Part shown: piece after piece, positions 1-64,000 of the stretch | Layout of the letters: each line of letters begins with the position of its first letter | How positions within the stretch are numbered: position 1 is the first letter of the stretch | NCBI RefSeq assembly: GCF_030770395.1 | Contig: NZ_CP132480.1 | Location: 850,821 to 914,820 of the forward strand | Direction: 5' to 3' | DNA length: 64,000 nucleotides | Source of the DNA: Telluria beijingensis | GTDB lineage: Bacteria > Pseudomonadota > Gammaproteobacteria > Burkholderiales > Burkholderiaceae_D | Program-made: the position numbers and the translations under genes | Notes under the pieces: generated by a model | Told to the model about the DNA's origin: nothing | The model's input: the letters and a program-made list of their open reading frames with translations, nothing else | Databases searched by the model: none

Positions 1-189
1 GCGCTGCTGCTAAGAAAAAACAGCATTGTTACCCGCGCCCAGATCGAGGAAACCTTGTACGGCTGGGGCGACGAGGTCGAAAGCAATGCGATCGAGGTGT
101 ACATCCACAACCTGCGCAAGAAGTTCGGCGGCGACAGCATCGTCACCGTGCGTGGACTGGGCTACCGGCTGAAGAACGATGGTGAATAA
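1..189 (+). CDS. OmpR/PhoB-type response regulator, C-terminal part (gene begins outside the window)
   Basis: Only the last 62 codons are inside the window. They form the winged-helix DNA-binding domain of a two-component response regulator: the recognition-helix region reads NAIEVYIHNLRKKF and the wing ends in VRGLGYRL, as in the QseB/PmrA group. It would bind promoters once phosphorylated by the kinase encoded next. The stop codon lies inside the kinase gene (11-base overlap), which fits one transcript and coupled translation. The receiver domain is not visible, so the phosphorylation site cannot be checked. Confidence 0.9.
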   Translation, partial: ALLLRKNSIVTRAQIEETLYGWGDEVESNAIEVYIHNLRKKFGGDSIVTVRGLGYRLKNDGE

Positions 190-1543
190 GACCCGCGACC
201 CTGAGGCGCCGTGGTCGCTGCGGCGGCGCCTGCTGGCTGTCATCGTGGCCGCCAGCACGGTGCTGTGGCTGGCCAGCCTGGGCATCGTCACCGTGATCGC
301 CTGGCAGGAAACCAATGAGGTGTTCGACGACGCGCTCGAGGAATCCGGTTATATGATCATGGCCGCCACCACCGACTGGAACGAGCGCGGCCTGCTGCCG
401 CAGGGCGGGGCCAGCGGCAAACATGGCCGCAAGGTCGACATGCAATACCAGATCGTGGTCGATGGCCGCGTGATCCAGCGTACTGGCGACGCGCCGCTGC
501 GGCCCTTCGTGTCGAATTTCGACGACGACCATGGCTTCGCCGAGGCGCTGGCGGGCGGCGAGCGCTGGCGCGTGTTCGTGGTGCGCGACGAGGCCCGCAA
601 CTTCGAGGTGCAGGTCGGCCAACAGGTTGACAAGCGCTTCGACATTCTCGAGGAACTGGCCGATTCGCTGTGGCTGCCCGTGCTGGGCTTCCTGCTGTTG
701 CTGGCGCTGGTGTGCTGGGTCCTGACCGGCCGCGTGCTCAAGCCCCTGCGCCGCACGGCGGCTTCGATCGCGGCCAAGACCCCGAGCGACCTGGCGCTGG
801 TCGACACCGCCGGCCAGGCGCGCGAAGTGCTGCCGATCGTGCAGGCGCTGAACGGCGTGCTGGGTCGGCTGGAAGCGGCCCTGCAAGCCGAGCGCCGCTT
901 CACCGCCGACGCCGCCCACGAGCTGCGCACGCCGCTGGCCGGCCTGCACATGCACGTGCAACTGCTGCAGCGCCAGCATCCCGACCTGGCGGCGCCGTTC
1001 CACAAGCTGCGCCAGGACATCGCGCGCCTGACGGCGCTGGTCGACAGCCTGTTAACGCTGGCGCGCCTGGACCCGCTGGCGCGCGAACAGCTGGTGCGCC
1101 AGCCAGTCGCGCTCGCGCCGCTATGCGAGCGCGCGGCCGCCATGCATGCGCCGGAGGCGGCCGCGCGCGGCATCGCGCTGGCGCTGCGTTGCGAAATACA
1201 CGAGGTGCAGGCAGACCCGCAGATGCTGGAAATCGTGCTGCGCAACCTGGTCGACAATGCGCTGCGCTACTGCCCGGACGGCAGCCGTATCGAGATCGAG
1301 GCCGTGCCCCATGCCGGCGGCGCGCGTATCGCGGTGCGCGACGACGGGCCCGGCGTGGATGCCGAGAGCCGCCAGCGCCTGACCGAGCGTTTCTTCCGTG
1401 TGCTGGGGCAGGGGCAGCCGGGCAGTGGACTCGGACTATCGATCGTCAAGCGCATTGCCGACTTGCATGGCGTCAAGCTGGCCTTCGGGCCTGGGATCGA
1501 CGGCCGCGGGCTGGGCGTGACGCTGGATCTGCCCGCTGTGTAG
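179..1543 (+). CDS. Sensor histidine kinase, QseC-like
   Basis: A 454-residue inner-membrane histidine kinase that should phosphorylate the preceding regulator. In order: a transmembrane helix near residues 18-42, a periplasmic sensor of about 120 residues, a second helix near 163-182, a linker/HAMP-like stretch, the dimerisation box ADAAHELRTPL with the phosphoacceptor His at about residue 247, then the ATPase lobe with N box (NLVDNALRY), G1 (DDGPGVD) and G2 (GSGLGLSIV). All catalytic boxes are intact and the length is normal for QseC/PmrB kinases. The signal is unknown. The last 30 bases of the gene plus 7 bases after it recur exactly about 2 kb downstream, behind a remnant of a second regulator. 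Confidence 0.92.
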   Translation: MVNKTRDPEAPWSLRRRLLAVIVAASTVLWLASLGIVTVIAWQETNEVFDDALEESGYMIMAATTDWNERGLLPQGGASGKHGRKVDMQYQIVVDGRVIQRTGDAPLRPFVSNFDDDHGFAEALAGGERWRVFVVRDEARNFEVQVGQQVDKRFDILEELADSLWLPVLGFLLLLALVCWVLTGRVLKPLRRTAASIAAKTPSDLALVDTAGQAREVLPIVQALNGVLGRLEAALQAERRFTADAAHELRTPLAGLHMHVQLLQRQHPDLAAPFHKLRQDIARLTALVDSLLTLARLDPLAREQLVRQPVALAPLCERAAAMHAPEAAARGIALALRCEIHEVQADPQMLEIVLRNLVDNALRYCPDGSRIEIEAVPHAGGARIAVRDDGPGVDAESRQRLTERFFRVLGQGQPGSGLGLSIVKRIADLHGVKLAFGPGIDGRGLGVTLDLPAV

Positions 1544-1550
1544 ATTATGT
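1514..1550 (+). repeat. 37-bp direct repeat, copy 1 (3' end of the kinase gene)
   Basis: This stretch covers the end of the histidine kinase gene, including its TAG stop, and 7 bases beyond. It is identical, base for base, to 3576-3612. Looser similarity continues on both sides, for example the GGGCCTGG run upstream and the CGGGT/TGGGT run downstream. The two copies bracket the decayed type VI fragment, so the repeat marks either an insertion into or a partial duplication of the two-component locus. Confidence 0.9.
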
Positions 1551-1577
1551 ACCTTGGGTGATAATTCGAGCTGCCAA

Positions 1578-2036
1578 TTATTTTTTGACTCGCACCGCGT
1601 CAAAGAACCAGCCTTTCCAAAATATAACAAGCTTATTCCGGTTTAAGATGAAAACCGTGGTGCAACTAATTTCAACAGCGGTGACCGGATCAGGAAGTTT
1701 GAGCCTCTCCACGTTCGAGTTCCATCCTTTGCGCAAATACAAGGTTGGCTCAACTTTCTGTGCTTCAAATTCGGTATCTCCGCAGTCTTCGTCACCGAAC
1801 GCGACTTTATCCTTACTTATCGTAAAAATATGGCCGACTAGTTGTGTCGCTTCACGCTCGTCAAGAGATGCGATGTCAGCGCTATCAATCGACTTGGTAA
1901 AGCGCCATTGACCCGTTACGTTGCGCTCTATTGAGTCTGAGGCTTTGACTGAAGGTAGCGTAATGAGAGCAAGTATCAAGAGAATTTGCAGAAAGTTGGC
2001 TCGCGGAATCAAGAGTGGAAATCGAAGCAGCGACAT
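1578..2036 (-). CDS. Small exported protein, possible immunity partner of the neighbouring lysozyme
   Basis: A 152-residue protein with no family I can name. It starts with a clear Sec-type signal (RFPLLIPRANFLQILLILALITLPSVKA, cleavage likely after the alanine near residue 32), so the mature 120 residues would be periplasmic. Four cysteines occur late in the chain. It lies 12 bases downstream of the lysozyme-like gene on the same strand. Periplasmic proteins encoded directly after peptidoglycan-degrading type VI effectors are usually their immunity proteins, so that role is inferred from position and export only. Base composition is lower in GC than the surroundings, which suggests horizontal origin. 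It could equally be an unrelated lipoprotein-like orphan. Confidence 0.55.
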   Translation of the reverse strand: MSLLRFPLLIPRANFLQILLILALITLPSVKASDSIERNVTGQWRFTKSIDSADIASLDEREATQLVGHIFTISKDKVAFGDEDCGDTEFEAQKVEPTLYLRKGWNSNVERLKLPDPVTAVEISCTTVFILNRNKLVIFWKGWFFDAVRVKK

Positions 2037-2048
2037 TTGCAGTTCTCC

Positions 2049-2588
2049 TCATTCGCTAACGGCAGTAGTGGATTTTTCGGTTCGGAATGGCGCGCTTTCT
2101 TCAGCACGTCTCTTGATTAGTCCGGGAGCAATCACGAGCTTCTTTTTCCCCTTCTCGACAACCCTTACCTTGATCATTAGCGACATATTGTTGGCAGCGC
2201 CGTTAAAGTCTCCGCGATTCACAAGTCTAAACGTCTGGCTGGAACCATTCGCTCCTGCATTATAAGCAAGACTGCAAAGCTCGTCGAACTGGGCTTGATG
2301 AAGCGCAACGGTTATATTGCGATGGATGATTGCTTCCGTCTTCGCAATTTTTCTTTCGAATTCCTGGTCAACCATCTTGACCGATACTATCCTGCCCAAC
2401 TCTTCTTTTGTGCAAACACCTTTATGAGCGAGAATGCCTACGCCCTAGGTGCAATGCCCCTTGTTCTTCCCCATGTCGTTGTAATACCGGTATACGGCTT
2501 TCTCGGTCGCCCGGAGGCGAGCACGTCCATCAGTAGACATTTTCATTGTGGAATTGGGTCTCGGTAGTTTTGGATTATTGCTAGCCAT
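2049..2588 (-). pseudogene. T4-type lysozyme (GH24) interrupted by an in-frame TAG
   Basis: Read through position 2445-2447, this is a single 179-residue frame of lysozyme size. The amino part RATEKAVYRYYND supplies the catalytic Glu (about 29) and Asp (about 38) of the GH24 fold, and GHCT supplies the Thr (47). The very next codon is TAG, where the family continues with a residue and G-x-G; the frame then runs on with GVGILAHKGVC, the helix LHQAQFDELCSLAYNAGA typical of GH24, and a basic tail. It would cleave peptidoglycan. The gene diverges from hcp and precedes a possible immunity gene, so it looks like a type VI cargo effector. One substitution (for example TGG to TAG) explains the break; a sequencing error or suppressed amber codon is also possible. 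Confidence 0.75.
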
Positions 2589-2711
2589 ATCTGGCTCCGT
2601 AATCGAGAGAAATATCCAATTTATCATCACGGAGCAAGAATTTATTGATGCTTCACAAGCGGACTCTGCATTATTTGATGCACCACATAAGCTCGAAAAT
2701 CTGGAGGAGTC

Positions 2712-3208
2712 ATGGCAATCGACGTTTATTTGCAAATCGATGGTATTAAAGGTGAGTCGCAGGACGACAGGCATAAAGACTGGATTGAATGCGCCTCAGT
2801 GAATTGGAGGCTTATTCAGCCACGTAGCGCAACCGCATCGACTGGCGGCGGACATACGGCAGAGAGAGTCGAGCTGGAAGAGGTCACGTTCGGCAAAATG
2901 GCGGACTTGTCGTCGCCGATTCTCATGCAGACCTGTGCGACGGGAAAGACCATCCCTAAAGCCAAATTTGAGTTCATGCGCGCCGACGGTAACGGAACGC
3001 CAATCAAATATTTTGAAATTGAACTGGAAAACGTGCTCATCGGCGCAATCTCGCCTGGTATCGAAGCCGGTTCGATTCTGCATGAGCACGTCAGTCTGAA
3101 ATTCTCTAAGGTGAAATGGAATATACCCAGCAGAAGATCGGCGGTGGCGGTGGCGGTGGCGGTTCGACTGTCGGTGGTTGGGACTTGGCAGCCAACAAGG
3201 TTGCGTGA
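2712..3208 (+). pseudogene. hcp: Hcp, type VI secretion tube protein, frameshifted near the 3' end
   Basis: The frame starting MAIDVYLQIDGIKGES is a typical Hcp1-family protein, the hexameric ring that builds the type VI inner tube and carries effectors. It continues normally through FEIELENVLIGAISPG and HEHVSLKFSKVKW. At about 3118-3120 one base is missing: the next frame reads YTQQKIGGGGG...STVGGWDLAANKVA and stops at 3206-3208, which is the expected Hcp C terminus. Without the correction the protein runs on into unrelated residues to 3224. No other type VI genes are present, so this is an orphan hcp with a lysozyme-like gene on its other side. It may be a true mutation in a short A run or a sequencing slip. 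Confidence 0.85.
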
Positions 3209-3303
3209 GCACTGCTATCAATAATCCTGGAGATGACCGGGGCGGCGTGCAAAACCTCGCTGTCCGTGATTGATGTCAGAGTATTAGTTTCTATGATTCT
3301 GCC

Positions 3304-3441
3304 ATGATGAGGCCCAGCCTGCTCGCGGCCCTGCATCGCGAAGTCAAGTTGACGAAGCAGGGTGACGCGCGGCAAGTGTTGGAACGATACGTCGACTTCG
3401 CAGCGCTGGTCCGCGCCGTTGACGAGGCAGCATCGCGACCG
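3304..3441 (+). mobile_element. Possible transposase N-terminal remnant
   Basis: About 46 codons starting at the ATG read like the beginning of an IS5-group transposase: KQGDARQVLERYVDFAALVRAVDEAA has the spacing of the KxGDPLxxLxxxVDF opening of that family. After this the frame runs into the regulator remnant and no catalytic DDE region follows. I see no terminal inverted repeats. If real, it is the scar of an insertion that took part in the rearrangement here. The resemblance is short and could be coincidental. Confidence 0.3.
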
Positions 3442-3575
3442 CGGCTTGCCCGCGATGTGCGGCGACGCGCTACCGGCGCGGTTGCGCAAGTCTGGCAATG
3501 GCGTGCCGGTAATCCTGCTCACCGCCTTCATGCACTGGCCAACCGGGTCGAGGGCCTGGATCCGGGAGCGGGGTT
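3437..3575 (+). pseudogene. Response-regulator receiver-domain remnant
   Basis: In one frame this reads DRGLPAMCGDAL, then LRKSGNGVPVILLTA; after a small frame change it continues ALANRVEGLDPGAG. These are three consecutive landmarks of an OmpR-family receiver domain: the phosphoacceptor region D-x-GLP, the strand PVI-x-LTA, and RV-x-GLD-x-GA. The fragment then joins directly to the duplicated 3' end of the histidine kinase gene. It is therefore what is left of a second, QseBC-like regulator/kinase pair that lost its middle by deletion. It is not expressed as a working protein. Confidence 0.6.
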
Positions 3576-3612
3576 GGCGTGACGCTGGATCTGCCCGCTG
3601 TGTAGATTATGT
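3576..3612 (+). repeat. 37-bp direct repeat, copy 2 (ectopic kinase 3' end)
   Basis: An exact copy of 1514-1550, here following a receiver-domain remnant instead of a kinase gene. It encodes the terminal GVTLDLPAV-stop of the kinase. Together with copy 1 it delimits about 2.06 kb containing the immunity-like gene, the lysozyme and hcp. Confidence 0.9.
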
Positions 3613-3667
3613 TTCTCGGGTAACGGCTTGCACTTGTATTAAGCATGCGCGGCACTATGTGCTGGGC

Positions 3668-3877
3668 ATGCTGAAACAGAAACTCAACTGGAAGCGGCCC
3701 CTGTTTTACGTTCTCCTGCCGATCTTCTTCGTGATGGCGTTCCTGGGCTTTCCATTGCCGGTCGCGCCGCCCCCTGCCACCAAGCCGGCGCAGGAGCAGG
3801 CGGTCGTCGTGAAAAAGAAGAAGAAACGCATTGCTCTTCTGATGCGCAAGGAGGATGGCCAGGGCGATGCGCCCTGA
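3668..3877 (+). CDS. Small single-pass membrane protein
   Basis: A 69-residue protein of unknown function. It has one strong transmembrane segment (PLFYVLLPIFFVMAFLGFPL, about residues 11-30), a short proline/alanine-rich stretch and a highly basic patch KKKKKR followed by an acidic tail, so the C-terminal half is probably cytoplasmic or membrane-surface bound. I chose the ATG at 3668 because codons upstream are rearrangement scar. It stands alone between the type VI scar and the OB-fold gene. Nothing in it identifies a partner. Confidence 0.5.
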   Translation: MLKQKLNWKRPLFYVLLPIFFVMAFLGFPLPVAPPPATKPAQEQAVVVKKKKKRIALLMRKEDGQGDAP

Positions 3878-3988
3878 GCCACCGTCTTCAGTTTTCTTAA
3901 GATCGGTTTAATGTCCGGCCGTTGTAATGCGCCTGTGCCTGCCGCTGACAGAGCAGGAAACCCAACAGACCACGACAAAGGACCGACC

Positions 3989-4441
3989 ATGAAACGCTTC
4001 TACCAAATCTCTTGTATCGCCGCACTGCTCGCCGGTTCGGCCGTCGCCGTCGCCCAGAATGGCGCCGCCACCACCGCGGCGCCGGCCGCGGCCCAGCCAG
4101 CCACCCCGGCAGCCAACGCTGCACTCGCCGCCAAGCCTGCTCCGTCGGGCTATACCGGCCCCTCCGGCGCCCCCTTGATGAGCGCCAAGGACTTGCTGGC
4201 CAAGGGCAAGGACGACCAGTACGTGCGCCTGAAAGGCAAGCTGACTAGCCACAAGGGCGACGAGGACTATGAGTTCACCGATGCCAGCGGCAAGATGACG
4301 GTCGAGATCGATTCCGATCGCTTCCCGCAGGGCGTGACGGTCGACCACAACACCCTGGTCGAGCTGACCGGCGAGTTCGACAAGGAGATGTTCGGCGAAT
4401 CGAAGCTCGACGTGGAGCAGATCAAGGTCGTCGGCAACTAA
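3989..4441 (+). CDS. Periplasmic OB-fold stress protein, YgiW/YdeI (BOF) family
   Basis: A 150-residue exported protein. Residues 1-22 are a signal peptide ending in AVAQ, followed by an alanine/proline-rich linker to about residue 50, and then the bacterial OB-fold (BOF) domain: SAKDLLAKGKDDQYVRLKG, YEFTDASGKMTVEID, NTLVELTGEFDKE. This is the order seen in YgiW and YdeI, small periplasmic proteins linked to stress tolerance and often regulated with QseBC-type systems; ygiW lies beside qseBC in enterobacteria. The QseC-like kinase is only 2.4 kb upstream here, with the scar in between, so the pairing may be ancestral. The start at 3989 gives a proper signal peptide; the frame is open further upstream without one. 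Confidence 0.85.
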   Translation: MKRFYQISCIAALLAGSAVAVAQNGAATTAAPAAAQPATPAANAALAAKPAPSGYTGPSGAPLMSAKDLLAKGKDDQYVRLKGKLTSHKGDEDYEFTDASGKMTVEIDSDRFPQGVTVDHNTLVELTGEFDKEMFGESKLDVEQIKVVGN

Positions 4442-4510
4442 ACTGTGCGCCGGGCAGTGTGGGCGATAATGGCGGTTCGACCGCCACGCCACGCCGCCCG
4501 CTACACAGAC

Positions 4511-7822
<3,312 letters not shown>

Positions 7823-7823
7823 A

Positions 7824-8366
7824 TCAATCCTGCACCACGCTGACGCGCGCGAAGCGCAGGTTCTCGTAGACCTTGATGCGTCCGGTCAGCGGCCACCAGT
7901 CGTACAGGAAGATCTGCGCCGGGCGCCACATCGCGACCCAGCCGATGATGGTCAGGCTTTCGCGCGCGATCCTGGCGAAGTGGCCGCTGGAGAACGTCTC
8001 GATGGCCGCCGCCAGCAGCAGGCAGCTGACGACGAAGGCGATGCCGATCGCCAGGCTGATGCGGCCCTGGCGCAGCATTTGCGTCAGTTCGCCGCGCACC
8101 AGTTCCACCTTGTAGCCGTAGTAGTTGTGGATCGCGTCCGCGACCATGTCGCCCGCCTGCCCAACCGGCGGCAGCTGCTCGACGTGGATGTTCAGGTGCA
8201 GGCGGCTGGTGGGCGGCAGCGACAGCGCCCAGTTCTCGATATATGCCTCGCAGGCGTGGTCGAGGTCCTTGTTCAGGAAAGGGGCCGGATCGAGCGAGTT
8301 GAACAGCTGCTGCAGTTCGCGTACGCGCAGCTCCAGCGTATGGGTCGGTTGTTCATTGATGTGCAT
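7824..8366 (-). CDS. Conserved membrane protein of unknown function
   Basis: A 180-residue protein facing the helicase tail to tail, separated by a single base. The N-terminal 95 residues look soluble (RVRELQQLFNSLDPAPFLNKDLD and a patterned strand region), and two hydrophobic segments follow: SLAIGIAFVVSCLLLAAAI (about 105-123) and LTIIGWVAMWRPAQIFLYDWW (about 136-157). No catalytic motif is evident. The length and layout suggest a conserved cytoplasmic-membrane protein anchored by its C-terminal half. I do not recognise a named family. Confidence 0.65.
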   Translation of the reverse strand: MHINEQPTHTLELRVRELQQLFNSLDPAPFLNKDLDHACEAYIENWALSLPPTSRLHLNIHVEQLPPVGQAGDMVADAIHNYYGYKVELVRGELTQMLRQGRISLAIGIAFVVSCLLLAAAIETFSSGHFARIARESLTIIGWVAMWRPAQIFLYDWWPLTGRIKVYENLRFARVSVVQD

Positions 8367-8411
8367 GCGGCAAGCGTACCGCAGGGCATCATGAGCGGCA
8401 ACCGCGGCGAT

Positions 8412-9317
8412 CTAGCCGCGCACGCGCTGCGGGAAGCATTCCGCCAGCCAGTCGATGAATACCCGCAGCCGATGCGTCAGGTGGCGGTTCTGCGGGTAGA
8501 CCACGTGGAATGGGAAGCCGGCGGGGCGCCAGTCGGCGAGGATCTCGACCAGCGCGCCGTCGCGCAGGTGCTTGCCCGCGCAGTAGCTGAACGTCTGGAC
8601 GATGCCCAGCCCGGCCACGGCAGCGGCCAGGTGGGCATTGCTCTCATTGATGCCGATGCGATGCTCAACCTTGATTTCCATGCTCTCGTCGCCGCGCGCA
8701 AACCTGAACGGCAGGGCGCGGCCGTTGGTCGTCAGCACGTAGCTGACCACGCGGTGGCCGTTCTTCAGTTCGTCGGGATAGGCCGGCGTGCCGAACTGTT
8801 TCAGGTAACTTGGCGCCGCGCAGGTCACCATCGTGGCGTGGCCGATGCTGCGCGCCACCAGCGACGAATCGCCCAGCCGGCCGCCGCGGATCACGCAGTG
8901 GACGTTGTCGGCGATCAGGTCCGCGGCCCGGTCCGAGACGCCGAGCTCGATCCGGATATCGGGATAGCGCGCCAGGAATTCGGGCAGCGCCGGCAGCAGG
9001 ACGTCGCTGGCGGTCGACGAGCCGATGTCGATGCGCAGCTGGCCACGCGGCTTGGCGCGCGCGATATCGAAGGACGTGTCGATTTCTTCCAGGTCGGACA
9101 GGATGCGCGCCGTTTTTTCATAGTAGTCGCGGCCCTCGGGCGTGACCGTCACGCGGCGCGTCGTACGCTGCAGCAGCCGCGCGCCAAGATGGGTTTCCAA
9201 TTCGCGCACCAGCTTGCTCAAGGTGGCGTTCGGCATGTTCAGCGAATCGGCGGCGCGGGTAAAGCTGCCGGCTTCGACGACGCGGCCGAAGGCGCGCAGG
9301 GCGAGTAGTTGGTCCAC
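8412..9317 (-). CDS. LysR-family transcriptional regulator
   Basis: A 301-residue regulator. Residues 1-60 form the LysR winged helix (LLALRAFGRVVEAGSFTRAADSLNMPNATLSKLVRELETHLGARLLQRTTRRV), and the remainder is the type 2 periplasmic-binding-like effector domain. It is transcribed away from the SDR oxidoreductase gene, with about 150 bases between the two starts. In this family that arrangement normally means the regulator controls both the divergent gene and itself from the shared region. The effector is not predictable; it belongs to the CrgA/DmlR-like part of the family. Confidence 0.9.
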   Translation of the reverse strand: MDQLLALRAFGRVVEAGSFTRAADSLNMPNATLSKLVRELETHLGARLLQRTTRRVTVTPEGRDYYEKTARILSDLEEIDTSFDIARAKPRGQLRIDIGSSTASDVLLPALPEFLARYPDIRIELGVSDRAADLIADNVHCVIRGGRLGDSSLVARSIGHATMVTCAAPSYLKQFGTPAYPDELKNGHRVVSYVLTTNGRALPFRFARGDESMEIKVEHRIGINESNAHLAAAVAGLGIVQTFSYCAGKHLRDGALVEILADWRPAGFPFHVVYPQNRHLTHRLRVFIDWLAECFPQRVRG

Positions 9318-9470
9318 GGCTGTTCTTTCAAAGCTAGATTATCTCTGTATGTAAATAATGTATTTCATCTTTCAGGATTTATCAATAAACGGGCGAGGGC
9401 TACAGTGTATCCATGCCTGCAGTACATGACAGGCGGGACATGAACCCCTAACCACTGAAAGGATGACCCC

Positions 9471-10220
9471 ATGAGTACCCAACTGAACGGCAAGATCGCT
9501 CTCATCACCGGCGGCACCACCGGCATCGGCCTGGCAACGGCGCAGGAATTCGCGGCCCAGGGCGCGCGCGTCTACATCACCGGCCGCCGCCAGGCCGAAC
9601 TGGACGCCGCGGTCGCCGCCATTGGCCCGGCCGCGACCGGCATTCGCGCCGATGCAGCCAGCCTGGCCGACCTGGATACGGTGTATGCGCAGATCGCACG
9701 CGATGCGGGCCGGATCGACGTCCTGTTCGCGAATGCCGGCGGCGGCGACATGCTGCCGCTCGGCGCCATCACCGAAGAACACTTCGACCGCATCTTCGGC
9801 ACCAATGTGCGCGGCCTGCTGTTCACCGTGCAGAAGGCGTTGGCGCTGCTGGCCGACGGCGGATCGATCATTCTCACCGCGTCGACTACTTCGGTGCAGG
9901 GCACGGCCGGCTTCAGCGTCTACAGCGCCAGCAAGGCGGCGGTGCGCAACTTCGCCCGCTCCTGGGCGATGGACCTGAAGGAGCGCGGCATCCGCGTCAA
10001 CGTCATCAGCCCCGGCCCGATTCGCACGCCGGGACTGGGCGGCCTGGTCGACGATGCCAGCCGCCAGGGCCTGTTCGATCACCTGGCCGCGCAAGTGCCG
10101 ATGGGCCGCCTGGGCGAGCCGGAAGAAATCGGCAAGGCCGTGGCCTTCCTGGCCTCCAGCGCCGCCAGCTACATCAACGGCATCGAGCTGTTCGTCGATG
10201 GCGGGATGGTCCAGGTCTGA
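9471..10220 (+). CDS. SDR-family NAD(P)-dependent oxidoreductase
   Basis: A 249-residue classical short-chain dehydrogenase. It has the cofactor loop TGGTTGIG (about 14-21), the NAG motif (FANAGGG), the catalytic serine region ILTASTTS, the Y-x-x-x-K pair in YSASKAAVRN, and the family-typical C terminus YINGIELFVDGGMVQV. The Arg in TGRRQ after the second strand favours NADP(H). The gene has a good ribosome site (AAAGGATG) and is divergent from the LysR gene, its probable regulator. The substrate is unknown; such LysR/SDR pairs often detoxify aldehydes, ketones or quinones. Confidence 0.9.
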   Translation: MSTQLNGKIALITGGTTGIGLATAQEFAAQGARVYITGRRQAELDAAVAAIGPAATGIRADAASLADLDTVYAQIARDAGRIDVLFANAGGGDMLPLGAITEEHFDRIFGTNVRGLLFTVQKALALLADGGSIILTASTTSVQGTAGFSVYSASKAAVRNFARSWAMDLKERGIRVNVISPGPIRTPGLGGLVDDASRQGLFDHLAAQVPMGRLGEPEEIGKAVAFLASSAASYINGIELFVDGGMVQV

Positions 10221-10236
10221 GGCGCCGCCATGAAAA

Positions 10237-10260
10237 AGGCCCGCCGGGAAGGGCGGGCCT
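10237..10260 (-). terminator. Rho-independent terminator, probably used from both sides
   Basis: A perfect 9-bp stem (AGGCCCGCC / GGCGGGCCT) with a 6-base loop. On the minus strand it is followed by a T run, so it ends transcription of the attachment-family gene; it also lies 16 bases after the SDR stop codon. Confidence 0.8.
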
Positions 10261-10283
10261 GCGAGCAAAAAGAAAGCGCCGGT

Positions 10284-10790
10284 TTACGCCGACTTGTCCT
10301 GGTGCGCATCGAGCTGGGCGCGCAATTCCTGGCCGTTCGAATGCGTGTAGTCCTTGTTCACTTCGCGCTTGATCAGCGCCTTGAGCTGCGGATCGATCTT
10401 GTCGCGCAGCACGCCGAGGAACTCGGGCGAGGCAGCCACGATCAGTTGCTGGAAACGGCCGGCCTGGTGCGCCTGCTGCAAGTAGTGCGAAATATCCTTG
10501 GCAAACTTTTGCGCCTCGTGCTCGGCTGGCGTGACGGCGGGCTGGTAGTCGTTGCCCGGCGCGCCAGCCGGGGCTGCATGCTCGAAGCCGCCGCCCTGGC
10601 CGCCGCCGATATTGTGGCCGCTATTGTGGGCCGAGCGCGGGCTCATCTTGTCGGTGACGGTATCCAGCACGCGCTGCTGGGCGGCCGGATTGACCAGGTC
10701 GTCCACCTCCTGCAAGGCTTGCTTGTTGTCGGCGTCGGAAAAAATACGTGCACGGCCCGCATTGGCTGCGATGGTCCAGGTTGTTGGCAT
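10284..10790 (-). CDS. Attachment-to-host-cells family protein
   Basis: A 168-residue cytoplasmic protein. The start MPTTWTIAANAGRARIF and the C-terminal block FAKDISHYLQQAHQAGRFQQLIVAASPEFLGVLRDKIDPQLKALIKREVNKDYTH match the family described as required for attachment to host cells, related to eRF1 domain 1-like folds. A glycine/histidine-rich loop (HNSGHNIGGGQGGGFEH) lies near residues 52-70. The family was named from plant-associated bacteria, but its molecular role is not established. I chose the ATG at 10790; the frame is open 57 codons further upstream, but that part is not conserved-looking. Confidence 0.8.
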   Translation of the reverse strand: MPTTWTIAANAGRARIFSDADNKQALQEVDDLVNPAAQQRVLDTVTDKMSPRSAHNSGHNIGGGQGGGFEHAAPAGAPGNDYQPAVTPAEHEAQKFAKDISHYLQQAHQAGRFQQLIVAASPEFLGVLRDKIDPQLKALIKREVNKDYTHSNGQELRAQLDAHQDKSA

Positions 10791-11061
10791 ATTACCCCCT
10801 GTAAAAATGGTGTGATGGCAATCGCCAGCGGCATGGTCCCGGATAAGGTTGAGCTGGGACTTCTGCATGGCGACAAGTGACGATTCAGTATAGCCCTGCG
10901 CAAAAATGCCCGGCGCACCGCCTGCTCTGGTGCGTATGCCTTGCACCAGTGAAACAGGCAATAGAACAATTTCTTCTCGGACGTGTATTAACTAACGGAC
11001 GGGGGGATGCGTGCGCGGCATCATGGAACCATCGTTCACAAGCATGCGAAAGGAGTTCATC

Positions 11062-11139
11062 ATGGGTAAGTATTTCATCGGTTGGCTGCTGGGTATTCCT
11101 GCTGTCGTCCTCGTCATCCTGTACTTCATCTTTGGCTGA
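11062..11139 (+). CDS. 25-residue membrane peptide
   Basis: A very short gene with an excellent ribosome site (AAAGGAG, 7 bases before the ATG) encoding a 25-residue protein that is almost entirely one hydrophobic helix (MGKYFIGWLLGIPAVVLVIL and on). It is followed 22 bases later by a strong terminator, so the transcription unit is complete and deliberate. Single-helix proteins of this kind act in the inner membrane, commonly as stress-induced or complex-stabilising subunits, but I cannot name this one. The preceding 270 bases hold no other gene I can support. Confidence 0.6.
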   Translation: MGKYFIGWLLGIPAVVLVILYFIFG

Positions 11140-11160
11140 TCGAGTGGGTTGTACAAAGCA

Positions 11161-11190
11161 AAAACGCCACCTTCGCGGTGGCGTTTCCTT
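11161..11190 (+). terminator. Rho-independent terminator, insertion site of the intron
   Basis: The stem AAACGCCACC / GGTGGCGTTT with a 5-base loop is followed by the short T-rich tail CCTTT. It terminates the 25-residue peptide gene. The group II intron begins a few bases after the hairpin, the classic target geometry of class C introns. Confidence 0.85.
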
Positions 11191-11191
11191 T

Positions 11192-13023
11192 GTGCGCCCA
11201 GCATGGGCGCACTCTTGTGGGTGAAAGTCCCGCCGCAAGCTGACCATAGTGAGCGAAGTGAAGCGCAACTGCACGAGGGCGACTGAGTGTGGGGAGGAAG
11301 CGTGGATCGAAACTGCGAGCCGATGAACAAGAATCGGATATAAGGCGCTGCCGAGTAGGGCGAGTGGGCAAAGAACCGCAAAGCCCTTGTGGTCAAGGCG
11401 AAGTGGCGTAGATCCGGCGGTTGTGCAGTGAAGGAGTGCGTTCTTACCTGGGGAGATCTCGCCTTGTGCCTGAAAGGGCGACGGAAAAAAAAATCCGGAG
11501 CGAGAAGTCAGCAGAGGTCGTAGTAGCCGCATCCCGGGCGAAGGACCGAACGAGTAGGAGTGTCCAACACCTTGTCGATGAATCGTGTACGGCATCAGAT
11601 GCCCGCATCAGCGGGGCGGGGCGCGGTAAGGCGGGGTGAAGCCTCGTCCACAGCGATCAGCGATGAAACACGGCTCCCGCGGCAGGAACTGGAAGACACG
11701 GGGCGAGACTTGCTCACGCAAGCGCTCGCGAGGGAGAACATGCAACGCGCGTGGAAACGCGTGAAGGCGAACAAAGGAGCCGCAGGCGTCGATGGTCTGG
11801 ACATTGCTCTGACCGGACAACACCTGAAGCACGCTTGGCCTGCCATCAAGCAGCAACTACTGGCAGGCACGTATCGGCCCATGCCGGTGCGGCGCGTCGG
11901 CATTCCGAAGCCGGATGGAAGTGAACGTGAGCTGGGGATACCTACCGTGACCGACCGTCTGATTCAGCAGGCACTATTGCAGGTGCTACAACCGTTGATC
12001 GATCCCACCTTTAGTGAACACAGCCATGGGTTTCGGCCCGGCCGGCGTGCGCGTGATGCCGTGCTGGCAGCACAGCAGTACGTGCAGGAAGGTTATTGCA
12101 TCGTGGTCGATGTCGATCTGTCGAAGTTCTTCGATCGGGTCAATCACGACATCCTGATGGACCGTCTAAGGAAACGCGTGAATGACGCCGGAGTCATCCG
12201 GCTGATACGCGCCTACCTGAACGCGGGCATCATGGATGGCGGCGTGGTGGTCGAGCGCGCTGAAGGTACGCCGCAAGGCGGGCCGCTCTCGCCGCTGCTG
12301 GCCAATGTGCTTCTCGACGAAGTGGATCGTGAGCTGGAACGCAGGGGCCACCGCTTTGCCCGCTATGCCGATGACTGCAACGTATATGTGCGCAGCCAGA
12401 AGGCCGGCGAGCGGGTGATGGCCCTGCTCAAGCGTCGATACGACAAGCTGCACTTGAAGATCAACGAATCGAAAAGCGCGGTAGACCGGGTGTTTGGCCG
12501 CAAATTTCTGGGTTACGCACTATGGATGGCCCCGAAAGGCGAGGTAAAGCGCGCGGTGTCGAAGAAGGCGCTGGAGAGCTTCCGGCAGCGGATCAGGCAA
12601 CTGACCCGCCGGTCTGGCGGTCGCAGCATCGACCAGGTGATTGGAAAGCTGCGGTCTTATGTACTGGGATGGAAAGGCTACTTCGGATTGGCGCAAACTC
12701 CGCGCGTCCTGCGTGAGTTGGACGAGTGGATGCGCCACCGACTACGTGCCATCCACCTCAAGCACTGGAAGCGTGGCCCGACGATCTACCGGGAGCTGCT
12801 GAAACTAGGGGCGAAACCGAAGGTAGCTCTGCTAGTGGCGGGAAACAGCAGTCGCTGGTGGCGCAACAGCCGCTTAGCCTTGAACAACATACTGACGATC
12901 GCCTACTTTGATCGTCTTGGCATGCCTCGATTAACATGACCACAACTACTCGAACCGCCCGGTGCGGACCCGCATGCCGGGTGGTGTGGCAGGGGACCGG
13001 TCAGTCTATCTGACCGCCCCTAT
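11192..13023 (+). mobile_element. Group II intron (class C-like), apparently full length
   Basis: The element begins GTGCGCCCAGCATGGGCGCA, a group II 5' end, and the following 370 bases contain the GTGAAAGTCC-type domain I elements. The maturase gene occupies domain IV. After it, the paired segments around 12953-12990 (GAACCGCCCGGTGC / GCATGCCGGGTGGT) look like domain V, and AGGGGACCGGTCAG / CTGACCGCCCCT like domain VI with its bulged A. The 3' edge near 13023 is estimated, with an error of a few bases. Insertion directly behind a terminator hairpin, with no endonuclease domain in the protein, is the habit of class C introns. Confidence 0.85.
11560..12939 (+). CDS. ltrA: Group II intron reverse transcriptase/maturase
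   Basis: A 459-residue intron-encoded protein that helps the intron RNA fold and splice and copies it into DNA at new sites. It has the reverse transcriptase blocks in order: NKGAAGVDG (RT0/1), RPMPVRRVGIPKPDG (RT2), LGIPTVTDRLIQQA, HGFRPGR (RT3), VDVDLSKFFDRVNHD (RT4), GTPQGGPLSPLL, the catalytic RYADDCN (RT5) and KSAVDRVFGRKFLGY (RT6/7). The maturase X domain follows (VLGWKGYFG). There is no HNH endonuclease domain, as expected for class C. All catalytic aspartates are present, so the element may still be mobile. The true start could be one of several downstream codons before RT0. Confidence 0.93.
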   Translation: MSNTLSMNRVRHQMPASAGRGAVRRGEASSTAISDETRLPRQELEDTGRDLLTQALARENMQRAWKRVKANKGAAGVDGLDIALTGQHLKHAWPAIKQQLLAGTYRPMPVRRVGIPKPDGSERELGIPTVTDRLIQQALLQVLQPLIDPTFSEHSHGFRPGRRARDAVLAAQQYVQEGYCIVVDVDLSKFFDRVNHDILMDRLRKRVNDAGVIRLIRAYLNAGIMDGGVVVERAEGTPQGGPLSPLLANVLLDEVDRELERRGHRFARYADDCNVYVRSQKAGERVMALLKRRYDKLHLKINESKSAVDRVFGRKFLGYALWMAPKGEVKRAVSKKALESFRQRIRQLTRRSGGRSIDQVIGKLRSYVLGWKGYFGLAQTPRVLRELDEWMRHRLRAIHLKHWKRGPTIYRELLKLGAKPKVALLVAGNSSRWWRNSRLALNNILTIAYFDRLGMPRLT

Positions 13024-13047
13024 GCCGATTATAGCGCGATGCCAGCC

Positions 13048-13956
13048 TCACGCCGCCCGGCGCACCGGCTCCGGTCGCGCGTCAAAAGCCAGTTGCTCGG
13101 CCGCGATGGCCTGCAGAGCAGCAGCGATTCCGGCATCGATGCCGAGTTCGCGTGCGATCGGATCGTCGGCGCCGAGCGCACGTGGATCGCGGCCGGTGAC
13201 GCTGCCGAAGATGGTCAGCGCTTCCAGGTAGTAGCCGTACACGCTGCCGTGATAGGCATCCTCTCCCCATAGATCGACCTGGCCGGCCGGGATGCCGCGG
13301 TAGGGATTGGCGGCGGCCACGCCGCCCGCGATTGCGCGGTTCCACGCCTCGCCGACCGGGATCACGCCGGCGATCAGGGGCGACGCGGCCAGGGCCGCAT
13401 CGTGGCCGCGGCGCACGTCCAGCGCCATCTGCCCGATCGGCTTGCCATACCAGGCGCCGCTGCTTTGCCAGGTCTGGTCGGCGCGCGACCAGGTCGCGGT
13501 CAGGCGCACGTCGACTTGTGGATTGTGCTGGTGGAAGACCTTGGCCAGCAAGCCGCTGTAACGGATCAGCTTGCCCGGATCGCCGGGCTTGTCCTGGTCC
13601 AGCGTGCTATAGCCTTGCAGCAGCACGATATCCCACGGCCTGGCGATCAGGCCATGGCGCTCCCGGTAATGAAAGTCGAGCCCGGCGCCGCCTTCTGTCT
13701 CCAGGCTCACGTCGTAGTGCAATCCGGCCCGCTCCGTCATCGCCTTGAACAGCGCCGGGACACCGCCGATCTTCGTGCCATTGAGGTCCGTCACGGTGTG
13801 CGGACGGAATGCCTGCACCGGCGGCGCGCCGGCGCCATAGGTAAAGCTGTTGCCGACGAACAGGATGGTGGTGGCGCTGGACAAGGGAGACAGAGTCATG
13901 GCGAAGAGGGTAAATAGGAGGGCGCCGCTGCGGCGCAGGCGATCGGAAATGGACAC
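13048..13956 (-). CDS. Exported SGNH-hydrolase-like protein
   Basis: A protein of about 302 residues with signal peptide SDRLRRSGALLFTLFAMTLSPLSSA followed at once by TTILFVGNSFTYGAGAP. VGNSFT is the nucleophile block of SGNH/GDSL-type esterases (Ser in the GNS motif), and the later segments DIVLLQGYSTLD and WGEDAYHGSVYGYYLEALTIFG provide the DxxH-like end of such enzymes. It probably hydrolyses ester groups on polysaccharide or lipid in the periplasm or outside. I prefer the GTG start at 13956 because it gives a complete signal peptide with a basic n-region; an ATG lies inside the signal (MTLSPL) and the frame is open further upstream. The gene lies just beyond the intron. Confidence 0.7.
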   Translation of the reverse strand: MSISDRLRRSGALLFTLFAMTLSPLSSATTILFVGNSFTYGAGAPPVQAFRPHTVTDLNGTKIGGVPALFKAMTERAGLHYDVSLETEGGAGLDFHYRERHGLIARPWDIVLLQGYSTLDQDKPGDPGKLIRYSGLLAKVFHQHNPQVDVRLTATWSRADQTWQSSGAWYGKPIGQMALDVRRGHDAALAASPLIAGVIPVGEAWNRAIAGGVAAANPYRGIPAGQVDLWGEDAYHGSVYGYYLEALTIFGSVTGRDPRALGADDPIARELGIDAGIAAALQAIAAEQLAFDARPEPVRRAA

Positions 13957-14080
13957 GGACTGACCTATCTTGAATGTGGGAATGCCAGTGTGCAAGGAAT
14001 ATAAGCGAGGAAGCAAGCACGATTTCCGCAGCTGCCCGCGTGCTACTCTTGCTGTTCGTCCAATAACAACCTGGAATCCA

Positions 14081-14620
14081 ATGAAAGCCATCCTTCCTGT
14101 CCTTGCCGTCACTACCTTGATCGCCGGCTGCGCCGCCACCCCGGCGCCAGGCGATTCGCGCGACCAGTTCATGGCCACCCTGCAAAGCATGTGCGGCCAG
14201 CGCTTCGAAGGCGCGCAGTCGTATGCGGTCGATCCGAACAATGAATTCGCCGGCAAGAAGATCTCGACCCAGGTCAATTGCAGCCCGACGGAGATCCGGA
14301 TGCCGGTACAGGTCGGCGAAGACCGTTCGCGCACCTGGATCTTCACCCGCCCCACGGCCGGACTCGAACTGCGCCACGACCACCGCCACGCCGACGGCAC
14401 GCCGGACAAGGTGACGATGTATGGCGGCATGGCGAAGGAGGGTGGCAGCGCCCGTTCCCAGGCCTTCCTGGCAGATAAGTACACGGCCGACCTGGTGCCC
14501 GGCGCCGAGACGAATGTCTGGACCGTCAGCCTCAGCGAAGATGGCAAGACCCTGACCTACCGCCTCGAGCGGCATGCCAAGCCGCGCGCGGAATTCGTCC
14601 TGCAGCGCGTGCCGGGATAA
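14081..14620 (+). CDS. Small lipoprotein of unknown function
   Basis: A 179-residue protein starting MKAILPVLAVTTLIAGCAATPAPG; the lipobox LIAGC predicts lipidation at Cys16 and attachment to the inner leaflet of the outer membrane. The mature part contains FMATLQSMCGQRFEGAQSY, a lone second and third cysteine pair, and a beta-rich body ending KTLTYRLERHAKPRAEFVLQRV. It looks like the secreted lipoproteins of unknown function common in Burkholderiales and Xanthomonadales. It stands alone, divergent from the SGNH gene. I see no catalytic motif. Confidence 0.75.
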   Translation: MKAILPVLAVTTLIAGCAATPAPGDSRDQFMATLQSMCGQRFEGAQSYAVDPNNEFAGKKISTQVNCSPTEIRMPVQVGEDRSRTWIFTRPTAGLELRHDHRHADGTPDKVTMYGGMAKEGGSARSQAFLADKYTADLVPGAETNVWTVSLSEDGKTLTYRLERHAKPRAEFVLQRVPG

Positions 14621-14745
14621 TTGCTGCGGGGCGGCGCGCCGCCCGGTGCCGGTCTGATGTTGCAGTGCGCAACGTTGCGACATGATAATTTGCAAATAGC
14701 TATACTCGATCGGTCGGCGACGTCGTCCCATCCTGAAGGAGCTTC

Positions 14746-16998
14746 ATGCAGTTCAGATCGGCACAACTATCCATGCGCTTCATCGTCCCGCTGGCCCTGG
14801 TGCTGGCGTTGTTCGGTTATTTCGCGATTCCCTGGATGGAAAGTCTTACCGTGCGCTGGTTCGTACGGGATCTCGATACACGGTCCCAACTGGTGTCGAG
14901 CACGCTTCAACAGCCGTTGCTCAACTACCTCGAGGACAACGATTCCGCGCGCATCAATGACGCCTTCAACCGCGCGATCCAGGACGAGCGCCTGTTTGCG
15001 CTGGCCTACTGCGACCCGTCGGGCGCGCTGCGCTACCGCACCGATACCTACCCGGACTCGCTCGGCTGCCGCCAGGGCGCCGAAGGCGAGGCCGCGAATC
15101 CGGTCGTGCGCCTGCCGCAGGGACCGGTCCACGTCTCCAGCCGCACGCTGACCCAGGACGGCGTCGCCGCTGGCAGCCTGGTGCTGGTGCAGGACATGAG
15201 CTTCATCGAGCGCCGCAGCGAAGACACCCAGAAATACATCATCGGCCTGTTCGTCGTGCTGGCCGGCGCCATCTCCCTGATCACGGTGCTGATCGCCCAC
15301 CTGAGCTGGCACGGCTGGCTCAACGGCGTGCGCGAGATGCTGCGCGGCGAGCTGTCGCCGCGCCCGCCGGGCCCCATGCCGCCCGAGATCGCCCCGCTGG
15401 CCAGCGAGCTGCGGGCCCTGCTCAGCGAATACAACCGCGAGCTGCAGGGCAGCGGCGTGGAGTCGCAGCCCTGGGGCGCCGATACCCTCAAGACCCTGCT
15501 GAACCAGGACCTGGCCGGCGACGAGATCCTGGTGGTCTCTAACCGCGAACCGTATATCCACGTGAACACGCCGAACGGCGTCAAGGTGCAGCGCCCGGCC
15601 AGCGGCCTGGTAACGGCGGTCGAAGCCGTGATGCGCGCCTGTTCCGGCACCTGGATCGCGCACGGCGCCGGCTCGGCCGACCGCGCCACGGTCGATGCCA
15701 ACGACCATGTGCGGGTGCCGCCCGAGCATCCGAGCTATACGTTGCGCCGCGTCTGGCTGTCGAAGGAAGAAGAGCAGGGCTATTACTATGGCTTCGCCAA
15801 CGAGGGCCTGTGGCCGCTGTGCCATATCGCCCACGTGCGGCCCGTGTTCCGCTCGTCCGACTGGGCCGAATACGTCAAGGTCAACCAGCGCTTCGCCGAC
15901 GCCGTGATCGCGGAGGCGCGCTCCGACAATCCGGTGGTGCTGGTCCAGGATTACCACTTCGCCCTGCTGCCGCGCATGGTGCGCGCCGTGCTTCCGAAGG
16001 CGACCATCATCACCTTCTGGCACATTCCCTGGCCGAACCCGGAATCGTTCGGCATCTGCCCGTGGCGCGAAGAGATCCTCGACGGCATGCTGGGCAGCAC
16101 CATCCTCGGTTTCCATACGCCGTTCCACCGCAAGAACTTCCTCGATACCGTGGACCGCTATCTGGAAACCCGGATCGAGAACGAGGCCTCGACGGTCAGC
16201 TACGGCAACGAGCTGACCCAGGTGAAACCGTATCCGATCTCGATCGCCTGGCCGCAACCGGGCCCCGACGAATGCGACGTGGCGGCCTGCCGCGCACAGG
16301 TCCGCCAGGCGCTGGCGCTGCCAGAAGACCAACTTCTGGGCATCGGCGTCGACCGCCTCGATTACACCAAGGGCATCGTCGAGCGCTTCCAGGCGGTCGA
16401 GCGCATGCTCGAACTGCATCCCGACATGGTGGGCAAATTCACCTTCGTGCAGATCGCGGCGCCCACCCGCTCGTCGCTCGACGAATACCAGAACTTCGAA
16501 GCGCGGGTGCGCGCGCTGGCCCAGCGCATCAACCAGCGCTTTTCCAGCGGCAGCTACCTGCCGATCATCCTCAAGACCGAACACCATGAACAGGACCAGT
16601 TGCGCGCGTATTTCCGCGCGTCCGAGGTGTGCAGCGTAACCAGCCTGCACGATGGCATGAACCTGGTGGCCAAGGAATTCATCGCCTCGCGCGACGACGA
16701 GCAGGGCGTGCTGATCCTGAGCCAGTTCACCGGCGCCGCGCGCGAGCTGCACGAGGCGCTGATCGTCAACCCGTATCACATCGAGGAGGGCGCCGAGGCC
16801 CTGTACCGCGCGCTGCGCATGCCGCAGGACGAGCAGCGCGAGCGGATGCGCAGCATGCGGGTGCGGGTGCGCGACTTCAACGTCTATCGCTGGGCCGGCC
16901 GCATGCTGCAGGACGCGGCGCGCCTGCGCCAGCGCGAGCGGGTGCGCTCGCGCATCAATACGTTGAGCCAGAACCGGGTGCGAAAGGGGGAGGCATGA
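14746..16998 (+). CDS. otsA: Membrane-anchored trehalose-6-phosphate synthase
   Basis: A GT20 enzyme making trehalose-6-phosphate from UDP-glucose and glucose-6-phosphate. At 750 residues it is much longer than E. coli OtsA (474). The extra 240 residues at the N terminus comprise a transmembrane helix ([19 protein letters not shown]), a periplasmic region with [15 protein letters not shown], a second helix ([22 protein letters not shown]) and a HAMP-like linker, a layout like that of a sensor. The catalytic part starts at [10 protein letters not shown] and has [40 protein letters not shown] and [13 protein letters not shown]. The start codon of otsB overlaps its stop (ATGA), so translation is coupled. 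A stimulus-responsive synthase is inferred from the architecture. Confidence 0.9.
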
Positions 16999-17771
16999 CC
17001 GAGACCATGACCATGCAGGACGAACAGGCGGCGCTGGACCTGCTGGCCGCCCCCGATTGCGCGCTATTCCTCGACTTCGACGGCACGCTGGTGGACATCG
17101 CGCCGCGCCCGGACCAGGTGGTGGTGACGCCCGGCCTGCTGGCCGCGCTCGGGGCGCTGCAGCAGCGGCTGGCGGGCCGGCTGGCCATCGTGTCCGGCCG
17201 TCCGGTCGCCGAGCTCGACCGGATGCTGGCGCCGTTGGCGTTGCCGGCCGCCGGCGTGCACGGGATGGAACGGCGCGGGTTCGACGGCGTGCTGCGCCAG
17301 CTGCCGTCTCCCGATTTCACGGCGGTGCGGACCGAGGCCCACGCCCTGGCCGCGCGCCATCCCGGCCTGTGGGTCGAGGAAAAGCATGGCGCGCTGGCCC
17401 TGCATTACAGGCAGGCGCCGGAGCTGCAGGCGCTGTGCGTCGAGACCATGGAGGCGGCGGTGCGCACCAGCCTGGGCCTGCTGCTCATGGAAGGCAAGAT
17501 GATCGTCGAGATCAAGGCGGCCGGCGTCAGCAAGGGCACCGCGATCCGCGACTTTTTGGCCGAGCCGCCGTTCGCCGGCTACCGGCCCCTGTTCATCGGC
17601 GACGACACCACGGACGAGGCCGGTTTCGACCACGTCCAGCGCGTCGGCGGGATCGGCCTCAAGGTCGGCCCCGGGCCGAGCGTGGCCAGCTGCCGCATCG
17701 CATCGAGCCAGGCCGTGCGCGATGCGCTGGCGCAGGCCGCCACGTCAACCATTGGAAAGGACACAGCATGA
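16995..17771 (+). CDS. otsB: Trehalose-6-phosphate phosphatase
   Basis: A 258-residue HAD-superfamily phosphatase that removes the phosphate from trehalose-6-phosphate. Motif I is FLDFDGTLVDIAP (nucleophile Asp and acid Asp), motif II the IVSGRP segment, motif III the Lys in EIKAAGVSKG, and motif IV GDDTTDEAGF. The length is normal for OtsB. The ATG start overlaps the otsA stop, and the stop overlaps the start of the GH15 gene, so the three products are made from one coupled transcript. Trehalose protects against osmotic and drying stress. Confidence 0.93.
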   Translation: MTETMTMQDEQAALDLLAAPDCALFLDFDGTLVDIAPRPDQVVVTPGLLAALGALQQRLAGRLAIVSGRPVAELDRMLAPLALPAAGVHGMERRGFDGVLRQLPSPDFTAVRTEAHALAARHPGLWVEEKHGALALHYRQAPELQALCVETMEAAVRTSLGLLLMEGKMIVEIKAAGVSKGTAIRDFLAEPPFAGYRPLFIGDDTTDEAGFDHVQRVGGIGLKVGPGPSVASCRIASSQAVRDALAQAATSTIGKDTA

Positions 17772-19594
17772 ACGATGTATCCCAACAACCGGGTTCGACC
17801 GCAGTGAACGACGCCCCGGGTTCCCTCGACTGCGGCGTGGTCGGCAACTGCGCCTTCAGCGCCATGATCGACCGCATGGGCCGGATGGTGTGGTGCTGCC
17901 TGCCGCGCTTCGACGGCGATCCGGTCTTCAACGCGCTGCTCGACCCGAGCGAGAACGGCAGCCTGTGGAGCATCGAGCTCGAAGGCGTCGTGCGTAGCGA
18001 GCAGGTGTATGAGCCGAACACGGCGGTGCTGCGCACGCGCCTGATCGACGGCGCCGGCAACGGCATCGAGATCACCGATTTCGCGCCGCGCTTCCTGAGC
18101 CGCGACCGCATGTTCCGGCCCCTGATGCTGGTGCGGCGCGTGAAGCCGCTCGGCGTCGGCGTGCGGGTGCGCGTGAAACTGCGGCCGCGTTTCGAGTACG
18201 GCGCCAAGCTGCCCGAGATCACGCAAGGCAGCCACCACATCCGCTACGTCGGGCCCGACCAGACCCTGCGCCTGAACACCGATGCGTCGCTCAGCTATGT
18301 GCTTGCCGAATCGTTCTTCCTGCTCGACCGGCCGGTGAACTTCATGCTGGGACCGGACGAGACCCTGGCCGACGGCATCCAGGACACCGCCCACCGTTTC
18401 GAGAAAGAGACCATCGGCTACTGGCGCACCTGGTCGCGCCGCCTGGCCCTGCCGCTCGAATGGCAGGACGTCGTGATCCGGGCCGCGATCACGCTCAAGC
18501 TGTCGCTGTACGAAGACACCGGCGCCATCATCGCCGCCATGACCACCAGCATTCCGGAAGCGCCCGGCAGCGAGCGCAACTGGGACTACCGCTTCTGCTG
18601 GCTGCGCGACGCCTTCTTCGTGATCCGGGCCCTGAACAGCCTGTCCGAAGTCGGGACCATGGAAGACTATCTGCGCTGGCTAAGCAATGTGGTGGCGCGC
18701 GCCAAGGGCGGGCATATCCAGCCGCTGTACGGCATCGGGCTCGAGGAGCAGTTGCCGGAGTCGATCGTCGACGCATTGCCCGGCTACCGCAACCACCGCC
18801 CGGTCCGCATCGGCAACCAGGCGCAAGAACACTTCCAGCACGATGTGTACGGCAATATCGTGCTCGGCGCGGCCCAGGCCTTCTTCGACCATCGCCTGTT
18901 CCGGCGTGCCGGCTATGCCGAGTTCTGCCAGCTGGAAGCGGTCGGCGAACAGGCTTTCCGCGTGTGGGCCGAACCGGATGCCGGCATGTGGGAATTGCGC
19001 ACCCGGGCCCGCGTGCACACCTCGTCGGTGCTGATGAACTGGGCCGCCTGCGACCGCCTGGCCAAGATCGCCGAAGAGCTGGAGCGGCCCGACCGCGCCG
19101 CCTTCTGGGCCGAGCGCGCCGAGCTGATCCGCGAGCGCCTGCTGAAAGAAGCCTGGAGCGAGGAACGCCAGGCCTTCGCCGAAAGCCTGGGCGGGCGCGA
19201 CCTGGACGCCAGCGTGCTCTTGATGGCCGAGATCAATTTCATCGACCCGAAAGATCCACGCTTCGTTGCCACCGTCGACGCCCTGGAAAAATACCTGTGC
19301 GACGGCCCGTACATGCGGCGCTACGAAGCGCCGGACGACTTCGGCGTGCCGGAGACGGCCTTCAATATCTGCACCTTCTGGCGCATCGATGCGCTGGCGC
19401 GGATCGGACGCAGGGACGAAGCGCGCGAGGTATTCGAAGCAATGCTGGCGGCGCGCAACCACCTGGGGCTGCTGTCGGAAGATACGCACCCGGTCACGGG
19501 CGAGATGTGGGGCAATTTCCCACAAACATATTCGATGGTCGGCTTGATCAATTGCGCCATGCGCCTATCGAAGTCCTGGAATAGCGTCGTCTAG
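17768..19594 (+). CDS. GH15 glycoside hydrolase (glucoamylase/trehalase family)
   Basis: A 608-residue cytoplasmic enzyme without a signal peptide. After an N-terminal beta-sandwich opening (LDCGVVGNCAFSAMIDRMGRMVWCCLPRFDGDPVF), the (alpha/alpha)6 barrel carries the GH15 landmarks RNWDYRFCWLRDAFF and the catalytic-acid region YGIGLEEQLPE. Bacterial members of this family next to otsAB act on alpha-glucans or on trehalose. The position suggests either feeding glucose units into, or recycling, trehalose. Third gene of the otsA-otsB operon (ATGA overlap with otsB) and followed by a hairpin. Which substrate it prefers cannot be read from the sequence. Confidence 0.88.
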   Translation: MNDVSQQPGSTAVNDAPGSLDCGVVGNCAFSAMIDRMGRMVWCCLPRFDGDPVFNALLDPSENGSLWSIELEGVVRSEQVYEPNTAVLRTRLIDGAGNGIEITDFAPRFLSRDRMFRPLMLVRRVKPLGVGVRVRVKLRPRFEYGAKLPEITQGSHHIRYVGPDQTLRLNTDASLSYVLAESFFLLDRPVNFMLGPDETLADGIQDTAHRFEKETIGYWRTWSRRLALPLEWQDVVIRAAITLKLSLYEDTGAIIAAMTTSIPEAPGSERNWDYRFCWLRDAFFVIRALNSLSEVGTMEDYLRWLSNVVARAKGGHIQPLYGIGLEEQLPESIVDALPGYRNHRPVRIGNQAQEHFQHDVYGNIVLGAAQAFFDHRLFRRAGYAEFCQLEAVGEQAFRVWAEPDAGMWELRTRARVHTSSVLMNWAACDRLAKIAEELERPDRAAFWAERAELIRERLLKEAWSEERQAFAESLGGRDLDASVLLMAEINFIDPKDPRFVATVDALEKYLCDGPYMRRYEAPDDFGVPETAFNICTFWRIDALARIGRRDEAREVFEAMLAARNHLGLLSEDTHPVTGEMWGNFPQTYSMVGLINCAMRLSKSWNSVV

Positions 19595-19610
19595 GCGCTA
19601 GACAAATGTT

Positions 19611-19643
19611 CAATAACGCAACAGCTCGAGTGTTGCGTTATTG
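19611..19643 (+). terminator. Strong hairpin after the trehalose operon
   Basis: A perfect 13-bp stem (CAATAACGCAACA / TGTTGCGTTATTG) with a 7-base loop, 16 bases after the GH15 stop. There is no clean T run, but the ends are A/T-rich. Apart from this hairpin and the promoter-like element at 19792, the 304-base gap up to wecB holds no gene I can support. Confidence 0.6.
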
Positions 19644-19764
19644 ACTACAAAACTTTATGATTTGACGCCCGACGGATGCGCTAGTATCGCAGGTGTCGCG
19701 GCGTCAGCTTCCCGTCGCATGGGCATGCAGGCAGGGTCAAGTGCTTTCCAGGAGGAACGCACGA

Positions 19765-19797
19765 TTGAAATTTCAACCAGATTGCTTGAGGTATAAT
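19765..19797 (+). promoter_or_regulatory. Candidate promoter of the wecBC/glycosyltransferase operon
   Basis: A consensus -10 box TATAAT (19792-19797) lies about 100 bases before wecB in a locally A/T-rich stretch. The best upstream -35 match, TTGAAA at 19765-19770, is 21 bases away, too far for an ideal sigma-70 promoter, so the -35 assignment is weak. Confidence 0.4.
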
Positions 19798-19898
19798 TTC
19801 CTGGTCAAAAAATTATCCAACAGGAAACAATTGCCGCCTGTAAGATTGCGCAATGGGGTTTTCCGATCCGTCCCACGCTCATGGTAGTAATCAATTAG

Positions 19899-21035
19899 AT
19901 GACGATAAAAGTTCTTACCGTTTTCGGAACGCGACCGGAAGCCATCAAGATGGCCTCCGTCGTACGCGCCCTGTCGCAGTCGCCGGATGTCGAGGTCAAG
20001 GTCTGCGTCACCGCCCAACACCGGCAAATGCTGGACCAGGTACTGAGCCTGTTCTCGCTGACTCCCGACTTCGACCTGAACCTGATGACGCCAGGCCAGG
20101 ATCTGTCGGACATCACTTCGAAAGTACTGATCGGCATGCGCGGCGTGCTGCGCGAGTGGCGTCCCGACTACGTATTCGTTCACGGCGATACTACCACGAC
20201 TTTCGCGACCAGCCTCGCCGCGTATTACGAGCGGATACCGGTGGGCCATGTGGAAGCGGGCCTGCGTACCGGAAACATCTACTCGCCATGGCCGGAAGAA
20301 GTCAACCGCTGCCTGACCGGCGTGATCGCCAGCCTGCATTTCGCGCCGACCGACCACGCGCGGCAAAACCTGCTGGCCGAAGGTGTGCCCGCCGCAAACA
20401 TCTGCGTCACGGGCAATACCGTGGTCGATGCCTTGCTGGACGTCGTGGCCCGCCTGGAAACCGATGCCGGGCTGCGACGCGAGATGGAGTCCCAGTTCAC
20501 CTTCCTCGACAGCAAGAAGAAACTGATCCTGGTAACGGGCCACCGGCGCGAGAATTTCGGCAGCGGCTTCGAGAACATCTGCCATGCCCTGAATGAAGTC
20601 AGCCGCATGCCGGACGTCGAAGTGCTGTACCCGGTGCACCTGAACCCGAACGTGCAGGAGCCGGTGCAACGTATCCTCAAGGGCAATCCGAACGTGCACC
20701 TGATCGATCCGGTCAGCTACCTGCCGTTCGTCTACCTGATGAACCGCGCGACGATCCTGCTGACCGATTCCGGCGGCATCCAGGAAGAAGCGCCATCGCT
20801 CGGCAAACCCGTGCTGGTCATGCGCGACACGACCGAGCGCCCCGAGGCGGTGGCGGCCGGCACGGTGCGCCTGGTCGGCACTGCCGTCGATTCCATCGTC
20901 GGCGGCATCCGCACGCTGCTCACCGATCCGGCCGAATACCAGCGCATGAGCTCGGCCACCAATCCCTATGGCGACGGCACCGCCGCCAACCGCATCCTTA
21001 ACTTTTTAAGAGAACAACATGAGCAGCACCTTTGA
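19899..21035 (+). CDS. wecB: UDP-N-acetylglucosamine 2-epimerase (non-hydrolysing)
   Basis: A 378-residue enzyme converting UDP-GlcNAc to UDP-ManNAc for surface polysaccharide. Recognisable blocks are [14 protein letters not shown] (residues 8-21), [51 protein letters not shown] and [27 protein letters not shown], covering the substrate and UDP sites of the WecB family. The length is normal. The 3' end overlaps the wecC start by 17 bases, so the pair is translationally coupled. It heads a four-gene exopolysaccharide block. Confidence 0.95.
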
Positions 21036-22299
21036 TACCATCTCGATGATCGGTCTGGGTTACATCGGTCTCCCTACCGCTGCGATGTTTGCGTCGCGCA
21101 AGAAGAACGTCATCGGCGTCGACATCAACCAGGATGCGGTCGACACCATCAATAGCGGCCAGACCCATATCGTCGAGCCCGACCTCGACATGATCGTCGC
21201 CGCCGCCGTCAACCAGGGCTACCTGAAGGCCTCGACCACCGTGCAGCCGGCCGACGCCTTCCTGATCGCGGTGCCGACGCCGTTCCGCGGCGACCACGAA
21301 CCCGACGTGACCTACGTCGAGGCGGCGGCGCGCTCGATCGCGCCGGTGCTCAAGAAGGGCGACCTGGTGATCCTCGAATCGACCTCGCCGGTGGGCACCA
21401 CCGAGCGCCTGGCCACCTTGCTGGCCGAAGAGCGCCCGGACCTCAAGATCCCGCTCGGCCCGGACGACGAAGCCGACATCAATCTCGCCTACTGCCCCGA
21501 GCGCGTGTTGCCGGGCAAGGTGATCCACGAACTGGTGTCGAACGACCGCATCATCGGCGGCATCACCAAGGCCTGCTCCGAGCGCGCCATCGCGCTGTAC
21601 CAGACCTTCGTGCAGGGCGAGTGCATCGAGACCAATTCGCGCACCGCCGAGATGTGCAAGCTCACCGAGAATTCCTTCCGCGACGTGAACATCGCCTTCG
21701 CCAACGAGCTGTCGGTCATCTGCGGTAAACTCGGCATCGACGTGTGGGAACTGATCGCGCTGGCCAACCGCCACCCGCGCGTCAACGTGCTGCGTCCGGG
21801 ACCGGGCGTGGGCGGTCACTGCATCGCGGTCGACCCGTGGTTCATCGTGCACAGCGCACCGGAACAAGCGAAGCTGATCCGGGCGGCGCGCGAAGTCAAC
21901 GACTACAAGCCGCACTGGGTGCTCGAGAAGGTGAAAGAAGAAGTGGCGGCCTACCTCGCCGCCAACCCCGAGCGCAAGGAATCGGACGTGACGATCGCCT
22001 GCTTCGGCCTGGCCTTCAAGCCCGATATCGACGACCTGCGCGAAAGCCCGGCGCTCGACATCGCCGCCGAGATCGCGAAGACGCACAGCAGCCGCGTGAT
22101 CGTGGTCGAGCCGAACATCTCGGCGCTGCCGGCCAGCCTCGACAAGGGCGAGCTGCGCACGCCGCAGGATGCGCTGGCGCGCTCGCAGATCGTGGTCATG
22201 CTGGTCAACCACAAGCCGTTCCTGGCGCTCAAGGAGTCGCTGTTCGCCGACAAGGTGGTGATCGACACCTGCGGCTATCTCAGCGCCACCGGCCGCTAA
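21019..22299 (+). CDS. wecC: UDP-N-acetyl-D-mannosamine dehydrogenase
   Basis: A 426-residue NAD-dependent enzyme oxidising UDP-ManNAc to UDP-ManNAcA. The Rossmann start [14 protein letters not shown], the middle block [28 protein letters not shown] and the catalytic cysteine in [17 protein letters not shown] are all present, followed by the C-terminal UDP-binding domain ([19 protein letters not shown]). It directly follows and overlaps wecB, so the two provide ManNAc/ManNAcA precursors for the polysaccharide assembled by the next transferases. Confidence 0.94.
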
Positions 22300-22318
22300 G
22301 ACGCGCAAGGAAGACGAT

Positions 22319-23530
22319 ATGCGGGTTCTCCACGTCCTGGATCATTCGATCCCGATGCACAGCGGCTATACCTTCCGCACCCGATCGATCCTGCGCGAAC
22401 AGCGCGCGCTGGGCTGGGAGACCTTCCATGTGACGGGCTCCAAGCACGACTCGGGCGACCTGCGCGAGGAAACGGTGGATGGCCTGCACTTCTACCGCAC
22501 CGCGTATTCCGCCAGCCCGCTGGCGAAACTACCGGTGCTGAACCAGCTGCAGGTGATCGATGGCCTCGAGCGCCGCCTGGCCGAGATCATCCCGCTGGTC
22601 AAGCCCGACGTGCTGCACGCGCATTCGCCCGCGCTGAACGCGATCGCGGCCCTGCGCGCCGGCAGGAAGTTCGGCATTCCCGTGGTCTACGAAGTGCGCG
22701 CCTTCTGGGAAGACGCCGCAGTCGACCACGGCACCTCGACCGAGGGCGGCCTGCGCTACCGCCTGACGCGCGCGCTGGAAACCCATGCGCTCAAGCGCGC
22801 CGACGCCGTCACCACCATCTGCGAAGGCCTGCGCCGCGACATCGTGGCGCGCGGCATCCCGGCCGACAAGATCACGGTGATCCCGAACGCGGTCGACATC
22901 GACAAGTTCGCCGTCGGCGGCGTGGCCGACCAGGACCTCAAGGGCAAATTGGGCCTGCAGGGCGCGCGCCTGATCGGCTTCATCGGCTCGTTCTATGCCT
23001 ACGAGGGGCTGGACATCCTGCTGCGCGCGGTGCCCGCCTTGACGGCCGAACGGCCCGACCTGCGTGTGCTGCTGGTCGGCGGCGGCCCGGAAGACGCGCG
23101 CCTGCGCCAGATGGCCAAGGACCTGGGCATCGCCGACAAGGTGGTGTTCACGGGACGGGTGCCGCACGAACAGGTGCCGATGTACTACGACCTGCTCGAC
23201 GTGCTGGTCTATCCGCGCCTGTCGATGCGCCTGACCGACCTGGTCACGCCGCTCAAGCCGCTCGAGGCGATGGCCCAGGGCCGGGTGCTGGCCGCGTCCG
23301 ACGTCGGCGGCCACCAGGAACTGATCGTCGACGGCAAGACCGGCGTGCTGTTCAAGGCCGACGACCCGCAGGCGCTGGCCGACAAGGTCGGCGCCCTGGC
23401 CGACGCCCAGGCCGAGTGGCCGGCGCTGCGCGCGGCCGGCCGCCAGTTCGTGGAAAGCGAACGTAACTGGAAAGCCAGCGTCGACCGCTATAAAAGCATC
23501 TACGGTCGCCTGACCGGCGCCGCGGCCTGA
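22319..23530 (+). CDS. GT4 glycosyltransferase, exosortase-associated type
   Basis: A 403-residue GT-B transferase. Its start, MRVLHVLDHSIPMHSGYTFRT, is characteristic of the glycosyltransferase subgroup found in exosortase A/EPS loci of Betaproteobacteria. The GT4 C-terminal donor site reads GFIGSFYAYEGLD, then PRLSMRLTDLVTPLKPLEAMAQGR with the EX7E-type region, and SDVGGHQELI. It should add a sugar to the growing lipid-linked repeat on the cytoplasmic face. The stop codon shares a base with the next start, so the two transferases are coupled. Confidence 0.88.
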   Translation: MRVLHVLDHSIPMHSGYTFRTRSILREQRALGWETFHVTGSKHDSGDLREETVDGLHFYRTAYSASPLAKLPVLNQLQVIDGLERRLAEIIPLVKPDVLHAHSPALNAIAALRAGRKFGIPVVYEVRAFWEDAAVDHGTSTEGGLRYRLTRALETHALKRADAVTTICEGLRRDIVARGIPADKITVIPNAVDIDKFAVGGVADQDLKGKLGLQGARLIGFIGSFYAYEGLDILLRAVPALTAERPDLRVLLVGGGPEDARLRQMAKDLGIADKVVFTGRVPHEQVPMYYDLLDVLVYPRLSMRLTDLVTPLKPLEAMAQGRVLAASDVGGHQELIVDGKTGVLFKADDPQALADKVGALADAQAEWPALRAAGRQFVESERNWKASVDRYKSIYGRLTGAAA

Positions 23531-24702
23531 TGAAGATCCTGACCTTCAGCACGCTGTTCCCGAATAGCGAAAAGCCGGGCCACGGGATTTTCGTGGAAAC
23601 CCGGCTGCGCCACCTGGTGGCCAGCGGCCAGGTCGAGGCGCGGGTGGTGGCGCCGGCGCCGTGGTTTCCTTCCTCGCATCCGATGTTCGGGCAGTATGCG
23701 CGCCAGGCCCGGGTGCCGCGCCGCGAGGTGCGCCACGGCATCCAGGTCGAGCACCCGCGCTACGTGGTGCTGCCGAAGATCGGCATGAACGTGGCGCCGG
23801 GCCTGCTGTTCCAGTCGGCCAAGGGCACTATCGGACGCATGATCGACGAAGGCCATGACTTCGACCTGATCGATGCCCATTATTTTTATCCGGATGGCGT
23901 AGCGGCGGCGCTGCTGGCGCGCTACTTCAACAAGCCGTTCGTGATCACGGCGCGCGGCTCGGATATCACGCTGTTCCCGCAATACGCGCTGCCGCGCAAG
24001 ATGATCCTGTGGGCCGCCAAACGGGCCGATGCCGTCATCACCGTCTGCAATGCGTTGCGCGACGAAGTGATCGGGCTGGGCATCGATCCGGCGCGCGTGA
24101 CCTCGCTGCGCAATGGCGTCGACCTGCAGCTGTTCCGGCCGCCGGAGCAGCGGCAGGAACAGCCTTTTACCCTGATCACGGTCGGCCACCTGGTGCCGGT
24201 CAAGGCCCAGGAATTGAGCATCGGCGCCTTGCCGCTGCTGCCTGGTGTGTGCCTGGTGATCGCCGGCGACGGACCGAACCGCGGGATGCTCGAGAACCTC
24301 GTGCGCGAACTGAAGCTCGAGGACCGCGTGACCTTTTTGGGCGCCGTCTCGCAGCAGGAGTTGCGCATCCAGTATGGCCAGGCCGATGCGATGGTGCTGT
24401 CGTCCAGCCGCGAAGGCTGGGCCAATGTGCTGCTCGAATCGATGGCCTGCGGCACCCCGGCGGTGGCCAGCCGCGTGTACGGCACACCCGAAGTCGTGGC
24501 GGCGCCCGAAGCCGGCGTGTTGATGGACGAGCGCACGCCGCAAGGCGTGGCCGACGCCGTCAACCGGTTGCGCGCCAACTATCCCGAGCGCGCCGCCGTG
24601 CGCCGCTATGCCGAAGGCTTCAGCTGGGACGACACCACCGCCGGCCAGCTGCGGCTGTTCCGGTCCATCCTCGAGCAGGGCGAAGCGCTGGCCGTGGCGT
24701 AA
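23530..24702 (+). CDS. GT4 glycosyltransferase
   Basis: A 390-residue GT-B transferase. It starts MKILTFSTLFPNSEKPGHGIFVETRL, has an acceptor-side HYFYPDGVAAALLARYF and TARGSDI, and donor-side motifs VGHLVPVKAQ, IAGDGPNRGMLE and SSSREGWANVLLESMACGTPAVAS (EX7E). This group is typical of exosortase-linked EPS clusters. It is the last gene of the wecBC block, and its start overlaps the stop of the previous transferase (TGATG). No flippase or polymerase is encoded in the window, so the rest of the pathway lies elsewhere. Confidence 0.88.
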   Translation: MKILTFSTLFPNSEKPGHGIFVETRLRHLVASGQVEARVVAPAPWFPSSHPMFGQYARQARVPRREVRHGIQVEHPRYVVLPKIGMNVAPGLLFQSAKGTIGRMIDEGHDFDLIDAHYFYPDGVAAALLARYFNKPFVITARGSDITLFPQYALPRKMILWAAKRADAVITVCNALRDEVIGLGIDPARVTSLRNGVDLQLFRPPEQRQEQPFTLITVGHLVPVKAQELSIGALPLLPGVCLVIAGDGPNRGMLENLVRELKLEDRVTFLGAVSQQELRIQYGQADAMVLSSSREGWANVLLESMACGTPAVASRVYGTPEVVAAPEAGVLMDERTPQGVADAVNRLRANYPERAAVRRYAEGFSWDDTTAGQLRLFRSILEQGEALAVA

Positions 24703-24739
24703 GCGTTCACAGCGGTGTCGCTGGCGCGGTGCCGCGAGC

Positions 24740-25276
24740 TTATCGACGAACAAAGTTCAGCAGGGGAGCCGAATGCGCGTGGCCACTGGCCAGTCCGACA
24801 AAGCGAAAGCCGGCTGCTTCGAGCGCGCGGCGCGACGCTACATTATTACGATCGACTTGTGCGTGGAGCGGCAGTTGGCCGGGGCTGACATGACCGCTCA
24901 GCCATCGCAGCGCTGCTGAAGCAATGCCTTGAGCGCGATACTGCAGTTCGACCAGATAGGAAACGCGACCGTGCTCGAGGCACAACAGGCCGACTGGCAT
25001 ACCTTCAGGATAGGTGGCCAGCAAGAAGCTGCATGCCGTGTCACGGGCGTCGTACCATTCGTTGGCCAAGGTGTCGGCGCGCACATGGCGATCGCTGGCG
25101 CAAAGCGTTGCGCAGTCCTCGTCCCTGCGCAGCAGCCATTTTACCTGTGCCCGGTGCTGCGGCATCAGCGCCAGGGCCTGGATGGACAGGCCGCCTGCGG
25201 TACGGAAGTCGACCCGGTCCGATTGCAGGCGCAGCCCGTCCGGAAGACACTCCATGCCGGCCGGGCCGTCAATCAC
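24740..25276 (-). CDS. GNAT-family acetyltransferase
   Basis: A 178-residue GNAT-fold protein. The acetyl-CoA loop is YRAQGIASAALRWL (R/Q-x-x-G-x-A form), preceded by the strand GRVSYLVELQ, and the C-terminal block VDRNNVASRRALEAAGFRFVG is the usual GNAT motif B. The GTG at 25276 is the best start because it overlaps the stop of the upstream gene (GTGA), implying coupled translation; an ATG 21 bases further in is the alternative. It would acetylate a small molecule or a protein, perhaps the product of the coupled unknown gene. It ends tail to tail with the glycosyltransferase. Confidence 0.75.
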   Translation of the reverse strand: MIDGPAGMECLPDGLRLQSDRVDFRTAGGLSIQALALMPQHRAQVKWLLRRDEDCATLCASDRHVRADTLANEWYDARDTACSFLLATYPEGMPVGLLCLEHGRVSYLVELQYRAQGIASAALRWLSGHVSPGQLPLHAQVDRNNVASRRALEAAGFRFVGLASGHAHSAPLLNFVRR

Positions 25277-26106
25277 GCTGGACGCGCCTGAATGTGCTCG
25301 TCGGCTTTGGCAAGGGTTTCGCGCATGTCCTGCTGGTTGCAAGCCTCGATGATGCCGCTCACATCGCGCCCCCTGTTGGCTTGATGGTCGAGGGCATGGC
25401 CCAGCGACACGACACTCTCGCTGGCGCCGGCGCTTTTAAGGTCAAGAAGAAACGCGATGCGCTGCTGCTTGGGCGTGACAACTCCGCGATGGGCTTCAGC
25501 CATGAAATCGTTAGCGAGCTTCTGCTTTTTGCGTTCCTCTACATGGTCGTTGAGGCCCTCACGGTCCATGCGTTCCTGTATCGCCTCACGGTCCGTGTGG
25601 TTGGCCAGCCTGTCCCTCGCTTTCTGGGCGTGTTGCGCCATGCGAGCGGCGGCGTCGGCTTCGAAATCGCGGGCATTCTTGGCCCATTCTGCTTTTTGTG
25701 CATCCGCCTGCCTGTTCCAGAATTCCGCGAGTGCGAATCCGCCATTGGAAATAGCCTGGAACATGTCGAGATTCTGTCCGGTCTTGTTTTCGACCAGGGT
25801 TTGCGCGGCTTTTTGCGCAGCAGCGTAGGCTCCGACTTCGACGGCTTTCTCCACCACGGCCATTGCCTGCGAAGTGGCCAGCGGGATTGGACCGGCGTAA
25901 CCAGTTTCTGCCACCGTCCTCGCACACATGATTGACTTCTGTACGAAGTCGGAGATCGGGTGCCCCGTCGAAGGTTCATTTCTGGCTGCGCAAAAGCCTT
26001 GGTGTAGAGAATAGGCGGTTCCTGCCTGAGAAGCATACTTCGCGCCCCTTGCTGCAGCGGTGTACATGCGTTGGCCTGCCATCCGGGCGGCGCGATTGAA
26101 AGCCAT
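25273..26106 (-). CDS. Unknown alanine-rich protein coupled to a GNAT acetyltransferase
   Basis: A 277-residue protein I do not recognise. It begins MAFNRAARMAGQRMYTAAARGAKYASQAG, a basic amphipathic stretch, and continues with alanine-rich helices (MAVVEKAVEVGAYAAAQKAAQTLV). The region FWNRQADAQKAEWAKNARDFEADAAARMAQHAQKARD is likely coiled coil. There is no signal peptide or membrane segment. The ATG at 26106 has a good ribosome site (AGAGAGGTC); 12 codons upstream are also open. It overlaps the acetyltransferase gene by four bases. Composition is less GC-rich than its neighbours and the promoter region on its 5' side is A/T-rich, suggesting acquisition. A secreted effector with a modifying partner is one possibility, but that is speculation. 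Confidence 0.6.
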   Translation of the reverse strand: MAFNRAARMAGQRMYTAAARGAKYASQAGTAYSLHQGFCAARNEPSTGHPISDFVQKSIMCARTVAETGYAGPIPLATSQAMAVVEKAVEVGAYAAAQKAAQTLVENKTGQNLDMFQAISNGGFALAEFWNRQADAQKAEWAKNARDFEADAAARMAQHAQKARDRLANHTDREAIQERMDREGLNDHVEERKKQKLANDFMAEAHRGVVTPKQQRIAFLLDLKSAGASESVVSLGHALDHQANRGRDVSGIIEACNQQDMRETLAKADEHIQARPA

Positions 26107-26286
26107 ATGACCTCTCTTGTAGTGGTTTGGAATGCAATGCATTAATCAATATAGCATTCAAGTTGCAAATAATTCTACAGATTTTATTATTAAAAGATAT
26201 GCGGCAACGTAGGCAATATTCATCGCCGTCACGGGCGGGTCATATTTCGCAATTACATTCGCCTGCATCAGGTAGTCCGAGGGGCG

Positions 26287-27531
26287 ATGCATGGCGTGGA
26301 GCGATTCGACAGTCGGGACGGCGTTGGCAGTCGTCGGAAAGCCCGCCTTGTGAGGGAGGGCGACTTGCAACGTAGCATTGCCGGCAAGAAGATTCTATTG
26401 CTCAGCGTTCCCGCTGGCGCCGGCCACACCCGGGTCGCCGAGGCGATCCGCGCCTGCGCCGCTACCGGGTATGCGCAAGTCGAGGCAATCCACCTGGATG
26501 CGATGGCCTTCGCCACGCCGCGCCTGCGGAAGGTCTATACCGATTTCTACCTGCTCCTGATTGGCCGCGTGCCGGGCCTGTGGCGCCATGTCTACCGGTT
26601 GACCGACACCGCGCGACCGGATGGGCTGTTCAACCGCCTGCGGCGCTGGATCGAGCGGCGCGACTGCCGGGTGCTGGCCGACGAAATCGGCGCACTGGCG
26701 CCGGATGCCATCGTCTGCACCCACTTCCAGCCGGCCGAGATCCTCGCGCAGCGGATCGCGGCCGGGGAACTCTCCTGCCCGCTATGGGTGCAGGTGACCG
26801 ATTTCGACCTGCACCGCATGTGGATCCACCCGCATGTGACCGGCTATTTTGCGGCCAACGAGGAAGTGGCGTTCCGCATGCGCGAGCAGGGCGTCCCGGC
26901 GCAGGCGATCCACGTGGCCGGCATTCCCACCATGCCGGCCTTCGCGCAGCAACACGATCGCGCCGAGTGCGCCCGCGCGCTGGGCCTCGATCCTGCGCGC
27001 AAGACCGTGTTGCTGATGGGGGGCGGCGCCGGCCTGGGTGGCCTGAGCCGGGTGGCCGAAAAGCTGCTGGCCGTCCCCGGCGACTTCCAGCTGATCGCCC
27101 TGGCCGGCAATAACGCGGCCGAGCTGGCGGCCCTGCGGCGCCTGGCCGCGCGGTATCCGGGGCGGCTGGCGGCGCAGGGCTTCACCGACCGGGTCGAGCG
27201 CCTGATGGCCTGCGCCGACCTGGTGGTGACCAAGCCGGGCGGCGCGACCAGCGCCGAATGCCTGGCGCTGGGCCTGCCCATGATCGTCAATGCGCCGATC
27301 CCGGGCCAGGAAGAGCACAACGCGAACTACCTGCTCGAGCATGGCGCGGCGCTCAAGGCCTGCGACCTGACGACGCTGGAATACCGGGTGCGCCACCTGC
27401 TGGCGCATCCGGACCAGTTGCAGGCGATGGCCGCGCGCGCGCGCGCGCTGGGCCGGCCGCACGCCGCCATGCAGGTGCTGGAGACCGTACTGGTCCAATG
27501 CAACAACCCATGTGAAGAGGCGTATGGTTGA
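26287..27531 (+). CDS. MGDG-synthase-like glycosyltransferase (GT28 type)
   Basis: A 414-residue GT-B transferase. Near residue 40 it has LLLSVPAGAGHTRVAEAI, the N-terminal loop of diacylglycerol glucosyl/galactosyltransferases, and near residue 315 the UDP-binding block DLVVTKPGGATSAECLALGLPMIVNAPIPGQEEHNANYL. It should transfer a sugar from UDP-sugar onto a membrane lipid at the inner-membrane surface. The annotated ATG leaves about 30 weakly conserved residues; GTG codons near 26350 are alternative starts. The next gene starts inside its last codons (8-base overlap), so the membrane protein that follows probably works with it. Confidence 0.82.
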   Translation: MHGVERFDSRDGVGSRRKARLVREGDLQRSIAGKKILLLSVPAGAGHTRVAEAIRACAATGYAQVEAIHLDAMAFATPRLRKVYTDFYLLLIGRVPGLWRHVYRLTDTARPDGLFNRLRRWIERRDCRVLADEIGALAPDAIVCTHFQPAEILAQRIAAGELSCPLWVQVTDFDLHRMWIHPHVTGYFAANEEVAFRMREQGVPAQAIHVAGIPTMPAFAQQHDRAECARALGLDPARKTVLLMGGGAGLGGLSRVAEKLLAVPGDFQLIALAGNNAAELAALRRLAARYPGRLAAQGFTDRVERLMACADLVVTKPGGATSAECLALGLPMIVNAPIPGQEEHNANYLLEHGAALKACDLTTLEYRVRHLLAHPDQLQAMAARARALGRPHAAMQVLETVLVQCNNPCEEAYG

Positions 27532-27991
27532 ATTGTCGGAAGGGGGCCGGGTTGTTTCGATGGTGGGGGCGGTACTGGTGGCGGCCTACCTGTTCGCACG
27601 GGTGGAAGTGGAAATCGAAGGCGGGGCCGGCTGGGCGGCGAACCTGCCGACCTGGCGCATCGAGCAGCACCCGCTACTCGACATCTTCATGGGCGGGCGC
27701 GCGCTGACCGGCTACCACTTGTGGATGTTCGCCTTCATCGGGCTGATCTTCCACTTCCCCCTGTTCTTCATGGGGCAGTGGTCGCTTGAGCTCGAGGCCT
27801 GCGTGGCGGCCTCGATCATGCTGTTCTGGATCGTCGAAGACTTCCTGTGGTTCGTCATCAATCCCGCCTTTGGCTGGCGCCGTTTCAGGCAGGAGCTGGT
27901 GCCCTGGCATAAGCACTGGGCCTTCGGCGCGCCGGTCGACTACTGGATATTCGGCGCCATCAGCCTGCTGCTGTTCTGGTACGGGTCCTGA
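27524..27991 (+). CDS. Membrane protein coupled to the glycosyltransferase
   Basis: A 155-residue integral membrane protein with about four hydrophobic helices (VSMVGAVLVAAYLFARV, YHLWMFAFIGLIFHFPLFF, CVAASIMLFWIVEDFLWFVI and the C-terminal YWIFGAISLLLFWYGS). The helix WIVEDFLWFVINPAFGW and the HKHW motif are distinctive. I do not know the family. The start overlaps the end of the preceding glycosyltransferase (ATGGTTGA), so the two are made together. The last 58 coding bases plus the stop recur, slightly mutated, near 38.7 kb. An ATG four codons upstream is also possible. Confidence 0.75.
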   Translation: MVELSEGGRVVSMVGAVLVAAYLFARVEVEIEGGAGWAANLPTWRIEQHPLLDIFMGGRALTGYHLWMFAFIGLIFHFPLFFMGQWSLELEACVAASIMLFWIVEDFLWFVINPAFGWRRFRQELVPWHKHWAFGAPVDYWIFGAISLLLFWYGS

Positions 27992-27997
27992 GCCAGC
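27934..27997 (+). repeat. 64-bp direct repeat, copy 1
   Basis: The 3' end of the membrane-protein gene with its stop codon and 6 bases beyond. It matches 38707-38770 at 59 of 64 positions; all five differences are transitions. The copies lie in the same orientation and bracket the whole ATP-grasp/transglutaminase block. Confidence 0.85.
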
Positions 27998-27998
27998 C

Positions 27999-28934
27999 TC
28001 AGGTACCGTCCAGCAACGGCAACGGCGTCACCGTCACCTGCACGTTGAGCTCCTGCTTGCCGCCGCCGAGCACGATGCCGCGCAGCGGCGTCACGTCGCT
28101 GAAGTCGCGTCCCCATCCGAGCGTGATGTGCTCATGCTGCACCAGGCAGCGGTTGGTCGGGTCGAAATCGACCCAGCCCAGCGCCGGGCAGAATACCGAT
28201 ACCCAGGCGTGCGAGGCATCGGCGCCGACCAGGCGCGGCTTGCCTGCCGGTGGATGGGTCAGGATGTAGCCGCTGACGTAGCGCGCCGGCAGGCCGATGC
28301 TGCGCAGGCAGCCGATCATCAGCTGGGCGAAGTCCTGGCACACGCCGCGCCGGCCGCGCAATACCTGCTCGAGCGGCGTCGAGATGTCGGTGGCCTTGGC
28401 GTCGAATTCGAAGTCGTCGAAGATCCGGTAGGTCAGGTCGAGGGCCGCATCGAGCTGCGGCCGGCCGGGCGTGTAGCTGGCGCGGGCGTAGGCTTCGAGC
28501 TCGGGGAAACTGGTGACATGCGGCGACGCGTACAGATAGCGGCAGGCCTCCATCGTGGCAGCGCTTTTTTCCTTGCCCATCATGTCGCGCACGCATTCCC
28601 ACGGCAAGGTGCCGGCGATCTGCGCCAGGGTATGGCGCGCGCGTAGCGAGACCGTCGATTCGGCGTGCACCAGCAGCTTGTCGTGCGGGACGCTCAAGGC
28701 CACGTGGCGGGTGAGGTTGCCGAAGTAGTCGACACCGTCCTTGCCGTCATTGGCCACCGGGTCGAGCCAGATCAGGTGCGACTCGGTCTGCTGGCAGGGG
28801 AAGGAACGCGGGGTCAGGTGCAGGTATTGCTGCGACAGGGTGACCGTGCTGCTGTAGGCATAGCGGGTTTCATGCACCACGCGATAGCGCGCGCAGGTGC
28901 CGGTCGGCGAATCGATGCCGGGTTGCGCGATCAT
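27999..28934 (-). CDS. Transglutaminase-like protein of the ATP-grasp/alpha-E system
   Basis: A 311-residue protein of the bacterial transglutaminase-like group. The N-terminal beta domain YRVVHETRYAYSSTVTLSQQYLHLTPR is followed by the papain-like fold with catalytic Cys in GRRGVCQDFAQLM, His in ASHAWVSVF and Asp in GWVDFDPTN. Members are predicted to act as peptidases or to form/break isopeptide bonds on small peptides. The start overlaps the stop of the ATP-grasp/alpha-E fusion (ATGA), so they are made together. The same two domain types recur in this locus. Its natural substrate is unknown. Confidence 0.88.
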   Translation of the reverse strand: MIAQPGIDSPTGTCARYRVVHETRYAYSSTVTLSQQYLHLTPRSFPCQQTESHLIWLDPVANDGKDGVDYFGNLTRHVALSVPHDKLLVHAESTVSLRARHTLAQIAGTLPWECVRDMMGKEKSAATMEACRYLYASPHVTSFPELEAYARASYTPGRPQLDAALDLTYRIFDDFEFDAKATDISTPLEQVLRGRRGVCQDFAQLMIGCLRSIGLPARYVSGYILTHPPAGKPRLVGADASHAWVSVFCPALGWVDFDPTNRCLVQHEHITLGWGRDFSDVTPLRGIVLGGGKQELNVQVTVTPLPLLDGT

Positions 28935-31477
28935 GAGCTGCGGTTCCTTTGGCGGCCGTTGTCGGTATAGCTGAAGAACCGGACGCCGATCTGTTCGGAC
29001 AGGGCCGCGCTGGCCTGGCCGATCCGGTGCAGCAGGCCGCCCAGCATCGCGTTGCCGTGATCGAGGTCGGCGCCCGGATCGAGCGCGAGCAATTCGTCCT
29101 TCAGGGCCGCCAGCGGGCCGGCGCCGCAGTCGCCCTGGGTCTGCGCGATCTTGTCCAGCGTGCCCAGGATGCCGTCGAGCTGGAACAGGATCGAGCGTGG
29201 ATTGGTCGCGTCGAGCAGCAGCAGGTCGAGCACCGGTAGCCACTCGGGCTGGGTGCGGTAGCGCGCGCGGTAGGTGACGATGCTGTCGGACAGTTCGAGC
29301 AGCCATTCCAGGTTGCCGTTCTCGTCCATCGCCAGCGCGCGCTGCAGCACCAGGCTCTGGAACTGCACGCGTTCCAGGCGGCGGCCGAGCGACATGAAAC
29401 GCCAGCCGAGGTCGCGCGTCATGCCGTCGAAGGCGAACCCCGCCAGCGTCATCAGCGCGGCGGTGGCGTCGTCGAGGATCGTCATCACGCCCGACTGCGA
29501 TGGCCGTTCGCCGGGAGACCAGGCCGGCTGCACCATGCGGTTCAGCGCGCGCCAGTTGTCGATCGAGAAGCGCTCGTGCAGCTGGCCGGCGATCCGGTGC
29601 AACTGCTGCTGCTGGCGCGCCAGGCCGGGGACGTTCGGCGACACCACCGCCAGCAGCAGGGCCGACTCCATCTCGGCGTCGGTGAAGATGGCGCCGGCCT
29701 GGCCTGCCGTAGCGCCAGGGGCCGGCGCCTTCTTGGCGGCGTCGACCAGGCCGAACCAGATGCACAGCGCCTCGACGGTCGGCCATTCGGCGCCGCGCTG
29801 GTCGAAGCGCACGTTGAACAGGAAGTTGAGCGCGACCCGCAGCAGGCGCGCGACATTGTCGCAGCGCTCGGCATGACGGCCGAACCACAGCAGGTTCTCG
29901 GCCACGCGGCTCGACAGGTTGCTGTCCTCGCGCACCAGGTCGGCGCTCGTGACGCTGCGTTTTTGCGGGCGCTGCACCTCGACCCGCGAGCGCGCCTGGA
30001 CCCAGGTATCCTTGCTGGCGCCGCCCATCTGCATCGTCAGCACGCGCGCATCGGGCCCGGTGGCGACCCGGGTCAGGCCGCCGGGCATGACCACGTAGCC
30101 GTTCGGCGTGGCGCAGGCGAACACCCGCAGGCCGACGGCGCGCGCCTGCAGGCCGGGGGCGGCGCCGTCCTTCCATACCGGCGCCTGCGACAGCCGCACC
30201 AGTTCCTGGGCGACGTAATTGTGTGGATTGGCGCGCAGCCGGGCGATCAAGGCCGCGCGCGCGGCGCCGTCGAGGTCCTGGCCGAACACCGCCGCTTGCG
30301 GCAGTTGAGAGAAACCGGGCTTGATGACCAGCCGGTCGAGCTGGCCGATCACGGTGTCGAGCGCCGCCGCTTCGCCGCACCACCAGGTGGCCACCGACGG
30401 CATCTTGAGCGGCTCGCCCAGCAGGCGCCTGGAAAGCGCCGGCAGGAAGCCGAGCAGGGCGCCCGATTCGAGCAGGCTCGAGCCCAGGCTGTTGGCGACC
30501 AGCACATTGCCGCGCATGGCGGCCTGGGTCAGTCCGGCCACGCCGAGCAGGGAGCCTTGCAGCTCGAGCGGGTCGCACGACTCGTCGTCGACCCGGCGCA
30601 TGATCACGTGCACCCGGTGCAGGCCGGCCAGGGTCTTCAGGTAGACGACGCCGTCGCGCACGGTCAGGTCGCCGCCTTCGACCAGCGGCAGGCCGAGATA
30701 GCGCGCCAGGTAGGCCTGCTCGTAGTAGCTGGCGGTGCGCGGGCCCGGGGTGAGCAGCACGATCAGCGGCGCTTCTCCCTCGCGCAGCGGCGCCGGCGCG
30801 TCGCCGCCGGCCGCGCACAGGCGGCCCCAGTGCACCAGGCTGTCGTGCATGGCGCCGAAGAACGGCGTGATGGGCTGCACCTTGAGTTCGCGCAGCAGGT
30901 CGGGGAAGGTGGGCGCGATGATGGCGCGGTTTTCCAGCGCATAGCCGGCGCCGAACGGCGCCTGGGTACGGTCGGCCATGACCCACCAGCGGCCGTCGGG
31001 CGCGCGCGCCAGGTCCACCGCGTAGAAGTGCAGGGCGATGCCGTCGTGGTGGCGCATGCCGTGGCAGGGACGCAAGAAGCCCGCATGGCCGTGGACCAGC
31101 GCCGGCGGCAGCAGGCCTTCGCCCAGCATCTCCTGCCTGCCGTAGACGTCGCCCAGGATGGCGTTGAGCAGGCTGGCGCGCTGGATCACGGCCGCCTCGA
31201 TGCCGCTCCATTCCTCGTGCGGAAGGATCAGCGGCAGCACGTTCAGGTCCCATGGCCGTTGCCGGCCGTGGACGTCGGCGGTCACGTTGTAGCTCACGCC
31301 GTTCTCGCGCACATGGCGCCGCACCATCTCCTGGCGCTGGCGCATCATGGCGGGGGCTTCGTGCGCCAGGCTGTCCAGCAGCGCACGCCAGTGCGGGCGC
31401 GGCGCCTTGGCCGCGTCGAGCATTTCGTCGAAACTGTCCGGCGCGGCCAGGTAATGGGCAAGTTGTTGATTCGGCAT
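28931..31477 (-). CDS. Fused circularly permuted ATP-grasp and alpha-E protein
   Basis: An 848-residue fusion. The first 480 residues are the circularly permuted ATP-grasp domain (ENGVSYNVTADVHG, RPWDLNVLPLILPHEEW, DRTQAPFGAGYALENR, QLDRLVIKPGF), which uses ATP to join a carboxyl group to an amine. From about residue 520 the all-helical alpha-E domain follows (RVAENLLWFGRHAERCDNVARLLR ... RYRTQPEWLPVLDLLLLDATNPRSI). In many genomes the two are separate genes, and both forms exist here. Comparative genomics predicts that these partners make or attach a small peptide; there is no experimental product that I can cite. It overlaps the transglutaminase gene downstream and lies 37 bases after the giant transglutaminase gene. 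Confidence 0.9.
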   Translation of the reverse strand: MPNQQLAHYLAAPDSFDEMLDAAKAPRPHWRALLDSLAHEAPAMMRQRQEMVRRHVRENGVSYNVTADVHGRQRPWDLNVLPLILPHEEWSGIEAAVIQRASLLNAILGDVYGRQEMLGEGLLPPALVHGHAGFLRPCHGMRHHDGIALHFYAVDLARAPDGRWWVMADRTQAPFGAGYALENRAIIAPTFPDLLRELKVQPITPFFGAMHDSLVHWGRLCAAGGDAPAPLREGEAPLIVLLTPGPRTASYYEQAYLARYLGLPLVEGGDLTVRDGVVYLKTLAGLHRVHVIMRRVDDESCDPLELQGSLLGVAGLTQAAMRGNVLVANSLGSSLLESGALLGFLPALSRRLLGEPLKMPSVATWWCGEAAALDTVIGQLDRLVIKPGFSQLPQAAVFGQDLDGAARAALIARLRANPHNYVAQELVRLSQAPVWKDGAAPGLQARAVGLRVFACATPNGYVVMPGGLTRVATGPDARVLTMQMGGASKDTWVQARSRVEVQRPQKRSVTSADLVREDSNLSSRVAENLLWFGRHAERCDNVARLLRVALNFLFNVRFDQRGAEWPTVEALCIWFGLVDAAKKAPAPGATAGQAGAIFTDAEMESALLLAVVSPNVPGLARQQQQLHRIAGQLHERFSIDNWRALNRMVQPAWSPGERPSQSGVMTILDDATAALMTLAGFAFDGMTRDLGWRFMSLGRRLERVQFQSLVLQRALAMDENGNLEWLLELSDSIVTYRARYRTQPEWLPVLDLLLLDATNPRSILFQLDGILGTLDKIAQTQGDCGAGPLAALKDELLALDPGADLDHGNAMLGGLLHRIGQASAALSEQIGVRFFSYTDNGRQRNRSS

Positions 31478-31514
31478 GAAGCGCTGCTGGTGACTGGTGG
31501 TACGAAACGATAGG

Positions 31515-34500
31515 TTAGCTTGCCTGCCAGCGTAAATCTAGTGTCATGGGGAAACTAGGGTTCAGCGGCTCGCTGCGCACCGTCATCGGGCCCGGGGTGT
31601 GGCCATGCGGCCAGAAGCGCGCGAAACGGCGCGCCTCTGCGGCATTCGCATTGACCGGCGCGCCCGTTTCATTGCGTCCACCCGGATGCACCACGTGATA
31701 GGTGCAGCCGCCGATCGCGCGGCCGCTCCAGGTGTCGACCAGGTCGAACACCAGCGGCGCCTGGACCCGGATGCTCGGATGCAGCGCCGACCACGGACTC
31801 CAGGCGCGAAAGCGCACGCCGGACACGTACTCGCCCGGCACGCCGGTCGGATGCAGCGGCAGCATGCGGCCGTTGCAGGCCACCACGTGGCGGCCATCGG
31901 TCAGGCCGCGCACCAGCAGCTGCATGCGCTCGACCGACGAATCGACGTAGCGCGCGGTGCCGCCGGCGGCAACCTCTTCACCCAGCACGTTCCACGGCTC
32001 GATCGCCTGGCGCAGTTCCATCTCCACCCCTTCGTAGACCACGCTGCCGTAGCGCGGGAAGCGGAATTCGACGAACGGCTCGAACCAGTGATCCTCGAAG
32101 GCATAGCCGGCCGCGCGCAGGTCGCGCGCGACGTCGCGGATATCCTGGGCGACGAAGTGCGGCAGCATCCAGCGGTCATGCAGGGCGGTGCCCCAGTGCA
32201 CCAGCCGGGCCTGGCAGGGTTCGCGCCAGAAGCGCGCGACCAGGGCCCGCAGCAACAGCATTTGCAGCAGGCTCATGCGCTCGTGCGGCGGCATCTCGAA
32301 GGCGCGGAACTCCACCAGGCCCAGGCGGCCGGTCGGGCCGTCCGGCGAATACAGCTTGTCGATCGAGAACTCGGCGCGGTGCGTATTGCCGGTCAGGTCG
32401 ACCAGCAGGTTGCGCAGCAGGCGGTCGACCATCCACGGCTTGTCGCCCGGCTGCAGGGTGGGCAGCACCTTGTCCATTTGCTGGAAGGCGATCGCCAGCT
32501 CGTACAGGTTGTCGTCGCGCGCCTCGTCGACCCGCGGCGCCTGGCTGGTCGGCCCGATGAAGGTGCCCGAGAACAGGTACGAGAGGGCCGGATGGATCTG
32601 CCAGTAGGTGATCAGGCTCTTGAGCAGGTCGGGCCGGCGCAGCATCGGGCTGTCCGCGGCGCTGGCGCCGCCCAGGGTGGCGTGATTGCCGCCGCCGGTG
32701 CCGGTGTGGCGGCCGTCGTGCATGAATTTCTCGGTGCCCAGGCGGGTCAGCCGCGCTTCCTGGTACAGGGTCGTCACGTTGTGCACCAGCTCGTTCCACG
32801 AGGCAGCCGGGTGGATATTGACTTCGATGACGCCGGGATCGGGTGTGACGCTGAGCAGCTTGATGCGCGGGTCGCGCGGCGGCGCATAGCCTTCGAGCCG
32901 CAGTTTCATGCCAAGCTTCGCGGCGCTGGCCTCCACCGCGCCGGCCAGCGCCAGGTAATCCTCCAGGCGCACTTGCGGCGGCATGAAGACGTACAGGCGC
33001 CCGGCGCGCACTTCGACGCACAGCGCGGTGTGGATCACATCGCGCGCGGCCGGCGCGCCGGTCACGCGGCCAGGCGCCGCCTGCACGCCCTGGTGGACGC
33101 TCTGGTGCACGGCCTGCGGCATGGCCGCCAGGGCGGCGCGCGGCGCGAACGGATCGACGTCGAAGCCGGGATCGCGTTCCTGCGGCGGCGCCCATGGCAG
33201 CGTGGCCAGCGGCAGGCGCAAGCCGAGCGGCGAGTCGCCCTCGAGCAGGTACAGGTGTTCGCGCCGCAGCGGCCAGGCCGATGTGCGCCAGCCGGCGCCG
33301 TCCGCGGCCTGCAGCGGCAGCACGTAACCGGCCACCTGGCCCAGGCCACGCTCGAGCAGGCGCGCCAGCCGGCGCCGTTCTTCCGGCGCGTCCAGGTCGG
33401 CCTGCAGGGGATCGAGGTTGGCCGGCAACGCCTGTTCGCGCCGGGCCTGCAGCAGCACGTCTTCATAGGCGGGGATCGCGCTGCCCGCCGGCAGGCCGAG
33501 CGCATCGACCAGCGCCGCGGCGAAGCGACATGCGTCCTCCACGCCATGGCCGTCGTCGGCGTGTTCGTCCGAGAACAGGGACGGGTCTTGCCACAGCGGC
33601 TGGCCATCGACCCGCCAGAAGATGTTCAGCGCCCAGCGCGGCAGCGGCTCGCCCGGATACCATTTGCCCTGGCCGTAGTGCAGCAGGCCGCCCGGCGCGA
33701 AACAGTCCTTCAGCCGCTGCGCCAGCGTCCCCGCCAGCGCGCGCTTGCGGTCGCCGTGCGCCTGGGTATTCCACTCCGGCGCGTCCATGTCGTCGATCGA
33801 GACGAAGGTGGGCTCGCCGCCCTGGGTCAGGCGCACGTCCTGGGCCAGCAGGTCGGCGTCGACCTGGCGGCCGAGGCGGTCGATGGCTTGCCAGTCGGCG
33901 TCCGCATAGGGCTTGGTCACGCGTGGGTCTTCATGGATGCGGGTGACCGTCATCTGGTGGACGAACGTGACCTCGGCCTCGTCGCTGAAGCCCGTCACCG
34001 GCGCCGCCGACGACGGCAGCGCGCTGCAGGCGAGCGGGATATGGCCTTCGCCCGCCAGCATGCCCGAGGTCGGGTCGAGCCCGATCCAGCCGGCGCCAGG
34101 AATGTACACCTCGGTCCAGGCGTGCAGGTCGGTGAAATCCTCGAGGGCGCCGCTCGGCCCGTCGAGCGCCTCCTGGTCGGCGCGCAGCTGGATCAGGTAG
34201 CCGGACACGAAACGCGCCGCCAGCCCCATCGTGCGCAGGATCTGCACCAGCAGCCAGCCGCTGTCGCGGCACGAACCGGAACCCTTTTCCAGCGTGTCTT
34301 CCGGCGTCTGCACGCCGGGCTCCATCCGCAACAGATAGGCGATATCGCGCTGCAGGCGCTGGTTGATGGCCACCAGGAAGTCGGTGGTATTCATCGGCTC
34401 CGCCAGCAGCGCGCGCCGCGCCGCCGCCACCCAGGCCAGCAGCAGCGGGCCGGCCGGCGCCGGCTGTAGGTAGGCGCTTAGTTCCCCCTGCAATTGTTCT

Positions 34501-34820
34501 GGATAGGCAAAGGGAAAGTTCTCCGCATATTGTTCGATGAAGAAATCGAAGGGATTGATGACCGTCATGTCGGCGACCAGGTCGACCGTGAACTCGAGCG
34601 TGTCGGTTTTTTCCGGGAACACGAAGCGACCGATGTAATTACCGTACGGATCTTGCTGCCAGTTGATGAAGTGCTCGTGCGGCTGCACCGACAGTGAATA
34701 CGCCAGGACCGGCGTGCGCGCATGCGGCGCCGGACGCAGGCGCACTTCATGCGGCGAGAGGGCGACTTGCCGGTCGTAGCGGTAACTGGTCCTGTGGTGC
34801 AGCGCGATACGGATAGCCAT
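31515..34820 (-). CDS. Giant transglutaminase-like/DUF2126 protein
   Basis: About 1,101 residues. The N-terminal 290 residues are a transglutaminase-like domain: HHRTSYRYDRQVALSPHEVRLRPAPH, the catalytic Cys in EKGSGSCRDSGWLLV, His in FTDLHAWTEVYIPG, Asp in GWIGLDPTSG. The remaining 800 residues correspond to the large DUF2126 region (QGGEPTFVSIDDMDAPEWN, HDGRHTGTGGGNHATLGG, SYLFSGTFIGPTSQAPRVDE, EFRAFEMPPHERMS). This pairing is the standard large component beside ATP-grasp/alpha-E genes. I use the ATG at 34820 (MAIRIALHHRTSYRY); upstream open codons are not conserved-like. It is the first gene of a three-gene minus-strand operon and diverges from the second ATP-grasp gene over 165 bases. Confidence 0.9.
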   Translation of the reverse strand: MAIRIALHHRTSYRYDRQVALSPHEVRLRPAPHARTPVLAYSLSVQPHEHFINWQQDPYGNYIGRFVFPEKTDTLEFTVDLVADMTVINPFDFFIEQYAENFPFAYPEQLQGELSAYLQPAPAGPLLLAWVAAARRALLAEPMNTTDFLVAINQRLQRDIAYLLRMEPGVQTPEDTLEKGSGSCRDSGWLLVQILRTMGLAARFVSGYLIQLRADQEALDGPSGALEDFTDLHAWTEVYIPGAGWIGLDPTSGMLAGEGHIPLACSALPSSAAPVTGFSDEAEVTFVHQMTVTRIHEDPRVTKPYADADWQAIDRLGRQVDADLLAQDVRLTQGGEPTFVSIDDMDAPEWNTQAHGDRKRALAGTLAQRLKDCFAPGGLLHYGQGKWYPGEPLPRWALNIFWRVDGQPLWQDPSLFSDEHADDGHGVEDACRFAAALVDALGLPAGSAIPAYEDVLLQARREQALPANLDPLQADLDAPEERRRLARLLERGLGQVAGYVLPLQAADGAGWRTSAWPLRREHLYLLEGDSPLGLRLPLATLPWAPPQERDPGFDVDPFAPRAALAAMPQAVHQSVHQGVQAAPGRVTGAPAARDVIHTALCVEVRAGRLYVFMPPQVRLEDYLALAGAVEASAAKLGMKLRLEGYAPPRDPRIKLLSVTPDPGVIEVNIHPAASWNELVHNVTTLYQEARLTRLGTEKFMHDGRHTGTGGGNHATLGGASAADSPMLRRPDLLKSLITYWQIHPALSYLFSGTFIGPTSQAPRVDEARDDNLYELAIAFQQMDKVLPTLQPGDKPWMVDRLLRNLLVDLTGNTHRAEFSIDKLYSPDGPTGRLGLVEFRAFEMPPHERMSLLQMLLLRALVARFWREPCQARLVHWGTALHDRWMLPHFVAQDIRDVARDLRAAGYAFEDHWFEPFVEFRFPRYGSVVYEGVEMELRQAIEPWNVLGEEVAAGGTARYVDSSVERMQLLVRGLTDGRHVVACNGRMLPLHPTGVPGEYVSGVRFRAWSPWSALHPSIRVQAPLVFDLVDTWSGRAIGGCTYHVVHPGGRNETGAPVNANAAEARRFARFWPHGHTPGPMTVRSEPLNPSFPMTLDLRWQAS

Positions 34821-34984
34821 GCGGAGAATGCCTTTATAGGAGTGGTCACGAACCATACCAGCACATCGGTACATGCCTGTTTCAACTGTGCATAAGCATG
34901 ATTCGTACCCGCAATATAATGCGCTCGTGCATCCTTGCCGAGCTGGCACGTTTCTTGATTGCACTGATGCCATGGGAGGATCCG

Positions 34985-36397
34985 ATGCCGAACTTTTACG
35001 ATGAAATGTATTCCACTGCGGCAACAGCAAGGCCCCATTACGACGCATTCGCGCGCTGGCTCGCCTCGCAGCCGCCGGAGCTGATTGCGCAGAAACGGGC
35101 GGAGGCCGAGCTGACCTTCCAGCGGGTGGGGATCACCTTCGCGGTCTACGGCGACAACGCCGGCAAGGAAAGACTGATCCCATTCGACATCATTCCGCGC
35201 GTGATCGACGCGGCCGAATGGGCGCGTCTGCAGGCCGGCCTGGTGCAGCGGGTCACCGCGCTGAATCGCTTCCTGCACGACGTCTACCATGAGCAGGCGA
35301 TCCTGAAGGCGGGCATCATCCCGCCCGAGCAGATCCTGGACAACGCCCAGTACCGGCCCGCCATGCAGGGCGTCAAGGTGCCTTCCGACATCTACGCCCA
35401 CATCGCCGGGGTCGACATCGTGCGCGCCGGAGAAGGCGAGTTCTACGTCCTGGAAGACAATCTGCGGGTGCCGTCCGGCGTCTCTTATATGCTGGAAAAC
35501 CGCAAGATGATGATGCGGCTGTTCCCGGTGCTGTTCGCCCGCAACCGGGTGGCCCCGGTCGAGCACTATCCCGACCTGCTGCTCGACAACTTGCGCACCG
35601 TGGCGCCGGCCGGCCCGCTCGACCCGACCGTGGTCGTGCTCACGCCCGGCATGCACAACTCGGCCTATTTCGAACACGCCTTCCTGGCCCAGCAGATGGG
35701 CGTGGCGCTGGTGCAGGGGCAAGACCTGTATGTCAGCGACGACACCGTGTACATGCGCACCACCCGCGGGCCGAAGCAGGTCGACGTCATCTATCGCCGC
35801 ATCGACGACGACTACCTCGACCCGCGCGCCTTCCGCGCCGAGTCGACCCTGGGCGTGCCCGGCCTGCTCGACGCGGTGCGCGCCGGCCGGGTCGGCCTGG
35901 CCAATGCCATCGGCACCGGGGTCGCCGACGACAAGTCGATCTATCCGTATGTCCCGGACATGATCGAATTCTACCTGGGCGAACAGCCGATCCTGAACAA
36001 CGTGCCGACCTACCAGTGCAGGAAAAAGGAAGACCTCGCGTATACCCTGTCGCGCCTGCCCGAGCTGGTGGTCAAGGAAGTGCACGGCGCCGGCGGCTAC
36101 GGCATGCTGGTCGGGCCGGCCTCGACCCACGCCGAGATCGAGGCCTTCCGCGCGCGCCTGCTCGCCAACCCCGACGGCTATATCGCCCAGCCCACGCTGG
36201 CCTTGTCGGCGTGCCCGACCTACGTCGAAGCGGGCATCGCGCCGCGCCACATCGACCTGCGTCCTTTCGTCCTGTCGGGCAAGACCGTGTCGATGGTGCC
36301 GGGCGGCCTGACCCGGGTGGCATTGCAGGAGGGCTCGCTGGTGGTCAATTCATCGCAGGGCGGCGGCACCAAGGACACCTGGATACTGGAGAACTGA
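34985..36397 (+). CDS. Circularly permuted ATP-grasp protein (stand-alone)
   Basis: A 470-residue ATP-grasp ligase, paralogous to the N-terminal half of the fused protein encoded on the other strand. It starts MPNFYDEMYSTAATARPHYDAF and contains FAVYGDNAGKERLIPFDIIPRVI, the metal/ATP-site segment YVLEDNLRVPSGVSYMLENR, HNSAYFEHAFLAQQMGVALVQGQDL and VVKEVHGAGGYGMLVGP (ATP-lysine region), and ends GGGTKDTWILEN as usual. The next gene, its alpha-E partner, follows one base after the stop. The operon faces away from the giant transglutaminase gene, so both may share one control region at 34821-34984. Confidence 0.92.
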   Translation: MPNFYDEMYSTAATARPHYDAFARWLASQPPELIAQKRAEAELTFQRVGITFAVYGDNAGKERLIPFDIIPRVIDAAEWARLQAGLVQRVTALNRFLHDVYHEQAILKAGIIPPEQILDNAQYRPAMQGVKVPSDIYAHIAGVDIVRAGEGEFYVLEDNLRVPSGVSYMLENRKMMMRLFPVLFARNRVAPVEHYPDLLLDNLRTVAPAGPLDPTVVVLTPGMHNSAYFEHAFLAQQMGVALVQGQDLYVSDDTVYMRTTRGPKQVDVIYRRIDDDYLDPRAFRAESTLGVPGLLDAVRAGRVGLANAIGTGVADDKSIYPYVPDMIEFYLGEQPILNNVPTYQCRKKEDLAYTLSRLPELVVKEVHGAGGYGMLVGPASTHAEIEAFRARLLANPDGYIAQPTLALSACPTYVEAGIAPRHIDLRPFVLSGKTVSMVPGGLTRVALQEGSLVVNSSQGGGTKDTWILEN

Positions 36398-36398
36398 T

Positions 36399-37418
36399 AT
36401 GTTGAGCCGCACCGCAGACCATTTGTTCTGGATGGCCCGTTATACCGAACGCGCCGAAAACACGGCCCGCATGCTCGATGTCCGCGTCCAGTATTCGCTG
36501 ATGCCGCAATCGGCCCAGGCCGAGCAGCAGGGCTGGCGCAGCATGCTGGGCGTGTCCGAACTGGAATCGCAGTTCGAGGCCAGGTACCCGGCGCTGACCC
36601 AAAAGGACGTGATCGACTTCATGGTCCGCGATCCGGACAACCCGTCCTCGATCACCAGTTGCCTGCGCGCGGCCCGCGAGAATGCGCGCGCCGTGCGCGG
36701 CGCGCTGACCACCGAGGTGTGGGAAACCGAGAACACGACCTGGCTGATGCTGCAGCAGCATCTCAAGAAGCGCACCTTCGAGCACGATCCCGGCCAGTTC
36801 CTGGAATGGGTCAAGTACCGCTCGCACCTGTCGCGCGGCGTCACGCTGGGCACCATGTTCCAGGACGAAGCGTTCAACTTCATCCGTCTCGGCACCTTCC
36901 TGGAACGGGCCGACAATACGGCGCGCATCCTCGACGTCAAGTTCCGGTTCCAGCCGTCCGATCCGGTCCAGGCCGGTTCGCAGGCGGAGTTCTACCAGCT
37001 TGCGGCGCTGCTGCGCTCGGTGTCCGCCTTCGAGATCTACCGCAAGGTCTATCGCGACGCCATCACGCCCAAGCGGGTGGCCGAGCTACTGATCCTGCAG
37101 GAAAGAATGCCGCGCTCGCTGGTGGCGTGCATGGCCGCGGTCGTGGCCAACCTGCAGGACGTGCGCAACGCGCAGTCGCACGATACCGAGCGCCTGGCAG
37201 TGGAACTGTACGCCATGCTGCAGGCGGCGCCGATCGGCGCCATCCTCGAAGAAGGCCTCCACGCTTTCCTGACCCGCTTCCTGGCGTCGGTCGACGCACT
37301 GGGCAACGGCATCAGCCGCGACTTCCTGATCCCGATCGAACCAAGCTTGCCCGAGGGCGGGCAGGCCCAATCCCAGACGCTATCCGGAATGACGCAAACC
37401 CAGACCCAGGCCGCGTGA
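36399..37418 (+). CDS. Alpha-E domain protein (stand-alone)
   Basis: A 339-residue all-helical alpha-E protein. It starts MLSRTADHLFWMARYTERAENTARMLDVR, the signature of the family, and repeats the E-R pattern later (FIRLGTFLERADNTARILDVKF). It is paralogous to the C-terminal half of the fusion protein. Alpha-E proteins always travel with circularly permuted ATP-grasp ligases and are thought to form the second catalytic or scaffolding part of the peptide-ligation machine. It lies one base after the ligase gene and is followed by a hairpin terminator. Confidence 0.92.
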   Translation: MLSRTADHLFWMARYTERAENTARMLDVRVQYSLMPQSAQAEQQGWRSMLGVSELESQFEARYPALTQKDVIDFMVRDPDNPSSITSCLRAARENARAVRGALTTEVWETENTTWLMLQQHLKKRTFEHDPGQFLEWVKYRSHLSRGVTLGTMFQDEAFNFIRLGTFLERADNTARILDVKFRFQPSDPVQAGSQAEFYQLAALLRSVSAFEIYRKVYRDAITPKRVAELLILQERMPRSLVACMAAVVANLQDVRNAQSHDTERLAVELYAMLQAAPIGAILEEGLHAFLTRFLASVDALGNGISRDFLIPIEPSLPEGGQAQSQTLSGMTQTQTQAA

Positions 37419-37419
37419 C

Positions 37420-37455
37420 GGTGCGGCGCACCAGGACATGGCGCGCCGCACCTTT
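37420..37455 (+). terminator. Terminator of the ATP-grasp/alpha-E operon
   Basis: A perfect 10-bp stem (GGTGCGGCGC / GCGCCGCACC) with a 13-base loop and TTT after the stem, directly behind the alpha-E stop codon. Confidence 0.65.
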
Positions 37456-37497
37456 ATGAGGAAAACGGCGCCGCGCGCCTCATGGCGGTGCGTCGCA

Positions 37498-38604
37498 TCA
37501 GGCCGCCGGTGTGGCGCTGGCCGGACCGTGCGGCGCCCGGTCTTTCTCGAGTTGCGCGCGCACCACCCGGTGCACGAAGCCCAGCTTTTGCCGTACCGGG
37601 GGGCTCAGCGTGAACGGGTACGAGTCCGGCATCCCGATGCTGCGATTCAGGCTGTTGAGCACATAAGTCAGCGCGAACCAGTCGTTCAGGGTCTCGTCGA
37701 ACGCATCCGTTCTGGTCGGCAGCGTAATGCCGTCGAGCGCGGGTTCGTCGGCCTTGCGCGGCTTGAGCTGCAGGCCGCAGGCGTGCGCCGTCTCCAGCGT
37801 ATCGATGACGTGGAGGTAATGGGCCCAGGTCTCGGCCCAGTCTTCCCACGGATGGGAGCTGGCATAGCTGCTCACGAAGCGCTCGGCCCAGTCTTCGGCG
37901 GGGCCGTGCGCATAATGCCGCTTCAGGCTCTCGCCATAATCCTGGCGCTCGTCGCCGAACAGGGCGCGATATTCGTCAATCCACGGGCTGTCGGCAACCA
38001 GGCGGTCGAAATAGTAGTGACCACTTTCGTGGCGGAAATGTCCTAGCAGCGTGCGGTAGCGCTCGTGCATTTGTTCGCGCGTGCGCTCGCGCTCGGCCGG
38101 ATCGGCTTCGGCGATGTTCAGGGTGATCACGCCATTGGCGTGGCCGGTCATCACGCACTGATCGGTCACGCCGTCTTCCAGGAACTGGAACGCCAGGCCG
38201 GTCTCGGGTTCGGTTTCCTTCGACGCCGGGGTCAGGTCCAGCATCGCCAGCGTAAATAATAGGCGGCGCTTGGCGGCTTCGAGACGCGCCCACAGGATGT
38301 GGTTTTTTTCGGACGTCAGCGCCGGGATCGTCACGGTCAGCTGGCATGAGGCACACAGATCGTGGGGATCGTCCGCAGGCAGCATCCAGTTGCAGACATT
38401 GTGCTGCACGTAATTGCTGCACTGTTTATAGAGCTTGCCTTCATCGTTGTGGTTCAGGCTGCGCCACAGTCCGTCGTCGGCCTGCTCGAAGCTGTTGACG
38501 CTGCGCGTGGCTGGTTGATAGCCGAGCGTACTGTCGCAATTGCAGCAAAGGGTGTTTTCAAAAAATATTTGCTGTGAGCACTTATCGCAGTGGAAGGTTT
38601 TCAT
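37498..38604 (-). CDS. Zinc-ribbon putative metallopeptidase (zincin fold)
   Basis: A 368-residue protein of the putative zinc-binding metallopeptidase family. The N terminus is a zinc ribbon with paired cysteines (FHCDKCSQQIFFENTLCCNCDS), more cysteine pairs follow near residues 62-87, and the catalytic zincin motif H192-E-S-G-H196 lies in LLGHFRHESGHYYFDRL; a third ligand may be in the DWAETWAHYLH segment. There is no signal peptide, so it is cytoplasmic. Genes of this family often accompany the ATP-grasp/alpha-E/transglutaminase cluster. Here it lies tail to tail with the alpha-E operon, so a role in trimming the ligated peptide is possible but unproven. Confidence 0.85.
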   Translation of the reverse strand: MKTFHCDKCSQQIFFENTLCCNCDSTLGYQPATRSVNSFEQADDGLWRSLNHNDEGKLYKQCSNYVQHNVCNWMLPADDPHDLCASCQLTVTIPALTSEKNHILWARLEAAKRRLLFTLAMLDLTPASKETEPETGLAFQFLEDGVTDQCVMTGHANGVITLNIAEADPAERERTREQMHERYRTLLGHFRHESGHYYFDRLVADSPWIDEYRALFGDERQDYGESLKRHYAHGPAEDWAERFVSSYASSHPWEDWAETWAHYLHVIDTLETAHACGLQLKPRKADEPALDGITLPTRTDAFDETLNDWFALTYVLNSLNRSIGMPDSYPFTLSPPVRQKLGFVHRVVRAQLEKDRAPHGPASATPAA

Positions 38605-38704
38605 GGCAATGCTGGGGAATGGGTAAGGATTGCTGGTGTTGACAATCTATCAGCAAATCCAGACCCGGCGGGCACGTGTAAGACAACGCCGCATATCGCG
38701 TGCG

Positions 38705-38764
38705 GCGGTCGACTACTGGATACTCGGCGCCGTCAGCCTGCTGCTGTCCTGGTACGGATCCTGA
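38705..38764 (+). pseudogene. 3'-end fragment of the 27.5-kb membrane-protein gene
   Basis: Twenty codons reading AVDYWILGAVSLLLSWYGS-stop, a slightly diverged copy of the last codons of the membrane-protein gene ending at 27991. No start codon or upstream part is present. It overlaps, on the other strand, the end of the HAD phosphatase gene, so the last residues of that protein are encoded by the antisense of this fragment. Confidence 0.75.
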
Positions 38765-38770
38765 ACCAGC
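38707..38770 (+). repeat. 64-bp direct repeat, copy 2
   Basis: Matches 27934-27997 at 59 of 64 bases with five transitions, same orientation, about 10.8 kb apart. The copy interrupts the 3' end of the HAD gene, marking the right edge of the ATP-grasp/metallopeptidase block. Confidence 0.85.
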
Positions 38771-39453
38771 ACCCCGAGGTCGAGCGCGTGCCGGATGCGG
38801 CAGCACAGCTCGGCCGAGGTGCGCGAGATCAGTTCATGCGGGATCTCGAACTTGGTCGTCAGCCGGTCGTGGTCTTCGAAACCGTAGGAGACCATGAAGG
38901 GATGCATGCCGGTGCCGATCGCCGCCTCGAAGTCCTTGTGCTCGTCGCCGCAGATATAGCCGCGCGCCGGGTTGACGCCGAACTGCTCGCGCGTGGCGCG
39001 GAACTGGGCGGTCTTCTTGTCCTTGAGCGGGATATGGACCAGGAAATCCAGTTCGGCGATATCGATGTCGTGGCGCAGGAATAGCTGGCGCAGGGTTTCC
39101 AGCGGCTCGATCGTGACGTTGCGCGTGACGATGCCGACCGTGATGTCGGGCGCCGCGATCAGTTCGCGCATCAGCTCGGGGATGCCGTCGTACAGCCGGG
39201 CTTCTTGCCGGTAGATGCCGGTCAGTGTGTCGATCAGCTGGGCGCGGCTGTTCTTGCGCAGGTTCTTGCGGATGATCGAGGGGAATTCCTTCAGGCCGCC
39301 CATGTACTTGAGCAGCTTGTGGCGTTTCTGGAAACTGGCTTCGTCGCCCAGCGCCAGGCCGTGGTGGGCAAAGGCGGCTTCGATGGCGGAGAAGGCGTCG
39401 ATGGTGGTGCCGTCTGCATCGAGGATCAAGAGCTTCTTGTCGCTTTTATACAT
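38713..39453 (-). CDS. HAD-family phosphatase
   Basis: A 246-residue haloacid-dehalogenase-superfamily hydrolase. Motif I is LLILDADGTTIDA (nucleophile Asp12 and Asp14), motif II VGIVTRN, motif III the Lys in LKDKKTAQF, and motif IV ICGDEHKDFEAAIGTGMHPFMVSYGF. An alpha-helical cap lies between motifs I and II. It should dephosphorylate a small metabolite in the cytoplasm. I used the ATG at 39453 (MYKSDKKLLIL). The last dozen residues (after LGVLVQDPYQ) come from the opposite strand of the repeat fragment, so the C terminus is probably not original but the catalytic domain is complete. Confidence 0.85.
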   Translation of the reverse strand: MYKSDKKLLILDADGTTIDAFSAIEAAFAHHGLALGDEASFQKRHKLLKYMGGLKEFPSIIRKNLRKNSRAQLIDTLTGIYRQEARLYDGIPELMRELIAAPDITVGIVTRNVTIEPLETLRQLFLRHDIDIAELDFLVHIPLKDKKTAQFRATREQFGVNPARGYICGDEHKDFEAAIGTGMHPFMVSYGFEDHDRLTTKFEIPHELISRTSAELCCRIRHALDLGVLVQDPYQDSSRLTAPSIQ

Positions 39454-39600
39454 GATGTCTGCGCATCCCGGTAGCGTTGGCCAGAACCGGCGTGAACACG
39501 TGCCGGAGCTCACTTTTGACCATCATCCGCCCGCGTAATGACAGGCGTGTGACAAAACGGCGGCTGTCGACGGTGCGCGACGCGCAGACGCGTCCCTGCA

Positions 39601-40050
39601 CTATTCCCGGATGGCGGGCTTGAGGCGGAAGCTCACGCCCATGCGATTGAAGGCGTTCATGGCCGCGATGGCGATCGTCAGGTCGACCAGTTCCCTGGGG
39701 CCGAAGGCCTTGGCTGCCGCCGCATAGGCCTCGTCCGAGACGTGGGTCTCGCTGACGCGGGTGACTTCCTCTGCCCAGGCCAGCGCCGCGCGCTCCTGGT
39801 CCGAGAACAGGTAGGCGACTTCGTCCCAGACCGGCAGCAGCAGCAGCTTGTCGACCGCCATGCCTTCCTTGACGAGGTCGCGCGCGTGCAGGTCGATGCA
39901 ATGCGCGCAGCCGTTGATCTGCGAGACGCGCAGGAAGACCAGGTGGATCAGCCGGGACGGCAGTTGCGTGTTTTTCGTGACGTAGTGATGGACGCCGCCC
40001 AGTGCCTGCGCGCCTTCGGGGGAGGCCTGGAACCAGTTTTCGCGATTCAT
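39601..40050 (-). CDS. AhpD-like carboxymuconolactone decarboxylase-family protein
   Basis: A 149-residue protein of the AhpD/CMD fold. It carries the redox pair C48-A-H-C51 followed by DLHARDL, the active-site motif of alkylhydroperoxidase-type members (CxxC then H), and the family helices LVFLRVSQINGCAHC and ELVDLTIAIAAMNAFNRMGV. It is likely to reduce peroxides or act as a disulfide partner in the cytoplasm. It is divergent from the first cupin gene; the 210 bases between them include the cupin promoter, so it could belong to the regulon, though no operator lies nearer to it. Confidence 0.88.
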   Translation of the reverse strand: MNRENWFQASPEGAQALGGVHHYVTKNTQLPSRLIHLVFLRVSQINGCAHCIDLHARDLVKEGMAVDKLLLLPVWDEVAYLFSDQERAALAWAEEVTRVSETHVSDEAYAAAAKAFGPRELVDLTIAIAAMNAFNRMGVSFRLKPAIRE

Positions 40051-40184
40051 GGTCGTGTTTCCTTGGAGTTGAGGGGATCGAGACCGGCGGACGGGCCGGC
40101 CATCCCTTGCTGGACGAGCGGCGGGGCGGATGTGTGACATCGCGTCTGAAAAAAATTTGGTCCGTGACGTGGCGGCGGCGCCTG

Positions 40185-40213
40185 TTGACATGCACCTGGC
40201 CGCCAGCTACATT
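40185..40213 (+). promoter_or_regulatory. Sigma-70 promoter of cupin gene 1
   Basis: TTGACA (40185-40190) and TACATT (40208-40213) with exactly 17 bases between. The predicted start of transcription is near 40220, about 40 bases before the first cupin gene. Confidence 0.65.
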
Positions 40214-40239
40214 ACCTTTCACTTTAAATCGGACCTGCG

Positions 40240-40254
40240 TTCCATATAGGGGAA
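40240..40254 (+). promoter_or_regulatory. Regulon operator site A
   Basis: TTCCATATAGGGGAA, a 15-bp site with TTCC/GGAA arms. It lies 32 bases after the start of the -10 box and ends 6 bases before the ATG, so it overlaps the ribosome-binding region of cupin gene 1. Binding here should block transcription elongation or, in the RNA, the ribosome site is part of the same bases. Confidence 0.6.
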
Positions 40255-40260
40255 TACGGT

Positions 40261-41493
40261 ATGAATGGCGAGACCGGCATGACGGGCAGCGACGGCGAGA
40301 CTCCAGCAAGCGACACCGGCCCGGTCGCCGAGGCCCGGGTACTCATCGATCCCTACCGCGACTGGACCGAGGCCGAGGGCATCCCGATCCACCTGGACTT
40401 CGGCCACGACCTGCTGGCGCTGGAGACCGGACGCTGGGAACGCTACGACGCGCGCGGCTGCTTCGCCCATACGCACGGCGCCGGCGACTTCATGGCCAAC
40501 TACGTGCTCGAAGTCGAGGGCGGCAGGAAGACGCGCCCGGTCAAGCACCTGTACGAAGTGTTTTGCTATGTGCTCAGCGGCCATGGCGCGACCAAGGTCT
40601 GGCTTCCGGGCGGCGAGACCCGGGTATTCGAATGGGGGCCGAAGGCAGTGTTCGCGATCCCGCTCAACTGCCAGTACCAGGTCTTCAACGCCAGCGGCGC
40701 CGAGCCGCTGCGCATTTCGTGCACCAATAACGCGCCGATCACGATCAACCTGTACCACAACATCGATTTCGTGTTCGACAATCCCTTCGCCTTCCCGGAA
40801 CGCACGGGCGCGGCCGGGCATTTCGAGGGGGAGGGCGAGCATACGGCCTACACGCACAAGTCGAACACGATCAAGCGCAATGTGTGGGAAACCAATTTCG
40901 TCCACGACGTGTCGAGCTTCAAGCTCTATGAATTCGAGGAGCGGGGGCCGGGTTCGACCAATGTCAGTTTCATCCTGGCCGACGGCACCATGCATGCCCA
41001 CGTGTCGCAGATCCCGACGGGACGCTACAAGAAGGCACACCGCCACGCGGCCGGCACCCATGTGCACGCGGTCGATGGCGAGGGCTATTCGCTGCTGTGG
41101 TACGAGGGCGATGCGGAGTTTCGTGAAATCCCCTGGAAGCACGGCTTCATGTACACGCCGCCGTTCTGGATGTTCCACCAGCACTTCAATACCTGCGCGC
41201 AGCCGGCGCGCTACCTGGCATGCAGCCTGGGCAGCCGGCGCTATCCCTTCATTTCGCTGCGGCGCAAGAGTTCCGAGGGCGCCGGGTCGATCTCGCTGAC
41301 CCAGGGTGGACGCCAGCTCGAATACGAGGACCAGGATCCGCGCATCCACCGCAAATGGCTCGAAGCCCTGCGCGAACACGGCGTGGCATCGGCCATGGGC
41401 GGCATCTTCGACGAGCCGGCGATCCTCGCCTTGCCGCCCGGGGAATTGAGCGGGCCGGTACGCATGCCCAGGTCGACCGGCCCCGCCGTCTAG
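40261..41493 (+). CDS. Two-domain cupin protein 1
   Basis: A 410-residue bicupin, cytoplasmic. The first cupin spans about residues 80-160 (KHLYEVFCYVLSGHGATKVW ... VFAIPLNCQYQVFN) and lacks the usual HxH metal ligands. The second spans about 235-330 and has them: H260-x-H262-x4-H267 (KKAHRHAAGTHVHAVDGEGY) and H306/H308 in FWMFHQHFN. A joint segment NNIDFVFDNPFAFPER-like links the two. Size and layout recall gentisate-type ring-cleaving dioxygenases, but I cannot assign the reaction. It is the first gene of the regulon, directly behind a TTGACA promoter and an operator, and 12 bases ahead of EutA-like gene 1. It is paralogous to the cupins at 46.4 and 61.3 kb. Confidence 0.8.
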   Translation: MNGETGMTGSDGETPASDTGPVAEARVLIDPYRDWTEAEGIPIHLDFGHDLLALETGRWERYDARGCFAHTHGAGDFMANYVLEVEGGRKTRPVKHLYEVFCYVLSGHGATKVWLPGGETRVFEWGPKAVFAIPLNCQYQVFNASGAEPLRISCTNNAPITINLYHNIDFVFDNPFAFPERTGAAGHFEGEGEHTAYTHKSNTIKRNVWETNFVHDVSSFKLYEFEERGPGSTNVSFILADGTMHAHVSQIPTGRYKKAHRHAAGTHVHAVDGEGYSLLWYEGDAEFREIPWKHGFMYTPPFWMFHQHFNTCAQPARYLACSLGSRRYPFISLRRKSSEGAGSISLTQGGRQLEYEDQDPRIHRKWLEALREHGVASAMGGIFDEPAILALPPGELSGPVRMPRSTGPAV

Positions 41494-41505
41494 CCGGCCA
41501 GCGCG

Positions 41506-43038
41506 ATGCCGCACGATCTCGACCTGGATCACGAACATGAGCATGAGCATGGGCAGGCGGCGATCGCCCGGCTGATCCACGACCAGGACACGGTCGTGCT
41601 GCGCACGGTCGGCATCGACATCGGCAGTTCGACCTCGCACCTACTGTTCGCCCGGGTCACTTCGCAACGCCTGGCCGAAGGCTGGTCGAGCCGTTTCGTG
41701 GTGACCGGGCGCGAGGTGCTGTGGCGCTCGCCGATCGTGCTGACGCCGTTCCTGGCCGACGGCACGATCGACGCGCATGCGCTGGAACATTTCATCGCCC
41801 GGGCCTACCGCGATGCCGGCTTTGCCAGGGACGACATCGACAGCGGCGCCGTGATCCTGACCGGCGAAGCCATCAAGCGCAGGAACGCGCGTGCGATCCA
41901 GGAGATCTTCGCCCGCGAATCGGGCAAATTCGTGTGCGCCACCGCTGGCCACCAGCTGGAAAGCATCCTGGCCGCGCACGGGTCGGGCGCGGCCGCCCTG
42001 TCGCGGCGCAGGGGCGAGTGCGGCCTGCACGTCGATGTCGGCGGCGGCACCACCAAGCTGGCGCTGGTCGGCGGCGGCGAGGTCGTGGGCGTGGCGGCGT
42101 TCGCCGTGGGCGGCCGCCTGCTGGCGCGGGACGCGCACGGCGCCTGGACGCGCTGCGACGACGCGGCGCGGCTCGTGGCCGGACAACTGGGCCTCGACGT
42201 CGCGCCGAGCAACCTGGCGCGTCCCGCGGTGCGGCGCGAGATCGCGCGCCGCATGGCGCAGGTGGTCGGCGACCACCTCTCCGGCGCCGCGCTCGACGGC
42301 CTGGGCCGCGCCCTGGCGCTGACCGCGCCGCTGGCGCGCACCGTGCAGCCGGCCTTCATGACCTTCTCGGGCGGGGTGGCGGAATACCTGTTCGGGCGCG
42401 AGCAGGCCGACCATGGCGACATCGCCGGCCTGCTGGCGCAGGAGATCGCGGCCCAGATCAGGTCGCGCATCGCGCTGCCCCTGGTCGAGCCGATGGAAGG
42501 CATCCGCGCGACCGTGATCGGGGCGTCGCAGTTCACGGTGCAGGTCAGCGGCAAGACCATCTACCTGTCCGATGGCATGCCGTCGTCTCCGCTCCTGCCG
42601 GCCCACAACGTGCCGGTGCTGCACCTCGGCCTGGACCTGGCGGGCCCCATCGATCCCGATCGCGTGGCGGCGGCGCTGCACGAGGGCGCGGCGCGCCTCG
42701 ATCTTGCGCCGGCGGCGCGGCTGGCGATCGCCTTCAGGTGGCAGGACGAACCGGAGCACGCGCGGCTGTTCGCACTGGCCAGCGCGATCGCACGCTTCGC
42801 GGCGCCGGCCGGGCAACGCAGCGAGCCGCTGTTCCTGGCGATCAATGGCGACGTGGCGGCCTCCCTCGGCCGCATGCTGCACGTCGAACTGGGCCTGGAC
42901 TGCGGCCTGGTGTCGGTCGATGGCATCGCCCTGCGCGAGCTGGACTTCATCGACATCGGCGCCGTGCTCGAACCATCTGGCGTGGTGCCGGTGGTGATCA
43001 AGTCGCTGCTGTTCCACGCCGCCACCACGCGCGGCTAG
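41506..43038 (+). CDS. EutA-like ASKHA ATPase 1, His-rich N terminus
   Basis: A 510-residue relative of EutA, the ATP-dependent factor that restores inactivated B12-dependent ethanolamine ammonia-lyase. ASKHA landmarks: phosphate-1 loop VGIDIGSSTSHLLFAR (Asp38), phosphate-2 loop HVDVGGGTTKLALV, and adenosine-side FSGGVAEYLFGRE and GASQFTVQVSG. The first 16 residues (MPHDLDLDHEHEHEHG) are a His/acid metal-binding-type tail that EutA does not have. No EutB/EutC lyase genes are present. It follows cupin gene 1 by 12 bases, which suggests it serves that or another enzyme of this cluster. The name EutA should not be taken as evidence for ethanolamine use. Confidence 0.8.
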   Translation: MPHDLDLDHEHEHEHGQAAIARLIHDQDTVVLRTVGIDIGSSTSHLLFARVTSQRLAEGWSSRFVVTGREVLWRSPIVLTPFLADGTIDAHALEHFIARAYRDAGFARDDIDSGAVILTGEAIKRRNARAIQEIFARESGKFVCATAGHQLESILAAHGSGAAALSRRRGECGLHVDVGGGTTKLALVGGGEVVGVAAFAVGGRLLARDAHGAWTRCDDAARLVAGQLGLDVAPSNLARPAVRREIARRMAQVVGDHLSGAALDGLGRALALTAPLARTVQPAFMTFSGGVAEYLFGREQADHGDIAGLLAQEIAAQIRSRIALPLVEPMEGIRATVIGASQFTVQVSGKTIYLSDGMPSSPLLPAHNVPVLHLGLDLAGPIDPDRVAAALHEGAARLDLAPAARLAIAFRWQDEPEHARLFALASAIARFAAPAGQRSEPLFLAINGDVAASLGRMLHVELGLDCGLVSVDGIALRELDFIDIGAVLEPSGVVPVVIKSLLFHAATTRG

Positions 43039-43047
43039 TCCGCCTCG

Positions 43048-43062
43048 ATCCATATATCGGAA
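43048..43062 (+). promoter_or_regulatory. Regulon operator site B1
   Basis: ATCCATATATCGGAA, one base off the arm consensus, 158 bases before the end of the spacer to the thiamine-diphosphate gene. It lies just behind the stop codon of EutA-like gene 1. Confidence 0.5.
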
Positions 43063-43122
43063 CGTCGCCGGGAAGCCGCGTCCAGAACGCCGCTATGGAA
43101 CGGCGTCTTTCATGGAGGGATG

Positions 43123-43137
43123 TTCAGCATATCGGAA
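43123..43137 (+). promoter_or_regulatory. Regulon operator site B2
   Basis: TTCAGCATATCGGAA, one mismatch in the left arm. A TAAATT -10-like box lies at 43146-43151; with 17-base spacing its -35 position would fall on the left arm of this site, where no TTGACA is present. That geometry suits a promoter that needs the bound regulator. Confidence 0.5.
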
Positions 43138-43219
43138 TGCTATTCTAAATTCGTTTATTTTCTTGAGTATTTGTGTTTAGATTCTCCGGCACGCACATAA
43201 CAACGAGGAGGAGACGCAG

Positions 43220-45040
43220 ATGAACAAACCTGTCGAAACAGGCGCATCTCAGGCGCCGATATTAACCATCGGCGACACCCGGCCTCCGCCCGGCGTGGCG
43301 CCAGCCGCGCAGCGCTGGGGCTCTGACGTCATCGTCGACCTGCTGCACCGTTACGGGCTGCCGTATGCCGCGCTGAACCCCGGCGCCAGCTACCGCGGCC
43401 TGCACGATTCGATCGTCAACTACGGCCAGAACTACCCGTACATGATGCTGTGCCAGCACGAGGAAACAGCGGTGCAGATCGCCCATGGCTACGCCAAGGC
43501 GAGCGGGCGGCCGATGGTCGCGATCCTGCACAACCTGGTCGGCCTGCTGCACGCGAACATGGCGGTGTACTACGCCTACATCGACCGCGCGCCGGTGTTC
43601 ATCGTCGGCGCCACCGGCCCGATGGACGAGACAAAGCGCCGCCCGCGCATCGACTGGACCCATACCGCCAACGTGCAGGGCCAGGCGTTGCGCGACTACA
43701 CCAAATGGGATTACCAGCCGACCGTGGTCGACGGCGTGCCGGAATCGTTCGCGCGCGCCTATGGCGTGATGATGACCGAGCCGCGCGGGCCGATCTATAT
43801 GTGCTACGACGCCTGGCTGCAGGAAGCCCCGCTCGAGCACGAGGTGCCGCTGCCGCCGGCCGCCGCCGCGGCCGTGCCGACCCCGATCGCGCCCGACGCG
43901 GCGGCCATGGAGCAGGCGATGGACATGCTGGTGGCGGCCGAGCGCCCGGTGATCATGGCGGAATTCAGCGGCCGCGAGCACGCGGCCTTCGATACGCTGG
44001 TGGAGCTGGCCGAGACGCTCGGCATCGCGGTATTCGACATCAACAGCCGCCTGAACTTCCCCGGTTGCCACCCGCTGAACCTGAGCATGGTCAAGGACGT
44101 GTTCCGCGACGCCGACCTGATCCTGTGCCTCGACGTGCGCGACTGGGAAAAGCCGACCACCGAACTGACCAGCACCACGCGCGAGCTGGTCAGCCTGGTG
44201 CCGGACGGCGCGCGCTGGATCGACATCGGCTTCGGCGACCTGGAGCTGTCCAGCTGGGCCATGGATTACCAGCGCCTCCTGCATGCCGACCTGCGCATCA
44301 TGGGCGACACCACGGTCGCGATCCCGCAGCTGACCGCGCTGGCGCGGCAACGCCTGGCGCGCGATCCGGCGCTGGGCCCGCGGGTGCGCGCGCGCACCGA
44401 ACAGACGGCGGCCCGGCACCGCGCGGCGCGCGCCAAATGGGCGGCGCAGGCGCGCGAACACTGGGACCAGGTGCCGATGACGACGGCGCGCCTGGCGAGC
44501 GAGGTGTGGGACGTCGTCCGCGACGAAGACTGGGTGCTGACCGCGGGCACCCTGAACGACTGGACACGCAAGCTGTGGGACTTCGACCGGCCGCACCGCC
44601 ATCCCGGCAAGTCGCTGGGCACCGCGACCCAGATCGGCATCTCGCTCGGGGTGGCGCTGGCGCACCGCGACGCCGGCCGGCTGGTGGTGGACATCCAGCC
44701 CGACGGCGACCTGATGTTCGACGCCGGCGCGCTGTGGGTCGCGGCCAAGCACCGGATCCCGCTGCTGGTGGTCATGTACAACAACCGCGCCTATTACAAT
44801 GACTGGGAACACCAGATCCGCATGGCGAAACAGCGCGGCACCGCGCTCGAGCGCGCCCACATCGGCATGGACATGGACGATCCGGAGCCCGACTTCGCGG
44901 CCATGGCGCGTTCGATGGGCTGGTATGCCGAGGGGCCGATCGAGCAGGGCGGCGACGTCGCGGCGGCGCTGCGGCGCGCCATCGAGAAGGTCAAGGCCGG
45001 CCAGCCGGCGCTGGTCGACACGATCACCCAGAAACGGTGA
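43220..45040 (+). CDS. Thiamine-diphosphate-dependent enzyme (acetolactate synthase-like)
   Basis: A 606-residue member of the pyruvate decarboxylase/acetolactate synthase superfamily. The N-terminal PYR domain has the catalytic Glu in LCQHEETAVQIAHGYA (Glu81), a middle Rossmann-type domain follows (about 220-360), and the C-terminal PP domain has the Mg/ThDP motif QPDGDLMFDAG (about 493-503) through VMYNNRAYYND. It should decarboxylate or ligate a 2-keto acid; the acceptor cannot be predicted. The helix between the ThDP motif and NN is normal. A strong ribosome site (GAGGAGGAGA) precedes the ATG. It is grouped with EutA-like gene 1 and solute-binding gene 1 and lies behind two operator sites. 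Confidence 0.88.
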   Translation: MNKPVETGASQAPILTIGDTRPPPGVAPAAQRWGSDVIVDLLHRYGLPYAALNPGASYRGLHDSIVNYGQNYPYMMLCQHEETAVQIAHGYAKASGRPMVAILHNLVGLLHANMAVYYAYIDRAPVFIVGATGPMDETKRRPRIDWTHTANVQGQALRDYTKWDYQPTVVDGVPESFARAYGVMMTEPRGPIYMCYDAWLQEAPLEHEVPLPPAAAAAVPTPIAPDAAAMEQAMDMLVAAERPVIMAEFSGREHAAFDTLVELAETLGIAVFDINSRLNFPGCHPLNLSMVKDVFRDADLILCLDVRDWEKPTTELTSTTRELVSLVPDGARWIDIGFGDLELSSWAMDYQRLLHADLRIMGDTTVAIPQLTALARQRLARDPALGPRVRARTEQTAARHRAARAKWAAQAREHWDQVPMTTARLASEVWDVVRDEDWVLTAGTLNDWTRKLWDFDRPHRHPGKSLGTATQIGISLGVALAHRDAGRLVVDIQPDGDLMFDAGALWVAAKHRIPLLVVMYNNRAYYNDWEHQIRMAKQRGTALERAHIGMDMDDPEPDFAAMARSMGWYAEGPIEQGGDVAAALRRAIEKVKAGQPALVDTITQKR

Positions 45041-45126
45041 GGCAGGGATGGAGGAAGGGCTTCAGGCAATCATGCGGTAATTCATAACGACAACCTGCCC
45101 GCACGACGGGCACAGGAGACGATGGA

Positions 45127-46224
45127 ATGAAGACACATGCAAGAAAGGCTGCCGGCACATTGGCGACATTGGGAATGGCGTTGTTGTTCGGGCTGCCGTG
45201 CGCGGCCCAGGCGCAAGGCACGGCCCAGGACAAGGGCAAGCACCACGCGCTGTTTACCTACCAGGGCCCGGACCGCGAACAGCGGCTGCTCGAGGGGGCT
45301 CGCAAAGAGGGCGCGATCGTGGTGTATACCTCGCTGAACCTGAAGGACTCGGTGCCGATCACCGATGCGTTCGAGAAGAAGTACGGACTCAAGGTCTCGC
45401 TGTGGCGGGCCGGCAGCGAGAAGGTGCTGCACCGGACCGTCACCGAAGCGCGCGCCGGGCGCTTCTCGCCCGACGTGATCGAGACCAACGGTCCCGAGAT
45501 GGAGGCGATGTACCGCGAGAAGCTGCTGTCCGAATTCTACAGCCCGGCCTTCAAGGACATCCCGGCGGTGGCCTTCCCGCCGCACCGCCATTACGTGGCC
45601 GACCGCTTCAATTTCTTCGTCCTCGGCTACAACACCAACCTGGTCAAGCCGGAGGACGTTCCCAAGTCATACCAGGACCTGCTGCATCCGCGCTGGCAGG
45701 GCAAGATCGGCATCGAATCGGGCGACAGCGACTGGTTCGCGGCCGTGACCAAGTCGATGGGCGAGAAGGAGGGGCTGGAGTACTTTCGCAAGCTGGCCGC
45801 GACCCAGCCGCAGATGCGCACCGGCCACACCCTGATGGCCGAACTGCTGGCGGCCGGCGAACTGCCGCTCGCGGCCACGGTGTACAACCACAATATCGAG
45901 CGCCTGACCCAGAAGGGCGCCCCGGTCCGGTGGATTCCGCTGGGCCCGACCTTCGGCCGCCCGAACGCGATCGGCGTCGCGCGCCATGCGCCGCACCCAC
46001 ACGGCGCGCTGCTATTCACCGACTTCATGCTGTCGCGCGAGGGGCAGGACCTGATCAAGCAGCGCAACCGCGTCCCGGCCAGCACCGCCGTCGAGACGAA
46101 TCTCAACAAGTTCGCCTACAAGATGATCGATCCGGTGATCGTGCTCGACGAATCGCAGAAATGGGAACGGCTGTGGGCCCAGCTGTTCCACAAGGGCCAG
46201 GCGCCGAAAAAAGCCGACGACTGA
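45127..46224 (+). CDS. Periplasmic solute-binding protein 1 (FbpA-like)
   Basis: A 365-residue exported binding protein of the ferric-iron/small-organic type (PBP type 2). The signal peptide ends at AAQAQG near residue 32. The mature part starts with the family phrase GPDREQRLLEGARKEGAIVVYTSLNLKD, and has DVIETNGPEMEAMYREKLL, GYNTNLVKPEDVPKSYQDLL and GARHAPHPHGALLFTDFMLSREGQ-like sections. It shares the opening and overall plan with two other binding proteins in the window, while only one permease and one ATPase are present. It lies 87 bases after the ThDP gene and is closed by a terminator hairpin. Confidence 0.88.
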   Translation: MKTHARKAAGTLATLGMALLFGLPCAAQAQGTAQDKGKHHALFTYQGPDREQRLLEGARKEGAIVVYTSLNLKDSVPITDAFEKKYGLKVSLWRAGSEKVLHRTVTEARAGRFSPDVIETNGPEMEAMYREKLLSEFYSPAFKDIPAVAFPPHRHYVADRFNFFVLGYNTNLVKPEDVPKSYQDLLHPRWQGKIGIESGDSDWFAAVTKSMGEKEGLEYFRKLAATQPQMRTGHTLMAELLAAGELPLAATVYNHNIERLTQKGAPVRWIPLGPTFGRPNAIGVARHAPHPHGALLFTDFMLSREGQDLIKQRNRVPASTAVETNLNKFAYKMIDPVIVLDESQKWERLWAQLFHKGQAPKKADD

Positions 46225-46229
46225 CCACG

Positions 46230-46251
46230 GCGGGCCCTGGCGGCCCGCTTT
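46230..46251 (+). terminator. Terminator after solute-binding gene 1
   Basis: Stem GCGGGCC / GGCCCGC with a 5-base loop, followed by TTTCCTT. It ends the first sub-operon of the cluster. Confidence 0.7.
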
Positions 46252-46312
46252 CCTTCATTGCTCCCTTTCCTCCGGTCCGCGCCCGCGGACCGCGTCCTTC
46301 CGGCCCCGCTTG

Positions 46313-46341
46313 TTGACTTTCAATTCCGCGGGGCGTACCAT
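46313..46341 (+). promoter_or_regulatory. Sigma-70 promoter of cupin gene 2
   Basis: TTGACT (46313-46318) and TACCAT (46336-46341) separated by 17 bases. Two operators follow directly, so the promoter is probably repressed from them. Confidence 0.6.
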
Positions 46342-46344
46342 CAA

Positions 46345-46359
46345 TCCCATAAGAAGGAA
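46345..46359 (+). promoter_or_regulatory. Regulon operator site C1
   Basis: TCCCATAAGAAGGAA, a weak form of the site. It lies exactly 20 bases (two helical turns) before the perfect site C2, on the predicted start of transcription. Confidence 0.4.
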
Positions 46360-46364
46360 CGCAA

Positions 46365-46379
46365 TTCCGTATATCGGAA
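46365..46379 (+). promoter_or_regulatory. Regulon operator site C2 (perfect palindrome)
   Basis: TTCCGTATATCGGAA: arms TTCCG and CGGAA are exact inverted repeats around a 5-base centre. This is the best copy and serves as the consensus for the seven sites. Confidence 0.65.
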
Positions 46380-46423
46380 CATGCCGACCGAAGGCCACCT
46401 GTTCATATAGATGAGGAAGAGAC

Positions 46424-47626
46424 ATGCCGCACGATAAAGACCGGACCCACTGGCACGAACCCGCCGCCAACAAAAAGGCCGGCTTCGGCGAATTCAAGAA
46501 GCAGCCGACGCCCTACGACGCCTATATGGAACAGGAAGGCATTCCCGTGTTCCGCGATATCGGCATCAGCAATGTGCGCAACCTGCCGCTGGTGCCCTGG
46601 GCGCGGCGCGGCGGCCGCGGCCACTTCATCCAGCTGTACGGCACCGAAGGCAAATGGGGCTGCTACGTGATCGAGGTGCCGCCGGCCGGCGCCCTGAACG
46701 TCGAAAAGCATATGTATGAAGAGATCTTCCTGGTCATCGAAGGCCGCGGCACCACCGAGGTCTGGCAGGAAGGCGACACCCGCAAGCACGTGTTCGAGTG
46801 GCAGGCCGGCTCGCTGTTCTCGATCCCGATGAACGCGATGTACCGGATCGTCAACGCCACCTCCAGTGGCGCGCTGCTTTTGGCGGGCAATACGGCGCCG
46901 AACGTGATCAATATGATCAACAACTTCGACGCGGTGTTCAACAATCCCTTCATCTTTCACGACCGCTTCAGCAGCGCCGACGACTTCTACAAGGCGCGCG
47001 ACGAGATCGAGCCGGATCCGGTGCGCGGCCTGGCGATGCGCCGCACCAACCTGATCCCGGATGCGGCCAATTGCGAGCTGCCGCTGGACAACCGGCGCTC
47101 GCCCGGCTACCGCCGGGTCGAGCCCTTCATGACCAATAACTGCTTCTACTTCTGGATCGGCCAGCACGAGAACGGCCGCTATTCGAAGGCGCACGCGCAC
47201 ACCTCGGCCGCGATCCTGATCTGCCTGAAGGGCAAGGGCTATACCTATACCTGGCCCGAGCGCCTCGGCGTGAATCCGTGGCGCGACGGCTTCGGCGACC
47301 AGGTGCGGCGCCTCGACTACGAGCCGGGCGGCATGGTCACGGCGGCGCCGGGCGGCGCGCGCTGGTACCACCAGCACTTCAGCGTGTCCGAGGAGCCGTT
47401 CCGCCTGACCGCCTGGTTCGGGCCGCACAATCCCGGCCGCGATCCCGGCCCACCGGGCGAGAAGCACACCGACTACACGGCGATCGACGTCAACGAGGGC
47501 GGCACCGCCATCCCGTACTGGATGGAAGACCCGTTCGTGCGCCAGGAGTACGAGGCCAAGCTGCGGCAGAACGGCGTCGCCAACCGCATGGACCCGGCCT
47601 GGTACCTGCCACCCGGCGTCAAGTAA
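46424..47626 (+). CDS. Two-domain cupin protein 2
   Basis: A 400-residue bicupin paralogous to cupins 1 and 3. First cupin: KHMYEEIFLVIEGRGTTEVW ... AGSLFSIPMNAMYRIVN, again without HxH ligands; linker NNFDAVFNNPFIFHDRF. Second cupin: KAHAHTSAAILICLKGKGYTYTW with H257 and H259 but no third His where cupins 1 and 3 have one, then WYHQHFS. The N terminus is polar, with MPHDKDRTHWHEPAANKK. The altered ligand set means it may have a different metal site or a non-catalytic role. It heads the second sub-operon, behind a TTGACT promoter and two tandem operators, and precedes EutA-like gene 2. Confidence 0.8.
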   Translation: MPHDKDRTHWHEPAANKKAGFGEFKKQPTPYDAYMEQEGIPVFRDIGISNVRNLPLVPWARRGGRGHFIQLYGTEGKWGCYVIEVPPAGALNVEKHMYEEIFLVIEGRGTTEVWQEGDTRKHVFEWQAGSLFSIPMNAMYRIVNATSSGALLLAGNTAPNVINMINNFDAVFNNPFIFHDRFSSADDFYKARDEIEPDPVRGLAMRRTNLIPDAANCELPLDNRRSPGYRRVEPFMTNNCFYFWIGQHENGRYSKAHAHTSAAILICLKGKGYTYTWPERLGVNPWRDGFGDQVRRLDYEPGGMVTAAPGGARWYHQHFSVSEEPFRLTAWFGPHNPGRDPGPPGEKHTDYTAIDVNEGGTAIPYWMEDPFVRQEYEAKLRQNGVANRMDPAWYLPPGVK

Positions 47627-47683
47627 ACGCAGCGGCCGCCGCCGCCGGCGGCCCATTACCAGCACCGTTCGACAAGGCATACC

Positions 47684-49243
47684 ATGAGCAGCAGCAGCAG
47701 TAGCAGTACCGGCAGCGGCGGCGAGGAAGGCGGCCGCATTTTCTTCAGCAACGTCAGGCGCAGCCTCGAGGAAGAAGACGAGATCCGCCTGGTGAGCGTG
47801 GGCGTGGACATCGGTTCGTCGACCTCGCACCTTGTGTTTTCGCGCATGGTGCTGGAACGGCTCGACAACCGCTACATCGTGTCCGAGCGCGAGGTGCTGC
47901 ACGAATCCGAGGTGCTGCTCACGCCCTATCTCGACGACCACTCGATCGACGCCGCCGCCCTCGGCGCCTTCATCGCGCGCCAGTACCGGTTGGCCGGCGT
48001 CGATCCGCAGGGGATCGATACCGGGGCCCTGATCCTGACCGGGGTCGCGGTGCGGCGCAGCAATGCGCGCGCGATCGCCGACCTGTTCGCGGCGCAGGCC
48101 GGCAAGTTCGTGTCGGTCAGCGCCGGCGACGCGCTCGAGACCACGCTGGCCGCCTTCGGCTCCGGCGCCGCGGCGCGCTCGATCCGCGAGAATGCGCGCG
48201 TGATGAATATCGACATCGGCGGCGGCACGTCCAAGATTGCGGTCTGCGAACATGGCGAACTGGCCGGCATGACGGCGGCCGACGTCGGCGCGCGCATCGT
48301 GTCGTTCGACGCCGACGGCCGGGTGCGGCGGATCGAAGAAGCGGGCCGCCGCTTCGCGGCCGAAGCCGGCCTGGCGCTGGAGATCGGCGTCAGGCCCGAT
48401 CCGGCCCTGCTGGCGCGCATGGTGGAACGCATGGCCGACCGGCTGTTCGGCATCGTGTGCAACCGCGACCCGGACGGCGCCAGCGCCGCGCTGCTGCGGA
48501 TCGACCCGCTGCCGCCCGGCCGCGCGCCCGACGTGGTCACCTTCTCGGGCGGCGTGTCCGAATATATCTACGGCCTCCAGCCAGAGGCCTACGGCGACCT
48601 CGGTCCCCAGCTGGCGCGCGCCATCCTCGAGCGGGTCAGGGCCTGGGGCCCGCGCATCGAACGCCCCGAGCAGGGCATCCGCGCGACCGTGGTCGGCGCC
48701 TCGCAGTACACGATCCAGGTGAGCGGCGCCACCATCTATGTCGAGCCGCACGAACTGCTGCCGCTCAAGAACACCCAGGTGATCGTGCCGCGGCTGGCGC
48801 TCGGCGACGAGGTCCTCGACAGCGAGGCGATCGCGGCCGCGGTGCGCGCCGCGCTGCGCCGCTTCGACCTGCTGCAGGGCGAGCATCCGGTCGCCCTGTG
48901 CTATCGCTGGCAAGAGTCGGCGACTTTCGCGCGCATGGATGCGTTCTGCCGCGGCGTGGCGGCTGGCATGGCGACCCTGCTCGAGCGCGGCCTGCCGCTG
49001 GTGCTGGTCGGCGAGGGCGATATCGGGGGCCTGATCGGCATCCACTGCAAGCAGGAGCTCGGCCTGGGCAACCCGGTGGTGTCGATCGACGGCATCACAC
49101 TGAAGGAATTCGATTTCATCGACATCGGCGCGCTGCTCGATACCTCGGGCGCGGTGCCGGTGGTGATCAAGTCGCTGGTATTTCCCACCAGCGCCGCGCT
49201 GGGAAGGCCGGTCGACACGGCCATGGAAGCGGTGGCCGCATGA
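47684..49243 (+). CDS. EutA-like ASKHA ATPase 2, poly-serine N terminus
   Basis: A 519-residue paralogue of the EutA-like protein encoded at 41.5 kb. ASKHA loops: VGVDIGSSTSHLVFSRM (Asp42), NIDIGGGTSKIAVCEHGE, FSGGVSEYIYGLQPEAYG and VVGASQYTIQVSGA. Instead of a histidine tail it begins MSSSSSSSTGSGGEEGG, encoded by an AGC-rich run that could slip in length. The last part, DFIDIGALLDTSGAVPVVIKSLVF, is shared nearly word for word with paralogue 1. It sits 57 bases after cupin gene 2, and its stop overlaps the start of the iminopeptidase gene (ATGA). The client enzyme is unknown. Confidence 0.8.
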   Translation: MSSSSSSSTGSGGEEGGRIFFSNVRRSLEEEDEIRLVSVGVDIGSSTSHLVFSRMVLERLDNRYIVSEREVLHESEVLLTPYLDDHSIDAAALGAFIARQYRLAGVDPQGIDTGALILTGVAVRRSNARAIADLFAAQAGKFVSVSAGDALETTLAAFGSGAAARSIRENARVMNIDIGGGTSKIAVCEHGELAGMTAADVGARIVSFDADGRVRRIEEAGRRFAAEAGLALEIGVRPDPALLARMVERMADRLFGIVCNRDPDGASAALLRIDPLPPGRAPDVVTFSGGVSEYIYGLQPEAYGDLGPQLARAILERVRAWGPRIERPEQGIRATVVGASQYTIQVSGATIYVEPHELLPLKNTQVIVPRLALGDEVLDSEAIAAAVRAALRRFDLLQGEHPVALCYRWQESATFARMDAFCRGVAAGMATLLERGLPLVLVGEGDIGGLIGIHCKQELGLGNPVVSIDGITLKEFDFIDIGALLDTSGAVPVVIKSLVFPTSAALGRPVDTAMEAVAA

Positions 49244-50256
49244 TCCTCGCGGCCGACGCGTGGCAACCCTTCGCCGACGGCCGCTATCCGCCGCTCGAAC
49301 CGGACGCCAGCGGCCTGCTCGACGTCGACGACGGCCACCGGCTGTACTGGGAAACCTGCGGCAACCCGGCCGGCCAGCCCGCGCTCTTCCTGCACGGCGG
49401 GCCCGGCGGCGGCTGCACGCCCGGCAGCCGGCGCTTCTTCGATCCCGAGCGCTACCGCATCGTGCTGTTCGACCAGCGCGGCTGCGGGCGTTCGCGGCCG
49501 CATGCGGCATCACCTTCGGCGCTGCATGCGAACACGACAGCCCACCTGCTGGCCGATATCGAGCGGCTACGGCTGCACCTGGACATCGAGCGCTGGCTGC
49601 TGTTCGGCGGCTCCTGGGGCGCGACCCTGGCGCTGGCCTATGCGCAGGCGCATCCGCAGCGGGTCAGCGCCCTGGTGCTGCGCGGTGTGTTTACCGCGCG
49701 CCGTTCCGAACTGCGCTGGCTGTACCAGGAAGGCGCATCGCGCCTGTTCCCCGAAGCCTGGCACCGCTTCTGCGCGCCGATCCCGGCGCCGGAGCGCGGC
49801 CGCATGGTCGAGGCCTATCACCGGCGCCTGGCGTGCGGCGACGCCGTCCTCGAGGCGCGCGCCGCGCGCGCCTGGTGCGGCTGGGAAGAAACGCTGGCGT
49901 CGTGCCTGCCGCATGCCGGCGGCGCCTGGCCCGGACCGGTTGCCGACGTGGCCATCGACCCGGCCGCCGACCTGGCGCTGGCGCGCATCGAAACCCATTA
50001 CCTGCGCCAGGGGGCGTTCCTGGAAGAAGGCCAGCTGCTGGACAATGCCCATCGCCTGCGCGGCATCCCGGGCGCGATCGTCCAGGGACGGCAGGACGCC
50101 GTCACGCCGGCGGAGACCGCGTGGGAGCTGCAGCGGCTGTGGCCCGAGGCACGGATGCACATGGTGCCGGGCGCCGGCCATGCGTCCTGCGATCCCGGAA
50201 TGGCGGCCCGCCTGGTCGCGGCGACCGACGCGTTTGCGGAAAGATGGGAGAAATAG
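49240..50256 (+). CDS. pip: Proline iminopeptidase-like alpha/beta hydrolase
   Basis: A 338-residue S33-family enzyme that in other bacteria removes N-terminal proline from peptides. The oxyanion segment is LFLHGGPGGGCTPG, the nucleophile elbow GGSWGATLAL (Ser125), the acid Asp in GRQDAVTP and the His in GAGHASCDPGM. DQRGCGRSRPH is typical of the family. It is cytoplasmic (no signal peptide). The start overlaps the EutA-like gene 2 stop, which ties this hydrolase to the cluster; it may instead open an ester or amide intermediate of the pathway. The C terminus is followed by an operator. Confidence 0.85.
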   Translation: MILAADAWQPFADGRYPPLEPDASGLLDVDDGHRLYWETCGNPAGQPALFLHGGPGGGCTPGSRRFFDPERYRIVLFDQRGCGRSRPHAASPSALHANTTAHLLADIERLRLHLDIERWLLFGGSWGATLALAYAQAHPQRVSALVLRGVFTARRSELRWLYQEGASRLFPEAWHRFCAPIPAPERGRMVEAYHRRLACGDAVLEARAARAWCGWEETLASCLPHAGGAWPGPVADVAIDPAADLALARIETHYLRQGAFLEEGQLLDNAHRLRGIPGAIVQGRQDAVTPAETAWELQRLWPEARMHMVPGAGHASCDPGMAARLVAATDAFAERWEK

Positions 50257-50265
50257 ACTTGCCCG

Positions 50266-50280
50266 TTCCTTTATGTGGAA
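50266..50280 (+). promoter_or_regulatory. Regulon operator site D
   Basis: TTCCTTTATGTGGAA, with correct TTCC/GGAA arms. It ends 15 bases before the -35 box of the next promoter, an activator-like position. Confidence 0.5.
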
Positions 50281-50295
50281 CGCTGTTTCATTTTA

Positions 50296-50324
50296 TTGCA
50301 ATGGCGGGAAAACAGCCCTACAAT
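50296..50324 (+). promoter_or_regulatory. Sigma-70 promoter of solute-binding gene 2
   Basis: TTGCAA (50296-50301) and TACAAT (50319-50324) with 17 bases between. The transcript would start near 50331, 100 bases before the gene. Confidence 0.6.
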
Positions 50325-50430
50325 CATTCCAACGACATACCGCAAGGAATGTATACCGCGGTTGAGAAAAATGCGACTGAAAATTTAGTTCCCTAGCGTC
50401 GCAGTATAAATACACGATACCGGAGGAGAC

Positions 50431-51510
50431 ATGAAGAGCATGAATCGAAAGCGCGCGTTTTGCCTCGCCGCGGGCATCGCGGCCGTCGCGGCCGCCACCG
50501 GCTGGTCGCAGCCGACTTTGGCCCAGGCCCAGGCCCCCGCCGCCGCCGACAGGCACGCGGCGATCTACATGTACCGCGGCGCCGACCGCGACAAGCGCCT
50601 GCTGGCCAATGCGCGCAAGGAAGGCAAGGTGGTCGTCTACACCTCGCTGGCCACCAAGGAGTCGATGCCGCTGGCCAAGGCGTTCGAGAAGAAGTACGGG
50701 ATCAAGGTAGTCCTGTGGCGCTCGACCAGCGACAAGGTAGTGCAGCGCGCCGTCACCGAGGCGCGCGCGCGCCGCTACGCGGTCGACGTGGTCGAGACCA
50801 ACGGCCCCGAGGTCGAGATGATGGCGCGCGAGAAGCTGCTGTCGCCGTTCCATAGTCCCCATTTCGTCGACCTGCCGCCGGAAGCCTTCCCGGCGCACCG
50901 CCTGTGGGTGGCCGACCGCCTGAACTTCTTCGTGGTCGCCTACAACACCAACAAGGTCAAGCGCGCCGACCTGCCGGCTACCTATGAGGGCTTCCTCGAC
51001 CCGAAATGGAAGGGCCAGATCGCGCTGGAAGCCACCGATTCCGAATGGATGGCGGCCATCGTCAAGCACTGGGGCGAGCGCGGCACCAAATTCTTCGACC
51101 AGCTGGCGGCGGCGCGGCCGGGCGTGCGCAAGGGCCATATTTTGCTGGCCGAGATGGTCGGCGCGGGCGAGGTGCCGGTGGCGCTGACAGTCTATAACTC
51201 CGAAGTGGAATCGCTCAAGCTGCGGGGTGGCCCGGTGGACTGGAAGCCGGTCGAGCCGGTCATCGGGCGCCCGCAGGGGATCGCCGTGGCGAAGAATGCG
51301 CCGAATCCGAATGCTGCGCTGCTGTTCGCCGACTTCGTGCTGTCGCCCGAAGGCCAGCAACTGCTGCACTCGATGGGCAGGGTGCCGTCCAGCCACAAGG
51401 TCAAGACCGAGTTGAACAACTTCCCGTTCACCATGATCGACCCCGCCGTCACGCTGGACGAGCACGACAAGTGGCAAACGATGTGGGACAACTACTTCAT
51501 CAAGCGTTGA
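50431..51510 (+). CDS. Periplasmic solute-binding protein 2 (FbpA-like)
   Basis: A 359-residue exported protein, paralogue of binding protein 1. The signal peptide ends in AQAQAPAAAD. The mature opening is GADRDKRLLANARKEGKVVVYTSLATKES, and DVVETNGPEVEMMAREKLL, VAYNTNKVKRADLPATYEGFL and RPQGIAVAKNAPNPNAALLFADFVLSPEGQQLL follow at the same positions as in paralogue 1. It is transcribed from its own promoter behind operator D and ends in a hairpin. It has no permease of its own nearby other than the one at 56.6 kb. Confidence 0.88.
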   Translation: MKSMNRKRAFCLAAGIAAVAAATGWSQPTLAQAQAPAAADRHAAIYMYRGADRDKRLLANARKEGKVVVYTSLATKESMPLAKAFEKKYGIKVVLWRSTSDKVVQRAVTEARARRYAVDVVETNGPEVEMMAREKLLSPFHSPHFVDLPPEAFPAHRLWVADRLNFFVVAYNTNKVKRADLPATYEGFLDPKWKGQIALEATDSEWMAAIVKHWGERGTKFFDQLAAARPGVRKGHILLAEMVGAGEVPVALTVYNSEVESLKLRGGPVDWKPVEPVIGRPQGIAVAKNAPNPNAALLFADFVLSPEGQQLLHSMGRVPSSHKVKTELNNFPFTMIDPAVTLDEHDKWQTMWDNYFIKR

Positions 51511-51531
51511 GCGGGACGATATTTCTGCCGT

Positions 51532-51552
51532 GCAGTGCCGGGCTCGCACTGC
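51532..51552 (+). terminator. Hairpin after solute-binding gene 2
   Basis: Stem GCAGTGC / GCACTGC with a 7-base loop, followed by GCCTTTCG, 22 bases after the stop codon. Only a weak T stretch follows, so efficiency is uncertain. Confidence 0.5.
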
Positions 51553-51664
51553 GCCTTTCGTGGTAGAGGCTGCGTTTCAGGCTTCACCGGGCCGGTTTCT
51601 TGGTATGCTTCCGGCTCTCTCAACCGCGCTGTGGAAACACATCGCACCACCGAAAGGAAGAAAC

Positions 51665-52525
51665 ATGCGCAGAGCCCGTACATCGGATCAAGGCGTCCAG
51701 GCTGCCGAGCCGGCCGTCGCGGTCGAGGACGACGAGCCGAAGACCCGGCTCTCCTCGGTCGCCAATGCGATCCGCCTGATCAAGACGTTTTCGGATACCG
51801 AGTATGAAATCGGTATCAGCGAGCTGAGCAAGCGGCTGCGGCTGCCGAAAAGCTCGGTGCACCGCCTGGCCAGCACGCTGGCCGACAGCGGCATGCTGGA
51901 ACAGAACGAAGAGACCGGCAAGTACCGCCTGGGCCTGGTGATGTTCGAACTGGGTTCGCTGGTGCGGCGCAAGATGGACTTCTCGAGCACGGCCAAGCCT
52001 GAACTGATGAGCTTGCGCGAAAAGACCGGCGAGACCGTCCACATGACGGTCATGGGCGCCACCAGCGTCATCTACATCAATACGCTGGAAAGCACCAAGT
52101 CGATCCGCATGACGCTCGACGTCGGGATGCGCAAGCCGGCCTACTGCACCGCCGAGGGCAAGGTGCTGCTGGCGTTCAAGTCGCCCGACGTGGCGGAGGC
52201 CATCATCGCCTTCGGCCTGCCGGAGCGCACCCCGAAGACCATCACCGATCCGGTGGTCTTCCAGAAGGAACTGGCCTCGGTGCGTAGCCGCGGCTATGCG
52301 ATCGACGACGAGGAATGCGAAGTGGGGCTGCGCTGCATCGCGGCGCCGGTGCGCGACCACAACGGCAACGTGATTGCCGCCATCAGCGTCGCCGGGCCGT
52401 CGCAGCGGCTGACCAAGAAGCTGCTGGAAAGCCATGCGGCCGAAGTGGTGGAAAGTGCGGAAGTGATTTCGAAGCGCCTTGGTTATCAACCGATGTCGCA
52501 TCGCCGGGTAGGCGGTCGGCTCTAG
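51665..52525 (+). CDS. IclR-family transcriptional regulator
   Basis: A 286-residue regulator, the only one in the cupin/EutA-like block. Residues 30-90 form the winged helix (SSVANAIRLIKTFSD, ISELSKRLRLPKSSVHRLASTLADSGMLEQNEETGKYRLG), and the rest is the GAF-like effector domain (TGETVHMTVM, RKPAYCTAEGKVLLAF, DDEECEVGLRCIAAPVRDHNGNVIAAISVAGPS). IclR proteins bind short palindromes as dimers and often control aromatic or organic-acid breakdown. The seven 15-bp sites in this block are the natural candidates for its target. The ATG at 51665 has a good ribosome site (GAAAGGAAG). I see no copy of the operator in its own upstream region. Confidence 0.92.
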   Translation: MRRARTSDQGVQAAEPAVAVEDDEPKTRLSSVANAIRLIKTFSDTEYEIGISELSKRLRLPKSSVHRLASTLADSGMLEQNEETGKYRLGLVMFELGSLVRRKMDFSSTAKPELMSLREKTGETVHMTVMGATSVIYINTLESTKSIRMTLDVGMRKPAYCTAEGKVLLAFKSPDVAEAIIAFGLPERTPKTITDPVVFQKELASVRSRGYAIDDEECEVGLRCIAAPVRDHNGNVIAAISVAGPSQRLTKKLLESHAAEVVESAEVISKRLGYQPMSHRRVGGRL

Positions 52526-52600
52526 GCAGCGGAAACGTAGTACGGACAGGCAGGTGGCGCGCGCTGGTCCGTTCCGCTCGATAAGGAAGATCTGTTCGTC

Positions 52601-53611
52601 ATGCACAAGATACATATCGAGGGAACCGGGCTGGCGTTCGAGTGCGCCCCGGGAGACACCATCGCGCGCGCCGCGATCCGCGCCGGCATCGGCCTGCCGT
52701 ATGAATGCAATGTCGGCAGCTGCGGCACCTGCAAGGTCGAGCTGCTCAGCGGCGAAGTGGTCTCGAACTGGCCGGCGGCGCCCGGCCTGAACGACCGCGA
52801 CCGCGGGCGCGGCCGTGTTCTCGGCTGCCAGTCGCGCCCGGGCAGCGACTGCAGCGTCAAGGCGCGGGTGAGCGAGCAATACCTGAGCGGCTGCGTGCCG
52901 CGCCGCTTCGCGGCCACGCTGCTTGGTCAGCGCGACCTGACCCACGACATCCGCGAATTCCGCTTCGCCCTGCTCGAGCCGGTCGAGTTTCGTCCGGGGC
53001 AGTATGCGCTGCTGCAGCTGCCGGGGGTGGAAGGGCAGCGCGCCTATTCCATGTCGAATATCGCCGGCGACGGCCTCCATTGGGAGTTCCAGATCCGCCG
53101 CGTGCCCGGCGGCCAGGGCGGCGCGGCCCTGTTCGAGCGGCTCGCGCCCGGCGACACGGTGGCCTTCGACGGCCCCTATGGCCTGGCCTACCTGCGCACC
53201 GATTCCCCGCGCGACATCGTCTGCATCGCCGGCGGCTCGGGCCTGGCGCCGATGATCTCGATCGCGCGCGGCATGGCCGCCGATCCGGCGCTGGCGGGGC
53301 GCAAGCTGCACTTCTTCTATGGCGGGCGCACCGCGCGCGACATCTGCGGCGGCGACATGCTGGCCGCGCTGCCGGGCTTCGGCGAGCGCGTCCTGTGGCA
53401 TCCGGTGATCTCGATGCCCGAGGCCGACGGCCACCAGTGGACCGGCCCGACCGGCTTCGTGCACGAGCTGGCCGGCGCCACGCTGGGCGCCGGGCTGCGC
53501 GAGCACGAGATCTATTTCGCCGGACCGCCGGCGATGGCGCAGGCGGTGCAGCGCATGCTGTACGAAGCCGGTGTGCCCGCGGCGCAGATCCACTACGACG
53601 CATTCTATTGA
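52601..53611 (+). CDS. 2Fe-2S ferredoxin/FAD/NAD reductase of oxygenase type
   Basis: A 336-residue electron-transfer protein. Residues 1-90 are a plant-type ferredoxin with cluster ligands C36, C41, C44 (CNVGSCGTC) and C76. The FAD domain follows with RPGQYALLQLP and RAYSMSN, then the NAD domain with IAGGSGLAPMISI and IYFAGPPAMAQAV. Phenol, toluene and benzoate oxygenase systems use this layout to feed electrons from NADH to the oxygenase. No oxygenase subunit of those families is encoded in the window, so its partner is unknown: it could be a cupin enzyme, a protein outside the window, or a cluster to be reduced. It precedes EutA-like gene 3. Confidence 0.9.
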   Translation: MHKIHIEGTGLAFECAPGDTIARAAIRAGIGLPYECNVGSCGTCKVELLSGEVVSNWPAAPGLNDRDRGRGRVLGCQSRPGSDCSVKARVSEQYLSGCVPRRFAATLLGQRDLTHDIREFRFALLEPVEFRPGQYALLQLPGVEGQRAYSMSNIAGDGLHWEFQIRRVPGGQGGAALFERLAPGDTVAFDGPYGLAYLRTDSPRDIVCIAGGSGLAPMISIARGMAADPALAGRKLHFFYGGRTARDICGGDMLAALPGFGERVLWHPVISMPEADGHQWTGPTGFVHELAGATLGAGLREHEIYFAGPPAMAQAVQRMLYEAGVPAAQIHYDAFY

Positions 53612-53615
53612 GCCG

Positions 53616-53639
53616 GCGGCCCCGCCAGGCCGGGGCCGC
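53616..53639 (+). terminator. GC-rich hairpin between reductase and EutA-like gene 3
   Basis: Perfect 9-bp stem GCGGCCCCG / CGGGGCCGC with a 6-base loop directly behind the reductase stop. There is no T run, so it may stabilise the upstream RNA or attenuate rather than stop transcription. Confidence 0.45.
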
Positions 53640-53671
53640 GGGCGTTCCACCCCACCATCCAGGAACAGCAT

Positions 53672-55486
53672 ATGTCGGACGATAAAGCAGGCGGCCCACG
53701 GCCGGGACACCAGATCTCGGACCACCAGTACGGGCTGGACTACGACCACGTGCATGACGGCGACGACGCCGACCATGACCACGACCATGACGATTTCAGC
53801 TCGCTCGGGCCGCTCGAGGACAACCCGATCTGGCAGCAGGACCACGTCTCGCTGGTGAGCGTGGGGATCGACATCGGTTCTTCGGGCACCCAGGTGATCT
53901 TCTCGCGCATCAAGCTGCGCCGCATGGGCGAAGACCTGTCGAGCCGCTACTTCGTGGTGGCGCGCGAGACCCTGTACCAGTCGCCGGTGGCGCTCACGCC
54001 CTACCAGGACAGCACCCGCATCGACGAGGCGGCGCTGGGCGCTATCATCGACCAGGCCTATGCCGGCGCCGGCCTGCATCCCGACAATATCGATACCGGC
54101 GCCGTGATCCTGACCGGCGAAGCGCTGCGCCGCGAGAATGCGCAGGCGATCTCGGACGTGCTGTCCGACCAGGGCGGCGAATTCGTGTGCGCCACCGCCG
54201 GCCACCACATGGAGTCGATGCTGGCGGCCTATGGCTCGGGCGCCGCGCGCGCCTCGCACGAGCTGGGCAAGCGCCTGCTGAACGTCGACATCGGCGGCGG
54301 CACCACCAAGCTGGCGCTGGTCGAGGGCGGCAAGGTGGTCGGCACCGCCGCCATCCACATCGGCGGACGGCTGATGGTGGTCGACGACAGCGACCGGCTC
54401 GTGCGCCTGGATCCGGCCGGCCAGTACCACGCCGGCCAGGCCGGCTTCGCCTGGGATCCGGGCAGCCAGGCGACCGCCGCGCAGCGCGCACAGGTGGCCG
54501 AGTGGATGGCCGACGCCCTGGTCGCGGCGATCACGAGAAAGGGCGCCAATCCCGAAGTGGACGCGCTCTACCTCACCGATCCGCTTGCGCGCCTGGGCGA
54601 GGTCGAAGGGATGATGTTCTCGGGCGGCGTGGCCGAATACGTGTATGGACGCGAGGAGCGCCAGTTCGGCGACATGGGCAAGCTGCTGGGGGCGGCGCTG
54701 CGCCGGCGGGTCGATGCCGGCGCCTTCGGCTGGCCCATGCTGCCGGCCGGCGAATGCATCCGCGCCACCGCGCTGGGCGCCTCGGAATACTCGGTGCAGC
54801 TGAGCGGGAACACCACCTATATCTCGAGTCCCGGCAAGCTGCTCCCGCGCCGCAACCTGCAGGTGCTGCAGCCGGCCTACGACTGCGGGGCCGAGATCGA
54901 CAGCATGGCGCTGGCCGACGCGATCCGCGGCCACTTCAAGACTTTCGACCTGGTGGAGGGCGAGAGCGAGGTAGCGCTGGCGTTCCGCTGGGCCGGCCCG
55001 CCGTCGTACCAGCGCATCGCCGCCTTCGCGGCCGGCATCGCCGCCGCGCTGCCGCGGACCCTGGAACAGGGCAAGCCGCTGTACCTGATCCTCGACGGCG
55101 ACCTGGCCCATACCCTCGGGCGCCTGATGCGTGATGAGATGGAACTGGCCAGCGAGATCCTGGTGATCGACGGGATCGTGCTGTGGGACTTCGACTATAT
55201 CGACCTGGGACGGATACGGTTGCCGTCGCAGACCGTGCCGGTGACCGTGAAGTCGCTGGTGTTCAGCCAGGATCCGCGCACGCCGGCGGGCAATCCGCGC
55301 AACGACCTCAAGTACCGGCCGCATGTGAAGGGGCACGGGCACTCGCACGGCCATGGTCACCACCATCATCATCATGGCCATGGGCACGACCATGGCCACG
55401 ATCACACGCACGATCACGATCACACGCACGACCATAGCCACGACGCTCCGCCTGGGCAAGGCACGCGCAAGGAAGGCCCGCCATGA
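53672..55486 (+). CDS. EutA-like ASKHA ATPase 3, histidine-rich at both ends
   Basis: At 604 residues this is the longest of the three paralogues. The N terminus carries DYDHVHDGDDADHDHDHDD (about 23-41). ASKHA loops follow: VGIDIGSSGTQVIFSRI (Asp67), NVDIGGGTTKLALVEGGK, FSGGVAEYVYGREERQFGDMG and ALGASEYSVQLSGN. After the fold ends (VPVTVKSLVFSQ) a tail at about 551-591 holds 22 histidines in 41 residues, alternating with Gly, Asp and Thr, including six in a row. Such tails bind Ni, Zn, Co or Fe in metallochaperones such as HypB and UreE. I infer metal storage or delivery coupled to ATP-driven reactivation. The next gene starts on its stop codon (ATGA). Confidence 0.82.
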   Translation: MSDDKAGGPRPGHQISDHQYGLDYDHVHDGDDADHDHDHDDFSSLGPLEDNPIWQQDHVSLVSVGIDIGSSGTQVIFSRIKLRRMGEDLSSRYFVVARETLYQSPVALTPYQDSTRIDEAALGAIIDQAYAGAGLHPDNIDTGAVILTGEALRRENAQAISDVLSDQGGEFVCATAGHHMESMLAAYGSGAARASHELGKRLLNVDIGGGTTKLALVEGGKVVGTAAIHIGGRLMVVDDSDRLVRLDPAGQYHAGQAGFAWDPGSQATAAQRAQVAEWMADALVAAITRKGANPEVDALYLTDPLARLGEVEGMMFSGGVAEYVYGREERQFGDMGKLLGAALRRRVDAGAFGWPMLPAGECIRATALGASEYSVQLSGNTTYISSPGKLLPRRNLQVLQPAYDCGAEIDSMALADAIRGHFKTFDLVEGESEVALAFRWAGPPSYQRIAAFAAGIAAALPRTLEQGKPLYLILDGDLAHTLGRLMRDEMELASEILVIDGIVLWDFDYIDLGRIRLPSQTVPVTVKSLVFSQDPRTPAGNPRNDLKYRPHVKGHGHSHGHGHHHHHHGHGHDHGHDHTHDHDHTHDHSHDAPPGQGTRKEGPP

Positions 55487-56187
55487 ACGCCGAGAGGGGA
55501 GGGGACATGCTCGAGGTGCTGGAACAGAAGCAGATGCTGGTCGACGCCATCCTCATGCTGGAGCGTGCGCAGATCATCGATTTCAACGGCCACTTCAGCG
55601 TGCGCGCCGGCGATGGCCGCCACATGCTGATCAACTCCGGCAAGTCGGTGCGCAGCGCGCTCACCGTCGATGACATCGTGGCCATCGACTTCGAGGGCAA
55701 GCTGGTCGAAGGGGACGCCGCGCCGCCCATGGAATTCCACATCCATGCCGAGCTGTATCGGCGCCGCCCCGAGGTCGGCGCGGTCGTGCACACCCATCCG
55801 CTGTGGTCGACGCTGCTGGGCATGGTGGGCGCGCCGGTGCTGCCGGTGATCATGCAGGCCGCGGTGCTGGGCGAGATCCGCAGCTTTCACAAGACGGCGT
55901 CGATCAACAACCGCGTGCTGGCCGCGGAGCTGGCCGATGCGATGGGCCAGGCCCGCGTGGCCACGCTCAAGTCGCACGGCGCGGTAGTGGCGGCCGAGGG
56001 CATCCTGGAGGCCTTCGTGCTGGCGGTGTACCTGGAAGAGACGGCGCAGCGCCAGTACATGGCGCTGCAGGTCGGCACGCCGGCCGTGCTGGCGCCCGAG
56101 CAGCTCACGGCCATCCAGGCCAATCTATGGAAGCCGCACCTGCTGCAGAAGGTGTGGGATTACCACCGGGCCAAGCTGGTTCGCTGA
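55483..56187 (+). CDS. Class II aldolase/adducin-family protein
   Basis: A 234-residue zinc-dependent lyase-type protein. Metal ligands are evident in PPMEFHIHAELY and VVHTHPLWS, plus the His in LKSHGAVVAAEG, as in fuculose-phosphate aldolase. The same fold serves 3,4-dihydroxyphthalate decarboxylases, so both retro-aldol cleavage and decarboxylation are possible. It overlaps EutA-like gene 3 by four bases (ATGA); a second ATG at 55507 with a stronger ribosome site (GGGGAGGGGAC) may be the main start. It is the last gene before the 400-base regulatory gap. Confidence 0.85.
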   Translation: MNAERGGDMLEVLEQKQMLVDAILMLERAQIIDFNGHFSVRAGDGRHMLINSGKSVRSALTVDDIVAIDFEGKLVEGDAAPPMEFHIHAELYRRRPEVGAVVHTHPLWSTLLGMVGAPVLPVIMQAAVLGEIRSFHKTASINNRVLAAELADAMGQARVATLKSHGAVVAAEGILEAFVLAVYLEETAQRQYMALQVGTPAVLAPEQLTAIQANLWKPHLLQKVWDYHRAKLVR

Positions 56188-56429
56188 GCCTGCCGGCGGC
56201 CCCGGACAGCTGCACCAGCGGTCGGCGTCGAGCCTTCATCGGCGCCGCGCTGCGCCGCATCCGAACGGTGTTAGCGGTCACAAGAAAATGAGCGTCGCGG
56301 CGCGCCCGTCGCGGCGCGCATGCGACAGCGTATGACGCAAGAACCTGCCCCGCAATGGTGCGCGGCGAGCCAGTCATGTGCGCATGCGCCACGACTTGAC
56401 TTCCCGTCAAAAATTAAATTTGGTTTTTG

Positions 56430-56458
56430 TTGACATCGACAAAAGCGCTAGGTAAATT
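56430..56458 (+). promoter_or_regulatory. Sigma-70 promoter of the transport operon
   Basis: TTGACA (56430-56435) and TAAATT (56453-56458), 17 bases apart, in an A/T-rich stretch. It drives the permease, ATPase and downstream genes. The remaining part of the gap between the aldolase gene and the permease gene (56188-56586) shows only this promoter, operator E and the permease ribosome site (GGAG at 56574). Confidence 0.7.
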
Positions 56459-56485
56459 CGACTCGTGCTTGTATGTGAACCGATG

Positions 56486-56500
56486 TTCCGTATATCAGAA
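56486..56500 (+). promoter_or_regulatory. Regulon operator site E
   Basis: TTCCGTATATCAGAA, one base from the perfect site C2. It begins 33 bases after the start of the -10 box, almost the same distance as site A behind its promoter (32 bases). Confidence 0.6.
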
Positions 56501-56586
56501 CGACGAAGTTTGAAACGGAAAGCAAGGCGGGGCACTCCAAAAATTCAGAAATGCCGGCAATGGCATTCAATATAGGAGACGTGGTT

Positions 56587-58329
56587 ATGGAAGCAGTACG
56601 GACGCTATCGGCCGAGTATGTAGACAAACCTTCGCTGTGGCGGCGCATCGACATGAAGTGGCTGGTGATCGGCATCTGCGTGCTTGGGGTGTCCTACCTC
56701 GCGCTGATGCCGCTTTTCTTCCTGCTCTGGCAAAGCTTCTTCACGCCCGAGACTGCAACCCAGCCGGCCACCTTCACGCTCGGTAACTACCTCAGCGCCT
56801 ACACCAGCCCGGAGACCTTGCGCCTGCTGCTCAACTCGGTCACCTTCGCGGCCGGCACCTCGGTCCTGGCCTTCATCACCGGCACCGCCCTGGCCTGGAT
56901 GAACGAGCGCACCAACACCCCGTTCAAGTCGCTGTTCTTCGCGCTCTCGATCATCCCGCTGATCATCCCCGGCATCCTGTTCACGGTCGCATGGATCCTG
57001 CTGGGCAGCCCGAAGATCGGCATCATCAACCTCCTGATCCAGAACTGGTTCAACACCGACTACGTGCTGTTCGACGTGTACTCGATGTGGGGCATGATCT
57101 GGGTCGAGGGCCTGCACTACTCGCCGATGGCCTTCCTGATCATGACCGCCGCCTTCCGCTCGATGGACCCGTCGCTGGAAGAATCGGCGATGATGAGCGG
57201 CGCCAGCATCCGCCAGATCGCCTGGCGCATCACGCTCAAGCTGACCTGGCCGGCGATCTTCGCGACCTTCCTGATCCTGTTCATCCGCGCGATCGAGTCG
57301 TTCGAAGTGCCGGCGCTGCTCGGCCTGCCGGTCGGGATCCAGGTGTTCACCTCGTCGATCTACCAGGCCATCCACCAGTATCCGAGCCAGGTCGGCCTGG
57401 CCTCGTCCTACGCCGTGACCCTGCTCCTGATCACCACCGTCGGCATCTACTTCCAGTCCAAGCTGTCCAGCCAGGGCAGCAAGTATTCGACCGTGACCGG
57501 CAAGGGCTTCCGCCCGCGCACCATGGACCTGGGCAAATGGCGCTACCTGACCGCCGCCATCTTCATCGTCTACTTCGCGCTGATCGTGGTGCTGCCGTTC
57601 CTGGTGCTGGTGTGGTCCTCGCTGCAGAAGTTCTATTCGGTGCCCTCGATGGAAGCGGTGCAGAACCTGTCCCTCGACGCCTACCGCTTCATGCTCGACT
57701 ATCCGACGCTGGCCTCGTCGACCTGGAACAGCCTGGTGCTGGCCCTGGGCAGCGCCACCGTCATCATGTTGCTGACCTCGGTGATCTGCTGGATCGTGGT
57801 CAAGACCAAGCTGCCCGGCCGCTGGCTGCTGGACAACCTGGCCTCGCTGCCGATGGTGTTCCCGGGCCTGGTACTGGGCCTGGCGATCATGGTGTTCTAC
57901 CTGAACGTCGACATCGGCATCTACGGCACCATGTGGATCCTGTTCATCGCCTACGTGACCCGCTTCCTGCCGTACGGCCTGCGCTACAACACCACCTCGA
58001 TGCTGCAGATCCACAAGGAGCTCGAGGAATCGGCGGCGATGAGCGGCGCGTCCTGGGGCACCACCTTCTGGCGTATCGTGCTGCCGCTGCTCAAGCCGGG
58101 CCTGATGGCCGGCTGGATCTACATCGTGATCGTCTCGATCCGCGAACTGTCGTCGTCGATCCTGCTGTACAGCCCGGGCACTGAGGTAATCTCGATCCTG
58201 ATCTGGGAACTGTGGGAGAACGGGCAATACGTCGAACTGTCGGCGCTCGGCGTGATGTTCATCATGATGCTGTTCGTGCTGGTCATGCTCGCCCAACTGC
58301 TGGGCAAGAAATTCGGCGTCAAGGAATAA
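56587..58329 (+). CDS. ABC transporter permease, fused FbpB type
   Basis: A 580-residue inner-membrane permease with two homologous halves, each with about six helices and an EAA loop for the ATPase: SLEESAMMSGASIRQIAWRITL near residue 197 and ELEESAAMSGASWGTTFWRIVLPLLKPG near residue 478. One polypeptide therefore replaces the usual dimer, as in FbpB and AEP/ferric permeases. The start at 56587 follows a good ribosome site; 12 codons upstream are open but not needed. With the ATPase it would import the ligand brought by one or all of the three binding proteins. It is behind promoter and operator E. Confidence 0.92.
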   Translation: MEAVRTLSAEYVDKPSLWRRIDMKWLVIGICVLGVSYLALMPLFFLLWQSFFTPETATQPATFTLGNYLSAYTSPETLRLLLNSVTFAAGTSVLAFITGTALAWMNERTNTPFKSLFFALSIIPLIIPGILFTVAWILLGSPKIGIINLLIQNWFNTDYVLFDVYSMWGMIWVEGLHYSPMAFLIMTAAFRSMDPSLEESAMMSGASIRQIAWRITLKLTWPAIFATFLILFIRAIESFEVPALLGLPVGIQVFTSSIYQAIHQYPSQVGLASSYAVTLLLITTVGIYFQSKLSSQGSKYSTVTGKGFRPRTMDLGKWRYLTAAIFIVYFALIVVLPFLVLVWSSLQKFYSVPSMEAVQNLSLDAYRFMLDYPTLASSTWNSLVLALGSATVIMLLTSVICWIVVKTKLPGRWLLDNLASLPMVFPGLVLGLAIMVFYLNVDIGIYGTMWILFIAYVTRFLPYGLRYNTTSMLQIHKELEESAAMSGASWGTTFWRIVLPLLKPGLMAGWIYIVIVSIRELSSSILLYSPGTEVISILIWELWENGQYVELSALGVMFIMMLFVLVMLAQLLGKKFGVKE

Positions 58330-58416
58330 ACCGCGGCCGCATACGGACGGCAATCGGGAACACGGAACATCCCGGCCCCCGGCGGCCGGGGAACAAGCCA
58401 AAAACAGGAGACAGAC

Positions 58417-59541
58417 ATGCTTAGCGTTAAGAATCTTTGTACCGAGTATCCAAACGAGAAGGGCCAGGTGGTCAAGGCGGCCCAGGACGTCAGCTTCGAC
58501 GTCCCCACCGGCAAGCTGTTCACCTTGCTCGGACCCAGCGGCTGCGGCAAGACCACGACCCTGCGCTCGATCGCCGGCCTGGAGCGGCCCAAGTCGGGCG
58601 AGATCACGGTGGATGGAATCGCGGTCTACTCGTCGGGCAAGTCGGTCTTCATCCAGCCGAACCGCCGCAATTTCGGCATGGTGTTCCAGTCGTACGCGAT
58701 CTGGCCGCACATGAACGTGTTCCAGAACGTGGCCTTCCCGCTCGATGTCTCGAGCCGCAAATACAGCAAGCAGGAAATCGAGACCAAGGTGATGCGCGTG
58801 CTGACCGCGGTGGGCCTCGACCAGTATGCCGACCGCGAAGCGACCAAGATGTCCGGCGGCCAGCAGCAGCGCCTGGCGCTGGCGCGGGCGCTGGTCATGG
58901 AACCGAAGCTGCTGCTGCTGGACGAGCCGCTGTCGAACCTCGACGCCAAGCTCCGCGAGCGCATGCGGTTCGAACTCAAGCGCATGCAGCGCGAGCTGGG
59001 CCTGACCACCATCTACGTGACCCACGACCAGAGCGAGGCGCTGGCCCTGTCGCACGAGATCGCCGTCATGAGCGCCGGCCGGATCGTCCAGTGCGGCTCG
59101 CCGCGCGCGATCTACGAGCGGCCGCGCAACAAGTTCGTCGCCGACTTCGTCGGCATCACCAACTTTCTCGACGCCACCATCCAGGCGCCCGAGGGCACGG
59201 TGCGCGAGCGCTTCCGCGTCCAGTCGTCGATCGGCAACCTGTGCGTGACCTCGTCCGAGGACTTCCGCGCCGGCGATACGGCCCTGATCTCGGTGCGTCC
59301 GGAAGACGTCGACCTGAGCGCCACGCGCCCGGATGGCGAGAACGTCACCGAAGGCGTGGTCGACACCAAGGTCTTCCTTGGCGAATACATGGATTACCAG
59401 GTCCGGGTGGCCGACCGCATCGTGCTGGCGCGCGTCCACCCGTCGTTCAATGTGTCGACGGGATCGACGGTGTACCTCTCGATGAATCCGGAAAAATGCA
59501 TCTGCATTCCGGACGACGAGCAGTACCGACAAGCCGCCTGA
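58417..59541 (+). CDS. ABC transporter ATPase, FbpC/PotA type
   Basis: A 374-residue ATPase energising the permease. Walker A is GPSGCGKT (39-46), the signature MSGGQQQRLALARAL (about 145-159), Walker B LLLLDEPLSNLDAKLRERM (Asp169), and the switch His in YVTHDQSEALAL. The last 130 residues form the TOBE/regulatory domain typical of this group (LISVRPEDVDLS). The gene lies 87 bases after the permease. The product works at the cytoplasmic face of the inner membrane. Confidence 0.94.
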   Translation: MLSVKNLCTEYPNEKGQVVKAAQDVSFDVPTGKLFTLLGPSGCGKTTTLRSIAGLERPKSGEITVDGIAVYSSGKSVFIQPNRRNFGMVFQSYAIWPHMNVFQNVAFPLDVSSRKYSKQEIETKVMRVLTAVGLDQYADREATKMSGGQQQRLALARALVMEPKLLLLDEPLSNLDAKLRERMRFELKRMQRELGLTTIYVTHDQSEALALSHEIAVMSAGRIVQCGSPRAIYERPRNKFVADFVGITNFLDATIQAPEGTVRERFRVQSSIGNLCVTSSEDFRAGDTALISVRPEDVDLSATRPDGENVTEGVVDTKVFLGEYMDYQVRVADRIVLARVHPSFNVSTGSTVYLSMNPEKCICIPDDEQYRQAA

Positions 59542-59728
59542 TCCTGCCCCGCGGTCCCCCGCAGTACACGACGTGCGCCGCAGTTGCGGCGCGGCGGGGG
59601 CAGCCCACGTCCTGAGGATTCGTCATGAACCGCATTCGTACCGCGAGGTGCTGGCTGTTTACGTCCCTGCCGTTGCCGGCCGGGCCCGCGCCGGCCGCAG
59701 CTGCGCACGTTTTTCATAGGGAGACGCC

Positions 59729-60538
59729 ATGCAAACGATTGGATTGATCGGCGCCGGGCGGATGGGTTTGCCGATCGTCGGCCACCTGGCGCGCGCCGGC
59801 TACCGGGTGCTGGTCAGCGAACGCGACCAGGCGCGCGTCCCGGACATCGCCGCACGCGGCGGCGAGGTGGTCGACCAGCAGCTGCTGGGCGCCGGGTCCG
59901 AGGCCATCCTGGTGTGCGTCGGCTACGACCGCGAAGTGCGCGAACTGCTGCAGGCGCCCGGCGCGCTGCTGGCGGCGGCGCGGCCGGGCACGATCGTCGC
60001 GGTGCTGAGCACGATCCATCCGAAGACCATGCAGGAGCTGGCGGCGCACGCCGCCGCGCAGGGCGTGCACGTGGTCGATTCGACCGTCTGCCGCGGCGGA
60101 CGGGCGGCCGACGAGGGCACGTTGCTGTCCTTCGTCGGCGGCGACGCCGAGGTGGTCGAGCGCCTGACCCCGGTGCTGCGCGCCTACTCGTCCGACGTGG
60201 TGCACAGCGGCGGCGTGGGCACGGCCCAGGTCTCGAAGGCGGTCAACAACCTGATCCTGTGGGCCTGCCTGGTCGCCAGCCACGAAGGCCTGGCGCTGGC
60301 GCAGCGCTACCAGGTCGACGTGGAAGCGCTGCGCGCGGCCCTGATGACCAGCAGCGCGACCAACGGCGCGCTCGGCAACTGGGGCGGCCAGTCGATGGCC
60401 TGGGCCGAGGACGACATGGAGATCGTGGCCGCGATGGCCGCCGACTGCGGCATCGCGCTGCCGCAATCGGGGCTGGTGCGCGAAGTCTGCCGCGGCCTCA
60501 AGCCGCGCCGCTACCAGCTCGAGAAATACGGCACCTGA
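59729..60538 (+). CDS. Beta-hydroxyacid dehydrogenase-like NAD-binding protein
   Basis: A 269-residue enzyme of the 3-hydroxyisobutyrate/tartronate-semialdehyde reductase family. The Rossmann loop is IGLIGAGRMGLPIVGHLARAGYRV (GxGxMG form), the substrate block VVDSTVCRGGRAADEGTL (family G-G-x-x-x-A-x-x-G), and the catalytic Lys lies in VSKAVNNLILWA. It would reduce or oxidise a small hydroxy acid produced by the aldolase-like or ThDP enzymes. It is 187 bases after the ATPase gene, in the same direction; that gap contains a hairpin-like segment but no gene I can support. Confidence 0.88.
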   Translation: MQTIGLIGAGRMGLPIVGHLARAGYRVLVSERDQARVPDIAARGGEVVDQQLLGAGSEAILVCVGYDREVRELLQAPGALLAAARPGTIVAVLSTIHPKTMQELAAHAAAQGVHVVDSTVCRGGRAADEGTLLSFVGGDAEVVERLTPVLRAYSSDVVHSGGVGTAQVSKAVNNLILWACLVASHEGLALAQRYQVDVEALRAALMTSSATNGALGNWGGQSMAWAEDDMEIVAAMAADCGIALPQSGLVREVCRGLKPRRYQLEKYGT

Positions 60539-60612
60539 ATGCAGCGCTTATCCGAAGACGACGCGATCGTGAAGCCAGAGCACACCCCTGTACCCGACAC
60601 CAAGGAGCGGCC

Positions 60613-61185
60613 ATGAGCAAGGAGAACAAGCTTTACCACAGCAACAAGGAGCGCGTGTTCGTGCGCGCCATCGCCGGCCCGTACAACCTGCAGGACGAGC
60701 TGCTGCGGCTGCGCGCCATGCCGCGCGTGCGCAAGGCCAGCGCGATCCCGTTCGTCGACGGGCCGCAGGCCTTCAGCCGCCACTACGTGGAGCCGAAGGA
60801 CGGCATCACGCAGAACTTCCACCTGCACCTGGAAGAGTACGGCCCGGGCGGCAAGTCGCAGAAGCACGGCCACGTCAACGAGGCGGCCTTCTACATCCTC
60901 GACGGCGTCGGCTACGAGGTGCACGACGGGATCCGCTACGACTGGCAGGCGGGCGACGTCGCCATTGTTCACAACAACTGCGTGCACCAGCACTTCAACG
61001 CCTCGTCGGACAAGCCGGCGCGCGCCCTCGTGCTCAAGACCAAGCCGATGTACATGTTCATGAACATGCTGTTCCAGAAGCAGGTCGAGGCGCGCGAGAC
61101 CACCGCCGCGCCGGGCGGGGAGGGCTTCCAGGTGCGCGAGGAAGAAGACGACTACAACTACGGCGACTACGGCGACGCCCGCTGA
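60613..61185 (+). CDS. Single-domain cupin protein
   Basis: A 190-residue cupin, shorter than its three bicupin neighbours. Its cupin core has QKHGHVNEAAFYILDGVGYEVHDG (H-x-H-x-x-E form of motif 1) and VHNNCVHQHFNASS (motif 2), so a complete metal site is likely. The tail is acidic and tyrosine-rich (EEEDDYNYGDYGD). Such stand-alone cupins are dioxygenases, isomerases or sensors; the reaction is not predictable. It is 75 bases after the dehydrogenase and is followed by a hairpin before cupin gene 3. Confidence 0.82.
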   Translation: MSKENKLYHSNKERVFVRAIAGPYNLQDELLRLRAMPRVRKASAIPFVDGPQAFSRHYVEPKDGITQNFHLHLEEYGPGGKSQKHGHVNEAAFYILDGVGYEVHDGIRYDWQAGDVAIVHNNCVHQHFNASSDKPARALVLKTKPMYMFMNMLFQKQVEARETTAAPGGEGFQVREEEDDYNYGDYGDAR

Positions 61186-61224
61186 CACGGACACCGACAA
61201 GGTGAAGCAGACGGCCCAGGCCGG

Positions 61225-61253
61225 GCCGGCGAGCGCCGGCTGAACGATTTTTT
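61225..61253 (+). terminator. Probable terminator or attenuator before cupin gene 3
   Basis: Stem GCCGGC / GCCGGC with loop GAGC, then seven mixed bases and a run of six T. The spacer between stem and T run is longer than ideal, so partial read-through is likely. Confidence 0.45.
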
Positions 61254-61287
61254 GTCAAACACGTTTTTTTAAGAGCTGGAGATACAG

Positions 61288-62406
61288 ATGTCCAAGAACG
61301 CAATGGTTTCAGATGAACTCGCAAAGAAATTCGCCACCGAAAAAGAATCGCCCTACACCCGTTGGGTCGCCGCCGAAGGGCTGGACATCATCAGCGCGCA
61401 TTACGTGCCGAGCCTGAACACCGTCGACCTCAAGCCATGGGACCGCCGTGGCGGCAAGGGCGTATTCATCAACCACGAGGCCTCGCGCACCTCGAACGAC
61501 TGCTATGTGTGCGAGATCCCGCCCGGCAAGCAGCTCGAGCCGCAACGCCAGCTGTTCGAGGAAATGATCTATGTGCTGACCGGGCACGGCTCGACCACGG
61601 TGTGGAACGACGCCGGCCAGCGCGTCACCTTCGAATGGCAGGCCGGCTCGCTGTTCGCGATCCCGCTCAACGCGACCTGCCAGCACTTCAACGGCTCGGG
61701 CCGCGACGCGGCGCGCTTCGTCGCCGTGACCAACGGACCGTCGGTCATCAACCTGTACGAGGACATCGATTTCGTCTTCAACACCAAATACGACTTCAAG
61801 AACCGCTTCTCGGGCGAGCCGGATTATTTCGACAACAAGGGCGAACAGAAAGGCCTGCTGCTGGAGACGAACTTCGTCGCCGACGCGGTGAACCTGCCCC
61901 TGATCAGCGCCAAGGAGCGCGGCGCCGGCGGTGGCCACATCCGCTTCAATATGGCCAAGGGCTCGATGAACAGCCATATCTCGCAATTCCCGGTGGGGAC
62001 CTACAAGAAGGCGCACTGCCACGGTCCGGGCGCGCACGTGATCATCCTGTCCGGCGAGGGCTACAGCCTGATGTGGCCGGAGGGCGAGGAGCCGCGCCGC
62101 TACGAGTGGGAAACCGGCTCGATGATCGTGCCGCCCAACCTGTGGTTCCACCAGCATTTCAATACCGGCAACGCGCCGGCGCGCTACCTCGCCTTCAAGC
62201 ACGAGGTGGTCTCGATCCGCAATGCCCAGGGCGTGCCGAAGGCGTGGATCAGCCAGCGCGTCGGCGGCGACCAGATCGACTATGCCGACGAGTCGCCGAT
62301 CGTACGCAACCTGTTCGCCGAAGCCCTGGCAAAGAACGGACTGGAGCCTCGCATGAGCGATGCCTACCAGGCCGAACTGGCGGACCTGCCGCCCAAGGCC
62401 GCCTGA
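61288..62406 (+). CDS. Two-domain cupin protein 3
   Basis: A 372-residue bicupin, paralogue of cupins 1 and 2. First cupin: PQRQLFEEMIYVLTGHGSTTVW ... AGSLFAIPLNATCQHFN, without HxH. Linker: NLYEDIDFVFNTKYDFKNRF. Second cupin: YKKAHCHGPGAHVIILSGEGYSLMW with H243, H245 and H250, then LWFHQHFNTGNAPARYL with H288/H290. The set H-x-H-x4-H plus FHQHFN is shared with cupin 1, so these two probably bind metal in the same way. A ribosome site (GAGCTGGAGA) precedes the ATG. It lies after the small cupin and before the porin. Confidence 0.82.
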   Translation: MSKNAMVSDELAKKFATEKESPYTRWVAAEGLDIISAHYVPSLNTVDLKPWDRRGGKGVFINHEASRTSNDCYVCEIPPGKQLEPQRQLFEEMIYVLTGHGSTTVWNDAGQRVTFEWQAGSLFAIPLNATCQHFNGSGRDAARFVAVTNGPSVINLYEDIDFVFNTKYDFKNRFSGEPDYFDNKGEQKGLLLETNFVADAVNLPLISAKERGAGGGHIRFNMAKGSMNSHISQFPVGTYKKAHCHGPGAHVIILSGEGYSLMWPEGEEPRRYEWETGSMIVPPNLWFHQHFNTGNAPARYLAFKHEVVSIRNAQGVPKAWISQRVGGDQIDYADESPIVRNLFAEALAKNGLEPRMSDAYQAELADLPPKAA

Positions 62407-62486
62407 TTTCGTAGCACACACCACGCGCCCGTCGATGTGCCGGCACAGGCACACGGGCCGGGCGTGACAACCTGGAGGAGACAAAC

Positions 62487-63722
62487 ATGAGAGCACTGAA
62501 CAGAACGTCGATCGCGGTGGCAGCCATCTTCGCATGCGCCATGCCGGTCCTTGCGCACGCCCAGTCGGACATCACCATCTATGGCAAGCTGTACCCGCAG
62601 ATCAATAACGGGAAGGCCTACGGCGCTACCCCGGTCGGCGCCAGCGGCAATAGCCTGGTCGGCCCGGTCACGGCGGAAGTCGACAACGTCGACGGCACCG
62701 TCATGGAGTCGAGCAATTCGCGCCTGGGCTTTCGCGGCACGGAAAAGCTGGGCGGCAGCCTGAAGGCGATCTGGCAGATCGAGATGGGCGTCGGCGTCGA
62801 CAACGGCATCGGCGGCGACGGCACCCGCCTGTTCAGCCGCGACACCTTCGTCGGGCTCTCGGGCGACGCCGGCACGATCAAGATCGGCCGCATGGACACC
62901 GTCTACAAGAGCATCGGCGACGCGCTCAGCTTCCTCGGCATCTCGAGCGGCAACTTCGTCTCCACCAGCAATGTGCTGTCCAAGCCCGGCATGGGCGGCA
63001 GCGGCTCCAGCTTCCACCTGCGGCGCGACAACGTGGTGCAGTACACCTCGCCGGAGAAGAGCGGCTTCCAGGGCATGGTCGAATACTCGCTGGGCGAACT
63101 GTCGAGCAGTGGCCGCAACAATTCGCTGTTCGGGATAGGCGTCACCTACGAGGGCGGCCCGTTCTATTTCGCGCTGGCGCATGAACGGCACTACGACTTC
63201 TTCGGCGGTTCGCGCAACGTGGCGCGTTCGCTGTCGAATTACGACCGCACGGCGGGCCAGGGCCTGGCGGGCACCAGGTCGACCGATACCGGCACCCGCC
63301 TGACCGCCCAGTACGCGCTGACCAAGAACACCAAGGTCGAAGCGAACATCGCACGTCTCGAGTTCGACGAAAAGGGCGGCGCCGCCGGCTTTTTCGAGAA
63401 CTATCGCACCGATACCTGGGGCATCAATGCCCAGCACAAGATCGGCGCCTTCACCCTGCAGGCCTCGTACGCGAGCGGCGACGACGGCGACTGCAAGCTG
63501 GTCGGCGGGGGCGGCTGCAATACCGTGGGCCTGGGCGGCAAGCAGCTCAACCTCGGCGCCGCCTACTCGTTCTCGAAGCGGACCATGCTCTACCTGATCG
63601 GCAGCAAGCTCGAAAACGACGAGTTTTCCAACCGCTCCAACCTGGGTGACCTGAACGATGGCGCCGCCGGCCGCGGGCAGCAGATCCGCCAGGTCGCGCT
63701 GGGCCTGAGCCACACCTTCTGA
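62487..63722 (+). CDS. Outer-membrane porin, Omp32/GBP type
   Basis: A 411-residue trimeric-porin-family protein. The signal peptide ends in LAHAQS (about residue 27). The mature start DITIYGKLYPQIN is the first beta strand, SNSRLGFRGTEKLGGSLKAIWQIE is the family block, and the chain ends in QVALGLSHTF with the terminal Phe needed for outer-membrane assembly. It should let the cluster substrate, probably an anion or small aromatic acid, cross the outer membrane. The strong ribosome site (CTGGAGGAG) fits a highly expressed protein. It lies between cupin gene 3 and the third binding-protein gene. Confidence 0.92.
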   Translation: MRALNRTSIAVAAIFACAMPVLAHAQSDITIYGKLYPQINNGKAYGATPVGASGNSLVGPVTAEVDNVDGTVMESSNSRLGFRGTEKLGGSLKAIWQIEMGVGVDNGIGGDGTRLFSRDTFVGLSGDAGTIKIGRMDTVYKSIGDALSFLGISSGNFVSTSNVLSKPGMGGSGSSFHLRRDNVVQYTSPEKSGFQGMVEYSLGELSSSGRNNSLFGIGVTYEGGPFYFALAHERHYDFFGGSRNVARSLSNYDRTAGQGLAGTRSTDTGTRLTAQYALTKNTKVEANIARLEFDEKGGAAGFFENYRTDTWGINAQHKIGAFTLQASYASGDDGDCKLVGGGGCNTVGLGGKQLNLGAAYSFSKRTMLYLIGSKLENDEFSNRSNLGDLNDGAAGRGQQIRQVALGLSHTF

Positions 63723-63765
63723 CACCGCCATCCCGTCACTTCCATCATTCAAGGAGAGATTCACG

Positions 63766-64000
63766 ATGAAGAAAATCCCACGCCGCTCTGCACTCAGGAA
63801 CGCGCTCAGGCTCGCGCTGGGCGCCCTGGCCGCCGGCACGCTGTTCGGCGCCACGGCGCCGGCCGCGCTGGCCCAGAACAAGGTGGCCGACATCGCCAAC
63901 TACAGCGGCGCCGATCGCGAGAAACGCCTGGTCGACGGCGCCCGCAAGGAAGGCCCGCTGATGATCTACACCTCGGCGCCGATCGACGACATGACGACCC
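63766..64000 (+). CDS. Periplasmic solute-binding protein 3 (FbpA-like), N-terminal part
   Basis: The first 78 codons of a gene that runs past the right edge. The signal peptide (RLALGALAAGTLFGATAPAALAQ) is followed by SGADREKRLVDGARKEGPLMIYTSAPIDD, the same opening as binding proteins 1 and 2. It is the third copy of this component. The ribosome site is AAGGAGAG. The cluster evidently continues to the right. Confidence 0.88.
   Translation, partial: MKKIPRRSALRNALRLALGALAAGTLFGATAPAALAQNKVADIANYSGADREKRLVDGARKEGPLMIYTSAPIDDMTT

What the first reader, a model, noticed from the sequence alone, without database searches (positions are those of the whole stretch)
40261..64000. Undescribed cluster built from triplicated cupin, EutA-like ATPase and solute-binding genes
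The block contains three paralogous bicupins, three EutA-like ASKHA ATPases and three FbpA-like binding proteins, but only one permease, one ATPase, one ThDP enzyme, one class II aldolase-type protein, one reductase, one dehydrogenase and one regulator. The three EutA-like genes each lie next to catalytic genes (cupin 1, cupin 2, and reductase/aldolase). Directly visible: gene order and paralogy. Known: cupins, ThDP enzymes and class II aldolases are common in aromatic and organic-acid breakdown. Inference: one pathway with three parallel uptake or enzyme variants, each with its own maintenance ATPase. I know of no described system with this composition.
Basis: partly seen in the sequence, partly recalled or inferred. 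Interest (0 to 1): 0.92.

Follow-up and report, generated by a model that had tools for sequence, protein, structure and literature searches.

The report
Nickel-linked cupins with EutA-like ATPases
A bacterium carries three matched pairs of an uncharacterised cupin enzyme and an ATPase of the EutA family, in a cluster that looks built for breaking down aromatic acids and whose relatives often hold nickel-uptake genes, which suggests a new kind of helper protein that supplies or renews the metal of the cupin.

Summary
Window 40261-64000 has three bicupins, three EutA-family ATPases, one ABC permease, one ABC ATPase and solute-binding proteins (two complete; a third starts at 63766). Related genes continue at least 15 kb past the window. 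The paralogues are old and come as class-matched cupin/EutA pairs in Proteobacteria, Acidobacteriota and Actinomycetota. The EutA label misleads: this genome has no ethanolamine ammonia-lyase EutB, and 28 of 32 genomes checked (own included) lack it (53). EutA3 proteins have a His-rich N-terminus (30 of 30) and usually a C-terminal tail with 10-33 His (27 of 30; 62). Nickel-permease genes of two Pfam families lie within 7 kb of EutA in 10 of 32 genomes (0.26 expected at random; 99). This genome's only NikR, behind a CbiM-type importer, lies 28 kb past the window (77, 81, 84). Best reading: an aerobic aromatic-acid pathway whose cupins are metal (probably nickel) enzymes, each served by its own EutA-like ATPase that loads or renews the metal. 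Metal identity, ATPase role and substrate are inferred. The genome also has a NiFe hydrogenase gene (87, 94), so cupins need not be the only nickel client. The ten literature searches showed no paper describing the system.

The parts
40261..41493 (+). cup1, bicupin (class 1)
   Evidence: Cupin_2 weak, 23.7 bits, below cut-off 27.2; class-1 clade 100/100
41506..43038 (+). eutA1, EutA-family ATPase, 6 His in the N-terminal extension
   Evidence: PF06277 357.6 bits
43220..45040 (+). ThDP-dependent enzyme, nearest PRK08327 (269 bits, below its cut-off 456)
45127..46224 (+). solute-binding protein 1 (nearest NCBIfam models are PhnS types, far below cut-off)
46424..47626 (+). cup2, bicupin (class 2)
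   Evidence: Cupin_2/Cupin_1; 61 bases before eutA2
47684..49243 (+). eutA2, EutA-family ATPase without His tail
   Evidence: PF06277 377.7 bits; AlphaFold model pLDDT 85.5, ASKHA-type fold
49240..50256 (+). prolyl-aminopeptidase-like alpha/beta hydrolase (start approximate)
   Evidence: TIGR01249 over its cut-off
50431..51510 (+). solute-binding protein 2
51530..52525 (+). IclR-family regulator
   Evidence: PF01614, PF09339
52601..53611 (+). 2Fe-2S/FAD/NAD oxygenase reductase, BenC-like (172 bits, cut-off 430)
53672..55486 (+). eutA3, EutA-family ATPase with His-rich N-terminus and a C-terminal tail holding 22 His
   Evidence: PF06277 392.2 bits
55483..56187 (+). class II aldolase/decarboxylase-like protein
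   Evidence: PF00596; the only PF00596 match in this genome
56551..58329 (+). ABC permease, nearest PhnU2 (167 bits, cut-off 593)
58417..59541 (+). ABC ATPase
59729..60538 (+). HIBDH/tartronate-semialdehyde-reductase-like dehydrogenase
60613..61185 (+). cupS1, small cupin; nearest PDB sequence gentisate 1,2-dioxygenase (E 6e-7)
61288..62406 (+). cup3, bicupin (class 3)
62487..63722 (+). porin
   Evidence: PF13609
63766..64000 (+). solute-binding protein 3, start only; full in L005 2586-3668

Best explanation
The block is the first part of a catabolic island (about 50 kb if the nickel genes are counted) for a carboxylated aromatic acid. An ABC importer with several binding proteins and a porin takes it in. 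A Rieske oxygenase (just past the window) with the BenC-like reductase hydroxylates it. Aldolase-type and amidohydrolase-type enzymes decarboxylate it. Cupins cleave or decarboxylate the product, and RraA, ThDP and dehydrogenase steps finish it. The three EutA-like proteins are not ethanolamine ammonia-lyase reactivases. Each is the dedicated ATPase of one bicupin class and loads that cupin with a divalent metal, most likely Ni2+, or exchanges lost or damaged metal in an ATP-driven step. EutA3 and EutA1 hold metal on their His-rich extensions. Shown: gene content, class-matched pairing, His extensions, absence of EutB, nickel-gene linkage. Inferred: metal identity, ATPase function, the order of the chemistry, the substrate.
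For: Pairing: a cup2-class gene lies within 0.2 kb of eutA2 in 14 of the 15 eutA2-class loci with both sides visible (2.9 kb away in L012), and a cup1-class gene next to eutA1 in 6 of 6; cup3 shares the neighbourhood of eutA3 in many but not all loci. Trees: eutA3 30 rows 98/95, eutA1 100/100, cup1 100/100, cup2 100/100, cup3 92/90. His: 30 of 30 EutA3 rows have 6 or more His in the stretch before the core and 27 of 30 have 10 or more in the tail; 8 other EutA proteins have 0-2 and 0-3. EutB is absent from this genome and from 28 of 32 in all. Nickel: a NicO or HupE family gene lies within 7 kb of EutA in 10 of 32 genomes, 0.26 expected, P about 2e-14. Pfam matches were confirmed for L006, L008, L011, L014, L027 and L098. 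NikR lies beside EutA in L014, L022 and L023; an annotated NixA-family transporter and NikR do so in Phyllobacterium. Own genome: its only NikR, with CbiM and an ECF-type ATPase, is 28 kb past the window. Control: class II aldolases near EutA have a nickel permease within 8 kb in 5 of 11 cases, elsewhere in 1 of 139. Bicupins share invariant H243, H245, H288 and H290, all in the second half; a Ni-cupin dioxygenase needs 3His/1Glu or 4His (PMC4416304 abstract).
Against: 22 of 32 genomes show no nickel permease within 7 kb; this genome has no NicO or HupE match at all. Two of the ten linked permeases are below Pfam's cut-off (G441, G430). This genome also has a NiFe hydrogenase large-subunit gene with both CxxC motifs, so NikR/CbiM may serve that. 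EutA2 has no His extension. NicO and CbiM families can also move cobalt (recalled). No bicupin was seen near EutA3 in L007, L013, L015, L018, L020, L104 and L109 within the sequence held. Linkage is not function; no assay exists.
Confidence: 0.5

Rival explanations
1. The EutA-like proteins activate chemistry rather than metal: like other ASKHA activators (2-hydroxyacyl-CoA dehydratase activator, benzoyl-CoA reductase ATPase) they use ATP to drive or phosphorylate a substrate step together with the cupin; nickel genes serve another need.
Against: Does not explain the His extensions of EutA3 and EutA1, nor nickel permeases among the cluster genes far above chance.
Confidence: 0.2
2. Same device, but the metal is not nickel: cobalt, manganese or iron is loaded.
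For: NicO and CbiM families can also carry Co2+ (recalled); oxalate decarboxylase and MncA, manganese cupins, score nearly as well as gentisate/salicylate dioxygenase in fold; a YjbE-family putative metal transporter sits near a cup1/EutA1 pair in Phyllobacterium.
Against: NikR, a nickel-responsive regulator (PMC7055735 passages), is the regulator found beside four of the clusters and in this genome's importer set.
Confidence: 0.15
3. Nickel genes are passengers: they collect in such islands for hydrogenase, urease or metal resistance, and the EutA tails are incidental.
For: This genome has a NiFe hydrogenase gene; 17 of 24 genomes have urease alpha over the cut-off; chromate-transporter-like genes are also near (my reading; annotated in Phyllobacterium).
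Against: Importers and NikR rather than exporters; at least three permease types lie among cluster genes in different lineages; the control gives 1 of 139 away from EutA; this genome has no urease alpha.
Confidence: 0.13
4. The proteins are what the databases call them: B12 ethanolamine ammonia-lyase reactivases.
For: PF06277 matches with strong scores.
Against: No EutB in this genome, and only 4 of 32 cluster genomes have one; for the two tested (EutA1 and EutA3) NCBIfam EutA equivalog scores are 280 and 318 at best against 598.
Confidence: 0.02

Closest known systems
EutA, ethanolamine ammonia-lyase reactivating factor
   Same: Pfam PF06277; glycine-rich nucleotide-site motifs kept in all three; ASKHA-type model for EutA2
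   Different: No EutB in the genome, a cupin partner instead, His-rich extensions in two of three classes, EutA1 and EutA3 below NCBIfam EutA cut-offs
HypB/UreE/CobW-type nickel metallochaperones
   Same: Nucleotide-binding protein plus His stretch and linkage to NikR and nickel permeases; the His stretch as a mark of chaperone activity is from passages of PMC2770081
   Different: ASKHA-type fold instead of a G3E GTPase; the client would be a cupin
Gentisate/salicylate 1,2-dioxygenase bicupins
   Different: About 12% identity; conserved His lie in the second half of the protein; NCBIfam 5-aminosalicylate dioxygenase only 22 and 26 bits of 650
Nickel quercetinase QueD (Ni-cupin dioxygenase)
   Same: Cupin; nickel with a 3His/1Glu or 4His site (PMC4416304 abstract)
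   Different: No EutA-like partner in what I saw of the paper (abstract and outline); other substrate
Isophthalate dioxygenase IPDO of Comamonas testosteroni KF1 (PDB 9INA)
   Same: The Rieske protein of the island (L005 8858-10171) matches at E 6e-151
   Different: The iph cluster, in the two passages read, has oxygenase, reductase, transporter and dehydrogenase; no EutA or nickel gene is mentioned there

Membership tests
EutA (PF06277), as a sequence family | Score over Pfam cut-off along the whole profile | tested here: met
   357.6, 377.7, 392.2 bits, cut-off 27
Ethanolamine ammonia-lyase reactivase (EutA function) | EutB client in the genome | tested here: not met
   No PF06751 match in G000
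Ethanolamine ammonia-lyase reactivase (EutA function) | NCBIfam EutA equivalog cut-off | tested here: not met
   EutA1 280.2 and EutA3 318.1 bits at best against 598; EutA2 was not scanned
G3E nickel chaperones (HypB, UreG) | P-loop G3E GTPase domain | tested here: not met
   Pfam finds EutA and other ASKHA families, no cobW/HypB/UreG domain; EutA2 model ASKHA-type
His-stretch metallochaperones (works like) | His-rich stretch outside the core | tested here: met
   30 of 30 EutA3; EutA1 class 3-6 His in front; EutA2 class 0-1
His-stretch metallochaperones (works like) | Nickel binding and delivery | not testable with these tools
   Needs protein work
Gentisate/salicylate 1,2-dioxygenases | Bicupin fold | tested here: met
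Gentisate/salicylate 1,2-dioxygenases | Catalytic His triad in the N-terminal cupin domain (recalled) | tested here: not met
   No invariant His in the first half; invariant His only at 243, 245, 288, 290
Ni-cupin dioxygenases | Nickel in the native protein | not testable with these tools
   Only a possible ligand pattern was seen
NikR | NCBIfam NF002815 cut-off 83 | tested here: met
   189.6 bits, L118 12978-13433

The most novel reading that the evidence does not exclude
The EutA fold has been recruited outside B12 chemistry as a family of ATP-driven nickel insertases or metal-renewal factors, one class per cupin class. To my knowledge that would be the first dedicated maturation machinery for cupin metalloenzymes and the first ASKHA-type metal chaperone, in an aerobic aromatic-acid pathway that depends on nickel.
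Probability: 0.4. Interest if true: 0.9.

Novelty: new variant of a known kind. Interest (0 to 1): 0.78.

Why it matters
Cupins are usually thought to take up metal unaided, and EutA is known for its B12 enzyme (both recalled). If the pairing means metal loading, it adds a new fold to the metallochaperones and a nickel-dependent step to aerobic aromatic degradation. It would also correct database names: several cup3 homologues are called 'ethanolamine ammonia lyase-activating protein' and EutA3 homologues 'ethanolamine ammonia-lyase reactivating factor'. The matched classes make a direct swap test possible.

Tried and rejected
B12 reactivase: rejected for lack of EutB. Recent tandem duplication: rejected by 31-43% identity and trees. 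That the nickel importer of this genome can only serve cupins: rejected, because a NiFe hydrogenase large-subunit gene with CGIC and CISC motifs is at C1:2534-2535 kb. That NicO or HupE is always there: rejected (22 of 32 genomes without one within 7 kb). NixA/NicO genes fetched from nine further genomes did not lie by EutA, bicupin or other firm cluster genes. Weak PF06277 hits of about 29 bits in most genomes look like FtsA (short match, open frame often near 420 aa) and were not counted; this was not tested one by one. The substrate could not be fixed: the Rieske match to isophthalate dioxygenase, the decarboxylase-like proteins and the RraA protein point to a carboxylated aromatic, but the ThDP/HIBDH pair and the oxalate-decarboxylase-like fold leave small hydroxy or oxo acids open. 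My first version of the aldolase control had EutA positions for only 12 of the 20 genomes; a check of the loci held for the other eight (up to 10 kb a side, less in some) added one aldolase near EutA without nickel gene (L021), and the corrected table is 5 of 11 against 1 of 139 (P 5e-6). Literature searches. EutA with nickel and NikR: 0 papers (106). EutA, cupin, gene cluster and thiamine: 0 (6). EutA and cupin: 5 papers, none of which describes this by title or start of abstract (15).
Full report
What is there. The window is bases 850821-914820 of a 6.02 Mb single-contig genome. From 40261 on, the genes of the block run on the + strand: cup1, eutA1, ThDP enzyme, SBP1, cup2, eutA2, prolyl-aminopeptidase-like hydrolase, SBP2, IclR, reductase, eutA3, class II aldolase, ABC permease, ABC ATPase, HIBDH-like dehydrogenase, small cupin cupS1, cup3, porin, SBP3. 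Past the window come two more small cupins, SBP4, MFS and DMT transporters, a Rieske oxygenase, a dihydroxyphthalate-decarboxylase-like protein, a PanB-like protein, a hydrolase, an amidohydrolase, an RraA-type protein, a Zn-dehydrogenase and a His-rich CobW protein, then transporters, a TonB receptor, a DUF4198 protein, CbiM, an unassigned membrane protein in the place of CbiQ, an ECF-type ATPase and NikR. The names SBP4, MFS, DMT, small cupins 2 and 3, hydrolase, Zn-dehydrogenase and dihydroxyphthalate-decarboxylase-like rest on my reading of the sequence; Pfam gave no match for the last.

How common. PF06277 over 350 bits was found in 3 of 250 genomes of the window's order: this genome (three copies), G143 (two) and G180 (one); three more had one copy of 152-221 bits. 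The one other genome of the same genus in that draw had none. EutA3 as protein query found 7 of 397 genomes in the order of the L010 genome and 5 of 299 in the family of the Limnohabitans genome at E 1e-60; one of these 5 (G732) is not of the cluster type in the tree. So the island is patchy, as an accessory catabolic cluster would be, but it spans phyla (Proteobacteria, Acidobacteriota, Actinomycetota; many are metagenome bins).

Pairs. From the loci I took 54 EutA and 44 bicupin ORFs. The EutA2 clade has 16 members; 15 have both sides visible (L007 starts at the contig edge). In 13 a cup2-class ORF is within 0.2 kb, in L113 tblastn shows it 0.2 kb away although the ORF filter missed it, and in L012 it is 2.9 kb away. 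The EutA1 class and its sisters (window, L105, L106, L108, L116, L117) have a cup1-class gene next to them, 6 of 6. EutA3 genes have cup3 within 0.8 kb in L011 (with HupE between), L025, L098, L099, L100 and L102, and within about 10 kb in others; in L010, L012, L016, L017 and L019 the nearest bicupin is a cup2 on the other strand; in L007, L013, L015, L018, L020, L104 and L109 no bicupin was seen in the sequence held. In the window cup3 is 5.8 kb from eutA3. Trees give three deep classes on both sides; the long rows L028, L115 and L104 have unsure places. A three-class tree without outgroup cannot show congruence at the deepest level, so I claim matched classes, not mirrored branching.

Not ethanolamine. 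EutB is absent from G000 and found in 4 of 32 genomes with the cluster, at other places in them. NCBIfam EutA models score 280 (EutA1) and 318 (EutA3) of the 598 required by the nearest one.

His-rich extensions. Of the 120 listed EutA3 relatives, 112 could be parsed; 111 have four or more His in the N-terminal extension and 111 eight or more in the C-terminal tail. The 8 dropped rows have a Met variant of the start motif and visibly carry the same N-terminus. In the loci, 30 of 30 EutA3 have six or more His in the up to 60 residues before the core and 27 of 30 have ten or more after it; exceptions are L025 (2), L075 (6) and L104 (0). The EutA1 class has 3-6 in front, EutA2 none or one. Eight other EutA proteins, at least three of them annotated beside EutB and EutC, have 0-2 in front and 0-3 among the last 40 residues (one of nine loci gave no parse). 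Some ORF starts are uncertain. One search used patterns that include His stretches and is biased; L075 came from the PF06277 profile, and the loci from whole-protein alignments.

Nickel. NicO genes lie in the cluster in L006, L014, L022 and L023; NikR and CobW in L014, L022 and L023; HupE/UreJ in L008, L011, L027 and L098; a NicO-like permease with a His-rich loop in L100, L102 and L105; an annotated HoxN/HupN/NixA transporter and NikR in Phyllobacterium. In two relatives of Limnohabitans (L120, L121) NicO, NikR and CobW sit with dehydrogenase, Rieske and ferredoxin genes on a contig other than the EutA one, and in a third (L122) with the dehydrogenase gene at the contig edge. Of the four plasmid records with cluster-type EutA I opened two, and both have nickel genes near. 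Counting NicO and HupE hits in 32 genomes (52 genes after merging fragments, by hand), 10 genomes have one within 7 kb of an EutA gene, where random placement gives 0.26: P about 2e-14. If close kin are collapsed to 7, with the expectation left unchanged, P is about 4e-9 (genome sizes are rounded and contig ends ignored). Two of the ten permeases are under Pfam's cut-off. As a control for catabolic genes in general, of 150 listed class II aldolase genes in 20 genomes (174 matches in all, the rest not listed), 5 of 11 near EutA have a nickel permease within 8 kb against 1 of 139 elsewhere. This genome lacks NicO and HupE but has exactly one NikR hit, 28 kb past the window, behind a CbiM-type importer. 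It has no urease alpha but does have a NiFe hydrogenase large-subunit gene, so the nickel supply need not be for cupins alone.

Reading. The simplest account that uses all of this is that each EutA-like ATPase services one class of cupin, and that the service concerns its metal, probably nickel. It works like a nickel metallochaperone or a cofactor-renewing reactivase; it is a member of the EutA sequence family but not of the EutA functional family. The pathway is probably for a carboxylated aromatic acid: the Rieske protein resembles isophthalate dioxygenase (E 6e-151; PMC12445078). No step of this has been assayed.

Papers. PMC4416304: abstract and outline. PMC2770081, PMC7055735 and PMC12445078: passages. 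All others: search listings only. In this check the odds of the 'other metal' rival went from 0.20 to 0.15 only so that the odds add up to one; no other odds were changed.

Noticed in passing
G000:C1:2534.1-2535.5 kb (L125 6064-7491): NiFe hydrogenase large-subunit-like gene with CGIC and CISC motifs in this genome.
   Followed up: partly
L118 7679-13433: TonB receptor, DUF4198 protein, CbiM, an ECF-type ATPase and NikR in one run: it looks like a nickel uptake set with an outer-membrane receptor.
   Followed up: partly
L118 14255-14821 and on; L111, L113, L114: Genes that read like xanthine-dehydrogenase-type 2Fe-2S and large subunits (name from my reading) occur past NikR here and near cup2/eutA2 in three relatives.
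   Followed up: no
L100 15704-16153 (also L098, L102): Small protein without Pfam match and with a His-rich C-terminus, in L100 directly after the NicO-like permease and aldolase.
   Followed up: partly
L116 6195-13497: In Phyllobacterium a ThDP enzyme, a dehydrogenase, a cup1-type cupin and EutA1 are one run, followed by LysR and a YjbE putative metal transporter.
   Followed up: partly
window 55483-56187: The cluster's class II aldolase is the only PF00596 match found in the 6 Mb genome.
   Followed up: no
P0149, P0156, P0163, P0169, P0170: Public names call cup3 homologues 'ethanolamine ammonia lyase-activating protein' or the like, perhaps by transfer from the neighbouring EutA.
   Followed up: no
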